Source of the DNA: Bryum argenteum
Lineage: Eukaryota; Streptophyta; Bryopsida; Bryales; Bryaceae
Direction of reading: 5' to 3'
Length of the DNA stretch: 64,000 nt
NCBI GenBank assembly: GCA_037043015.1
Contig: CM073321.1
Coordinates: 39,452,420-39,516,419 of the forward strand
In this document: positions 1-64,000 of the stretch, piece after piece
Layout of the letters: every line of letters begins with the position of its first letter
Numbering within the stretch: position 1 is the stretch's first letter
Translations under genes and position numbers: made by a program
Notes under the pieces: generated by a model
Told to the model about the DNA's origin: nothing
The model's input: the letters and a program-made list of their open reading frames with translations, nothing else
Databases searched by the model: none

Positions 1-49
1 CCCGTTTTGCCCGCCCGATTACTTCAACACGCCCGATATGACAACCTTA
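1..49 (-). repeat. End of a hAT-like MITE
   Basis: The first 49 bases match, in reverse orientation, the left end of the 340-bp MITE at 32813-33152, including the terminal motif TATGACAACCTT. It sits inside the RING-finger gene of the first hAT copy; flanking sequence resumes at ATGCCGAT, which is continuous in the intact homologous stretch near 49530-49570. The rest of the MITE lies outside the window. Confidence 0.7.
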
Positions 50-54
50 ATGCC

Positions 55-979
55 GATATGCCATGACAAAATCAGTATGTCGCTCCCCATTTAGCACGTG
101 ATTCTACGAGATGATGGGCATACGAGATCTTATATTACCAGGGCATGAGTTCAACCAATGGAATCTTCCACTGGATCAATTCCCAAAGAAATTTCTACAC
201 TACTCTGATTGGGGAAATGCACTTGATTGGAGTACGTCCAAATCAAAACACCAACTAGCCATTCAATATGGTGGGGATCATGATTTCTTATTTTAGATGA
301 CACAAGATTACGAAATAGAGATAAGGGCGAGAAATATTATATGTAAAGAGCAACGAGAGTTGTTTTGTCGTAATTTTCGAGGGCATTGGAGCATCGAACA
401 CCACCGTTTCTTTCGATTTCCTCCAAAGAGAGTAGAAAAGGGAGAAGATGGTTCGTGGCATGAAATAACAGATTCAACCGGCTTTGGTGAGGAGTACAAG
501 AGTACGATTATACTCCAATTGGAAGAACTATGGTCCTTGCAAAATTGGAGGAGGCCGCAATATACCGGACTTCGATACCGGAAAATTCTTTTGAAGATGT
601 GGAGGTCTCTTATTGGGATGCGGTGAAGAAGTTTGATGTACGTATCGATGACGCCATTTCGTTTTCGAGAGAATGTCTTTTAAACCCAAAAGACACACAA
701 CTTCTATTATTGGATGAGTTCGAAGGTGTTGTACAAGATGTCGTTGCAAAGATCAAGAAGGCCATGGAAATCTTACATAACAAACAAGTGGATCCTAGCA
801 AAAAGCGGAAGAGGCAATCGGGCGAAGATGGGGAGGATAGTTGGCAGACGGAGATGAGAGGCGAAATTGCAGCCGTGGATCGGGAATATGAAGAGGGCGA
901 TAGAATTGCCCATCCAAGTCAAAGACTGCGTACTCATAGTATAGCTCAGATCGATCAATCGGATGGATCTTCAGTTTGA
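55..979 (+). pseudogene. RING-finger accessory gene of hAT copy 1 (3' part)
   Basis: The product matches the second gene of the hAT copies at 48740-53431 and 63481-64000. Only the end of the RING domain remains at the left (YAMTKSVC...CRSPF), followed by the conserved MMGIRDLILPGHEFNQW stretch. A charged C-terminal half ends in a PSKKRKR nuclear-localisation-like motif and an R-T-H-S-I-A tail. It is damaged: a stop near 102, a stop at 294-296, and a frame change near 530. A MITE cuts its 5' side. RING domains usually act as E3 ubiquitin ligases, but no activity can be claimed for this relic. It runs tail to tail with the transposase gene. Confidence 0.65.
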
Positions 980-1326
980 AGTTTGAACGGATGTTGGACC
1001 TTAAGTTTGCACGTATAAATATATGCTTTTCCTAGGTTGTATGGAAGTTGTTTTAAAAATGATGAAAATGCCACCATTGATCCATGGGGCATTATCTTTG
1101 AAGTAATGTGCATTTCTTCTCTATGCTTGAGAGTCAAGACCACCGTGCGACAAGTATGTAGAGATATATGTAATTTTCCAACACATTAAATATAGTCATG
1201 TAGACAATAGAATCCCTAAATGCATTTGGAGTATAACAATAAAGTACTACAAAACACTATAACTACAATATCTATATTAAGGATAAGTTCTGTGAAAGCT
1301 ATACTACATAAAGATGCAACATTCAA

Positions 1327-4010
1327 CTACTCATTAGGACCAGAGGACTGTTCATAATCGCTATCTCCTTGAACTTCAGCTCCACTAGACCCCGTAGGAT
1401 AATATTCATAATCGCTCAGAACCTCATGTTTGATCTTGGGCTTGTTCTCTGGACATTGTTCCCATATTTATGCCAAATATCAAATTTTGGGAGATTTACA
1501 GGGATCTTTGGTTTTTTTTGGCGGAACAATTGGAACCGTTGCAGATTTTCGTTTATGCAACTTGGAAGTGCCGAGCATGTGTTGTAACCCCGTGGTAGTA
1601 GGAGGAACATTGGCATTTTTTAAATACCTGCCCAAAGGTACATCAGAGTCACTAGAGATGCTGCCATATTTGGCTCTTGAAAGGGATACTAAACCTATAG
1701 AGGATTTCTCCAAGGTTGTCATAACCCTTGCAGTAGAGGGTTGAAATAAAGCGCGGGGAGTAGCACATGGTAAAGATAGTTGATCCTTACTACAGGATGC
1801 GATATTCTCCATTACCAGATCAGAACTCATAGTGCCGCCACTACTATTCCACGCGGTGGTTTTCACGTCCATCGCCTCCTTTTCCACTCTAATTCCACTA
1901 TCAATAACAAGTGGGATGTTATTGGATTTGTCCATGCCGCCTTGTGTCATTAACCGTGCTAACGGCTGCTCATCCTCTAGATCATCCGCCGAAACACCAT
2001 CAGCGATAAAATCACCCTTAGCATCGTGAACATTTGGAGCATCTTCATCATTCGAAGCGGGGAAGAAAGTCATATCATCGTCTTCATCACCAAATTCAAA
2101 ATTATCATTGTTATCAGACTCTGATTCGTCCTCGACAGCTTCCTCATCGTTTTCATTTACTTGGTCTTTCTCTAACTCCAAGTTTCACTATATCACCGCC
2201 CATCGTCACTGAACTTATTATTTGCAAGCAATTTCGAGTTGGAATATATGTATACCAAGTCATCAGCTCCCCCCGGTAGTAACCAATTCCGTTTCTTGTC
2301 GTGAACATCAGAGTAGCTACTCCAGTTGCGTTCGCAAGCCAACGAGGACACGGTCTGTGCTAGTATTCGCTTTGCAATTGGAGAGAGGAGCTTAGCTCAA
2401 GCACCCTCAAACTCCCACCATGCATGTGGAGCTAGTTTTAGAGTATTAGGCTCCAGCATGTCATGGAATGGTGGACCCTTCATTCGAAACGCAAGAAATT
2501 CACTCACCACGTCTGCATATTCCTTTGCAGGTCATAATTTTTGTAAAACACGTTTGCAAGCTATTGTAAGATTAGAATTGTCAGCTAACTCTTGGTCATG
2601 TAGTGAATAAGGATTTAGAAGACAGCCGCGCCATGTAAATCAGTTGTCATGAGCCGTTTCCAATGGTAAAACTCCTCTTTTGCGGTGGCCACCTCAAGTG
2701 GTTCCAATGAGATTGGTGGTGCATGCAAAGTATGAACATGTCTCTCAAGATCACGCATGATATGCCAAGCCTTGCCCGTACTAGGAGCCTTGCCGTCGAA
2801 TTCTCTCAGAGCGTAGACTACGGGGGCCACCATATCCCGTAATCTTTTGCATTGCTCCCAAAAGTCATCGCTCAACCCCACCTTCTTGACCTTACGGGAG
2901 AATATAAGCTTATCTCTAGCAGATACCGTCTTCTTCGAGGCATAGGCTGTGAACATAGGGTCGACAACAACTTGCTCCAATGATGCCTTGACCTCCAACA
3001 AGCGATCTATCATTATGAATTGGCTAGCAAATCTTGTTTTCCCAGGCATGAGTAGGCTGAATTTCACCTCGTGTTTAAGAAACACAGCCAGGTCCAACTT
3101 GTTCTATGTACTTCAACATGAGAGTTGACATGTACACCGCTGTTTTTTCTATGCCAGTAGTATCCACAGCTCCAAGAAAAAGCTCTCCAGCTTGAGTCAT
3201 AAGTATCGCATTCACCAAAGGGAAACTGGTCACAGTTGACCATCCATCCATGGTCAAATTTCCTCCAAACTCCCGAAGGCTCTCCGAGAGTCTACTATCT
3301 AGTTTCTTTTGTAACTCCGTATTTACTTCTTCCAACAACCTTGTCCGAATGTCATGGTAAGATGGTGGAGCATAGGATTTTTGATATCCAGCAGTCTTCA
3401 TTACAGCGGCTTTGAACGCATCATTCCGGGCTACAGAAAATGGTATATTTGCTTCGTATAAAAATTTCACCCAAAGTTTATCCAACTCCCCCCTATCCGC
3501 TTCTGCAAAAGCAGCTTCAATTGAAGATTGCTTGGTTTGCTTCATAGATCCAAACATCGAGCAAGTATCTTTAATTCCCCTCATAAGGATGGAAGAAGCA
3601 GAGGTTGACCCAACCAAAAGATTTGCTGAATTCATGGGGGTGCCTAGCGAGGACCCTACACAAGAGTCACTCCTAGGGGTTTGTAGAATGTCATGTTTTG
3701 AGGCACCTAGAACGTCCGCAGATGGAGTGAGAGAACAATCACCAAGAAATACGTCCAATCCTCCGTTATATGGAGGGAACTCCCCGCCACATCTTGAAAA
3801 GAACTGCCTAATTTCCCTAGGAAGCTTTGGGCAAAGTGCAAAACTCGAATCCCTGTGTCCAGGAATCTTCTCGTACCCATAATGACTCAGATTCCGACTC
3901 TTCTTCTTAGAAACTATTACATGACATAGTGAGCACTGTATGAAGGACCCGGACGCTTTGCCTTTCTTCTCGATGTCTCTAAACCAAGGCTCATATGGAG
4001 CAAGGCCCAT
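1327..4010 (-). pseudogene. hAT transposase (BED finger, DUF659, hAT C-terminal), decayed
   Basis: Reading 4010 downward: a CxxC BED-like zinc finger (QCSLCH), a DUF659-type region with the first catalytic-type Asp in TMDGW (about 3240), and GELFLGAVDTTG. The frame then jumps near 3090 to FLKHEVKFSLLMPGKTRFAS. About 80 residues present in the copy at 60306 (including CTDNASVM, the expected second Asp) are missing here, so this copy cannot be active. The dimerisation block WWEFEG...SSLACERNWSSYS lies at about 2300-2450 with stops. A long acidic/basic tail (2181-1327) carries SLSRAKYGSISSDSDVPLG, shared by all three transposase copies. Confidence 0.85.
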
Positions 4011-4289
4011 TTTGATAAATAGGACGCCCCAAAGTCATAAACAGTGGTGGGACCGGGACGTGAAAAAAAATGGCAAGAGGTCCTTACAGAAATCCTCACT
4101 TCCGAACTCAATACCTACCAAACAATGTACACATAAAATGAATTATGTAGCTCAAAGCCCTTGGAAAGTGTTCAAAATTTGGAAGTGAAATGAAACTTTA
4201 TGTCTCTTCTCTTATATACCATGCAACTCTGAATATGACCGTTGCAATTTGAAAATAACATGCACCAGAACCGTTGGATGCTGAAGCGG

Positions 4290-4564
4290 GCCATCCGGCC
4301 ACAGGCGGTCGCCCGAGACGAGGGCCGATCGACGACGCGGACGGCCAGATCGAAGGCCGGTCGCCTGAGCCGACGGTCGGTCACCAGTCCGGTCGCCCAG
4401 GCCGACGGAGGACAGGTGGATGGGGTGGGTCGGCCAATGAACGCACCTCGATGGTCATTTACCCTTAGTAAAAGGACCAAAATCTCTAAGTCACGGACGG
4501 TCCCCGGATCTCTGGCGGACATCCGGCGGACGTCGGCCGGACGTCCAAACGCTGTGACATTCTT
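4290..4564. repeat. GC-rich subterminal region of hAT copy 1
   Basis: This stretch is rich in short CGGTCG/GGCCGA words and lies between the transposase start and the element end. Similar GC-rich blocks sit just inside the ends of the other copies (53640-53887 and 59590-60040). Subterminal repeats are known transposase-binding regions in hAT elements; that role here is inferred. Confidence 0.6.
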
Positions 4565-4565
4565 G

Positions 4566-5063
4566 CTAATGACCATCTGAACCAAAAAAATTGAACTTTG
4601 ATTCATCTGACCAAATGACATGGCTCCAATCTTCTACTTCACATTCCTTTGAAGTCTTTGCCCATTGTAAACGCTTTTGTTCAGGTTTTTTGGTCAACAA
4701 TGGTTTCTTCTTCTTCACTCTAGATCCAAGCCCTTGCCGCCGGAAACATTGACGGACAATCTCATTACACAAACGAAGACCCTGAGCTCGCAACTTACGA
4801 CCTACAACTATTGCATTTCCTTATTTTGGCTCATTCAACATCCTCACAGCAAGTCTCTCATCACGTATGCTAAGAAGACGTGGTCTTCCCGACCGTGGAC
4901 GATCGTGCACGCGTCCATCTTCTTTGTATTGTGCTAGAATGCCCCCATTTGTGCTACGAGTAATGTAAAGATGACCTGTTATGAAACGTTGAGAGAATCC
5001 TTGCTCACTCAAAGCTATTACTTGTGAACGCTTGTAAAAACTGGTTTTCGTCATCTTGACCAC
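4566..5063 (-). pseudogene. Tc1/mariner transposase, truncated
   Basis: From 5063 down, the product begins MVKMTKTSFYKRSQVIALSE, an N-terminal helix-turn-helix of Tc1 type. DRPRSGRPRLLSIRDERLAVRML follows, then after a frame change QCFRRQGLGSRVKKKKPLLTKK. It ends at VIWSDESKFNFFGSDGH, which contains the first catalytic Asp of the DDE triad (WSDESKF). The rest of the catalytic domain is absent because hAT copy 1 begins at 4565. The full family length is about 340 residues; about half remains. It was dead before or through the hAT insertion. Confidence 0.85.
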
Positions 5064-6494
5064 TCAAAGTTGTGAAGGCTTGCAATATATGACCTGTACA
5101 TGCTCTGAAAGATCTCTATGCACATAGAGAACACAAGTGAAGCATGAAGCCATTGGAATCAACATATGTAGTTGGCCACCTTCAAGATTCATTGAACCCC
5201 TCCTACAAAAATGCAGCACTTGTATCACCCACAAGAAGCCAATTGCTACTGCAGCACATGATGATGTTTCTGCATGCCAAATTTGGAATGAAGATTCATC
5301 ATTTTGAATTTTTAGTTGCATGCCAAGTGGCTTCATGGTCATTGACCAAAAACTTTTGTGAGTCATTGTATGTACTAGACGTTCACGAAGCAACAATAGG
5401 ACGATTTCCCATTTCCTTATTTAATTAAAAGGCTTGTAATCAATAATAGTAAAGAGGTCTTTTGTATTTAATTTTTAGATATAAATAAGCAGATCCTAAG
5501 TGAATTTCTTTGGACTTTAGTTCTATGCACTAACTTTAATAAAATGAGAAAATTAGATTTCTAAAATTCAGTTGGGATCCTAAGTTAGTACTTCGGGGTC
5601 CCTAGTATGCACTAGTGGATCCCAAGTTCGTACTTGCGGGTCTCAAGTTAGTACTTGCGGGTTCAAAGTTCGAACGTGCGGGTCCCTCATATTTGTTTTC
5701 GCACGAGGAATTTGCCATCGGAGAACATAATTAATGTATTGGTCATACATCTTATGTAGAGAATTTCAGTTTTGAAGAGGAAAAAAAGGGTATTTAAAAT
5801 CTTGTGCCTTATATTGTTACTGGAGCCATAAACTAGTGGAGCCATGCGCTGGTGGAGCCGTGGTGGTGCCCGTGCCGTAATAGGCTGTAGTAATTAGGCA
5901 GATACTGGTGGTGCCGATGCCGGTGCTGGTACCGATAGTAGTGCTGGGCCCGCTGGTGCGGGTTAGTCGCGAATGTACGGTGCCGGTGCCGGTGCTGGTA
6001 TCGATGACAGTGCTGACCGCTCCGATGCGGGTGAGTCGCGAATGTATAGGGCCGTCGTGGTCACCATCGGTTGAGGCTGTACTAATTAGCTACATTCCCG
6101 TATGTACTGGGCCAGTGCCGAGCCGCGCGATGCAATTCCGACCTAGAGCCCTGATCAGCAGTTGGAATGAGGTATTCAGTTTTCTGTTTATTCCGTTCTA
6201 CACTCCTGTTTGATTGCGCAGGAGGACTTTGCCATCCAAGAACACCAAGAAATGGCGAGAAGTGTAGCGGAAGAGATCACCATGCTGGAGGGAGGCACAT
6301 AGAGTTTGGATGTCGCGCTCAAAGTAGTAAGTCAAGGATATTTCGAATCTAGCGTTTCTTTTGATGTCAACAGGATTCACCAGATTCCTTGCGGAGAGTG
6401 TTTGAAGACGCGTGCGGTGAACGATTCTTCACTCGAACGGCCATTGTCTGATAAACGGCGACCTACTAGAGGTGATTCACTCTCTTCCTTATCT
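5064..6494. other. Intergenic, no gene seen; short tandem repeats
   Basis: No convincing gene. At 5575-5695 a unit of roughly 27-32 bp (GTACTTGCGGGTCTCAAGTT-like) repeats about four times. At 5855-6150 GGTGCCGGTGCTGG-type words and GGTTAGTCGCGAATGTA repeat twice or more. A pair of similar stretches (GAGGAATTTGCCATC near 5705 and GAGGACTTTGCCATC near 6221) suggests an older duplication. Confidence 0.5.
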
Positions 6495-6847
6495 GTAGAG
6501 CCTTTGGATGTCAGTGCTGGCCAAGGAGCCGAAGTTCGACTGTGTTCCCTTCTCTCCTACGTTGACGATTGTGTGCTTTTGGTTCTCGTATGGAATGCTC
6601 GAAATTGCTCCTCGATTTTTGTAGAGCCCTCGGATGCCGGTGTTTGACTGAGAGCCGTATTTCGCATTTTCCTTCTTCCCTCTTGCGTTGACGAATGTGA
6701 TTGTACTTTTGGGCCTATTGAAGTGCTAAACCATTTCTGTAGAATCCTCGGATGTCGGTGCTGGCCAGAGAGCCAAATCTAGCATTTCCCTCATTCAATC
6801 TTGCGGTGACAAATGTGATTGTGCCGATGAGCCCTCTGAAGTGCTCA
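6495..6847. repeat. Satellite of about 120 bp period, left part
   Basis: About three diverged units, each starting near GAGCCCTCGGATGTCGGTGCTGGCC and continuing to GATTGTGCCGATGAGCC...GAAGTGCTCA. They match the array at 30309-32335. The array breaks off at CTCA (6844-6847), which is repeated at 30309-30312 on the far side of the 23.5-kb element. Confidence 0.85.
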
Positions 6848-6875
6848 AACACGTAATTCATTAAAATGGGAATAT
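6848..6875 (+). repeat. Left terminal inverted repeat of the 23.5-kb element
   Basis: AACACGTAATTCATTA followed by AAATGGGAATAT. It pairs with 30281-30308 on the other strand and is preceded by CTCA. Confidence 0.85.
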
Positions 6876-7764
6876 TCAAATTATCATCAAATAACATATT
6901 TTGTTAAAGTGAGAATATTTCTATTATCATCGACCTAAATCCCACAAAAAGGACTTCAGCTCGACCTAAAGTGCGAAATAAGAAACTCAAAACTCTCTAA
7001 TATAAGAAAAACATCCCATTAAAACAAGAAACTCAACTATATTGAGAACATATATTTGAAATGGTCAAATCACACTCCATATTCAATCTAAAAAGAATAG
7101 CACATCAGTACGGAAAACACATTAAAATGAGTAATCATCACAATATCAAATATTACATATAGTTCCAAAGATACAATTCTATTTAAAATATCAGTTACAA
7201 TACAGTGCTACTACAAAAATAATTACACCAATCTACTTATCTGATTCTGCCTAGAACGAGAAAGCTCTAAACAACTTCAACGTAATTGAACTTAAAACCA
7301 ATTCGTGGAAAAATTATGGACGAGCTCTTGCCCACTTTGTCCTCCATAATAGCTAAAGCCGCGATTGACTATTTAGGTCGACGTGACCTAAATACCAATG
7401 TCTTCAGTGATCAAAATGCTTATTCTTCCTCCACTTCAAAACCCAGAATACTTTGTTGCTCATATCCACTCTGTCCTCCATAATAGCTAAAGCCTCAATT
7501 GACTATTTAGGTCGACGTGACCTAAATACCAATGTCTTGAGTGATCAAACAATTTTATTCATCCTCGACCTCAAAACGCAGAATACTTTGTTTCATGATA
7601 GTTACCTGTTGCTCAGATATTGAGATTGTTGAACGTTGAGATCCAACTTTGGCACTCGATTTCCATGCTGTAAAAATAGTACCAGCATAAAGCCAGACCG
7701 GGTCATGGCTGGGATCAAAAACACATTTAAAATTCTTTTGTGTGTCCTAGCCGACATAGGTATC
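6876..7764. other. Left flank inside the 23.5-kb element, with two 21-nt palindromes
   Basis: AT-rich and without a clear gene. A near-identical stretch of about 83 bp occurs twice (7337-7419 and 7465-7548). Each copy holds a 21-nt inverted repeat, TTTAGGTCG N3 TGACCTAAA, at 7372-7392 and 7506-7526. Half-sites GACCTAAA occur near 6928 and 6961. The motif is the same as in the central arrays. Confidence 0.65.
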
Positions 7765-10489
7765 TTAAACAAGAGCGCGCTTGCTAAAAGGTTTAAAAAA
7801 TTGAAATTGAATACATCCCGGATTGTTGCGATCTACATCGAAATCAGTCAAATCCCGCGCAATCCAAAAGGGTCGAGCATCTCCATCTGCAGGACGTAAA
7901 GCCAAGAAGTAGCCAGCATAAACATCTCGACCAACGCGAAATGACTCTCTTGGTTTATCACACAATCGGCCAATAAAATGGGGGTCTTGCCCATATTCCT
8001 CGCGTAATTCGCCAGTGTTCAGATATTCTCGAATCAACGGTACTCGAGACAAAGGCCAACATCCATTCTTCAAAGTAGAAGAAACCTCCATGGGCACCAA
8101 CAATAAATCATTGACTGCACGCCAATATCGTACAACGGAATCATGTCGTCGACGAAACTCTCCTGACAAGTCTTGGGCACATGAAGTTTCCCACAACTTA
8201 ATGAAACCTGATATACCTTTCACAATTTCATCGATATTCTTCATAGGAATTGACGCTAGAGGTTTCATTTCTCCCGTAGGCAATAGAGGCATACCAGTAA
8301 TAGAATTCTCTTTCCACAATTTGATTCCTTCACTAGTCGATGGAAGCCACTCATTGTCAGAACATAACATCTTGTACTTCATTATGGGCCACCCGTTGTC
8401 ATGTTTGAAAAATTTAAATTGTTGCCCTTCCGGATGACCAACAAGAACTTCGTCTTTAGAAGCAATGAAATCCTTGATATATCCTTTAAAATCGGGAATC
8501 TCCTCAATCAAATGCGGAATAACTGGAAGTGCCTCAGCATCCATGAACGATTTCATCAGAAGAGGAATCGTCAAATAGTTGTTCTCCTTTAAAATCATAC
8601 TCCAACGTCCAAACAGAGCGTCAATATCTTCGTGAGTATGTCCAACTAAAAGAAAATTGACGTAATTTCACGGAAAACGCCCATATGTACCAGAAGGGAC
8701 TAAAAACAAAACATAAACCGATTTTTGTTATCGGAGGCGGCATTGTCAAGTTGCACATGTAAAACTGGAGGAAGGGATTCCGTAGCTCCTGATGACTCAC
8801 TCTCAGGCAAAAGAGAGTTCAAACAAGCATCTTTTCCGACAAGCAATGCCTCAAACAAAGGATGCGTTCCAGATCCAACAAACAATGACTTGGAATGTGA
8901 TATCGGGAACTCCTTCTAAATCCCGCAGAAGCTTCAAAATAGATCCAACAGTGTGATTGCAATCACTCGGATAAATGTCAAGTCCATAGTGAGCATAACG
9001 AACATCGCAATGCCCGTGAGCAATCATTCCCGTCACAGCAATAGGAAGTTTCATAAGTGCATCATTTGTTTTTGTTTTGTGTGAGAACAAAGGACAAGCC
9101 GTTTTTGCATGATCCATTTTGTCGTGGATAATGCAAAAAACATCTTTGGGTCTCTGAATAGATAAAGAGCGGTTTGTATAATAATACTCACGATGTGTTC
9201 GCTGATGGTCCAAGTGCAGTTTAAGCTTTTTGATCCACATGTTCTCTTCACTTGAATCTGGCACCATGGACTTGATCATGGTCTCAAGTTTATCACACGT
9301 TGCACATCGCGCAAAATTGTCTCCGGGTGCTTTCTTCGAATACTCGGAGAATATTGTTCGCCTAATCTTGCTAAGAGTACTTTGCGCGATGAATTTCAGC
9401 CCCAACCTCTCATTAATAAGATTGATATCTGGGATTGAATCTTTCCATTTGAAGGAGGAAGGCAATGACCGTGATACTACTTTGAGTCCATTACTCAACA
9501 TCTTGGCTTTGTGCGGCATATGATCAGCTGCGTTGTCGATTAACACTTTAAGCGTTGCAGCAGCTTGCTTCACATGAAGTCGTGGTTTCTTGGAGCCAAC
9601 ATTCCCGTGATGTCGGCCCGTAGACCAGCAGCCGCCTCTGCTTTCTTCCTGTAAAACATTGTAGGAGGAACTCCAGTAATATTCTGCCATGCTCGAGCAA
9701 AAATATCAATACCTTCCGTTGTAACCATCGTACTCCCGTCAGCAGTTTTATGAAATCGATGATGTACATCAATCTTAAAGTGCGCCTTGAACTTAAAATC
9801 TGAAGACTCGTACATCTGCTTTCTCAAGGTCAGAATCTTTTGGCGAGGGAACGGCTCACAGCAATTTTTACTACAACACTTCATACTTGCAACCAAATTG
9901 ACAGACTCTACGGTCAATAGTTGCTCTTCCCTCCGAGTTCTGTGGATCTTCGGATGTCTTTCTCCCAAAGTATACGGACGAACTCCTTTCCTCTTCGGTT
10001 GATCACGAGCATAAACTGCAATATTGTATTGCTCGCGATGCAAATGATTAAGTAATGACCAACCGTCATGAATGGCGTGGCTAAGATCCCATTTTAATGA
10101 CTGAAATATTGTATCAAAAGGCAGGAACTCTAAATCCCAGCACTTTACGATCTGAACAACTACTTGATCATCTCTCAAAGGCTCGTCATTGGAGCCCAGT
10201 ACACAATCAGACCCCACACTTTGACAAATACCCTCTGCAACAATGGCACCTCCAGGATTCAATAGTGTCACAAATTTGGTTATCCATTTGCATCTTGGGA
10301 GTTTGGGACAATCCTTCAATCGCTCAGGTAGAACGAACTCAACATCTTCCAAATCCTAATAACCAAAAAACAATTATGTTAAACAAGGAACCACCATAGA
10401 AGTCGATGGAAACAAAGCCGTGAAGATTACAATACCTCTGAAAAAAGACCTCGATTGTCCCAGTCGTCATCGGACGCACTACTCGCCAT
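7765..10489 (-). pseudogene. DUF7869-like presumed transposase of the 23.5-kb element
   Basis: Start chosen at ATG 10489: exon 1 encodes MASSASDDDWDNRGLFSE, a GTATTG donor follows at 10435, and a TTATTAG acceptor leads into DLEDVEFVLPERL at 10355. The product has a Cys-rich MKCCSKNCCEPF block and FARCATCDKLE. Next come the family's three acidic motifs: CIIHDKMDHAKTACP (about 9130), LHVQLDNAASDNKN (about 8740) and VGHTHEDIDALFGRWS (about 8620). The C-terminal part has GYFLALRPADGDARPFWIA. I know these motifs from the DUF7869 family, multicopy in invertebrates and plants, probably with an RNase H-like fold; transposase function is inferred from position inside a TIR element. About four frame changes or stops (near 9600, 8870, 8698, 8650) make it broken unless some are tiny introns. 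Confidence 0.7.
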
Positions 10490-10739
10490 GTAAAGCAGTC
10501 ACACTCTGATTATAGCAACGTGAATATGCTATACAACATTACAAAAGACTCAAATAACGTTTAGTGGAAATGAACACGCAATAATGAATCCTCGGAACAT
10601 GCTGAGAAAAACCTAGGCAAGTAGTATTTAGCTCGACTGGACTTAATATCCTACCTGGTATACTAGTTTATAAATAAGCATTTGACATCAAATAGGAACA
10701 ATCTAAACCTTCAGACTGTGGACATAGCTCGAAACAATA

Positions 10740-11704
10740 ACTTAAACAAATACTGTGCGTTTAGGAGGCATCGACCTAAACAGATCGCGTTTACCAGGCA
10801 GCGATCTAAACACTGCATTACGCAGACAGCGACCTAACCACTGCATCTATTTGGGATCGACCTAAACACTGAGTTAAGCAGATAGCGACCTAACCACTGC
10901 CTGTAGATGGGATCAACTTGAAAATGCATGTTTAGCAGGCAGCGACCTAAATATTGTGCGTTTAGCAAACAGCGATGAACAGGCAGAGACCTACACAGTG
11001 CGCTTAGCAGGCAGGGACCTAATCAATGATTGTATAGCAGACAGAGACCAAAGCACTGATCGTTAAAAGGGAGCGACCTGAACACTGCGTTCGGTTGGAG
11101 GTGACAGGAATAGTGCGTTTAGCAGGCAGCGACCTAAACACTCTAAGATACACAATATAAGTTTAACAGGCATCGATATACACACAGTGTGCTTACCTGG
11201 CAGAGACCTTAACACTAAGTTAAACAGGCATCGAAGTATACACCGTGAATTTACAAGGCACCGGCCTAATATCTGTGCATTAAGCAGGTAGCGACCTAAA
11301 CACACTGCGTTTAGCAGACATTGACCAAGACTGTGCGATTAGCAGAGAACGACCTAAACAATGTGCGTTTAGCAGACAGCGACCTAAACAATGTGCGTTT
11401 AGCAGACAACGACCTAAACAATGTGCGTTTAGCAGACAGCGACCTAAACAGTGTGCGTTTAGCAGACAGCGACCTAGACAATGTGCGTTTAGCAGACAGC
11501 GACCTAAACAGTGCGATTAGCAGACAGCGACCTAAACAATGTGCGTTTAGCAGACAGCGACCTAACACACTATGCGTTTAGCAGACATTGACCTAAAACT
11601 CCGTTAAGATGGGAGAGACCTAACCATTGTGCGTTTATCAAGTAGCGACCTAAACACTGCTTTAAACAGGCATCAATGTATACACTGTGCGCTTAGCGTG
11701 TAGC
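10740..11704 (-). repeat. 30-bp palindromic array, left arm part 1
   Basis: About 30 units, most regular at 11330-11570, where the period is exactly 30 bp (GTGCGTTTAGCAGACAGCGA then CCTAAACAAT). Each unit has TTTAG and CTAAA placed as ends of a 21-nt imperfect inverted repeat. The period is a multiple of three, so spurious reading frames with 10-residue repeats cross it. The array continues at 15087 after the LTR-like insertion and reappears inverted at 21790-22835. Confidence 0.9.
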
Positions 11705-11967
11705 GACCTTGTCGGATGCCATGTATTCACTTTATCTTCCCTTACACATTTATTGGTGTAAAACCCGTGTTCAGGTGACTCGTGTATCGTTCCAGGGATT
11801 CTGTGAAGTGACCAAGACAACTAGTGCTAAAACAACCAAACCCACAAACGTTTCTAGTCCCAACTTATGTTTTAGCCTTGCAGGGCAAGGGTATCCCTTT
11901 GCAAGAGGGGATGCACAAAGACTCTTTCCCTTATGTTTACCGTGGCAGAAACTTCCACACTTAGACT

Positions 11968-11995
11968 CTACTCACACACACACACACACACTAAG
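11968..11995. repeat. (CA)n microsatellite
   Basis: A run of CA dinucleotides (ACTCACACACACACACACAC...) inside the LTR-like insertion. Confidence 0.85.
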
Positions 11996-12653
11996 GCACA
12001 CATTACGTCCTCACAACTAATCCGTCCTATCCGTCCAAACTAGCAGGTCACGCAGGCCGTCCTGGTTACCCTATCACCCTTACTACAATGACAGACTCCA
12101 AGAGCTCCGAATCCGGCTAGAAGACGTCTACACGTATTCTGGTCACGTACTGTGCTTGATCCGTCCTCTGAGACTACAGAGGAACCCAAGTCTGTGGGAG
12201 CTGGAGGCCGGATTGGAATCCGTCCTCACACACTATACTCCCAGACCCTCCCAGACCGTAAGTGTTTACCACAGCAGTTTCCCTCTCTCAGACACCTAGA
12301 CCAGTTCAAGACACAAGGCACTCAAGAATACGCCCAACCCGACTTCAACTCCACAGAAACGATCTAACAAAGAATCCGGATTCCTAACTCCCAACTCACA
12401 ACACACAAGGTAGATCCGGCTTTCCAAGCACTCAACTGAAAAGGAGACAGGGAAATGATCACACCGAATATGCGCATAAGAAGGTTTGATTAACACTCAA
12501 GCAAGGAATGTTTAGGTGGCCAAAACTCCCACCTATAAGTACTTCTAAGTCAACGACTTAGATACCTAACTGGATCACTATACTGGCCTAGGACGGATAC
12601 CAATCCGACCTCCTAACCCTGGCCGTCCTCTGACTGGCGGCCTCTAAGACGTC

Positions 12654-14550
12654 CTACCTCTTCCTTCGCGAACTAACACCGTGCTTCGGCCGCTTTAGTG
12701 GCGTCGCTGCGATACGTCCTGCCTTCACTCTCTTGCCCGTATCCGTTATCACGTACTCGTCCTCGCTGGAGTTGGTCTCGTCCCCGCTCTTCAACTCTTC
12801 CTCTTCGGAGTGCTCGAGGCCGATGTCGTGAAGCTTCTGGGCCCCGGGAGACTTCTCGTATTCCTCGGCCATGAGCTTCCTCTTCGCGGTGCGCGTGTTT
12901 TTGGCCGGAGAGTCTGCTGGGGCGGGTGCGTCCGTCTCCGTCTTCACCTTCGCCTTGCCCTTCGTGTCGGTCGGACTGGAGGGCCCAGCATCCGTCCTTG
13001 TTGGATCCGGCCGCGGGGTCTTGGCCGGAGTAGAAGTGAAGGCCGGCATGACTACCTCCTTCATCTGCTCCCGGACGGCGTCGAGGAGCACTTTGACTTC
13101 CGCGTTGCTCTTCTCAACTTTCGTGGCGTACGTCTTCGCCGCCAAGAGGAACTTCTTGAAGGTCTCCGCCTTGAACACTTCCGACTCCAGGATTCCGGCC
13201 TCGAACAGGTTCGCCTTCTGCAGTACGTCGGCCGGAACCTCGCAGATTTCGACAAGCTTTACGACCTGCTCGTTTGCCGTGATTACGGCCTGCCTTCCGA
13301 CCAGGAGTTCCTCCTCCCTTCTTCTGACCGTCTCGCGAAGACGTCTATTCTCCAGGATCACCTTGGTCACTTGCTTCTCCATCTGTCGAAACTGCTCCGC
13401 GTCCGGCTTGGATTCCCACTTCGCCTTGACCTCCAGCAACGTCTTCACTCCAAATTCTTGGCATAGTTTTGCCAGCAGTCCTTGGTAAAAGAAATACTGG
13501 CACCTGGCTTCTGTGAAGTGGTGCCATGCTCGCCTCATGGGATCCGGGTGATTGGCGGACGGACCGAGAGGTGGGGAAGTCTGCAGGGTCGTTCGGATTC
13601 ATGGGGTTCTCCCAATCGGGCCGTAACTTCCCCTTCATCCACCGGCCTCAAGGTCGTCCCTCCTCGATCGAGTTCCGGCCTCGGTCGGTTCCTTGGGAGG
13701 GGACGGGGACGGAAGGATGATTACCTCTGGACCCGTCCGCGGTGGGGTGGCCTCCGGAGCCGGCTCTTCTGGCGCGTCTGGTGGGGCGTCCCCGACGCCC
13801 CGATCCGACCTCGTCTTCCTCCTCGTCCGAGTAGACACGGCCTTGCTATCCGCGCTCTCCTCCGACTCGAACACTCCGTTGTTTTGCGACGACAGCGCGA
13901 TCTCGTTGTTCGACTCCTCCTCCTCCTCGTCAAGACCTCCTCCTTAGCATGCGGTGGTAAAGAAAAGGAGTAATAGGGCTAGGACGGGTTTTACCTACAT
14001 TCGCCATGAGCCGGGCGACCAAGTCGCGGATGATCATCCCCAATCTACCTCCCGTTCGCGTAGGGACCCCGGGACGGTGTTGGCCACCAGACGGTAATGC
14101 GGTGCGGCTTCTCTCCGTGGATGATCGGCGCCAAGAATTTGATGATGGCGCGCTCCCTCGGATTCTTGCAATCCTCTATCGAGTAGCCGTTGTTCTTGTG
14201 CGGATCCCCGTGGAACGCCTTTCTTCGCCCATTTGTGTTTCCGGCCGCACAACCCTACTCCGTTGTTTACGGTCGGCCGTAAATGACTCTCGATGGTCGG
14301 CCGTCCGGGAAGCGGCTTCCTCTAACCGTCCCCTCGAATCGGTTTGCACGCCGACCTTGATTTCGCGCACCATCTCTCGCGTCGCGCAAACCCCAAGGCG
14401 CGTGTCAGCAGGCGGCTAAGCCCATCCTCTCGAGGTCTTCCGTCAAGGACTTCTTCTCGTCCTCCTCGATCGGGATACATGGCGACACGAGTTTGATGGA
14501 GATCTTCAGCTCCTCCTGCTCCTGAGCGGAAGTGGACGCTGTTCCTGCCA
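12654..14550 (-). pseudogene. Gag-like coiled-coil coding region of the LTR-like insertion, fossil
   Basis: The largest piece (13538-12654) encodes a coiled coil (RQMEKQVTKVILENRRLRET...) followed by a low-complexity tail rich in Pro, Lys, Asp and Glu with KRPKHGVSSRRKR at the end. Upstream, toward 14550, are further same-strand pieces. Base composition is much more GC-rich than the surroundings. I call it gag-like only from position and composition; several breaks are present. Confidence 0.4.
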
Positions 14551-15086
14551 TTGGAAAGTAGTGCGACAAGAAATACAAGGTCGCCGGGTGAGATCGGCCA
14601 GTGGGCGGATCGAGCTAAGGGACGGAAAGGAGAAGACGGAAGGCGAGGCGCAAAACGACAAGGAGCGCAGAAGCGAGGAGGCGGTGGCGACGACAAGGGC
14701 GGACGGGTGGCCTTTTATCGAGGGGGCCGGAGTTAAGTCCGACCATCATGACATGGTCCGCCGCCATCATTGTCCTTTCCGTACGGAGTCGCCTTCTAGA
14801 TTTCTCGCCATTATTAAATTCTTCGCCACTCCGTCCTTCACCTACCATCATAACTCCTAATCCGTCCTTTGACAGCACGTCCTAGCCGTACGGGTACAGA
14901 GTACGGATTGGCAAATCCGTCCTTCTTAACACAAACTAGATTTTAACTAATTCGTTTATTTGTAAAAACGTAATTGCCTTATAGTATACGGCTTAGCAAA
15001 TACATAGGTCGGATTCTAGACACTATACTTATTCTTAATGCGCATTAGGACTTAATGGCCAAATATCGAAAAAACGGGGTCCGACA

Positions 15087-15311
15087 GACCTAAAAATTGT
15101 GCGTTGTACAGGCAGCTACGTTAGCCTGTGCGTTTAGCAGGATGCTACCTAAATCTGTGCGTTTAGCAGGCTGCTACCTAAATCTGTGCGTTTAGCAGGC
15201 TGCGACCTAAAAGCTGTGCGTTTAGCTCGTGAAATAGGAATTACCTGTTTTTGCGACCTAAATGCACAGGCATCGACCTAAATGCACAGGCATCGACCTA
15301 AATGCACACTG
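15087..15311 (-). repeat. 30-bp palindromic array, left arm part 2, with 20-bp units
   Basis: This continues the array cut at 11705. It ends with three 20-bp half-site units (CGACCTAAATGCACAGGCAT). Read in reverse complement, 15090-15490 aligns in order with 21690-22040: GGTATGC, then CCTCTCCGCnCGATT, then the 20-bp units, then CCTATTTCACGAGCTAAACG, then the 30-bp units. This shows a long inverted repeat. Confidence 0.85.
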
Positions 15312-15860
15312 TGATTCTTGAATTTGTAGTGATGTAAAATGAATCGCGCGGAGAGGTCGCAAATAGCAAGATGAAATAACAATGCAATTGCGCATGGAAT
15401 GGTCGCAAATAGCAAGATGAAATAACGATGCAATTGCGCAATGGCATACCTGATAGAGCGCACAAACACACCCTAGAGCACTGACGCGATAAGTGGCAGC
15501 AGCAACGAAGCGCGAAGTGGCAGCAGCAACGCCTGCTCGAGAGCGGAGCACTGGCCTCTGCGGAGCAACGCTGGGCTGTGCGGAGCGAGGCACTGCGAAG
15601 GAGCGGAGCTGGCTTGCTCGGCGGCTGGCGGAGCGCTGGCTGGGGGCTAGCTGGCGGAGCGCTGGCTGGGGGCTGGCTGGCGGAGCGAGCCGGCTAGGGC
15701 CCCTGGCTGGCGGGAAACTCTAAATCGTAAATGGGCGGGAAGCTTGCGCCAACGGCCGGCAGGCTGCCTGCGCCTTGATGGCGGAGTGGGGCAGCTGCCC
15801 GGCCTGCCCTCCGCGACGTGGCGACGTGGGGCTGCTGCCCGGGGGTGCCCGCTGCCCCAA
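15312..15860. repeat. Left GC-rich spacer of the inverted repeat
   Basis: 15312-15480 holds two tandem copies of a roughly 66-bp stretch (GAGTGGTCGCAAATAGCAAGATGAAATAACnATGCAATTGCGC-like). From 15490 it is strongly GC-rich, with GCTGGCTGGGGGCTAGCTGG-type tandem units at 15610-15690. Frames across it are low-complexity; no gene is supported. Confidence 0.6.
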
Positions 15861-16218
15861 ATAAATCCAATGATACAATAAAATTAAGTCTCAAATTTAT
15901 TTTAATTACAAAATTAAGACATAATTCCAGTGATTAAAATAAACAAAAAATCAAAAAACAAATCCGTAATGCAACTAAATTATTTATTTCAAAATCATGC
16001 ATTAAGTTCTGAATTATACATAGGCTGATAAGTAATTTATTACTCTTTCTATTACATCTTTTAACGATGTGCTAAATAATTCACTTTAGATCAATCCCAA
16101 AATAGATGAATTAAAATAATTCAAAATAACACAATCTACTAATTTGAATCTTAGAATAACACATTCAAAATAACTAAATTATTCCTATATTAGTACATAT
16201 ACTTTACGAGTTACTAAT

Positions 16219-16264
16219 CTTTAGGGTTTAGAGTTTAAGGTTTTCTAAACCCTAAACCCTAAAG
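16219..16264. repeat. Telomere-like hairpin
   Basis: CTTTAGGGTTTAGAG is followed 9 bp later by TTCTAAACCCTAAACCCTAAAG. The arms are inverted copies of the plant telomere unit TTTAGGG and could form a hairpin. Confidence 0.7.
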
Positions 16265-17645
16265 TCAACAATTTTAATCCTACAGTATCTCTGTTAGAAA
16301 GTATTAGTACTAATATTTGTAGGTTCTTGAACGTAATTTTCCAAATACTTCGATTAGAATAATTTGCTTAAAATACATGTACACAAAAATTAGAATACTA
16401 CATTTAAAATGTTTGAATCCTAATTATTCTTATACTACTTCACCAAATTTAATAAGAATTTTGTTATAAGTTCATACTTATTTAGTAAATACTAACTTTA
16501 GTATACCTTACTTTAAATATAATAAAATAATATCTACGATTGAAAAGCAAATTATTTAGTATTATTTTGATCCAAAAAATGATGTTACAAATATTATATC
16601 TAAGGATAGAACGGTTTTTAAGGCTTTAAATAAAGTGTAAAAGCTTAAAATATTTATTTTTATAACTTTTTGAAAACGAAATCATTCATATAACTTTTAA
16701 ATAAATAAAAAAATCAGAAAAAGAATTCATCTAGTATAGTTAATTTTAATATAGAGTTTAGCTTATTACGTATCAATTCATATAAGTTTTTTATAGATGT
16801 AACATTTACATGTTTTATTTATAAAAATCATATTTATTCACAAAAGATAATAGTAATAATTCAATGTATATTTCAAATAAATCAACCATTTATAAATTAT
16901 CAAACTGATCATAAATTTTTCTATAAAATCATTAAAACTAAACCTAAAAACAACTGTAAATTATTTTAAAAAAAAATAGTATTTTACTTTAAATAAATTT
17001 AAGAACAAATTATATTATATTTTAACAAACTAAAATTATTCTTAAATTTTAGATAAATTTATATTATTCATATACAAATGACAAAATAAATAATAAACAA
17101 ACTAAGTAAACATATTTTAAAACAACCAATTTTTGAGATAAATATGTATTTTATATTAAACTAGATATACATGTCATTCGTATTGTACGTTCAACTTATT
17201 ATACGAGATAATATTATGTTAATATATACTTATCTAATTGCAGTTTACTATCACCCACATATTTTACACATTCAATCAAGTTTGTCTCTGCAAAGCTATA
17301 GTAAAGGTGCACGGGGTTTTACTGTCTAGCCGTTGGCACTCTGCATCATCACGAAGAGTTCAATTTCACTGAGTCCATGTTGGTGAAAGCAGGTCATTTA
17401 TTTTATTCCTATCATTAGTATTACTTGTTTTATGACGTTATATTAGATTTTAACTTTTATTTCTGAGAATTAAATAACTAAATAAACATTTGAATATTTA
17501 AGAAAATCTTTATGTGAGAAATTGAACCTATTCTATGCTTATGTCTTGAATTATTTGATCTTGTGAAATCATAAAAATAAGATTTCTGAAAACTAATTAA
17601 GGAAATGAGTTTTTTAGTACTGAAGCTTTTTAAGCTTAAACCTAA

Positions 17646-17683
17646 AACACGTAATTCGTTAGAATGGGAATATTCAGATTATC
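17646..17683 (+). repeat. Internal copy of the element's terminal repeat
   Basis: AACACGTAATTCGTTAGAAT and the following GGGAATATTCAGATTATC match 6848-6885 with few differences and in the same orientation. It may mark the end of an older, related element inside the core. Confidence 0.65.
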
Positions 17684-20600
17684 TAATTGATGAAAATTGC
17701 GGTATCTGCGCATTCGGACTTTGTTTTGAATGGCGCTTGCAAAGTAAAAAAGACTCAGCCTCGTTATGCGCCCTTTATCCTTAGCAATGCCTTGAGAACG
17801 TAGTGTGTCCAGCGTTTTAAGCGCAGGGCTGCCTATAGCGACGACGGTGCTAATTCTCTTCGTATTGTAAAGAAATAGTATAAAGCATTGTTATAAAGCA
17901 ATGGTATAAAGCAACTGCTTACATTCCTTAGAGGAAGTGAAAGACGACACTCGACTTGTGTTGAGTTTCAATTTGGTGCGAAAAGATTGCAATAAGTCTT
18001 ATACATTTTGCATTCTTCTATGTTGACGAGTGTTGAAACATTGCTACAGCTATGATAAGAAGCTGTAAAATCGGCAAATACAAAGTTTTTTTCCACCAAG
18101 TTTGGGATTGTGTTTCTTTCTGAACTAATACGCCTAGGCGAATTGCAATTTTGAAACATAAGAAGATAAAGAATACCAATTTTCTTTATTACATTTTAAA
18201 TTCTGAATTTATCATTACTTAAACAACGTTTTTGCTTGATATACACCGTTGTTCATTTGATATACACTGTTGCTTATTTGATATATACCGTTTTTTGTTT
18301 GTTATACATTGTCGCATATAAAACTTAAAAAAAAATTAATAAGTCGTGTTCACGAAAAGAGAAAATGTAATTTACCAGTATTTTTTAATTAAAAACCTAT
18401 TAAAATTGTCAATGCTGACCAATATATTCTATATAGACTAAATGTTGATTAATTTTGCAATTCAATTTAACTAACTAGAATATCGAAGAAATGTAAGATT
18501 GAAATATCCAAACTTTTATGTTATAAATAAGTTATTTTACTCTTATTAACTAAGATAAATATAATTTGATTTAAATTTCAAACAAAGAAGAAAAATAGAA
18601 AATTAAACAATAAGAAAAATTATAAATTTTGATTAAATCAAAAGTTAGCATGTATAAATTACAAAAATTAATATATAAAAACATACCAGTATTAGATCTA
18701 TATGGTTCTGATCAAAATAAACAAAATAAACAGTACAAAATAAACAAAATGTTTAAAAATAATCGAAAAATAGATTAATGAAATGATGATAAAAATACCA
18801 TTATTTGGCTAAGTAAATATCATCTTATGAATATTATATAAACAATTTTTTTTTTTTTGAAATGCGAAAAATATTATTGACGGAATCGCATCTATATGTA
18901 ATGTTATGAAAGCAATTTATATAACTAACAATAATAAATAAGTAAGAAATGTAAATGTAATAACTCTTTATATATTCATAAAATATTAGAAAAATTTAAT
19001 AAATGTGTTATTTTTGTATGTTTTTTATTAAACTTTATTTATGTATTTTATTTTATACCAAACATTTAAAACATTAAGAAAACATTCTACTGTAGAAATG
19101 TAATTTCTAATATATTAGTAATAACTAAGAAAGTTGTGTTCCAGCTAATAATGACTATATAGAAATGATATTACTTTGACAAAAATAAACGAATAACTCA
19201 ACTATATGTAATTATTTATTTGCAATGATGAGATTTTGAATGATTAAAACTTGAGAAGTTAGAACAAGAACTTACATGTTTTACGCAATATGAAAAACAT
19301 AATTATCATAAAGTATTGTCTTAAAGATTCTATAATAATCGTAAATTTTGAATTGTATGTAACCGAAGAATGTTTCTAAATTAAGTTCCATTAGTTTATA
19401 ATTAGTTAAGATGTGTATATTTTTTTAAATTAATCTAAAATGTTAGTAATTGTAAATAGTTATTATTAGCTAAAATCAGTTCTTATATGAATAAATCGAA
19501 ATAAAATACAAGTAATTAATGTGAGACCTTCATAATTTTTGTGAAATATAACAAAATATTACAATAATAAAACCTTGTTGTGTTTGTGATTGAAAAGTAA
19601 TTCGGAACAATATAGCAAATCAAACAGGGATCATTAAATTGATATTTTGAAGTTAACTTTTAAACAGCTGAGTCTAGTTTTAGCAAAATAGCACATTTTC
19701 ATAAAAATCGTCTTAGATAAAAATCATTAGAACCTATTAGAAGTTCAATCGTACAAACTTGTTATAGACTTATTGAAGATCGTGTGGACCAAAATTTGGT
19801 GACTTATAAATTGTAAGATCAAACATATAAATATTTAAAATTAACTGCAAAATTATTTATATACACTTGGAGGTAAAATTGCTACTAATATACATATTGC
19901 ATTATAATAATCACCAACGAGAAAAAGTTGATCCTATTCATTTTTACGAGTCCTTTACTCAAGAAAAGTACATCCAAACAATTTCTTGGCTGAAATAAAA
20001 GCCATGCAATGGTAAAAACTACCAAACATTTTACAAAAAAAATATAGCTAAAAGTTAGACTCTTACCTATCAATTTAATGAATTATGTTCAAAAAAATTT
20101 CGATCTTATTTAAGTTTCTATCACTTAGACTACACAGTAATTGAGGGTCATCAAAAAAAATTAAATATTGAATTCTAAATATTGAAATTCTAAATATTAA
20201 GTTGAATTCTAAACATTGAAATACTATTTTTAATTTCACATAATTGTTTGCAATGGTAAAGCAAAGGGTTGGAAACCCAAAAACAAGAGTTGTCTTCCCT
20301 TAATTGCATACCTTTAATTCATACTTTATTGTATGCACTTGCAAATTTTAGAACACGAACTAAACCTGATTAATAACCAAATCGGGTATGAATTTAATTT
20401 TCGTAGTGAATAATTAGAAACAATTATCTTCCACTAAAATCACATATTAAATGATAAAATAGTAATAAAGTAGAAGTAAATGATGGGAACTCATAATATT
20501 TACGTCAAATATTCTCACAATAATAAAACTTTGTCCTGTTTGTGATAGAAGGCTAATTCGGAACAATCTATCAAATCAATTATAGTCTTTCGAATTGAAT

Positions 20601-20904
20601 GGCGTTTATAACTTATTAAACTTCGAATATGTAACAAAATACATAAAAAAGTAACTTTTATTATTTGCTTATTGCTCTTCCAAATTGAGGTTCGATCATA
20701 ATCCGCTTAATTGGACTTTTTGGGGTTAAATAAATCAAATAAAGTGCAGTAAAGTGATCCAGAGAATATTCTAAGAATTAGAAAATTAATAAGCTTGGAC
20801 ATTTTTTAAGTAATGAAAGTGCAAAAAAAGACATGCAAAAATAGATATTGTGGATTAGTGTGTTTGAATTAAAAACGTGTAGCAATTTAATTACGCAATG
20901 TCAA

Positions 20905-21789
20905 CATTGTATGGGCAGCGGGCATCACGGAGCAGCTTGGGCACTGGGCGCGCCACGCTTGCCCCATCACGGACGGGCAAGGCGGGCACCCGGGGGCACC
21001 CAGGACAATACACGCCCATTACCCACGGGCGTGAGCGCAGAGAGGCGATCGGGCGGCCGCGGCGGCCTTAGCGCGCCGCCGAAGCCCGTGGCGGCGCCAG
21101 CTGCGCCGCCACTCGTCATGGTTTTCGGGCAACCGGCGGGGTCGCCGACATCTTCCGCCAAGGCTCACCGCCGACACTCTCGCTCGCTTTGCTGTGCTTC
21201 CTCGTTGCGCTCGTTTGCTGTTCTTCCTCGTTGCGCTCACTTTGTTGCTCGTTGCGCTCTTTGATTGCCGCTTGCGATTGCAGCTCTGCCCTATTGCGCC
21301 GCCGTTTGCAGCACTGCCATTTTGCGCCGCCGTTTGCAGCACTGCCATTTTGCGCCGCCGTTTGCAGCACTGCCATTTTGCGCCGATCGCCGGTGTTTTC
21401 GTGGTGGTTTTTGTCGCGTTGCCCTGCAGTACTTCCGCAACTCTGCATTTCTTTTCCATTTCGTTTTTTTGTTGCTTTTGCTGGACGCTCGTTGGCGCAC
21501 TCGTTCTCCGCGGTCCTGGTGGTGGGTTTCCTGCATTTCTATTATCATCTTTGCAATTTTGGATTTTCGCTTGAGCTCGGGTTTTTTCATTCAGATTTGA
21601 TTAGGTCGTGCTGTGTGTTTAACGCTGATTTCTGGCTAGGGTATCTGCGCATTCGGACTGCCCTAGCGCTTCTGTGTGCTCTCTCAATCTTATTCAGGTA
21701 TGCAATTTCTTTACAGCATTGCAATTTGAATTTGATGTTGCATTTTGCAACCTCTCCGCTCGATTAATTTTCCATAACTAGAGTAACAT
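20905..21789. repeat. Right GC-rich spacer, with 28-bp triplicate
   Basis: GC-rich to about 21430. A 28-bp unit starting GCGCCGCCGTTTGCAGCACT occurs three times in perfect tandem near 21297-21381. The following 21640-21789 aligns with the reverse complement of 15312-15490. The 20-mer GGTATCTGCGCATTCGGACT at about 21640 is identical to one at about 17700. Open frames here are low-complexity and not supported as genes. Confidence 0.6.
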
Positions 21790-22835
21790 TGTGCATTTAG
21801 GTCGATGGGTGTGCATTTAGGTCGATGGGTGTGCATTTAGGTCGATGGATGTGCATTTAGGTCGATTGGTGTGCATTTAGGTCGATGGGTGTGCATTTAG
21901 GTCGATGGATGTGCATTTAGGTCGCAAAATGAGAAATTTCCTATTTCACGAGCTAAACGCACATCTTTTAGGTGGAAATTTCTGGTATCTCCCATTTCAC
22001 GAGCTAAACGCACAGCTTTTAGGTAGCAGCCTCCTAAACGCACACTTTTAGGTAGCTGCCTCCTAAACGCACACTTTTTGGGTAGCTGCTTCCTAAACGC
22101 ACACTTTTTAGGTAGCTATGTCCTAATTGCCCACTTTTTAGGTAGCTGCCTCCTAATTGCACACTTTTTAGGTAGCTGCCTCCTGAACGCACACTTTTAA
22201 GGTAACTGCCTCCTAAACGCACACTTTCTAGGTAGCTGCCTCCTAATTGCACACTATTTAGGTAGTTGCCTTCTAAAACGCATGACTATCACGTAGTCGC
22301 CGCTTAATCCCTTTCGCTTTTAGGTAGTCGCTTTAAACGCACGCACAGCTGTATGGTAGCTAATTGCTAAACGCACACCTTATATGTACCTGCTTTCTAA
22401 ACGAGCAGCTTTTAGGTAGCACCCTGCTAAATGCACATTTTTTAGGTAGTTGCCTCCTTAACGCACAGCCCGTACGTAGCTTCCTCCTAAACGCTCAGAT
22501 GTTAGGTACATGCCTTCTGAACGCATATCTTTTAGGTATTTGGCTGCTTAACGCATATCTTTTAGGTAGGTAGCTGCCTGCTAAACGAACATATTTTAGG
22601 TAGCTGCCTGCTAAACGCACATCTTTTAGGTAGTTGCCTCCTTAACGCACAGCCCGTACGTAGCTTCCTCCTAAACGCTCAGATGTTAGGTACATGCCTT
22701 CTGAACGCATATCTTTTAGGTATTTGGCTGCTTAACGCATATCTTTTAGGTAGGTAGCTGCCTGCTAAACGAACATATTTTAGGTAGCTGCCTGCTAAAC
22801 GCACATCTTTTAGGTTGATGCCTGCTAAACGCACA
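21790..22835 (+). repeat. 30-bp palindromic array, right arm (inverted)
   Basis: It starts with seven 20-bp half-site units (GTGCATTTAGGTCGATGGGT) and continues with about 30 units of 30 bp (TTTTAGGTAGCTGCCTCCTA then AACGCACA), inverted relative to 10740-15311. Each 30-bp unit keeps a 21-nt TTTAGG...CCTAAA or TTTAGG...GCTAAA frame. A 184-bp stretch starting at 22441 is repeated apparently perfectly from 22625. Confidence 0.9.
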
Positions 22836-24215
22836 TCTCGTTGCTTCTTTACAATCAAGTACCGTTTGACCTTAGTACTATTGGAGGATACCTGGAGCCC
22901 CTTGTTGTCGAGCCTACAGATGTACTTGCCTCTGCTGTCGCGGACGTCGAGCAATACGGCATGATGCGGACCCCTAAGCCAAATTCCATTCTGTCGTGGT
23001 CCTTGTACCCGAAGGAGAAAGGAATATTCCACCTGTTTCAACAGTCTGGAACTAATCCTGCCCATCTCCCATTCTGCAACGACACTTTCATTTACGCGGT
23101 GAACTATGAGGAGTCACACATTTTCATCACATTGAAGGTGACCTACGTTCGTGGATTCGTCTTCACCATCGTCTTTCCCTCGAATGAAGTGCGATACTCG
23201 CACGACACTATCAAGGCTTACATGGTCGGGAAGACGGAGGCGGGGCTCTTGGACCACATCGTCAGTGGCATACTGAATGTTAGCTCTCCAAAGAAATTTG
23301 TGCAGACCTACCAGCAGTATTGCATGCATATCTGGAGTGCTCTGAACGACTTCAAAAGAAGCAAGGCGAAACGCAAAGCACCCGCAAGGAAGGCACTCAT
23401 GCCTGCTTTTGAGGAGGGTTCCGGGTCAGGAACAGCGCGGTCTGGTATGGCCTCCATCGAGGTAACTCCTACGCCTTCGAGGAAACGCCGCAACTCGAAC
23501 CCATCGCCAGTAAAGCAGCCGAAAAGAAAATCAAGAGTAGTTTGGCAGGCAGTACAATTACGTATATGAATCCTTCAATCAAGCATGCCACAACCGAGAA
23601 GGACATCGACTACGAAGCTGCAAGTAAGACTCTCAAGGACTTCTGGGAAAACTGCGAGCCTTGTTACGTTTTTGGCAAGGACTCGGCTCCTGTCAATGTG
23701 GACATCGATCTCCTCAAGAAAGCTGATGCGCGGTTCATCGTCCGAAAGCTTGAGCCTGCTGGAGTTGTCCATTACAAGAATATCCTGACAAATTCGATCG
23801 ATTTGAATTCAAGGCAGACCATCATCATCATGCCCATCATCATTGTGGCTCCTCCGACTTGGGACTGGAATGCACTACTCGAGTCAAAGTGCAACTTCCG
23901 TGTGATCGATGGGCAGCATGATGTCGAAGCTGCGAAGGAGCTTATCAAGGAGGCTAGAATCTCCGAGGATAACATTACCGCCTTGAAGACCTGGCGGGCT
24001 CATATTGTTTGGCATTCAGACGCGAAGATGATCATGGACGTGTCTATCATGGCGAACAAGACCAACAACGCGAGAACACTCACACCATCGTGGCCACAAA
24101 CATATTGGCCGCGAGAAGTGTTTGGATAGAATACGGGTCGCCCGCAAAGTGTGGTGCAAAGCCCAAGTCTGGTCGGGAAACAATCGAGCAAGCTATCGCT
24201 CGAAAGAACCATGAA

Positions 24216-24420
24216 GTAAGTCTTGCATTTTCTTATAAATTTATCTGCTTGATTTGTGGCGTTTAGGTCGATGCGACCTAAATTTCAGGTGTTTAGGTTG
24301 ATGCGAGCTAAATTCTGTGCGTTTAGCTAGACTCGACCTAAATTCCGTGCGTTTAGCTGGACTCGAGCTAAATGATCATCCCGTCATGTTCTTGAAATGA
24401 TGTCGATCTTTCTTTTTCAG
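24216..24420 (+). other. Intron of gene A holding four palindromes at 30-bp spacing
   Basis: Donor GTAAGT after NHE codons, acceptor TTTCTTTTTCAG. Four 21-nt TTTAG...CTAAA units start at 24262, 24292, 24322 and 24352, exactly the 30-bp spacing of the large arrays. The first is TTTAGGTCG N3 CGACCTAAA. Confidence 0.8.
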
Positions 24421-25755
24421 GATTTTGAAGAGGCCATGGTGAAACGCTTCATGAGTATAAAGACGAAATCCCTCGACAAGCTCTTGAAGCCAGCGGACCT
24501 CCTCAACGAATTGGAAATCATCACCGCTTCTGAGGAAGTATACCAGCTGTGGTCCAACGTTATCATTGCAAACGGGCTGGGAGAATTGATCGACCCCGAC
24601 ACTTGCGAGCCTTTCAACCGGGCTCATGACTAGGAGACCAAATCGAAGGAATTCGTCTTGACTCGCGATACCTTCAGGCAAATGTCTGGATTTGAGGAGC
24701 ACGACTTCAAGACACTAGCGCTTCATCTTCTGAATAGGACTCCGGACCGGGACCTTCCGTATCCCAAGGTGTCCTTGAAGAAACCGAAGCTGAACTACTG
24801 GGAGTGCGTTGCAATAAAGGTTTGGCTAGAGAAGCGCAAGAGGAAGAAATGCGTTGCAAGAGAGTTCCACAACATCAAGCCATCACTGGGATTATTCGAC
24901 AGTGCTGACAAGTTTGCGGTTGAAAAGTGGAAGCTTTTCAAGTTCGAATACAACGTAAATCGGCAGACCATGTCGATGCTTCTTTCCGTGCCCGGGGACG
25001 TGTTCTTCAGCGACTACCGGCAGAAGAGGACAAAGAACAAGAGTTCTGAAGAGATCTCCGAGTACGCTGCGGAGTTCTTCAAGAAGTTCTTGGAAGTGAA
25101 AGGGGATTTTTTGCTGCCAACCCCGGAACTTCATACAAGAATGTTTGATGCTGAGGCGTTTCAGTTCGCTGGCTGGGATAATGGGTATGCTTGGGACGAT
25201 GGAAGATGCGCGTTGGACATTGTCGACCTCAGATGCGTCCCAGGCCATAGTAGCAAAGTGGACGATATTTCGAATGTGTACTTCAAGGACTTCCTGAATG
25301 CTTGGAAGGATTCCGTGTATGACCCCTCCATCAAGAATCCTGACGTCTGGCTTATTATTACGGAGACTACCGATCGTCATTGCCAGGCCGTTGTATATTT
25401 CAACGCTTTCAAGGATTCGTACAAGTCGAAGGCAGTTCACTACGCTCCCGCGAACAATGAGCGTCTCAACGGTATCTTGGAGGGGAAGGTCGTGGACAAA
25501 CACCGCATTCCACTCTTGTTTCTTCTGAAAAGAACCCACCAGGTAACGGAGTTGTTCGATGAAATTCCGGAGGTATTCTATGCCCCGGAGGTACCCCTGT
25601 ATCATAAGCCAGGAGCTTACAGGGAGTTCGATTTCTGCATCAACGACAACAAGTTGCGCTTGGCGTTTTACATTCGCGTCCTGCAAATGTTTACAGTTCC
25701 AGGAAACAGATTTCTGTCCATCATGGGTGGAACTAAGCCCATGCTTGCAGGAATT

Positions 25756-26011
25756 GTGAGCTTGTCATTCCTTTGGGCGTTTAGGTCGATGCCACCTAAA
25801 TGCATGTTTTTGTCAAGTTCGCATCTCTCTTCCGTTTTTCTTGTCAGTTTAATTCGTCTCAATCTAAATTACACTAGATTTACTTGGCGTTCTTCAGACT
25901 TGACAGTGATTTGGGCGTTTAGGTCGATGCCACCTAAATGTCTGTTTTTTCAAGTTCCCATCTGCTCTTCTGTTCTTCTTAGTGAACTTACTTTGTGTTT
26001 TCGTTTCGCAG
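25756..26011 (+). other. Intron of gene A holding two palindromes
   Basis: GTGAGC donor, TTTCGCAG acceptor, in phase. Two 21-nt units TTTAGGTCG N4 CACCTAAA start at 25780 and 25918, within a repeated stretch. Confidence 0.75.
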
Positions 26012-26159
26012 ATGCTTAATCTACTGACTCATAATGTCTACGAGGACGAAGATGAGTTGGAGAAGTACGAAGTCGTCCGTGACAGTAGTTTCAATCTGAA
26101 TCCGAACGACTTCTGTGTGGACGCCTATGTCAATCCAGATTGGGTTCATGGCCCGAAGC

Positions 26160-26560
26160 CTGGGTCCTCGCCTCAGGCTGGGGTTACCGGATCTGCTCGT
26201 CGTGGACGTGGGGAGGCATCGTCATCTGGTGGTCGTGCTCGACGTGGTAAGGTATCCTCTCATGCTGTTGCTCCTGATGGCGAACCATCGTCTGCTGCTG
26301 GTGGGGATCCGTCGTCTGCTGGTGGTGGCGATCCGTCGTCTGCTGGTGGTGGCGATCCCTCGTCTGCTGGTGTTGCTCGTGGTGGTCGTTCATCGTCTGG
26401 TGGCCGTGCTCGTGGTAGTAATCGGTCGTCTAGTGGCCGTGCTCGTGGTAGTAATCCGTCGTCTGGTGGCGCTCCTTTATCCGGTGCTTGTGGTGGGCGT
26501 GGTCGTGGTCGTGGTCGCGGTCGCGCATCTAGTGGGCCTTCTGGCGTGCGGGCTTTAAGC
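26160..26560 (+). repeat. Gly/Ser/Arg-rich repeat coding segment of gene A
   Basis: Encodes repeated GGGDPSSA, RARGSN and GRGRGRGR units. RGG-like stretches often bind nucleic acids; that role is inferred. Confidence 0.7.
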
Positions 26561-26685
26561 ATTGAGCCCATACAAAGCATCGATCCTGTTTACAGGAACC
26601 TGCTGATAGATATTGGCCCCGATGTTGACGTTGATGAAGTTCTTCCATTGGTCCAGCGTCGCGGCTCCTTGGCCCGCGGTGGGGG

Positions 26686-26706
26686 TTTAGGTCGCATCAA
26701 CCTAAA
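26686..26706 (+). repeat. 21-nt palindrome in an exon of gene A
   Basis: TTTAGGTCG followed by CATCAACCTAAA, arms TTTAGGT/ACCTAAA, translated as GLGRINLN. A similar site, TTTAGCTCC followed by CGTCAACCTAAA, lies in coding sequence at 29804-29824 (NLAPVNLN). Confidence 0.75.
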
Positions 26707-27929
26707 TCCCCCTACTCTCCTTGAGGAGACACTCGCCTCCACCGGGCTGCCTGAAACTCTCAGCGACGATGAAAATGAAGAAGACAACTCCGATTATCGT
26801 CGAGAGACCCGCACCAAGGCTGCAAATGATGTTTTTGGGTCTGGTTCGGAGGAGGACGTGGTTCTCGGGCAAGAGAGGTTGCCCAGAGATGCGCCTACTT
26901 CCGATAGTTCTGATGGAGAGAACGCCGAAGAGGGTGCCGAGGAGGGTACTGCAGGGTCTGACGAGGATAACAATATCGATCCCTCTCCTATGAATTTGGG
27001 AGATGATGTCGTATCCTCCCCGGCTCCTATGCAAGCCGGTTCGTCGGATCTAGCAGTTGCAAGAGAGCCATCCCCGCCTGCGCCACCTACAAGAGAATCA
27101 TCCCCGCCTCCGCCTTCTCTTGTCCTCGCATTACCTGCTCCTGCCCCTGTACGCGGACGGTACCTCCCTTTCTTGAAGAAGGGTGTTTGGAATAATCACG
27201 CTGACGACCCTGCTGAGAAGGTGGAGACTACATTTTTCGATTTCTCAGCTGAGCCGATTTCTCAGTGGGGATTCCCCTACGCCAGCAAAGGAGGCTGACG
27301 ATCCGCTTATCAATCTTGGTCTCGGTCCGCAAAAGAAGGGTGAATAAACTCAGAGTCGAATCGACGTTTGCAAATTTGGAGAACTCAAATTCCAGAGTTC
27401 TTGGCAATTTGAGTGATTTGAGGGTCTTGTTGACGCAGATAGCACAGGTGGCTCATCCCCTTGCCTCCTACAACCCCGTCAATCAGCCTACTTTGGCTAT
27501 CTGTGGGCCTTCGACTTCCACCAGCCAAGCGCCACCCCAACTCGCAGCACCTCTGAATCCGGCAGTTCCAGCCTGCATTCTTCCTGCTCCGGCTACGCCA
27601 GTACCCGACGTTGTTGTTGAGGAGATTATCAGTGACGCATCTCGTTCGGAAGCTGATATCGCCAAGCAGGATGAGAACGATGGCGTTCATCAGCTCGAGA
27701 CGAGCAGATGAAGATCTTCGTGATGGTGCTTCCTCACTCTTGGTGACCTCCGTTTCGGTTGATGCAGCCTCCGTGCATGAGGTTCCCCAGGGTAGTCATG
27801 ACTTGTAGGAAGATGGAGATAGAGCGGTACAGGGTGCCCCAATCTCCCTTGTCTCTGCGATCAACGAACTGGACTCAGTACCTGCAACTAATCCCACGGT
27901 GAGCTTCTTATCAATGGTTGCAAATGTTG

Positions 27930-27950
27930 TTTAGGTCGGGTCGACCTAAA
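27930..27950 (+). repeat. 21-nt palindrome in an intron of gene A
   Basis: TTTAGGTCG N3 CGACCTAAA, a perfect 9-bp-arm inverted repeat inside the intron 27899-28053. Confidence 0.85.
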
Positions 27951-28368
27951 TTTCTGTTTATCTTGTTGATGAGCATCTGCTCAAATTATTTCTCTGCTTG
28001 TATGATTTTTCATTTTGTAATAATTTTTTAAGCTGGTGCTCCTTGTTTTACAGGAGTCCGGCATTGAAGACGGCGAGTAGGTCTTACGAGTTAGTCTTCG
28101 AATTATTGGATGGTGTGCCACGATTGTAGATATTACCATGTAGTGACTCCCCATTCAATAAAATGAAGACTTTTTATTTTATCACTTGCGTCTGCACTGC
28201 GTCCGCGTCGTTCTCCCTCATTCTTGGCGCTAAATATCGTCATTCTTCTATCAGGCCGCGCCTCTGAGTACCTTATTCCGTCCGCTTGCCACCAGATCCC
28301 CCACCGACCACCTTGACCTGTGCGTCGGTGCGGTGGTCCGGTCCTCAATCACTCCGAGCAGTCATTTG

Positions 28369-29948
28369 CATGCTTCCGCATTTCACAAGGTAACACTCTT
28401 GTTTTAATATCATCCACTATTGTCATTGGTCGTGCTGCAGGCTAGATTGTCCAAATCTTCAAGCAAGACTTTCCCTACAACCCTCGGTCAACCCCTACCG
28501 CATGTGCCATCATCTAATGGACACCGGTCCATGCCCAAGTGGTTGAATGTGGTGTTGGAGTTGAACGGCGTCCTTTGTTCCACTACCCCTATGTCTCAAG
28601 CCCCATCCCAGTACCTTATTTTTCCTGATCCCAAACACCCTCCTGTTCTTTCCTCAACTATCCCCACCGTAGTTGCTGACACGGTAGTATATTGTCGTCC
28701 TGGACTTACCCAATTCCTGAATGTGTTAGACCGTTTCTGCCACATCCACGTTTGGAGTATCCTCCAACCTAAAGTAGTCGACGGTCTCTGCACCTTCCTT
28801 TTCTCTAGAACTGTTGCCGTTCCGCAAATCATACTGGCCTCAAACTCCTGCGATGGTCTCTTGCTGAAGAATTACACAACGGCCATGTACCCTGGCACGA
28901 CTAATCCTATCTTACTTAAATATCCACGTCGACGTCTCTTCACTAGAAGGGATGCTAATTTCAACGCCCAGAACTTTATTATGGTCGATAGCAATCCTGC
29001 GGCTTGTATGGTTGTTCCTCCACTGAACACTCTCTTTCTTGATCCTTGGGTCCATTCACATCTGGGTGCACCCTCAGACTCTTATCTACTGAAATTAATC
29101 CACGAGTTTTGTTTTGCCGTACATTTGAGAGGTCCGCAGAACTTCCGTCAAGTTATGACTAGTAGACCCTCTCACAATGACTTGTCCAAGGACTCGGAGT
29201 TGTACGGCATCATGTCTCGGAATTTGCCCTATGTGTGGAACCAGCTCCTACTAAATGGAAGAACCATGTCGTGATTACTTTCATTTACGGTATTGGTTAA
29301 AATTTGTTTTTTTTCTTTTTCCTTGACTCAGTGTTCTAATGTCTGGTCAGATCATCACCATTTTGTAGTCATGGATTTGCGAATTGCCACTTTCGATTGT
29401 TCTTGTGAGTCTACCATTAGAATGCCTTTTAAAGATTTAGTGTTTGTTTTTATTATATTCAGGTTTTCAGCGATGGACAACAAAGTGCCTCCCTGGATGA
29501 TATTCCCCCAATGGGTCCCTCTACGATGTCAGGTCCCTCTTACAATAGTGAGGGGTCGAGGACACTCTCGGAGTTGGAGCGAGGGCGGTACATTTATCTT
29601 GCTCGAGATGACGCATCTGCTGTGGATTACACCAAAGACGTCATTGATGATGATGATGATGATGATGTTGTTGATAGTTACGTCAATGTACGGAGTCGAA
29701 TTGTGGCGGCTTCCCGTGATAACATCCCGGCTACGGCGACAGGCACCGTGGCACGGATTACTGATACCTCAAGTCGTTCTACGGCCCTAGGTGTACCCTG
29801 CAATTTAGCTCCCGTCAACCTAAATCATCCTTTGCGAACTACAATCGCCCGTGTGGGACTATCCTTTGAAGGAGACTATCCCCGAGTTGTTGGGAAGCGT
29901 GACAGAAATGAGGCTTTTGGTGATCCACGTCCACGTAGTACTATTTAG
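28369..29948 (+). CDS. Degenerate FCP1/SCP-like HAD phosphatase gene
   Basis: A frame of 284 codons (to 29274) aligns in order with the NLI/FCP1 phosphatase fold: WLNVVLELNGVL at the DxDGTL position, VVYCRPGLTQFLNVL like the RPGLxEFL block, WSILQP where the Ser/Thr motif should be, and NFIMVDSNPAACMVVPPLN like the DNSPxxF...N block. Both nucleophile-site Asp residues are replaced (E and N), so a phosphatase activity is unlikely. A second piece (29474-29948), after a TTCAG acceptor, encodes an acidic D-rich segment and a basic end; whether it is the same gene is uncertain. A likely intron lies at 28391-28439, and AATAAA near 30013. The start codon is unclear. It sits directly downstream of gene A on the same strand. 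Confidence 0.5.
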
Positions 29949-30280
29949 ATTTTTCTGGGCTTTACTTTAGGAGGTCTACAATTACACCAATAATTTGTTT
30001 TCTGGATTTTTCAATCAATAAACCTTTCTCCTTTAGTAAATTTGTGTTAATCATTGATTGTATTTTGAATGAATTCTTCTTTTTGATTAAGTATAGTTTG
30101 TATATTCATTACTCCGTCTTTTTATTTTGAGAATATTCTGCTATATTGATAAAACGTGCTCTTTATTTTGAGAATACTTCTCTCTATATTGATAAACTTA
30201 CATTATTTGGTAATGTATTTGGCTTGGTGCAGTCTAAGTGCGATTGTATTACCGTAAATCGTATTTACCATTTTGTGTAT

Positions 30281-30308
30281 ATATTCCCATTATAATGAAT
30301 TACGTGTT
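30281..30308 (-). repeat. Right terminal inverted repeat of the 23.5-kb element
   Basis: Ends in TAATGAATTACGTGTT, the exact reverse complement of the left end, followed by CTCA at 30309-30312. Confidence 0.85.
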
Positions 30309-32335
30309 CTCACCCCTTTCGGCGCCAGCCCTCGGATGTCGGTGCTGGCCAAGAAGCGGAATTTCGCAAGTTTCCCCTTCGCTCCTGCGTTGATGAATAT
30401 GAGCTTTCGGTAGTCGAATTGAATGCTCGGAACTCCTCGTGTTCTGTAGAGCCCTCGGATGCCGGCGTTGACAAATGTAATTGGGTCAAAGGGCCTTGTG
30501 AAGTGCTGACCTCTTTCTACGCGAGCCCTTGGATGTCGGTGCTAGCTTGGGTGCTGATTTCTGCATTTTCCTTCTTCCCTCTTGAGTTGACGAATGTGAT
30601 TGTGCCGATGGCCATTGTGAAGTGCTGACCCCTTTCTATAGATCCCTTGGATGCCTATGCTAGCCAGGGAGCCGAATCTAGCATTTTCCTCGTTCAATCT
30701 TGCGGTGACGAAAGTGATTGTGCCGATGGGCATTGTGAAGTGCTCACCTCTTTCTGGGCCAGCCCTCGGATGTCGGTGCTGGCCAGGAAGCCAAATATTG
30801 CAAGTTTCCCCTTCGCTCCTGCGTTAACGAATTTGAGCATTTGGTTGTTGAATTGAATGCTCGGATCTGCTCCTCGTGTTGTGTAGAGCCCTCCGATGCC
30901 GACGTTGAGGAATGTAATTGTGCCGATCGCCATTGTCAAGTGCTGACCCGTTTCTGTAGATCCATTGGATGTCGGTGTTGGCCAGGGAGCCGAATCTAGG
31001 ATTTTCCTCCTTCAATGTTGCGGTGACAAATGTGATTGTGCCGATGAGCCATCGAAATGCTCACCCCTTTCTGCGCCAACCCATCCGATGTCGGTGCTGG
31101 CCAAGGAGCCAAATCTCGCAAGTTTCCTCGTTCAATCTTGCGGTGACGAAAGTTATTATGCCGATGGGCCTTCTGTAGTGCTCACCCCTTTCTACGCAAG
31201 CCCTCGGATGTTGGTGCTGGCCAGGGAGCTGAATCTTGCATTTTTCCCGTTCAAACTTGCGGTGATGAATGTGATTGTGCCGATGAGCATTCTGAAGTGC
31301 TGTCCCCTTTCTGTAGATCCCTCGGATGTCGGTGCCGAGTCAAAGGCTGAGTCGAATGAGCATTTGGTTGTCGAATTGAATTCTCGGAACTGCTCCTTGT
31401 GTTCTGTAGAGCCCTTGGATGCCGGCGTTGAGGAATGTGATTGTGCCGATGAGCATTGTCAAGTGCTGATCTCGTTCTGTAGATCCACCGGATGTTGGTG
31501 CTTGCCGGGAGCCAAATTTAGCATTTTCCTCGTTCAATCTTCCGGTGACGGAAGTGATTGTGCCGATGGGCCTTGTGTAGTGCTCACCCCTTTCTACCCG
31601 AGCCCTCGGATGTTGGTGTTGGCCAGGGAGCTGAATTCCGCATTTTCCTTCTTCCCTCTTGCGTTGAAGAATGTGACTGTGCCGATGGGCATTGTGAAGT
31701 GCTGACCCCTTCCCACACGTGCCCTCAAATGTCGGGGCTAGCCAAGGAGCCGAACCTCGCAGGTTTCCTCATTCAATCTTGCGTTGACGAATGTGATTGT
31801 GCCGATGGGCCATCTGCAGTGCTCACCCTTTTCTGCGCCAACCCATCCGATGTCGGTGCTGGCAAGGGAGCCGAATCTCACAAGTTTCCTTCTTCCGTCT
31901 TGCGTTGACGATTGTGATTGTGCCGATGGGCATTGTCAAGTGCTGACCCCTTCCTACGCGAGCCCTCAAATGTCGGTGATGGCCAGGGAGCCGAATCTCG
32001 CAAGTTTCCTTGTTCAATCTTGCGTTGACAAATGTAATTGTGCCGATGGGCCATCTATAGTGCTCACCCCTTTTTACGCAAGCCCTCAGATGTCGGTGCT
32101 GGCCAGGGAGCTGAATTCCGCATTTTCCTTCTTCCCTCTTGCGTTGACGAATGTGATTGTATCGATAGGCATTGTCAAGTGCTGACCCCTTCCCTCTTGC
32201 GTTTACAAATGTGATTGTCAATGGGCATTGTGAAGTGCTGACCCCTTCCCTCTTGCGTTTACAAATGTGATTGCCAATGGGCATTGTGAAGTGCTCCTCC
32301 ATTTCTGAAGAGCCCTCGGATGCCGGTCTTGGCCA
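30309..32335. repeat. Satellite of about 120 bp period, right part
   Basis: About 17 units. Starts of the AGCCCTCGGATGTCGGTGCTGG core fall near 30330, 30523, 30643, 30762, 30958, 31078, 31199, 31600, 31720, 31839, 31960 and 32080; shorter units of roughly 70-75 bp lie between some. The period is close to 120, a multiple of three, so frames of up to 246 codons cross several units with repeats like FLVQSCGDESDCADG. I regard it as non-coding. Confidence 0.9.
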
Positions 32336-32431
32336 CTAGATTGACACTTCTTTTATCTCTATTCATGTGTTACCCACCGTCTTGTGATTTGTGTATATTG
32401 ACTTGCTATAGGTTTGTGCCGATCAAAGACA

Positions 32432-32758
32432 TGGAGGAGAAGAGAATCGTTGAGGAGGAATCGGATTGTGAAATTAACATCTTTTCTTTTTGTGCTCCTG
32501 TACATAATGTAGTAGAGAGTCGGTGAATTTTAAGGGCATTATCTTCTTTTCGATTCAGTACTTTTGCTTTATCCGTCTGTTTCTCTCATGAGGTTGTTGA
32601 TGGTGCCCAAATTGCAAGAAAGGCATACCAAAAGTCATATTCCGCAAAAGTTATGGCCCGTCGGATCCAAGCTAGAGCGATTGCAAAAGTATCTCTTAGG
32701 TGTTTATTTAGATTCAAGTCTATGCCTAGGTAGTTCGAACTTGATTCACTCTTGCTAG
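32432..32758 (+). other. Possible 5' exons of gene B
   Basis: Two short stretches look coding: MEEKRIVEEESDCE (32432) and VVDGAQIARKAYQKSY followed by a basic Arg/Lys segment (about 32593-32700). Neither connects clearly to the downstream gene, and the 340-bp MITE lies between. No match with copy C upstream was recognised. Confidence 0.25.
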
Positions 32759-32812
32759 AAGTATTAATTACAATATTACAATATGTATTGTGAAAATCTA
32801 TATTATAATATT

Positions 32813-33152
32813 CAAGGTTGTCATATCGAGCGTGTTGAAGTAATCGAGCGGGCAAAACAGGCGTACGAGTTGTCCCGGATGGACGGGCGTGCCCGCCCAC
32901 CTTGATTGTAGGGAGTGTGTAATTTTTCGTGGGTAACAAACTTTGCAGTAAAAAGCGTGTGTGGCGTTCCACGCGGCCCGTACGCGGCAGCCAAGTGGCT
33001 TAGTTTTCACCTAAACCCTTGCCATGTCGTTGTTTTTTTACCTAAACTAAAAGTCAACAGCCGTTTGACCCTATCGGGCGAGCCACAATTCAATCGGACG
33101 GACAAGGCAGACGGACGGGCGGGTGACGAGCCCGCCCGGTATGACAACCTTG
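32813..33152. mobile_element. 340-bp MITE, non-autonomous hAT-like
   Basis: Ends CAAGGTTGTCATA and TATGACAACCTTG are inverted repeats. Flanks ATAATATT and ATGTTATT agree at 6 of 8 positions, consistent with an eroded 8-bp hAT duplication. The ends resemble those of the full hAT copies here (CAGGGTTGTCAGGACG at 59583), so it is probably mobilised by the same transposase family. A second copy end is at 1-49. Confidence 0.75.
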
Positions 33153-33218
33153 ATGTTATTTTGCCAGATCCAATTCTAATTCATATTTCTGTCTCAATTT
33201 GCTATTTGAAATCAACAG

Positions 33219-36200
33219 ATGCAAGTTCCAGACGATTCCGAATTCAATGAAGAGGCCGCTTGTGAACCGCCATCGCTGTCCGCACCAATTCTTTTCTCCT
33301 CTGACAATGAGAAGATACTTACAAGTGATGAGACTCAAGAAACTCCCACTGGTGACAATGCCTCCGAGGATTTTGAGCCATTGCTCATTCAACCTCTTTT
33401 GTCTCAGGTGCCAACTCAAAAGCGCTCACGAAACAAAGATACGATTGTTGAATGTGGTGATAGGGCTCCTCTAACCGATTCAGATGACATGGAGGGCTTC
33501 AAAATGCCGGATCATTTTAAGGGCAAGGACACCGGATGGATTAGAGAAGAGATGAGACAATTGCACAAAGGCGAGCATATCCATGTCATCAACCGGCTTC
33601 GGAACAAACCGTTAAACAAATCGCGCTTAGACATTCCTTTGTGTCGATTAAAAACTCATCCAAACGTCCGACCGATCATTGACATTGACGTTGAAAAACC
33701 CATGAAAGAGTTTAACAGGGAGTACCGGGAGGGTGATCGTGTGTTTTACGTTTCCCTCTACTCTACCAAGGCAGAGCTGTGTCATGTAAAACCGACTGAC
33801 GAGTTTCTGGAAAATCCTCACTGGAAAGCGATTAATGACGTGTTTGAGGAGATCTTGATGGCTGATCCGGACCTCCATCAGTTCAGCGATACGTACTTCT
33901 ACGTATATGAAGGAAATCATGGAGTGACGGCATGGAGGAGGCACATTGAGCAGTACCATCCTGATGAAAGGCCATGGTACATTTCTGTAGATTGCATTAT
34001 TCTTGACGGTCGACAAGAAAGGAATGTCCTGCCAAATGCGATGGCCAATATCAAATGGTGAGCTTCTTAAAGTTTCAAATTTTATATTTATTCACTTTCA
34101 CTACATACAATGTTTGTCTCACTCAATGTTGTAAACAATGTTCTGAACAGGTCTACAGAGAATGCGCATGTCGAAGATAACTTCTGCTTTCATCCAACAC
34201 ATGCGGAAATACGGGAAGCTGAAGCTTACAGATTTCAAAGACCTAATCTGCAAAGAGGATTACAAGACTTTTGGAAGAGTGCAAGAGAAGGACAAATGGT
34301 ACCCACTCGCGGTAGACGTGTTCGTGAAGTTCCTACACGCGGTAATATTTGTGATTCTTCCTTACGATTCTCTTATCGTATTTATATCGATTATTATTTT
34401 GCTCATATTTATTATATATATTTGTTGTAGAGGAATATTGCGAAGGCATCAGACGAGGCAAAAGCAGAATGCAACGCCGAGACTTCCATTGACAAGCGCA
34501 CAGCATCGGAGGTCTGGAATACCATGGACATTGCCAGAAAATTGGAAATAAGAAAAATCCGCTCGAAAGAATCCGATAAGATGTTGGGTATTGCGAACAA
34601 AGACCTCGAGGGCAAATGGGCCAAAGAGGTATGCCATTCAAGTTTATTCGAAATCCAAACATCTAATTATATTTTTGTTACTCACATTCTTCATGGTCCA
34701 TCGCCTTTGCAGATATACTCGCACTACAACAACAACCTGGTTCTAGAATTCACTCTAGACCGCTTCTACTTGATAGCAACGACGAATTGCTACAAGGATT
34801 TTAAGACACAATGGCTTCGATGGTAGAATTCCTCGTTTGAGGTTTGCCAGGCCAACCACTTCCTTGTGCACGTGTAGAATGAACCTCTAGTTGTCTGGCT
34901 TAACCGCGTCTCTCTAAGGGCACAGGTAACGACATCAATGTCCTCAAGTTCTTGAATCCACATTTGTATTTAAAACTTGTGTTTTAACTTCTGTTATCCA
35001 ATTGCAGCTGGCCAAATACTTAGAAGAAAAACTTGAAGAAAACCATAGCACTAAAAAATTACATAAAAATTTCCTCATTACTTGGAAAGACAACATTCTC
35101 AAGTCTTTAGACTACGTAGAGAAATGGGGGCTTATTCTTTGGAATAAAGCCTTTGAGAACTAGCTCGGGCCCAATGCGAGCCCCAAGTTCCTCAAAGGCT
35201 CTAAACTAGAGAAAATTGCGGGTGGCATAGAGACAGGGAATCGATTGGTTTTCAGGTGTGTTTCCCATTTCATAACCATCTTATCATGCATTCTTAAGAT
35301 TTATTTGGTTGAATGCATGCAAACATTTATTTTCACGTGCAGATACATCAAGCTTGAGCTCGTGCTCAAGAGAAGCCTCGCCGCTGCGCGCATTTCCTCC
35401 GACTCTAAAGACGTGGTAGTCGAGGAAGATTCAGACAAAAATTATTCGTCTCACCAGCAAAATCGTTTTACTCATGCTCTATTGATGACAGGAGGTTGGT
35501 TTCTTGAGTGTCACGACAACTATGTCCATCGGGACGAAAAACATCTGGTTCACGATCTTCCACGGCCGTTGCTACCGAATCAATGATCGAGGACGACAAC
35601 GACTTCTCAATTTTGCCTGGTGCATCCCCCCCTTTGCCTGTATCTGCAGTTCCTGCACTACCAGCAATCAAAGCCCTTCAACAACCTCATGCGAAGGGAA
35701 AGAAACGCATGACTACTCTCGCCAACGGCTCAGTGAATCTTCAAGACAATTCTCAGCGTAATCATCCTATCGCTACCTCTGATGTAGGTGAGCCAAAATT
35801 GACTCAACATTCTCATGGGACTCGGACACGAAAGTCATGGACATCATCAACCACAGTAGAAAGGTATTATGTCTTAAATCGTTTATTACATTATTTTGTT
35901 TCTGAAATTTTGATTGGAACACATTGGTTACAAGATGTTTAACTTTTTGTGATTTCAAAAGATTGGCAAGGACAGGAAGTACCCATGTAAGGAGATGGGC
36001 ACAAAACACCCGCATCCCAGCATTGATTCCATCTACGAAGACGTTCCCGAGCACTTAGCCGTGCCGGACGTGTCGGCCATTAAAATCCCTTCATGGATCA
36101 AGCGAGAGAAAAGCTACTTCGAGAGTGTGTTCTTTTTTGCTTTCTACAACTTGACAAACGACGGTGCGATACTTCTAATGCATCCCAAGGACCGTCGAGT

Positions 36201-37268
36201 CGAGAAAGCTCTGGATGCCGAGTCAAAGACTTTTCATTTCCGAATGGTGCGAGATTGGTGGGGATATAATCCCATGCCAATGGCCCCAACATTTCCTCAC
36301 GTGAAAACAGTATGGCCTTTATTCTGCATTCAAATCATCATTCATGATTATTTACAACGTTCTTTTAAATCTCTCTCTTGGATTGAATTTCGCAGACTCA
36401 CAACTTCCACATTAAGGTCTTTGTTCGGAAGTCTTTCAGCACCAGATTCACCATCAGGCAGGTTGCGAAAGAGTATGCAGGTGTGCCCATTCTTCCCAAC
36501 GAGGAGGACCATGTTTTCAATTTTGCGAGCAAAGACTCCATTCGTAAGAAGGAAGATAGTACCGCTTGGCGTGGCTTGCGAGAGAAGGATCCCTCCTTCA
36601 TCCAATGTTTTGTTGATTCTCTCACAGACAAGCGGGAAATTGTCTTTGACTAGAATCCTAATACATGTTAGTTGTTGCTAATATCAACTCTCATTCAACT
36701 CATTCAATATTGTACATTTGATGTGGGTTGCTGGTTATGTAGGTGCTTTTGTGATTGCCTGCGCGTGATCGAACTGTCATCTCATTGCTGTTGAAGCTGA
36801 TGAAGAGATATTTGACAGACTTTTATCGGCATACGTAGATGGTACTGCTTTTGAAGAAGAAAGCGGCGATTCGGTTCCGGATTATGACTACGACAGTGAC
36901 AGTTCTGAACCGCATCCAAAGAAGCAACGTCCAACATTTTGTGCGTAATTGTCTCTTACTTTCCCCCTTCTATTGTCACCTTCACTTGCTAATAATTTAT
37001 TGGTATTGACTTTTTCTGTACTTTTAGAATCGCAGGTTCCAAACGACGCTTGATTGGCGACGGAAGTCTCTACAGCAGTCCTTCGCAAACCTTCACCCTA
37101 CCATCTTATGCGGAGAGGATAGCTCAAGATTTTGTCGCTGCTCCTTCTCTCATCTTATCGAACAGTAGTAGACGTCGACGCTTTAGCTCGAGAGTGCTTG
37201 CGTTTATAGATGATGAGGCTGATCAGTGTGACCAACACTTTCATGGTAGTTTACGATCAGCATCCTAG
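33219..37268 (+). pseudogene. ParB-like/DNA-methyltransferase-like gene B
   Basis: Exon 33219-34057 follows a CAACAG acceptor. After an acidic N-terminus the ParB-like domain has HVINRLRNKPLNKSRLDI, FYVYEGNHGVTAWRRHIE (the EGNHR core, R replaced by G) and CIILDGRQERN. Later exons include a Lys-rich helical part (34432-34629) and GGWFLECHDNYVHRD (about 35490). The methyltransferase-like part has IPSWIKREKSYFESVFFFAF, then DGAILLMHPKDRRVEKALD and, after an intron, GAFVIACA...NCHLIAVEADEEIFDRLL, a motif-I-like strand with the acidic ligand. It ends with LPSYAERIAQDFVAAP and FIDDEADQCDQ. No DPPY is seen (EDVPEHL in its place). Several stops and a frame change near 34160 show it is broken. Confidence 0.6.
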
Positions 37269-37289
37269 GTGTTTTTATTTTCTTGGTTT

Positions 37290-38160
37290 GGTTTAGACTA
37301 CGTAGGATTATATATCTGTAGTTGGCCTACAGCACTAGTCATACATGTGGTTTTGTTATACATTTATATATCTATATATGGCGTTTACCTATTAATCATG
37401 AACGTTTAACACATTCTTAATTAATATCTAAATGTTTAAGTTTTAAACTCAATGCAAACTATAAGTTTCAGAAGGTTTCTTTATTTTCCATTGAAATGAT
37501 TGAATTTTGCCAATGTTAGTAGGGGCTCTAGTCCAGTATCTGTATAGCTCATGATAGCTGCTTAAGACGCAGTGCAGCACTGAAACGAGGCCGAGGAGAA
37601 TCAAACTCGGACCACTACAATGCCACGTGAATGTCATTATGTACACCTTACAAGGAGACACGGAAAGACGACTTGTGGCTATAAATTTCAGATTATAAAC
37701 ATAAACATTTACATATAATTCTGACAAGTGTAATAGGAAATTGATGACGTCAGCCCTAATTCGTCTCCATATTTTAAAATCGGTGAAATAAATTCATTGA
37801 TGCCCTAAAGGGCTATTCTAAATTTGGGTTCAGATTTTGTCTTTGTGAGTGAACGAAGCTAGTACATAATTTGAGTTGTATTGGTTACACATGATGATGT
37901 CAGCCCTAATTTAATTAACTTTAATTTAAACTTGCAAATGTGGATTCTTTATGAAATATTGAAGGACCCCAATACCATGAAAAGAAATGGATAAAGGACC
38001 TATATCCACAGTTTTTGGTACTTTTATGCTTAAAAATAATCAATTCAAATTTTCAAAGTCACCCATTCCATGGTAATAGGGCCATTAACTTTTAAATTTT
38101 TTTCTCCTTACCGCTCAAACTTTACCGCTCACCACTCACCACTCAACGCTCAACGCTCAC
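37290..38160. other. 3' module of copy B, including a tRNA-like sequence
   Basis: No gene. On the minus strand about 37640-37500 reads GGTCCGAGTTTGATTCTCC, a B-box-like tRNA T-arm. Then come GATGAYGTCAGCCCTAAT twice and the CTCACC/CTCAACGCTC run. The order is the same in copies C and E. Confidence 0.55.
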
Positions 38161-38879
38161 ACCGGTGGGTTTCCCGATGGTGCTCTTGGTTTTGTGATCT
38201 AATGGTCATAACTGCTTCGTATGAGCAAGCCTCTTGTACACAAGAGCGTAAGTTTGAGGTTGAAATTGTAACCTGTGAGTGTTGTTCAATGATGTATTTG
38301 TCCTTACAATTGCTGGTTTTCTTCTTGCTTGCCATCATTCTCATGGTTTCATGATCCGATGTTGATGATGCTCCCGGATGAGCGACCCGTCCTGTATGAG
38401 AGCATGATCTTGAATTTTGAATTGGAACCTGAGAGTGTTGTTGGTGATGACTATTTCGGGTTAAGTCGATCCAATCAAAGACTGTATTTCTTGGTTGCTC
38501 GCGTTTGTTATGCATGTTATAGAATGAGTTTTCCATCTCTTGTATTTTAGTAAACTTCTGTGTTCACGTTTTTTGCATTTGATTTCGGAGTACTCTTAAG
38601 ATAGTTTGGATGAGATCATTGATTTAGAGATTGAGAGTTCTGATGTAGATGAAATGCGTCAACATGGCAATTAATCCCCAACGTTCAAAGCGTCTAGCTC
38701 TAAATCATGCTCAGACAAAGAGTTCAAAACATGCTACCCACATAACCCACGGTGATTGATAAATCATTTAAGAACTAAAGATGTCATTATGATTATTATG
38801 TTGGCATGTTGCTTGGGTAAAATGGTTGCTTCTATTATTTCTCATTTACCTTGATATATTTCTCCTACTCTCTATGCAG

Positions 38880-41800
38880 CAAAGAGACAATGCCAATCTT
38901 CCACCCAATGAAGTTGAAGCAAATGTTATTGCTTTCGGTTGTCTTGACGTTGGCGGTAATCATTTGGTGGAAGTGAATCATGAAGTTTAAAGTACTCTGG
39001 TTTCGAGCTCAATCATTGACATGGGTGTCCAATTTCTTTCAAGACGAAGACTCACCTGCCACCTTGCCAACTCTGGCAAGTCCTGAGCTTGTTTAAAGAC
39101 ACTCTACTTTGGAGAGAGAAGGAGTAACGGAGAGCGCTTGTTTCCCGTCTGAAGATGAAGATCAAGATGGCATAGCTCAGCACCATGTCCAACTCCTTGA
39201 CTTAGACCCGAAATTTAGCGGCTTTGCACTACGACAGATTCGGTCGTTGTCATCAACGGGCTTTGCAACAAGCCTGTTGAGAAGTCTCGGCTTTGCATTA
39301 CTCTGTGTCGCCTCATCTCTTATCTCAAGGTGCGACCTGTTCTAAAAACCCACATTCAGAAGTTACAGAACAAGTTTGTTCGAGAGTACCAAGAAGGTGA
39401 CTGCGTTATGTACGTCTCGCTTTACGACAGCTCAAGTAATGAACTCCTCGTTAACGACATTTATAGCACTTAGAACAGTTATTGGGTTGATGCCAATCAC
39501 TCTTTCGAGAGAGACTTGGCCCATGACCCTCATCTGCATCAGATTCTAGGTAAGATGTTTTACGTCTATGAAGGTAACCATAGACTCACTGCTTGGATGA
39601 GACATATCCAAGACTTCCACGAGAATGACCCTTCTTGGCATTTAGCACTAGATTGCATCATTCTTGATGCACGAGGAAGGAATGGAGTCCTTCTCAACGC
39701 CATGGCCGACATTAACTGGTAACTTTACCTTCTGTATTATTCCTTTATAATATCAATTGCTCATAGTTAATATTTTTCTGGCTTTTATTGTGCGGATGAT
39801 TGTTTAAAGGTCAATAGAAAATGACCACGTCAAAACGAGTCTACCCGCAAAGTTACAATGCATTAGAACGTTCGATAACTTGTCTTTAGAAGCGTTTAAG
39901 GACTTGATCATGCCGGCCTCTTATGAAGTGTGCTTGAAGGAAAAAGCCAAACATGGTACTTGGTATCCGCTCACTATAGACGTCTTTGTCTCATTTTTTG
40001 TTCCAGGTAAGCCATACTCAAACTAGATTCAATATTTATTTTCCTTCTCTTTTCTTGTTCCATCCTATCCCACTCTAAATTGATTCTCTGCTTAATCTTT
40101 TAGAAGGAGCTTTTCCATGCTGAAGACCTCGCAGCAGTGCATTACAAACAAAATACACCACCAAACCAGCAAACTGGCCATGGAGTTTGGTTGGCTATGC
40201 ATGCAGCCAATCTGAAAACCGTCAAGCAATTACGTGGAAAGAACTTCGATAAGTTCTTAGCAGTGGCAAATCCCAATAATGGCTTGGCATTTTTTGATGA
40301 GGTCCACTCCATTCAACCTTTCAATATTCTTATTTGTCATTCCAACCGTAAGTTAATATTTTTACATTAGCTTCCATGTTATTGTGTCCATATTAATGCC
40401 TACTTCTCACAGTTTCCTCTGCCTTATTTGACAATTGATAGGCTTCAAAAATAGCATGCTTCCATGTTTCACACAAGTACAAAGTCAAATGGCTTAAATT
40501 CTGGAATAGTCTAGACATTGTCGGACGAAGTGTGCTGTTGCCCGATCACCGTTCTATGAAAGAGAAAAGCTTTGATGTTTGAATTGTAAAGGCGGCTTTC
40601 TAGGCTCATGTTCAAAGTTTAATCAATCTTGTGTAATTTCAGTATTGACTCTTGTATTCATACGTTACTTCTTGATATAGTTGTATTCAATGTATATATG
40701 TAATCGACCATTATTTGTGTAGTTGGAGACAGCGCTCGTGACTGCTGTTGCCGACATTCTCCAAGCACACCCCATGCCAAATTGTATGAGACGACAAAAT
40801 CCTCCGACCATCTGACTACATTGAGTTCTGGAGACTTTCCCTTTGGCAGCAGGCTTACCTTGTGTTTTTGTCTCCAAATTGCAATTCTAAATTCACAAGG
40901 GCAACTGACTTACAGAAGTTTGATATCGGAAATTTGGCAATCAATCTTCTAGTACTCAGGTAAGAAACTTTATATACATTATTTACTTAATTTGTTTTGT
41001 TAAAATTATTTATCCCAAATCTAACTTTCAATTTTTGCCTAGATACTTCACTCGTGAATTGGTAGCAAAAGGTGCATTTCCTTTCACGGCTCTCCCCCCA
41101 TTTTTCCACCTCGTGACCGAGCAAGGTAGCCCACACAATGCATTTACAACAACCCAATATGAGAGGTTCACTCTTGCTCAGCTAAAGACTGGAGCATGGT
41201 TTTTAGATTGCTCTGAGAGCTACGTTCCACTAACACAAATTGATCTTGCTCTTTCTGTTGGTATTGTCTCCACACTACATGAATGCATTGACATTCAAGA
41301 CTCTGGCAATGACGATGATTTTGCTAGCAAACCTATTCGCTGGGCTGCTGGAGGTGGAAAGAGACGCGCTCCAACGAGGCATCAACGTGCGCCAAATAAT
41401 CTCCCAATTAATGGAGGTGTTCCGTCTTTGCAAACGGAATCCGCTTTACCTTTCAGACGCGTCAGTGAGGACTTTGGCAACCTTACACAAGGAAGCTAGC
41501 ATGATCCGATTGTAGGTGTCGAGTCACCTATACCCGCCGAACGTTTATCACGACTTGCTCGTGCACGGGAAATAAAGCGTCCCATGCATACTATGTAGTA
41601 TGCTGAGCGCCTTGCCGTGGAGTTTGTTGATGCTCCGTCGCCAATCCAAGCTGTAAGGGAGCATGCACCTATTCCACACGGTATACTTTGCTACCTCGAT
41701 TTTGAAGGTGACCAGTCGACCATAACTTCGATGCTTCCGACCTTAACGACAACCAATCTACTTGAGTACTTATGTAGTTTGAGTTCTGCTTTTGGAGCAT

Positions 41801-41886
41801 ATAGGGCGGGTTTTCTAGTCTCTCTTATGGCCTTTCTAGTTGCTCTTATTGTCTGTGCTTATGATACTTTATTAACTCATTATTGA
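38880..41886 (+). pseudogene. ParB-like/methyltransferase-like gene C, decayed
   Basis: Exon at 38880 follows CTCTATGCAG. The ParB-like domain matches B throughout: NKPVEKSRLCITLCRL, FVREYQEGDCVMYVSLYDSS, FYVYEGNHRLTAWMRHIQDF (a full EGNHR core), CIILDARGRNGVLLNAMADINW at 39516-39721, then a splice donor. Downstream are DVFVSFFV, GAWFLDCSESYVPL (as in B) and, at the end, YAERLAVEFVDAPSPI. The methyltransferase-like block present in B and D is missing between about 41499 and 41620, so this copy lacks the catalytic-domain relic. Stops and frame changes are present. This copy best shows the ParB-like signature. Confidence 0.6.
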
Positions 41887-42179
41887 GTTTCTAGTATTTA
41901 TATATACCACAGTATTACAGTTCTTTGAACAGTGTATGTACTGTAACAAAGCATTGTTGTCAAATTATATTCATTGTGAATCTAAACTCTTGTCACGTTT
42001 AAATAGGATGGGGCTATAATATTATGTCTTTATAGCTCTCATCATTACAGTTTTTTGAACAGTGTATGTACTGTAACAAAGCATCGTTGTCAAATTTTAT
42101 TCATTGTGATTCAAAACTTTTGTCACATTTAAATGAGATGGGGCTATAACATTACGTCTTTATAGCTCAGTTTAGCAAC

Positions 42180-42310
42180 AACCGTTGCAAGTGAATGCTC
42201 ATACGTGTCCATGGGGAGTCGAACCCGGACCACCGCGTTACAACAACAATGTCCAAACAAGCTAGTCTTGAGGTGGCATGATCTGACGATTATGCCAAGC
42301 ACAATTGGGC
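42180..42310 (-). repeat. tRNA-like sequence in copy C
   Basis: On the minus strand GGTCCGGGTTCGACTCCCC fits a Pol III B box (GGTTCGANTCC). The same position and orientation relative to the gene recur in copies B and E. The arms do not fold well enough for a functional tRNA, so it is best read as a tRNA-derived relic. Confidence 0.5.
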
Positions 42311-42700
42311 TTATTAACTCCTACGGAGCCTTCTTCATAAGTTTCAACATATAATTAAATTCTAACAATTACAAATAAAGCAATGATGATGTCAAGCCTA
42401 ATCTGTAGTATAGATATACACTAAATTGAAGTTCACATTATATTACAATGTTCAGTTGTGATGACATCAGCCCTAATTTTCAACTCGAGTATACAATAAA
42501 CATATTAATACTTCCACGGATTTAGGAGCCGTTAGTTTGGGAAAAAATAGTATATTAATCATTTTTAATAATGAAATATTGGTAATAGGGTATTTTTTTT
42601 TTAAAAATCTCCACGCAATTTTTTCTGAAAAAGTCCTTACCGCTCACCGCTCACCGCTCACCACTCTACGCTCGCATACTTGTATTCCCCCGTTTGCCCA

Positions 42701-43492
42701 TTACTCCTTGGCTGCATGCCCGCGATGTGTTTTGACCACTCACATCGAACTCAAGTTGATCATCACCTTGCGATGCATATTCGTTGCAACGTGGAGCCCA
42801 CCCTCGAGTCCAAACCCCGTTTCCCGATATTCCATACTGCAGTAGCTAAGGTGCCCATGAATCAGGCTCATTGAAACTGTCCTCTGAATACCCTTGACTT
42901 TGCTTCAATGAATTTGACATATTGATAATAAAATCAAAGAACGGTAGTAGACACAAGCAAATACTAAGTTAATACAAGTAAACACCTCAAGAAGGTTGAA
43001 GCTCAATCACTAAGTTAGAGCATAAAAACAAGAAGGAAAATACACAAAAAAAACAAGCATATGTCACAGTTTCTCAATGACCACCTTATACCAAGAGCTT
43101 GTATTTCTATAGCCGCCATGAAAAGTTACATTTTAATGACCATTTACTTGCTGTAAACCGCCACCCTAGCACCCAAGTATATCCCATTAAATGAAATGAT
43201 CTGCCTCCACTTACACTCTTAATTGTGTTTAGTAGCCTTTAAGGCACCCATTGTTTGCACTCTAAACCAAGCTACAAACTACCTCTCTATTTTTCACAAG
43301 GCTACAACGATGTACTATTCATTGTCCTATACAGAACCTATAAACAACCATCTGGACCTAATTATGTTCTCATGTTCATCCATTATCGCCCATTTTTCAC
43401 TACAACTAATATTAGGACTCAAAAGCTCGACAAAGAGTACAAATAAAGGTCTTGCCCATGGGTACACGCATGCTTATGGGTGCTCCTACCCT
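42701..43492. other. No gene seen
   Basis: Moderately AT-rich with only short frames. The hAT transposase tail of copy 3 becomes recognisable from about 43493. Confidence 0.5.
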
Positions 43493-43694
43493 GATAAGGA
43501 TCAAGTATCTTTACCCAATGCTACTCCCCGCGTTTTATTTCAACCCTTTACTATAAGGGTTACGACAACCATGGAGAAATCATCTGTGAGTTTGGTATCC
43601 CTTTCAAGAGCAAAATATGGCGTCATATCTAGTGACTCAGATGCACCTTTGGGTAGTTCTTTAAGAAATGCCAATGTTCCTCTTCTAACTCCAC
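43493..43694 (+). pseudogene. hAT transposase tail, copy 3
   Basis: Encodes DQVSLPNATPRVLFQPFTIR, then a conserved TTMEKSSVSLVSLSRAKYG and ISSDSDAPLG block found in copies 1 and 4. It is cut at about 43694 by the gypsy element; the last about 60 bp reappear at 48310. Nothing of the BED, DUF659 or dimerisation domain remains. Confidence 0.75.
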
Positions 43695-46600
43695 ACCTCC
43701 CAAGTGTATTCGGGAGGTGGAAAAGGCTTTGGTGATGCCTTTTGGGTTGTGCAACGTGCCATTAACGTTCACAACCCTCATAAATACAGTGTTCCATCAA
43801 GAGATGGATGTGTTGGTCATTGTCTACATCGATGACATATTGGTGTTCTCTAAATCCGCGGAAGAGCATGCACAACACCTCGCAATTGTGCTTCAAAAAC
43901 TTGGGGACAATAAGTGGTATACACATGGGGAGAAGAGTGAGTTTGGCTTGCAAGAGATTGAGTTCTTGAGACACATTATGACGGGGCAAAGAGTCAAATC
44001 GGACCACAAGAAGGTGGAAGCAATCAAGAAGGGGAGCCAACCCACTTCACCAAGGGAAGTGAGGTCATTGCTTGGATTGGCCTATTATTATGGGAGGTTC
44101 ATAAAGAACTTCTCCAAGATTGCTAAGCCCATGTCCGGTTTGTTTAAGAAAAACTTGGCCTTGAATGGGATCGATTCGTGTGTGCAAGCATTTCAAAAAA
44201 AAAACTCAAGGAGAAACTCTCCTTCCCGCCGGTATTAAAGTTCCCGAAGTTTGATAAGCCTTTTGAGGTGCACATCGATGCAAGTGACTTTGCCATTGGG
44301 GGAGTGCTCATGCAAGAAGGAAGCCAATTGCATTTGAGAGCAAGAAATTGGATGGCACACAAATCAATTGGCCAAAGCATGTAAAGCAGATGTTTGCCAT
44401 GGTGCATTGTTTGAAGACATGGCAACATTACCTTGGCCTCCGCAAGACCAAGGTATTCACCAATAATGTTTCAGTAAAGTACTTTGAAACAAAAGCCAAA
44501 GTTACACCCAAGCAATTGCGGTGGCATGTTACCTTAGTGCTCATAAATGTGGAGTTGATTCACAAGCCGGGCCGAGTGAATGGGCGCCGGATGCACTAGG
44601 TTGGAAGGTGAACATAAGTCAAATACCACGCAAGTCTTGAGAGTGATGTATGCGGGAGAAGGTGATTTGGCGAAACGGATAAAGGAGGCGTATATGAAAG
44701 ACCCCGAGGCTCAAAAGTTCTTAAGTGAACTTAGGTGTGGCATGAAGCTCAAAGGTATCCGGCTTCATCAATCTATGATCAAGTTAAAGCAAAATAGGGT
44801 GTGTGTTCCAAAGGGCATGTGGAGGTTGAGTGTGCTCAAGGAGGAGGATGACAACCGCTTGGCCGACCATAGGGGGCAGAAGCCACCATATGTTTGGTTT
44901 CAAAGAGGTTCTATTGGCCCGAAATGAAGGAAGACATTACCCATTATGTGAAGACTTGTATCACTTGAATGTAAAGCCAACCGGGCATCATATCAAAAGC
45001 AAGTGGGCTTGTTACGGCCTTTGCCTATCCGGGATGGTCCATGGGAGTGTGTCTCCATGGATTTCATTACAAGCCTTCGGGAGTCACGAGGAAGTGACGC
45101 CATCTTTGTGGTGGTGGATAGGTTTTGTAAGTTGGCAAGGATGGAGCCAACAAAATGGATGGCGACCGCCTTTGACAAGGTGGTGCTCCTTTTCAACGTT
45201 TGGTGGTGGCATCATGGGTTGCCGAAAACCAAAGTGATTGGAGTGATTACTTGAGTTAGGCGGTTGGTAGCCATAATGCATTGAGGCATGGTGCTATGAG
45301 TCAATCGCCGCCCAAGGTGGCTTATGTGTCAAGCCACTTATGCCTAACGACCTAGATTTTGAATGGTTTGCAATCGGAGATGGAACAAAGCCAAGGTGCA
45401 AAAGACTTGGTAGTCATGAGATAGCAACTTATTGAAAAGGACCAAGAAGAACCTAGACAAGGCCCGAAGAGGTATGTGAAACAAGTTAACAAAGGGCGGC
45501 GCCATGAGGAGTATGAGGAGGGCTAAAAGGTGTGGTAGAATGTGAAGAACTTCACCTACCGGATGGCATGACTCCCATATCCATGGCAAAGTATGTGAGT
45601 CCATTTGTCATTGCAAAACGGTTGTTTGAGGATGTGTGTATGAGTTGGACTTACCACCGGAGACCAAGATTCATCCCACCTTCCATGTGTCATTGCTCAA
45701 GCCATATCACAAAGATAAGGTGAGGCCGGAACGCAAGCAAGTGTTGCGGCCTCCACCCGAACTACTTGGTGATCACTTGGTTTGGTGTAAAAGGCATTAT
45801 AAACTGCCGGATCACCAAGAAAAGGGCAAAGAATACTTGGTGAAGAGGCGGGGGTACCATGAGAAGGAAGCAACATGGGTTGAGGCCAAGTACATGGCCA
45901 ATGCAGAGGAGATGGTGGAAAGGTATGAAAGCCAACGGAGATCCAAGACACCGAGAAAGCATTGATGAGGACATCAACCTTTGGAGTGGGGGTGAATCAC
46001 CACACTTGTGTAGACTTGGCCTAAGTTTTTTCTAGTATTTGGTGCAAATTGCACATGTTGTAATACTTGGTTGACAATAAAGTTGCTGGCAAGTTCCTTG
46101 ATTGCATGTTGGAAGTGAGATGAGTCCTAATCTCATTTTGGATTGGTAGGTTGGTTAGAAGAGGTTGAAGGATACGTGAAGCCAATACTTGGAATGCTGC
46201 AAAACAGGGACTTTGGCTTGGGAGTTGTGAGTGGGTGAACCCCTACGACTCTCAAGCTCAAGGTAGTGGCACGGGCTCATAAAAGTGCCTTTTGCGGGTT
46301 GACCATCGTCAACGCATGGCTTGATCACCCATGTCTCGGTAGAGTGAAGCAAAGGCTAGGTCGGGCGGGACTTAGCATTACCCCTAGGCGAGCAAAGTTC
46401 ACCACTTGAGAGCCTAAGTGTATGAAAAGAGGGCTTGGTGTTGCGACCAAGAAAGTGTTGGTTAGCCTTGAATTCAATCCTAAGTCATGTGAGTATGTTG
46501 GGCTAGTTGAGCCTAACTTGGGGCCATTGGGGGCCTTCCAAGTGAGTCCCAAAGTGGATAGGTCTGGTTTATGTGGGTCCTTCCAAAGAAAGTCCTTGGG

Positions 46601-48309
46601 TGGAAAGGACTTTAGACCTATCGGGTGCCACCTTTGAGACTAAGCCATTTTCCAAGTAAAAGGATGCTTGGAGCATACCGGGGCTAGCTACCCTGGAACG
46701 CAGTGCAAGTGCCAAGGAGGCGGCTACCTCAAGAACTTGGTACTACCGACAAGAGAGATTGTCGATGAGGGCATCGACGCTGTTTGGTGGGCGTGAGTGG
46801 TACATCCCTTTCCAAAGGATGCCCGAATACCGTGGTGAGCCAAGAGGACCCCGAGAGTGACGCGCCGGGCTTGGCAAGAGACAAGGTGAGGTGACCAAGG
46901 AGAGTCCCGAGCAAATAGCACGCAATTGCGTTGTGCTCGGGATAAACTTGGGAGTGTGCCTTACATGGTTGGAAACCTTGTTCAAGCACGCACCCATGAG
47001 TCCAATAAACGGGCGATTTGGAGTTGTGAGTCATGCGATATGACTCTCCAAAGGTTGGAGCGTGTTCCGGGACACTCCAGGACTCGGGAGTGTTGGCTTT
47101 TGGGACTCAATGTGTCGACCTTCGTGGAGGGCGGTATGTTGCATGTTGCTGAAAAGCTAATGACAAGGGCTTTCTAGAATGCTAAGGCTCATGATGAGCA
47201 AAGCAATAGTTTAGGAGATATGGCTCCTCAAAGTGGTCAGGACTTCGGGACTCGGGAATGTTGCCTCCCAGGACACTGAATGTTCAGAGGGGCATATTAC
47301 CCTCAGAACAGATCCAATTGAGGCAAGTAGGTAATCCATTAATATCAACTGAAAGAGTAGATGTCGAAAATAGGCCCGCATGTCCCATTTGAATACTTGA
47401 TCTAGGAGCTAGCCCAAGGAGAATTTACGGCTCGTTTTTGAGACTAAGGCAAAAACGGGTGGTCTTCCAAAAAGAAAGTGTGTCACGGAAGGCCCCTCAA
47501 CCCAAGAGGGGGGGGCCTACCGAAGACTCCAGAGAGTACTATGAGGAGGGGTGGTCTCCCTCCTCACTTGCACATGGTGCCATGAGGAGCCGGGGTAGCT
47601 CCAAGGGGTGAGGCTTGGGATGGGGCCTCACTCCCGCACCTTGTGGAAAATGGAGAGTGCTTTGGAGCATCTCTAAACATGGGGTTGGGGACTGTCCCTC
47701 TCCAAGTTAGTCCCCGTGATAAGTACTGTTGGTTCCCGGGAGTATTCGGGATGGCTCAAAAGTGTGAGGCATGGAAAAGAAGCCTCACTTCTAGACCTTG
47801 GGCATTGTACGATGCTCTTGAGCATCCCGCAACATTGGGTTGGAAAGAGTCCCGCTCCAAACTAGTCCCCGGGAAAACTAATGCCGGAATCTCGGAGGGT
47901 TTCCGGCAAAGTCCCGAATGGAGTGAGAATGGAATGGAACTAGTGAGAAGTTGGACAATGGATAAGGGAGGTTAGCTCCGGGGGTGATTAGTATCACCCT
48001 TGGGAGCTTGGACATTTGTAGAAGGCTGCCCCGTGCCATCAAGAGGCATGCTCATGTGTTGGTGGGAGTTCCGGGTTGGCATGCCCATGTGTTGGTGGGG
48101 GATCCGAGTAATGAGTATCCGGTAATGAGTTATGGAGTCAAGGTGGGTTGGACACCTTGACTTAGAATGGTGCTAACATTGTGTGTGTGGGCACATGCAA
48201 GTGTTAGCAAAGTCGTGGCCGGTTGCTACTAACTAAAAGAGCCGGGATTCCGCTACCAAGTAAGGCTCACTAAGAAAAAAAATGAGTTGGAATAATTAGG
48301 GTCGCGACA
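43695..48309 (+). mobile_element. Ty3/gypsy chromovirus fossil
   Basis: Pol-derived parts in order: reverse transcriptase from its middle with YIDDILVFSK (about 43830), RNase H with FEVHIDASDFAIGG (about 44265), integrase with MDFITSLRESRGSDAI and VVDRFCKLA (about 45060), and a chromodomain-like end with EYLVKRRGYHEKEATWVEAK (about 45830-45960). A non-coding stretch and an LTR-like region (about 46798-48309, ending GGGTCGCGACA) follow. No gag, protease or 5' LTR is seen. The element is broken at several points and old, but younger than the hAT copy it sits in. Confidence 0.8.
46798..48309 (+). repeat. 3' LTR-like region of the gypsy fossil
   Basis: Its first part (GGTACATCCCTTTCCAAAGG...) is shared, in reverse orientation, with 54430-54712 and about 56790-57352, showing a repeat family of LTR type. 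Frames across it in both strands are by-products. Confidence 0.55.
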
Positions 48310-48513
48310 CTAGTGGAGCCAACGTGAAGGGAGACATTGTTAATGAACAATCCTCTGATGCTCATGAGTAGCTGTATTTTGCTTCCTTATGTAGTATAGG
48401 TTCATAGCTTTTATCCTTATTATAGATATTGTAGTTTTAGTTTAGTCGTAGTACTTTATTCTCATACTCCAAATGCATTCGGAGTTTCCATTATCTAAAT
48501 GACTATTAAAGTG

Positions 48514-48522
<9 letters not shown>

Positions 48523-48546
<24 letters not shown>

Positions 48547-48549
48547 TTT
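48523..48549. repeat. (AT)n microsatellite
   Basis: A run of A followed by alternating TA, just after the hAT transposase tail. Confidence 0.85.
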
Positions 48550-48739
48550 CTATATACTTGTCTCAAGATGGTCTTGACTCTCGAGCATAGAGAAGAAATG
48601 CACATTAAACCAAAAAGATTGCAACCCTTTACTTCAAAAATAATGCTCCATGAGTCAATGGTGGCATTTTCATCATTTTAAAACAACAACCATACAAACT
48701 AGGAAAAGTCTATCTTTATCTACCCAGTTCTATTCCGTT

Positions 48740-51700
48740 TGAACTAAAAGTTCATCCGAATAATCAATTTAGCTATACTACGGTCTTTTGCTAGGATAGG
48801 CAATTCTACTGCATTGTTCATATTCCTGATCCACTGCTGCAATTTCGCGACTTATTTCCGCCTCCCAACTATCCTCCCCATCTTTGCCATCTTGCTTCTT
48901 CTGCTTTCTACTAGGATCCACTTGTTTATTACGTAAGATTTTTATGGCCTTCTCGATTCACGCAATGACATCGTGTACAACACCTTCAAAATCATCCATT
49001 AATATGAATGATCCTTCTTTTGGATATAAGATACATGTCCTCCAAAATGTTCTTACAATTTTGCAAAGACCACAACTCTTCCAATTGAACTATGTTTGTA
49101 CTTCTTGTGCTCCTCTCCTAAGCCGGTTGAATCTGTTACTATGTGCCATGAACCATCTTCTCCCTTTTCCACTCTCTTTGGAGTAAATCGAAAGAAACGG
49201 TTGTGTTCGATGCTCTAATGCCCTCTAATATTACAACAAAACAACTATCGTTGCTCTTCAGCTTTAATATTCCTCGCCCTTAACTGTACTTTGTAATCAT
49301 TCAATCATTCAAAATAAGGGATTCGTTTATTCACCATATTGAATGCTTAATAGGTGTTTTGATTCGGACGTACTCGACTCAAGTGCATTTCCCCAATCAG
49401 AGTAGTGTAGAAATTTCTTTGGGAGTTGATCTATCAGTTAAACTCGTGCCCTGGTGGCATAAGATCTCGTATCTCCATCATTTCGTAGAATCTCGTGCTA
49501 AATGGGGAGCGACATACCAGACATACCGATTTTGTCATGGCATATCGGCATATGCAAGTAAGATGAAAGTTATGGCCACATTGGTCCAACGTGTATGCTC
49601 CCTCTAGACCAAAGAGATGTAGGCACACCGCACATTTGTCCTTAAGTATTGCCGGAGGAGGGTCGCATGTGGTAATTACAATAAGAGCTGACTTTTGTAG
49701 GTGCGATGAGAATGTGTTGGATGGCGCCCATCCTTCCTCTATCTCCAAATGTAAAATCAACATCAATGTTTCTCCCCATCTTAGTGTAATTTGTACGCCC
49801 CATCATATCTTCTGCATCGCCCCAAAAAGTGACCTCTATGGGGTCATATCGTCATTTCGTACTCTGCTTATTGAACCTCTCCAATGAAGTATGTACAACT
49901 TCACGTGAATCTCTTTATTTAGCTGCAATTGATGGTGTTGAGCCTTCCAAACTAAGCACTCCCTGTCTTGAAGTTGATGAACCCTTTCCAACCATGACAT
50001 TGTGCTTTCCTTGAGTGCCGTAAAATCAATCGTTACCAATGTGTTCCGCAATGCCTCCAATTCAGTCAATACCTCTTTATTTGTAGTCTCCAACTTTATT
50101 GACCATGCTATTGCATCATCCTCCAGTTTTGCAACTGCATCATCTCTCTCCTTATTCGCAGCGTTGACCTTCATTGCCCATGCTCGTGCATCAGCAAGTG
50201 CATTATCTCTCTTCATATTTGCTACCTCCAAATTCATTGCCCACGCTTTTTCATCATCATTTATTTCCACAATTGTCTTTCCCTTTTCTTCCGTTTTCTC
50301 CGGTGCTTCCCTATCCCTAGGCATGCATGTTCCAATGCATTTCAAAATTTGTTCATCATCTTTATCACCCGCATCATATTGTAAAATCAAAAGAGTAGTT
50401 GAATTCCCTTGAGTGTCCTTTTGTAATGAAGCACATATTTCCGCTTCTTCTCACTCTTCTCTAGGAACCCGAAATACACTCCAAAGTGCTTCTTCTATCT
50501 TCATATCTAGGTCGGCAGAAAGTTTGCCTGTGGTCCGACACGATTGCAATTCATTGGGAAACTCTCCAATCACTTTCTTCATAGTTTCGTTTTTTGCCTC
50601 GAGTTTCAGAATATACTCCTTATCACCTACAACTTCTTTCATTAGAAGGTGATATTGATCTACGAGAACTTCATAATTTACAGCAGCCTGTAGAACTCTA
50701 GACATGATATCTTGTGATGAGAAAAGAGCTTTAATTAGGCTCAAAGGTCCAATAGAATGTAAAAAGGTTTATAAATAGATTAAATAAATAGATAAGATAT
50801 GAAAGAAAAGGACGAAACGGTTTAGAGAATAGAAAGGTAGATCTCAAAAGATCTACATAGAACCTTTTCGTCTTAAGAGAGATAAAAGGTGTGGGAAGAC
50901 AAGACATTCTTGTTTACACCCTTCTCTCCGTGTATTCCACCTAGAACAATTTTAATTCATTAATATAATTCATATTTCAAGCTTTAAGAATTGTTCATGG
51001 TCTTGTTGTTCAATTGGGTGTAATCTTATTACTCCGGGAGTAATAAGAAGGCGAATTCCGGACGCGGACGCCAAAGAAGAGAAAGTGGAGCAAACGGCTT
51101 CAATAAGAGTGATCGACAACCACAAGTTTGAGTATTTGTAATTAATAATAGTTATATCATAAGAAGTGTTAATTGAATGAAGTGTTGATATGTGTATGAA
51201 GAATTAGTTGATTGAATTACATTGATAGAATTTGTGTAATGCAAGAATCTAAAGTTGAATGTCAAATAACATGCATAATTGCAAATTGATATGAAAGGTC
51301 AATGTCTTATGTTGTGAAGAGAAAGTGTGGTGAATAGAGACGTCGATTGGACTGGAGAGAACACTTAGACGTGAAAGGGTATATCTAAGTGTGAGGAGTC
51401 AAAATAGTATAATATCAAGAGTGCACTTAGTGAAAGGATTGTTAAATCCTTCACTATTAAATTGTTGTGCTTAAGATTAGATAAGAATCTAATCTTAAGA
51501 GAGAGGAATGCTTGGAGCATTGCCATTGTAAATAATCTTCTAAAGAGAAAAGATAAGGTGAGCTCACGTTAAAGGAGGATACTTAGAGCTTAGCTAGCTC
51601 TAAGTAGTGACATAAGTATGAACAATAGAGGTATTCTTAAGAGGGTCCCTAATTTTCTTTGAGATTAATAATGTAAGGTTTGATCATCCTAATATTATTA

Positions 51701-53431
51701 TCTTGTATTATTTGACCCCTACTAATAAGAAACATCATTTTAAGAATGCTTTGTAGATTGAAACCGGAATAATGGAGATAAAGACAAAAGCAACTTAACG
51801 AACAAATAGGGAAGGACTAAAGCAGACCTTGATAAGCTTCCTAACCTTAAAACTCATTGAATTGGAAGAGTGGAAAAGTAGTCAATTTGACTTAAGACCT
51901 TTAAGTACAGAATGACAATTTGACCATAGCACTATGACCATTTGAACCATGAAGATAGTCAATTTGACCAAAATCAAGCTTGATCGTACGATGTATAATT
52001 GACCAATGGGATTATCTTGAGATTGAGTGGTTGTAGAAATTGATAAGTAAGTCTAGAGTACCTTGGCTTGAGTTTAGAAATCAAACTATTTATTAACATA
52101 TGACGTTAGTTGCATAAAAACGTTAGACGCATGAAACCTTCCATCTAAAGATCCCCCACTAAGGAGTTATTCTTGATACATTCATCCGGGATAAAAACCC
52201 TTCTACATATCTGCAAAAGTGTGAGTCATCTCCACTAAATCAGGAGCCATACTAGCTAGTATTTCTGACCCTATTTTCATATCAAAGGCTACAATCACCA
52301 CATAGGTCATTAGGCTTAGTAGCACGGAATTCTTGCACAGGCAAACCATTCTCTCGATCTACCACATTGCAGTACTCTGCTATTCCGTGTATGGTGGTCA
52401 TAAACTCCAATTTCTTATTGCTTGGTACCGTATCCAAAAACGTCTCCAAATTAGACATCATACCTATATCGGGATCCGTGCCAATGACATCTTCTAGTGA
52501 TTTGGTTTCCACTGGTTGACTTGGCCCTGCATCCTCTAATGTTGGTACTGGGGTTACATTTGTTGGCCACCACATGGAAATGAGATCAGCCCTTTCAATA
52601 ATGAAAGTAGACACTTCTGAAAGCACCACATGCCCCATGCGTCCATTTTGGACTTATAGTGCATTCCTCTCTGTCACAAAAGGTTCACCAACTACTTTTG
52701 TATCCTCAAGCCTATTAATTATTGTTTGTTCTAGGAGTGGAGCATCCATGGCAACCATGTTCATTCCATCTTCCTTCTGCGACGTGGTTGTTGGAGGAGA
52801 ATCCCTCACTGCCTTCTCATGAGTATTCTTCCTCAAGTGCTACAATAAAGCCTATATAGAGTTTGATTCTAGATCACACATATCTGAGATATTCTTCTGA
52901 TTTTTCTCGATTCGAAGTAGAAATGTACTACTCGTTGTGAATGTGCTCTAGTTCACCTTTCGCTTCAATGTTAGCTCAGCATACACCATGCACAACAACG
53001 TATAAGAAAAGTAACCTTTGCTCTTGGGACGATCTCCAAACAATGCCACCCAAACTTCTTCAGCATGATGATGAAATTGATCATCCTTGCATGTTTGCGG
53101 GTTGCAAGTAAGATTATTGGTGTTAACGTTGAGACATTCTCTAGCCAAAGTTTCTCAATGTCGTACATCTTCACATATTTCTCGCAGGTTGCCAATCTCA
53201 AGTGTTCCTCCTTTTCTAGCTCCCAATTGCTCTTAGCTTTGATGGCCACATTATCCAAGATCTTGTGATGGGACTCATGTCTCCCTCCTTTTGGTTTTAC
53301 TCTCTTTGACGGTGCTTCATGTAAAACCAACTACGTCTCCATCAGTTCTGCTTTGTGTTTTCACTCCCAGGTGATCTCAAGGTCTCTTGAGAATCAACCT
53401 CCATCTTTGTGTTATCGGTCACTGTTGCCAT
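48740..53431 (-). pseudogene. RING-finger coiled-coil accessory gene of hAT copy 3
   Basis: Start ATG at 53431 (MATVTDNTKMEVDSQETLRS). An N-terminal part (53330-52282) includes KSNWELEKEEHLRLATCEKY. After a 1.45-kb insertion comes a long coiled coil (50744-49836) with AWAMNLEVANMKRDNALADA repeats. Then a clear RING-type finger at about 49670-49510: CAVC, CGHNFHLTC and CLVC in C-x2-C...C-x-H-x3-H-x2-C...C-x2-C order. The RING is followed by MMEIRDLMPPGHEFN. The charged C-terminal part lies at about 49400-48800. Several stops and frame changes occur. The same gene, convergent to the transposase, occurs in copies 1 and 4. E3 ligase activity is family knowledge, not shown. Confidence 0.65.
50758..52207. 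mobile_element. 1.45-kb insertion of uncertain class, possibly a solo LTR (fossil)
   Basis: Ends TGTAAAAAGGTTTATAAAT and, on the other strand, TGTAGAAGGGTTTTTATC are similar short inverted repeats of the TG...CA kind. It interrupts the coiled-coil/RING gene, with no coding content of its own that I can see. A clear target duplication was not found, so the class stays open. Confidence 0.4.
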
Positions 53432-53639
53432 GAAGAACAGGGATTATTTAAAACACCTCGAAGATCTCCCAAGTATGCAAAAATTTGATGAAGCAGCCGC
53501 AAGATTCGTGTAAAACGCCCACTTCTCCTCGCCAACACAAATGCAACAAATGTGAAGTTATTGTCCACAATTGCAGCCCCTTTGGGGTAGATAAACACGA
53601 GGAGAGGTGATGGGAAATGAGGGCCAAGGGCCCTTTATC

Positions 53640-53887
53640 CATCAAAAAACCCAACCCTAACGCCCGGCCGCCCGAACTGATCGGTCAGCCAACCACGACC
53701 GCGACCGATGCTGGCCGGCCGGTCCGGCCAACCAATCATGGCCGGCTGATTTGGCCAACCGATGGGAGCCAAACGATGCCAGCCGGTCGGTCTGTCGGTT
53801 GGTCTCGCGCCCCGACCAATGCTAGCCGGTCGGTCTCGCGCCCCGACTGATGCTGGCCGCGCACCGATCGATGTTGGCGACACTTTG
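53640..53887. repeat. GC-rich subterminal region of hAT copy 3
   Basis: Rich in GGCCGGTCGG, CCGACC and GATGCTGGCC words, just inside the right end. It resembles the blocks at 4290-4564 and 59590-60040. Confidence 0.6.
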
Positions 53888-54429
53888 TTTTTTTTTTTTT
53901 TTTTTTGTTTTCAGATGTTTTAATGAAATCTGACAAAATTTGGTTGAGAAGTTCTTGATCCCTCAAGGATTTTTGTTATTATATTCTCAATAACTATTAC
54001 AGAATGAAAAAAGAATCATATGTTGATTACTGAAATGCTTTACCTTCTTTATTGACGGATAGATCTTTACTTTAATTTTTGAGATCGAAACCATCGAATC
54101 TAGTCTATATAGTATAAATCTTCACAAACTCAAAGATGTTTCGTACATAAGGCATACATTTGAGTCCAAATGGTTTCCTTCTTCTCTATTTTCCTTAAGT
54201 TTTGTAAATTATTTGAGAATTTTCATCATTCCAAGGCGATGCTTTCAACCATTAAGTTTCATTGAACATACTTTCTGGTACAAGGGTAATACTGAGATAA
54301 ATTTGAATAAATCTGTAGCTGGAGATTTTATCATTGCATTAGCTTTGTTGGAAGAATTTTCACTTTAATCTAAAAATGATGAAATTCTGTAAATTCGCTT
54401 GTGTACTAATACATTATGATCTTGTAATT
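53888..54429. other. No gene seen; AT-rich
   Basis: Begins with a T run (53887-53906) and stays AT-rich with only short frames. Confidence 0.5.
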
Positions 54430-54712
54430 TGTCAGGCTTCATGACTCAAACTTTGGAGCCATATCTCATGACTCGCGACTCCAAATCGCGCGTTCTTTGG
54501 ACCCATGGGTGCGTGCTTGAACAAGGTTTCCAACCATGTAAGGCACACCGCCAAGTTTGTCCTGAGCACAACGCTATTGCGTGCTGTTTGCTCGGGACTC
54601 TCCTTGGTCACCTCACCTTGTCACTTGCCAAGCCCGAGGCGTCACTCCCCGGGTCCTCTTGGCTCACCACGATGTTCGGGCATCCTTTGGATAGGAATGT
54701 GACAGGTGGTGA
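54430..54712 (-). repeat. LTR fragment of the gypsy-related family (fossil)
   Basis: Matches, in reverse, the first part of the LTR-like region at 46798 and also 57090-57352 (shared GGGTGCGTGCTTGAACAAGG). On the minus strand it begins TGTCACATTCC. Confidence 0.65.
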
Positions 54713-55186
54713 GTAAAGCTGACGTGGTAGCCAACCTCACAGACTCCCCACGACCAAATAGAGAACTCCAGGAGAGAAAGAGAGAAAGTACTTAGTAACA
54801 AACCGGTGGAACTCCGATCACCTAAATCAACCAGTAGAGGGTGACCTAATTCCGCACCCTTCAAACTAACAGGAAGGATTCCTTGGAGGATTTGCGGAGG
54901 TAAAACTAAATCAACATTCGTTACTAAACGGTATCCGTTTACAAGGGTACTCAACCGAGAAGGGAAACCGGATCAGGAATTACCTGGTTACCCTAGGGTT
55001 TAGGTTTGAGCCTGATTGGATCCGATTGTGTGAGTCACCGGTTCTGTCAACCGGATCGGGGTAGGTCGTTGTAGCGTAACACCGGTAGTCCTAACCGGAT
55101 TGAGTTTTGTCCTAACCGGATTTCGCACTTCACAGAGTCTCCAAGGAACGTTACCCGAAGGTGGTGCACCCTTTTGTTAGGTATTA
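54713..55186. other. No gene seen
   Basis: CCGGAT-type words recur (AACCGGATT several times at 54970-55130). It may be the remnant of another repeat; nothing coding is supported. Confidence 0.4.
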
Positions 55187-56781
55187 GTGGTGAATTGGGT
55201 TGTTTTGGTTCTAATTGGTTCGGTAACTCACGACAATGACGACGACGACGTCTCGATTCTACCAAGCGCACCTGTCACACGCTCTCCACCACCTTCTCCA
55301 CCACGAGCAAACAAGAAGCAACGCAAGGCTGTTGCGGACCCTCTACAAGATCCTCAACAAGAGTCCGAAGAAATTGCTCCTCTCCAATTGGACATTGGAG
55401 GTCTCGAGGACCCTAATCTTATTCAAACTTCATATAGTGCAACAGTCAATGTTGTTAGACGTGGTGCACGATTGACTCAGGTTTCCAGAGGTGGACTTAC
55501 GAATGCTGGATCTCCTCCTGTATCCTTCACCAATGACCACAACTCTCCGCAGTCTTCTCGTCGCCTCAATCAGCCCAAATTTGCGAAGCTTCCTGTTCCT
55601 AAACCGAAGCACGTTGGTAGCAGCTCATCGTCAAAAAAATTAGTCTCTTTGCCAATGTATCTCGAGAAAGGGAACATTGCAGATTTGGTTCATCAATTGT
55701 TGATGACTGGAAACTAGGATTCGCAAATTCTTGATATTGTATAGCACATCGACAAGGTACTATTTCGTACAATTCTCATTTATAATTTCCTTACTTACAT
55801 TTTGTACATGTAAATCTATTATCTACTATCTAACTATTCACGTGTATTCCATGATGGAAAAGACCAGAAGTACCCGTGTACGGCGATGGAATATAATCCC
55901 AAGCATCCAGGGATTGATCTTATTTTTGGAGTCGTTCCAGAGAACTTGTCTCTACCAGGTGTGTCTCCAACGGAAATTCCATCGTGGAACCAGCATGATA
56001 AAAACTACTTCGAGAGCCTCTTTTTCTTTGCCACATATCATTTTACAGACGTTGGAGTGATTCTTCAGATGCATTGCACAGATTGTAGAATCGAGCGTAC
56101 TCTCGATTCTCAGTCAAAAACATATACAAATCGGACGACGGAGGTATCGTCTTCAACTGGAGCGCAAGTACAGGTAATGTTTCCGTAATATCTTTTTTAG
56201 GATTTGTTTATGCATTTCGCATTGCTAACGCGGGTTTCTGAATCTTCAGATGCATCTATATTGCTTGAGTGCGCTCAAACCGACACTTGATCGCTATGGA
56301 ACCTAGCAAAGAGATCTTTGATGCTATACTAGCGGATTACAAGGATGGTCTTCCTGATCATGAAGAAAGTGAGAACTAGCCCCACCCGCAGAATATGACT
56401 CTGACAAACCGCAAGTGAAAAAGCCACGAAATTTTATTGGTGCGTAATATCCTCATCTATGCTCTTCCTAAATTTTGGATTCTGCATTTACAAATATATT
56501 ATACTGACTTTCTTTGTACTTTTAGCATCACAGGTCTGAAAGAGCGATTGACTCGCAACGCTCATCTCTACAACAATCCTCCATCAACATTCACCCTACC
56601 TTCCTACGCTGAGCGTCTTGCTCAAGAGTTTGTTCAATCTCCATCTCCCATTTTGTCTGACACTACACGTCCATGTTTTAGCAATACTGTCCTTAAGTTT
56701 ATAGACTTTGAGGCTGATGAGTGTGACCTACATTCAATGGTGCTACACCATCAGCGTAGGTTGTGCTTTGTTTTCCGATAG
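55187..56781 (+). pseudogene. Methyltransferase-like gene D (3' part of the ParB-like family)
   Basis: It begins in the acidic/Pro-rich linker (DNDDDDVSILPSAP, like EDDNDFSILPGASP in B). After an intron at about 55757-55860 come KYPCTAMEYNPKHPGIDLIF, VVPENLSLPG, IPSWNQHDKNYFESLFFFAT and GVILQMHCTDCRIERTLD. After the intron 56173-56249 comes a motif-I-like ASILLECAQTD...LIAMEPSKEIFDAILADY with one frame change. The last exon ends LPSYAERLAQEFVQSPSPIL and FIDFEADECDL. The ParB-like half is absent upstream. As in A and B, the DPPY position is not conserved (GVVPENL). Broken by a few stops. Confidence 0.6.
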
Positions 56782-56789
56782 GTACTCAA

Positions 56790-57352
56790 CTTGGTAGCGC
56801 CATGTATTCGATAGAGTCCTCACTTGTCCCAATCGAAGCTTCAATATTGAGCTATTCTTTTCTGAACATTCGGGACTCTCGGGAGGAAGCAGTCCCGAAG
56901 TCTCAAAGTCCCGATGCTTTGGAGAGCCATATCTCCGAAAGCATTGCATTGCTCCTCACGAGCCATAGCATTTTGAAAAGCTCTTGTCTATAACTTTCCA
57001 ACGACATGCAACATGCCGCCATCCATGAAGGACGACAAATTGAGTCCCGAAAGGCAACACTCCCGAGTCCCGAAGTGTCCCGGAACGCACTCCGACTTTG
57101 GAGAGCCATAACTCATGATTCGCATCTCCAAATCGCGCGTTCTTTGGAACCATGGGTGCGTGCTTGAACAAGGTTTTCAACCATGTAAGGCACACCACCA
57201 AGTTTGTCCTGAGCACAACGCTATTGCGTGCTATTTGCTCGAGACTCTCCTTGGTCACCTTACCTTGTCACTTGCCAAGCCCGGGGCGTTACTCCCGAGG
57301 TCCTCTTGGCTCACCATTGTGTTCGGGCATCCTTCGGAAAGGGAGGTGACAA
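56790..57352 (-). repeat. LTR fragment of the gypsy-related family (fossil), inside copy D
   Basis: A longer relative of 54430-54712, in the same orientation, beginning TGTCACCTCCC on the minus strand. It separates gene D from the rest of its 3' module. Confidence 0.6.
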
Positions 57353-58110
57353 TTAGGATCTAAATCCACGGATTTGGGGTACTCAATTGGACTAAAGTAA
57401 TCCTTAAAAAATTTCAGGACGCTTAAATCAATGGACATAGGGTCCCTATCTCTCATAGAAATTTTTTTAAATGTTCACATCTACTCATACCATCTTGGAC
57501 CTCACCGCTCTACGCTCTACGCTCCCCGCTTATACCTCTACATTCCCCCTTGAGGAAATGGTGGATATTCCAGAGACCGAAAGCATTGCCGGACCCCTCT
57601 ACTCCAGTAGTCTCCGGAGATACGGAAATCCTGGACGAAGGAGTACCCCGACCTACGAACGGGAGGCCAAAAAGCGACGAGGAGGTCACTTTACGGCCTA
57701 GATTGAAGATGGAGGAGGTAGCGTCTCTAGAGCTCCTGACGCTACGAAGTCCGCGAAGAGGAAGAGAGACGACTAGACTCGGGTAACTTCTAGAAGGTAA
57801 CTCTTGTCGGGCATGGTAAGAACCTAGGTAGAATAGATTGCCTTTAATACTGGTAGGAGAATAGCGGCGCACGACTGACAGTATTAGATCTTTAGAAGAT
57901 CCTGGGTTTGCAGGGTTTTGTCTTCTTTCGGGTATGCCCAGGGAGGATTCGCTACTTAGCGCGCGGTCTTTTTGTGCTTTCATCTTCTCTAATTCTGTTG
58001 CAAGTACGTTTCTCCCCCCCTTTTTCTTGTGTGCTCGTCTTCTTGTTTCCTGGGTTGCATGCTGGGTGGGGAAAGTTGCAGCATGAGCGTAGAGCGTAGA
58101 GCGGTGAGCG
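57353..58110. repeat. Facing ends of copies D and E
   Basis: Copy D ends with CCACGGATTTGGGGTACTC (57370) and CTCACCGCTCTACGCTCTAC (about 57502). Copy E ends, on the other strand, with CTCACCGCTCTACGCTCTAC (about 58114-58095). The two nearly identical ends face each other across about 570 bp without a convincing gene. Confidence 0.6.
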
Positions 58111-58849
58111 CACTTTTTAGTACATTTTTGTGAAATTTTCCGCTCGCTTTTTTATTTTTATTGGAAAAATAAGGATCCTATTACCACTGATTTTGGTCCG
58201 GTGAAAATAAAAATTGTTTATTTTTAGGCAAAAGAGTACCCATATCCGTGGAATAAGCTCCATCTGTTTTTTTTTATTTTAAATAACATGTGAAATTAGG
58301 GCTGACGTCCTGACTTCAATGGATGGATGATTTAAATAATGCCGAATGTTTAACGTCTAAATTAGCTTCATTTTTTTCTAATTTATAGATTTTATCTTTG
58401 TGTTTAGGTTTATTTCATAATTAAGGCTGACATCATCATAGAAATGCAAGCTACCTCGCTACAATTATTAAAGTGACCAAGTTTATATACTTAAATTTTG
58501 ATTCAAAAGATTTGTCTCATCGTGCCACCGTATAAGATGGACGGGAAGACATTGGGTTTGCATAACGGAGGTCGAGGTTCGATCCTCATCAGGCCTCTTG
58601 AGCATGGCGTTGCGGACGAGACGACTATTCTAAGCTATAAGGGTGTTAGTAGAAGCCCGTACTCACAATGACAAGTCTAGATTAGGTGTGACACAAAGAA
58701 ACTCCTAAATGTTTATACTTTAAAAAACGTATGATTATGAGATGGTTAAATGGAGAGCGTCCTATGAGAAAACAAATAAACGAGCAATAAATAAATATCA
58801 TTGTAATAAATTTGAACTTAAAGTTGTTGAGCACTGGGCATGTGATGGA
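58111..58849 (-). other. 3' module of copy E, including a tRNA-like sequence
   Basis: Mirrors the modules of B and C: AATTAGGGCTGACGTC (58315), AATTAAGGCTGACATCATCA (58415), then the plus-strand tRNA-like stretch at about 58520-58640 with GAGGTTCGATCCTCATC (B-box-like, with a pairing GAGG/CCTC stem). No coding sequence. Confidence 0.55.
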
Positions 58850-59517
58850 TCAAGAAATGAATAGAAAATATATAATTATAATATGGTAGAACTCCTCATG
58901 TATAAGAGGCGCTACGGCGCTACCGATGCGATACGAGAACTTAAACAATACTATATCCCTACCACGAGATGAAGGTGAATCGGACCTCTGGTCACACTGA
59001 TGTGCTTCGATATGGATGAATCTAAGCATTGTATTGCGGTAACGCTGACGTCGGCTATGTGAACGAACCTCAGATGGTGCACGAATGAAATCTTGTGTTA
59101 TATGCTCGGCATATGAAGGTAACATGAACGAAGTAGGAGGACTAAGGCAGACATTGGCATTGCGCTTCAATCAATCTGCGAATTCTATTATTCTAAACAA
59201 GAAAACAAAATCATTATGAGAATTGCAATAAATACTCCTAATATAAGGATTTTTGGAAAACAATTGTAAGGCCTACCGTAGTATATGCGTCGAGACTTCT
59301 TCTTTGTTGGCGCCGCATCTTCATCCGAATCAGAGTCCGTAGTGGAATCTTCACGCTCCTGAGGTTCCAATAACGCGGCAGAGTAAGACTTCAAAACCGT
59401 ATCAAAGATTTCCTCGTCCGGCTCTAACACAATGAGATGTCGATTCGAGCATTGGCAAGCAATGACGAAAGTACCTACAGTTTGGTATACAAAAATTAGA
59501 TCGTGGAATTTAAACAT
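58850..59517 (-). pseudogene. Methyltransferase-like gene E, last two exons
   Basis: On the minus strand, after the acceptor CAAACTGTAG: GTFVIACQCSNRHLIVLEPD and EEIFDTVLKSYSAALLEP, the motif-I-like strand with its acidic ligand, then an acidic and basic linker (SDSDEDAAPTKKKSRR) and a donor near 59279. The last exon has LPSYAEHITQDFIRAPSEV and FIHIEAHQCDQ, the family's C-terminal signature, with one frame change before it. Everything upstream was lost or displaced; a hAT element begins at 59583. Confidence 0.65.
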
Positions 59518-59589
59518 TCTTGGAAAGCAAAGAACACGAAAGATAATGAACTTGTACTACGACTCCAGTCGCAAACAATATCCAGGGTT

Positions 59590-60040
59590 GTCAGGACGAC
59601 CGGACCAGGGGGCGACCAGTCGACCATGGTCCGGTCGTCCTCAGCCCCTAGGACCTGTCGGTGACATAACGGGTTTTTTATAATTTACCTGGGGTAAATT
59701 ACCATCCGACAGGTGGCCGACCGCACCCCCGTCCAGCCGATCGCACCTCCGTCCGACCGTTTGACCGGCCGACCGCACCCCCGTCCGACTCTTCGACCGG
59801 CCGACCGGTGCCGGGACCGACGTTCCCTAGGCCGACCGGTGTGCGGACCGGCGAGGTCGGCCGCCGACCGGGGTGACGACCGGCGAGGTCGGCCGCCGAC
59901 CGCTGTGGCGACCGGCGAGGTCGGCTGCCGACCGCTGTGGCGACCGCCGAGGTCGGCTGCCAACCGCTGTGGCGACCGGCGAGGTCGGCCGCCGACCGCT
60001 GTGGCGACCGGCGAGGTCGGCCGGCTACGAAGGCCCGACC
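59590..60040. repeat. GC-rich subterminal repeats of hAT copy 4
   Basis: At 59850-60020 a unit of about 36 bp (GACCGGCGAGGTCGGCCGCC) repeats about five times and contains the palindrome GGTCGGC N GCCGACC. A likely transposase-binding region by analogy with other hAT elements. Confidence 0.65.
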
Positions 60041-60305
60041 ACTTGAATTTCAACGGTAAAAAATCAAATTTCAACGGTCAAATTCAAGGTTGAAGGTATA
60101 TAAGAGAAGAGACACAAGGCCTCATTTCACTTCCGAATTGTGAATGCGATCCAACGTCTCTGAGCTGCATAACTTTATGTTATGTGTCTGTTGCTTGGTA
60201 CGTATTGAGTTCGGAAGTGCAGAGTTCGTTTACGAACTCTTGACATTTTTTTTTCTACATATCTACTACCACGTTTGATCATTTTGAGGTGTCCTACCTA
60301 TCAGA

Positions 60306-63205
60306 ATGGCCAACAAATCATCCTCACCTTGGTTCACTGATGTTCATAAGATACAAGGCCAACCTACTACGACCCCAACGGTCCAATGCAATCTCTGTCA
60401 TAAGGTTATGAGCAAGAGGCTAGAACGGCAGCTCAGTCACCTTGGTTATGAAGGCAAGCGTGGGGTCCGCCTTAATACAATTACGCTTTGTCCAAAATTG
60501 AACACCCGAGTGATGGATTTATTTCGAAGATGTGAGGGGCGGTTCCCTCCACATAATGGAGAAATGAGCGGTGCACATTCAATACCATCGTCATCAGAAG
60601 TTCCCAATGTTGGCACGCCAAGGTCCATTGGTGGAGACTCTTGCGTGGGATCTTCTCAAGCTACCCCTTCGATTCCATCAACACCTTTAGTTGGATCAAT
60701 CTCCGCCGTTCCTAACTTCGCGGGACAAGTGAGGGTTGGTGGGCATATCAAGAGGACGATGAAACAATCTGTGATTGAAGATGGTTTTGCTGAAGCGGAT
60801 AGGCGGGAACTAGACATACTTTGGGCAAAGTTTTTCTATGAAGCAAACGTACCGTTTGCTGTAGCACGGAATCCGATCTTCAAGGAAGCCGTAATGAAAA
60901 CTGCGTCTTTCCGAAAACCATATGTCCCTCCTTCTTACCATGACATTCGGACAAAGTTGTTGGGACAAGTAAAAAGTGATCTAGAAGGAAAACTAGATAG
61001 TAGACTCAAGGAGAGCCTTCGGAAGTTCGGGGAACTTTAGCCATGGATGGATGGTCATCTTGTGAGTAGTCGCCCTCTTGTGAATGCAATGCTAGTGACT
61101 CCTGCTGGAGAGCTTTTTCTTGGCGCCGTCGATACTACTGGCAAAGAAAAGACAGCAATGTATATGGCCTCTATCATGGTCAAGTTCATCAAACAAGTTG
61201 GCCCCGAGAACGTTGTCCAAGTCTGCACGGACAACGCTTCTGTAATGATTAATGCCTCTCGATTAGTCGTTGAGGATTATCCCCATATATTCATTCAGGG
61301 ATGCGCCACGCATGCGATGGATTTGTCGTTGGAAGATTGGGGAAAGGCGTCATGGGTGAAAGAAACTTTGGAGAAGGCCAAGGGCTTGGTCAAGTTCATT
61401 AAAAATCGTCAAATGCCTTTAGCCGTGTTTCGTAAACACGAGACAAGGTTTAGCCTATTGATGCCTGGGAAAACAAGATTTGCGTGCAATTTTATAATGA
61501 TAGATCGCTTATTGCAGGTTCGCGATTCTTTGGAGCAAAATGTTGTAGATCCCTAGTGGTTGTCATATGCCTCGAAGAAGTCTCTATCAGCTAGAGATAA
61601 ATTACTAGAGTCCCGCAACGTAAGAAAAGTGGTTTTGGATGACGGTTTCTGGAAACGTTGTACAAACTTCCGAGATATGGTGGCCCCAGAAGTGTATGCT
61701 CTTCGGGAATTCGACGGCAAGGAGCCTTGTACGGGCAAGGCTTTGCATATCGTTTGTCAGCTCGAGAAGCATGTACTGACGCTATCTACAGAACCATTTT
61801 CTCTCCCGACGGATTTAGCGGACATTGCGAAGGAGAACTTTTACGCAAGGAAAAAGATGATGACAACAGATCTGCTCTGTGCTGGTGCACTTTTGAATCC
61901 TTATTTACTACATGACAAAGAGTTAGCAGATGATATTGAGGTCTGGCATGGGTGCAGGCGTGTTCTAAAAACTCTATGTGCTCCGGGCACTTATCATGAT
62001 GTGGCGAATGAATATATGGCATTTCGAATGAGGAGTGCACCATTTCATGAGATGTTGGATCCTATTGAGTCGAAATGTTCTCCCTTTGTTTGGTGGGAAA
62101 TTGAAGGGTTTGTTGGAAAACTCCTTGCTCCGATTGCAAAGCGAATCCTAGCTCAAACGGTGTCATCGTCAGCGTGCGAACGCAATTGGAGCAGTTACTC
62201 TTTCGTTCACGATAGGAAGCGGAATCGATTGCTACGGAAAGGGTCGATGACTTGGTCTTTGTATACACCAACTCAAAGTTACTTGCAAACGCAAAGTTAA
62301 CGGATGAGAAGAGGTGGTACTTGGAGAACTTGGATGTAGAGGATCGTGACGTACGTGACTCCGAGGATGAAGAAACCCCCCATAACTCAATTGATGAAGG
62401 CTTTTCGGATCACGTTTTAAAGGACCTAGAAGATGACCTCAATAGCATCCCCGCTATGAGCTTGCAAGATGCTTTGAACGTCCCGAACACCACGTATGAC
62501 TTTGTTGACGATGAAGCTGAGGCGGATGATCCAGATGAATTGTTGCCCCTAGCTCATTTACCACGGTTTCAAAAGGATACCGACAAAGTCACTTGTGATA
62601 ATACCCCTCGTACCGGACTAACTCCAAATACGGACGAGAATGTTGTTTAGAATGTGAAAATCGTGGGGGATGATATTCATGGCCGTACAGTAACGTTTGA
62701 TCCAATAACGAGAAATATGACGTCCGCCACTACGGACGAACCAGCGTTGCCTGCTGTTGCCTCTCGGTCTCTATTTCAAAAATGTGATTTAGAGGTCCCT
62801 ACAGTGATGGAGAAATCTTCCAAACGTTTGGTGTCACTTTCAAATCAAGTGCGACCCGAACCAAGACGTACCAATTCCGGCGGAATCTCTAGTGACTCGG
62901 ATGTACCGCTTCTTCAATTGGGATACAAGAACCTTCCAGGAGGTTCAGGGCTACGGAAGAAGGAGCCTCCAAGAGTTATGACGAAACGTAAAGCTCCAAT
63001 GCTTTCGTTTCTTCATGATAAACCGAAGAATCCCCTTGATGCCATTGAGAATGCGGGAAAATTCAAGATCATTCATTCGGGAAGTCACAAACGAAGAATC
63101 AAACAAGAAGTTAGTAGTGATTTCGAAGATGACCCTACGGGATCTAGCGGAGCTGAAGTCAAAGGAGACAGCGATTACGCAATTCCCACCGATGTGGATG
63201 AATAG
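60306..63205 (+). pseudogene. hAT transposase, copy 4, nearly full length
   Basis: Start ATG at 60306 (MANKSSSPWFTDVHKIQGQP). It has a BED-like finger (VQCNLCHKVMSKR...LSHLGYE...LCPKL), the first Asp in MDGH/MDGW context (about 61050), FLGAVDTTGKEKTAMY, the second Asp in QVCTDNASVM (about 61225), and FSLLMPGKTRFACNF. The dimerisation block is VWWEIEGFVGKLLAPIAKRI and SSSACERNWSSYS (about 62090-62200). The acidic/basic tail ends with KGDSDYAIPTDVDE. Disruptions: frame changes near 61036, 61065 and 62240, and stops at 61556 and 62648. It keeps the segment lost in copy 1. With so few breaks it is the youngest hAT copy here. Confidence 0.85.
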
Positions 63206-63480
63206 AAATTAATTACATGCTCAGACACGTAGTAGAGGTCTAGCATACTTCGTGTATGTTTCGGGTAGTATAGCTCGTGAAACTTTATTACCAAACAGTT
63301 GATGTGTTCGTACTTTATTTTGTCTGAAAATGTCGGTGAATAGTCAACAAAAGACTATTACATCATAAGAAATAAAAAACTTCATTACAAAAACCATGCA
63401 TTACAAATCCAAAATGGTATGCGACTCTATTCCGGGAACTATAACCGTTCTAAACCGTCTACGCTTCTATTGGATTTCTA

Positions 63481-64000
63481 TTACATCGCAACTGAATGCT
63501 CTTCTGTATCAATCGTATGTGCTATACTACGAGTCCGGGGTCTTTGGCTTGGTCTAGCAATCCTACCGCCCTCATCGTATTCTTGCTCCACTGCAGCAAT
63601 TTCTCTGTTGTTGCCCGACATCCAACTCTCGTCGCTCTCATTGCCATCATCCCTTTTCCGTTTCTTGGGTGGGTTAGCATTTTTGGAACGGAAGATTTTC
63701 ATGGCCTCCTCGATTTGTCCCACCACATCCTTTACAAAGGAGTCCTCTGCCGTGATAGACACCAATAACTCCGGCTTGGGGTCCTTGATCATTGTCGTCC
63801 AATGAGTAATGATGTTCTTAATGCGCCACTCAAATTTCTCTACCGCCTCCCAGAAAGTACAGTCTGCGTCTTTGAAAGATTCCTCCTTCGTTGAAATCCG
63901 TAAGTGTGCGGCCTCTTCCAATTTCGCTAGGACTAAAACCCTTCCAATCGGGCTATCATCGTACTTCTTGTACTCCTCTTCATACTCAATGTCACTTGTT
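63481..64000 (-). CDS. RING-gene relative of hAT copy 4 (C-terminal part)
   Basis: The open frame from the window edge encodes EEYKKYDDSPIGRVLVLAKL, EEAAHLRISTKEESFKDADC, a helical middle and a PPKKRKRDDGNESDESW nuclear-localisation-like stretch, ending EIAAVEQEYDEGGRIARPSQ and RPRTRSIAHTIDTEEHSVAM. It aligns with 500-979 of copy 1 along its length and shows no break inside the window. The RING itself would lie beyond 64000. It converges on the transposase, with about 275 bp between the stop codons. Confidence 0.7.
   Translation of the reverse strand, partial: TSDIEYEEEYKKYDDSPIGRVLVLAKLEEAAHLRISTKEESFKDADCTFWEAVEKFEWRIKNIITHWTTMIKDPKPELLVSITAEDSFVKDVVGQIEEAMKIFRSKNANPPKKRKRDDGNESDESWMSGNNREIAAVEQEYDEGGRIARPSQRPRTRSIAHTIDTEEHSVAM

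Follow-up and report, generated by a model that had tools for sequence, protein, structure and literature searches.

Plant transposons with terminal inverted repeats (TIRs) are mostly a few kilobases long. Elements of tens of kilobases that carry accessory genes are represented by Starships, Polintons and Teratorn. In the En/Spm (CACTA) elements, which have CACTA ends and a 3-bp target duplication, the regulator TnpA binds repeated motifs of its own element; these subterminal and internal repeats serve in the assembly of the synaptic complex and in autoregulation.

According to the available text of PMC10741241, MULE, Tc1/Mariner and Sola elements are mostly a few kilobases long, and MULEs duplicate 7–12 bp of their targets. 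The same text describes Sola elements as having a 4-bp duplication, a DDD transposase and inverted ends, as being present in Physcomitrella, and as measuring mostly 2–9 kb, with some above 15 kb. Bivalve Sola1 elements have a mean length of 5.4 kb in the available portion of PMC10294476. A further system concerns regulation: VANC is an anti-silencing protein encoded by VANDAL elements, and its target motifs, as described in the available parts of PMC5735166 and PMC10398659, are short and family-specific, lie in introns, intergenic and terminal non-coding DNA, are amplified in tandem, and differ between related families.

Boundaries of the element and state of the window copy

An initial annotation of the 64,000-nucleotide stretch of Bryum argenteum DNA analysed here (the window) proposed a TIR element with a 4-bp target duplication. 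Its boundaries proved accurate: the element spans exactly 6848–30308, its left end beginning at 6848 with AACACGTAATTCATTA and its right end closing on base 30308. The inverted ends comprise 16 matching base pairs, one mismatch and 11 more, 28 bp in all, and CTCA stands on both flanks (Table 1). The satellite was said to rejoin when the element is removed, and it does: the flanks, joined with a single CTCA, align across the junction to satellite units of the same window, the best alignment covering 272 columns at 85% identity with three gaps, none of them at the junction. The observed feature is far above chance. A satellite artefact was rejected: the satellite is the target, and the short flanks of other copies differ by eye. 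Misassembly or a chance pairing of ends was likewise rejected, because the copies carry different matching duplications.

The content listed for the element was also recovered in the form of a DUF7869-like gene, an AT-rich core lying between two inverted arrays, and a HAD-like gene (NIF in Pfam). The window copy itself is decayed. There are five stops in the transposase gene, frame breaks in that gene and in the gene here called P, and a nested insertion of 3.38 kb inside the left array that is absent from the seven other copies aligned.

Table 1. Coordinates of the element's features in the window, with the strand where one applies and the basis of each call.
Feature	Position	Strand	Basis
Target-site duplication CTCA, left	6844..6847		End comparison
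Left terminal inverted repeat (28 bp; differs from its right counterpart at one position)	6848..6875	+	40 scored genome matches
Subterminal half-sites and two palindromes TTTAGGT-N7-ACCTAAA (7372, 7506)	6933..7534		Motif scan
DUF7869 gene, main exon, decayed	7690..10355	-	5 stops and frame breaks here; open in copy L017:1481-4147
D-containing motifs of the DUF7869 main exon	9100-9126, 8721-8750, 8620-8646	-	Sequence
Putative intron of the DUF7869 gene	10356-10435	-	By eye
Putative first exon of the DUF7869 gene, ATG to GT	10436..10489	-	By eye
Left array, ~30-bp units, half-site CGACCTAAA, upstream of the transposase gene	10774..11648	-	Motif scan
Nested insertion, outside the family's own DNA	11710..15086		TG..CA ends, 5-bp duplication GACCT
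Left array, continued beyond the nested insertion	15088-15296	-	Motif scan
AT-rich core, GC 0.238, between both inverted arrays	16266..20038		Blocks align in other copies
Right array, half-site TTTAGGT(C/A)G, upstream of P exon ORF1	21796..22830	+	Motif scan
P gene exon ORF1, ParB-like motif DGQHHVEAAK, frame breaks	22853..24215	+	Sequence
P gene exon ORF2, methyltransferase-like by eye only	24400..25764	+	Sequence
P gene exon ORF3, Ser/Gly/Pro-rich, fast evolving	26012..27702	+	Sequence
NIF (FCP1/HAD-like) gene exon, acidic motif altered (LELNG)	28498..29271	+	Pfam PF03031
ORF5, possible second NIF exon	29463..29945	+	Sequence
Right terminal inverted repeat	30281..30308	-	40 scored genome matches
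Target-site duplication CTCA, right	30309..30312		End comparison

Copies of the family and the probable transposase

A genome search with the element's ends, as the initial annotation had recommended, returned other copies with the same ends, 4-bp duplications and the same gene set. The genome (258.8 Mb in 25 contigs, 11 of them 7–44 Mb long) was queried with 121 bp of the left end and 123 bp of the right. The best 40 matches were scored from 351 first-look candidates for the left end and from 124 for the right. For 17 of the 40 scored left ends, a right end lies on the same strand within 100 kb; 23 left and 23 right ends remained without a partner. Perfect 4-bp duplications flank 15 of these 17 pairs (CTCA, TTTG, TTAA, CAAA, TTTA, AAAA, TGTT, ATAT, CAAA, TTCA, TTGC, TCAT, CTAC, ACAA and AAAT; 14 different sequences), and the 15 pairs span 21.0–57.5 kb. 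No matching duplication flanks the pair at C1:33809341-33828584 (GTAG/TGGT) or the 66-kb pair at C1:4121208-4187536 (ATAT/TGGT); the latter may not be one element. In an alignment of the window copy with seven others, of which one is partial, the block order is identical and the longer blocks are mostly at 75–97% identity. At the level of sequence comparison, the feature is a decayed copy of a family of giant TIR DNA transposons, here called A, whose compact copies measure about 21–25 kb.

The DUF7869 gene is likely the transposase gene. Its product matches DUF7869 in Pfam (E=4.8e-42) and has an acidic core that is conserved by sequence comparison. The predicted model of the protein adopts a DDE/D-type RNase H arrangement, and the modelled core is nearest to Mos1 and retroviral integrases, with middling Z scores only. 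Homologues about 50% identical are present in Ceratodon purpureus and Physcomitrium patens. The protein would act as a cut-and-paste transposase of the DDE/D (DDD) type and probably belong to the Sola superfamily; it would cut at the AACAC ends and insert with a 4-bp stagger, into targets that would be mostly A/T-rich and without a common sequence. This assignment would give the uncharacterised DUF7869 family, on which no paper was found in the open-licence literature, a probable function as a transposase.

Does the element belong to a described superfamily? The initial annotation held that it fits none and that its superfamily might be undescribed. A superfamily separate from Sola and defined by DUF7869 would agree with Pfam, which offers no name other than DUF7869 for the transposase protein, with the PDB, where the protein has no significant sequence relative, and with a gene content that matches no superfamily known to us. 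However, the 4-bp duplication, the predicted acidic RNase H arrangement, the TIR length, the moss host and the occasional length above 15 kb all appear as Sola features in the available text of PMC10741241, and we judge a separate superfamily rather unlikely. These published features weaken that part of the annotation; its other part stands, in that the extra genes of the other copies (P and NIF) are unusual, real and conserved. The element is Sola-like and probably a Sola element, being set beside Sola by published descriptions and not by transposase sequence. No description of such elements was found in the open-licence literature on moss, giant, TIR or Sola transposons, and the word Sola is absent from the available portions of PMC7466625 (Physcomitrium transposable elements) and PMC6431247 (giant transposons).

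The three-gene module and its extra genes

The transposase, P and NIF genes keep their order and orientation in one copy of a second subfamily, B, and in an element of a third lineage, C. Subfamily B has transposases 72–77% identical to those of A and termini that are nearly the same. The B copy is about 24 kb long, with inverted ends and an ATGC duplication; its P exons are 51, 58 and 34% identical, its NIF gene 60% and its ORF5 39%. Lineage C was reached via one chosen NIF match (C1:31743536), and its element was read except for a 2-kb stretch (31732001-31734000). It measures 17.8 kb and has 26-bp perfect inverted ends starting AACAC and an ATAA duplication, with identities of 55% over 425 residues for the transposase (lower elsewhere), 25 and 32% for P, and 29% for NIF. 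Inverted ends with a fixed 4-bp duplication are found in 15 of the 17 A pairs, one B copy and one C copy, and with C included the family ranges from 18 to 57 kb. A scored P exon lies within 60 kb, on the expected side, of 27 of the 51 scored transposase loci (A, 23 of 32; B, 4 of 19, an undercount, since P exons were searched for with a query from A). When placement was randomised 500 times, the mean was 2.0 and the highest count 7. The extra genes seem to belong to the element and not to be random cargo, and a long-lived lineage of 18–57 kb with a repeated three-gene order raises the question of their role.

One further relative, L095, was the single match of a prokaryote scan: a contig of 4.3 kb from a cyanobacterial metagenome bin. 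Because its DUF7869 gene is 48% identical over residues 26–934 and it has the palindrome described below in common with the moss elements, we infer that the contig is probably moss contamination.

The P gene has at least three long exons. The labels given to it earlier, ParB-like and methyltransferase-like, found no statistical support. The former has one PHROG ParB match (PHROG_1033, E=0.08, 21 residues), and P ORF1 gave no ParB match in Pfam at E≤1; the latter has no match in Pfam, PHROGs, NCBIfam or the PDB, the resemblance being by eye. Both labels are motif resemblance only. A search with 946 residues of P (words from the first 500) returned nothing at E≤0.001 among 7995 scored candidates. 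The three-sequence profile of exon 2 found seven proteins among 3678 candidates, at 57–66% identity, none of the seven with a Pfam domain. Against phage records, exon 2 matched in one place, at 23% identity and E=7, which is not meaningful; its structure model was of low confidence (pLDDT 33). Values of dN/dS were computed against one reference copy, the comparison with B being saturated at silent sites. They are 0.16–0.28 for exons 1–2, below most transposase values (0.20–0.40 in six copies), and 0.42–0.69 for exon 3, which is looser. By this measure, exons 1–2 evolve under constraint.

NIF is a widespread eukaryotic domain, and phosphatases of the NIF/FCP1 type carry the catalytic motif DxDx(T/V). 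The NIF exon matches PF03031 at E=3.8e-10 (40.1 bits; cut-off 21.8). In place of the catalytic motif it has LELNG in seven of eight A copies (the seven in which the stretch was found), LELDG in B and LDLNG in C. Its dN/dS is 0.22–0.57 in six copies and 0.73 in one broken copy; that of ORF5 is 0.32–1.44. A second NIF locus read, C2:18903257, has no recognisable P exon in the 4 kb upstream, so that membership of such an element is shown for some NIF copies only. No paper linking NIF, transposase and moss was found in the open-licence literature.

Could the extra genes be host genes captured by chance, as in Pack-type elements? The wide distribution of NIF in eukaryotes would be in keeping with such an origin, as would the likeness of some of the 150 scored NIF loci, e.g. 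C8:13068195, to ordinary host genes. Nevertheless, the gene order is the same in A, B and C, P exons 1–2 are constrained, and NIF forms a many-copy family with at least 150 scored loci in the genome. We consider chance capture highly improbable.

Matches to all of these parts are frequent on chromosome C1, whose shares, taken from the best-scoring matches, were compared only with its 17% share of bases. On it lie 38 of the 40 left ends scored and 31 of the 40 right ends, together with 43 of 51 transposases (14 of 19 for subfamily B alone), 69 of 86 P exons and 88 of 150 NIF matches (hand count). The bias may reflect a preference for inserting there, slow loss, a chromosome rich in repeats or a sex chromosome, and it is relevant to the way in which such elements shape individual chromosomes or hide there.

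The palindrome, its possible reader and known systems

The most enriched 8-mers of the element are pieces of TTTAGGTCG/CGACCTAAA, and the repeat unit is a 21-bp palindrome, TTTAG[GC]T-N7-A[GC]CTAAA. In the window, 82 half-sites fall in the element vs. 9 in the rest, and 19 palindromes (spacing of 6–12 allowed; 11 strict) vs. none. In the eight copies examined, two inverted arrays of ~30-bp units flank the AT-rich core, one upstream of each of the divergent genes. The right array lies partly within a P intron, as judged from copy E31685p, and the window copy has further sites in the P introns and near both termini. Coding sequence makes up 38% of the length of the eight copies and contains 35 of 509 half-sites and 16 of 71 strict palindromes.

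Subfamily B has the A form of the palindrome (18 in 9 kb of contig L073), and L095 has five palindromes beside its DUF7869 gene vs. 0.002 expected. One C copy has another form, TTCAACTCGA-N-TCGAGTTGAA, with 56 half-sites in 15.8 kb of element, none in 7.7 kb outside it, and 2 in coding sequence; the C pieces read contain no strict A-form palindrome. The A/B and C palindromes have the same build, and both are mostly non-coding. They look like diverged forms of one site, because length, spacing and much of the centre are common to them, a reading based on the two forms and the L095 variant.

Our explanation of the whole, to which we give somewhat better than an even chance, is a giant DUF7869 TIR transposon with an element-encoded reader of the palindrome that counters silencing. 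An element protein, most likely the P product, would dimerise on the palindrome in arrays, introns and termini. Once bound, this protein would maintain the element's expression or its unmethylated state, which is the part that VANC plays in VANDAL elements, and palindrome and reader would change together between distant lineages (A/B vs. C). The NIF-like protein, whose catalytic motif is altered, may serve as an adaptor to transcriptional or chromatin machinery; this is the weakest step. A broader proposal, by analogy with VANC, is that mosses host a giant-transposon lineage with independently evolved VANC-like anti-silencing, in which a new P family would read the palindrome and co-change with it between lineages; we advance it tentatively and with some doubt.

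The main rival holds that the palindromes are the DUF7869 transposase's own binding sites, for a synaptic complex and autoregulation, and that P and NIF have other roles. In the window copy, half-sites do occur close to the two termini in addition to the interior, and the palindrome persists beside the 48% identical DUF7869 gene of L095, a contig too short to show P. On the other hand, 62 of the 82 half-sites of the window copy lie in the two central arrays and the P introns, far from the ends (hand count), and C retains the AACAC terminal bases yet has the other palindrome. We regard transposase binding sites as a serious possibility, albeit not the probable one.

The arrays around an AT-rich core, together with the ParB-like motif (PHROG_1033, E=0.08), could also be taken for the partition or origin module of a plasmid-like or virus-like self-replicating element. 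Two other matches point the same way, one to Herpes_DNAp_acc (E=0.00087; 18.8 bits vs. a cut-off of 25) and one of a P homologue to a PHROG virion protein (E=0.37). However, the virus-named matches are below cut-off or not significant, and the Herpes_DNAp_acc match comes from an ORF inside the nested insertion, which is not part of the family. Viral contigs, scanned by pattern, yielded no relatives of the transposase (70 stretches) or of P (55 stretches), and palindrome sites are scattered in introns. A self-replicating element is, in our estimation, very improbable.

If the anti-silencing explanation is true, such a system could explain the multiplication of 20–50 kb elements. Being specific to lineages, the palindromes make it possible to test directly and at little cost whether a second system of transposon anti-silencing exists outside Arabidopsis. 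Should P bind the palindrome, it would represent a new family of sequence-specific DNA-binding proteins.

Among known systems, Starships, Polintons and Teratorn are comparable in their tens of kilobases and accessory genes; they differ from the present family, whose scanned ORFs include no significant recombinase, polymerase or capsid match. En/Spm would share with it an element-encoded regulator that binds the element's own repeated motifs, as proposed here, but En/Spm has a 3-bp duplication and CACTA ends instead of 4 bp and AACAC. Sola, in the descriptions available, resembles the family in the 4-bp target duplication, found here as well, the inverted ends, the DDD-type transposase (here predicted) and the moss host. 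Sola elements are mostly 2–9 kb, with some above 15 kb, whereas these are 18–57 kb and have further conserved genes and palindrome arrays. The VANDAL/VANC system of Arabidopsis has a MULE-type transposase and a 9-mer motif, in contrast to the DUF7869 protein, 4-bp duplication and 21-bp palindrome found here. In the available accounts, what the two systems have in common is a short motif, specific to the lineage, that occurs both in tandem arrays and scattered through introns, intergenic stretches and terminal non-coding regions, and a second protein with conserved and variable parts, P and VANC being likened by description only.

Sequence around and within the element

The satellite array that the element entered displays higher-order periods of ~240 and ~438 bp. 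Outside the element, the two hAT-type transposase fragments matched DUF659 and the hAT dimerisation region. A search for internal direct repeats within the nested insertion found none; this insertion is perhaps a long solo LTR, or else another TIR element. The match of its ORF to Herpes_DNAp_acc (18.8 bits vs. a cut-off of 25) was taken for low-complexity noise.

Features in and around the element (window positions)
Feature	Position	Strand	Remarks
Satellite array entered by element	6615-6847 and 30309-32295		118-120-bp units
hAT-type transposase fragment, outside element	3075-4010	minus	
hAT-type transposase fragment, outside element	61560-62300	plus	
Nested insertion	11710-15086		3.38 kb; TG..CA ends; TGTCGGA/TCCGACA termini; 5-bp duplication GACCT
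ORF inside nested insertion	12654-13538	minus	Herpes_DNAp_acc match below cut-off

Related copies in the moss assembly

One pair of ends (C9:7527147-7584633) lies 57.5 kb apart, with a matching AAAT duplication still at both borders. Between these ends lies a broken exon of P, the large gene of the module, and the large span is presumably due to nested insertions. The largest contig of the assembly, C1 (44 Mb), is strongly enriched for elements of this family; it may be either a sex chromosome or one rich in repeats.

NIF frames and further lineages

Neighbours were inspected at two NIF (FCP1/HAD-like) loci, one of which (C1:31743536) has the three-gene module; at the other (C2:18903257), no P exon was detectable in the 4 kb searched upstream. 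An uncultured Synechococcales metagenome bin includes contig L095, on which a DUF7869 gene resembling those of mosses is accompanied by its palindromes; the presence of this contig in a cyanobacterial genome bin probably reflects contamination of the public record. Genome-wide, NIF-domain frames constitute a many-copy family (150 scored among 566 candidates), frequently of ~221, 269, 277 or 291 aa, and the majority of those listed have no stops. Because this family is so numerous, more element lineages may be present.
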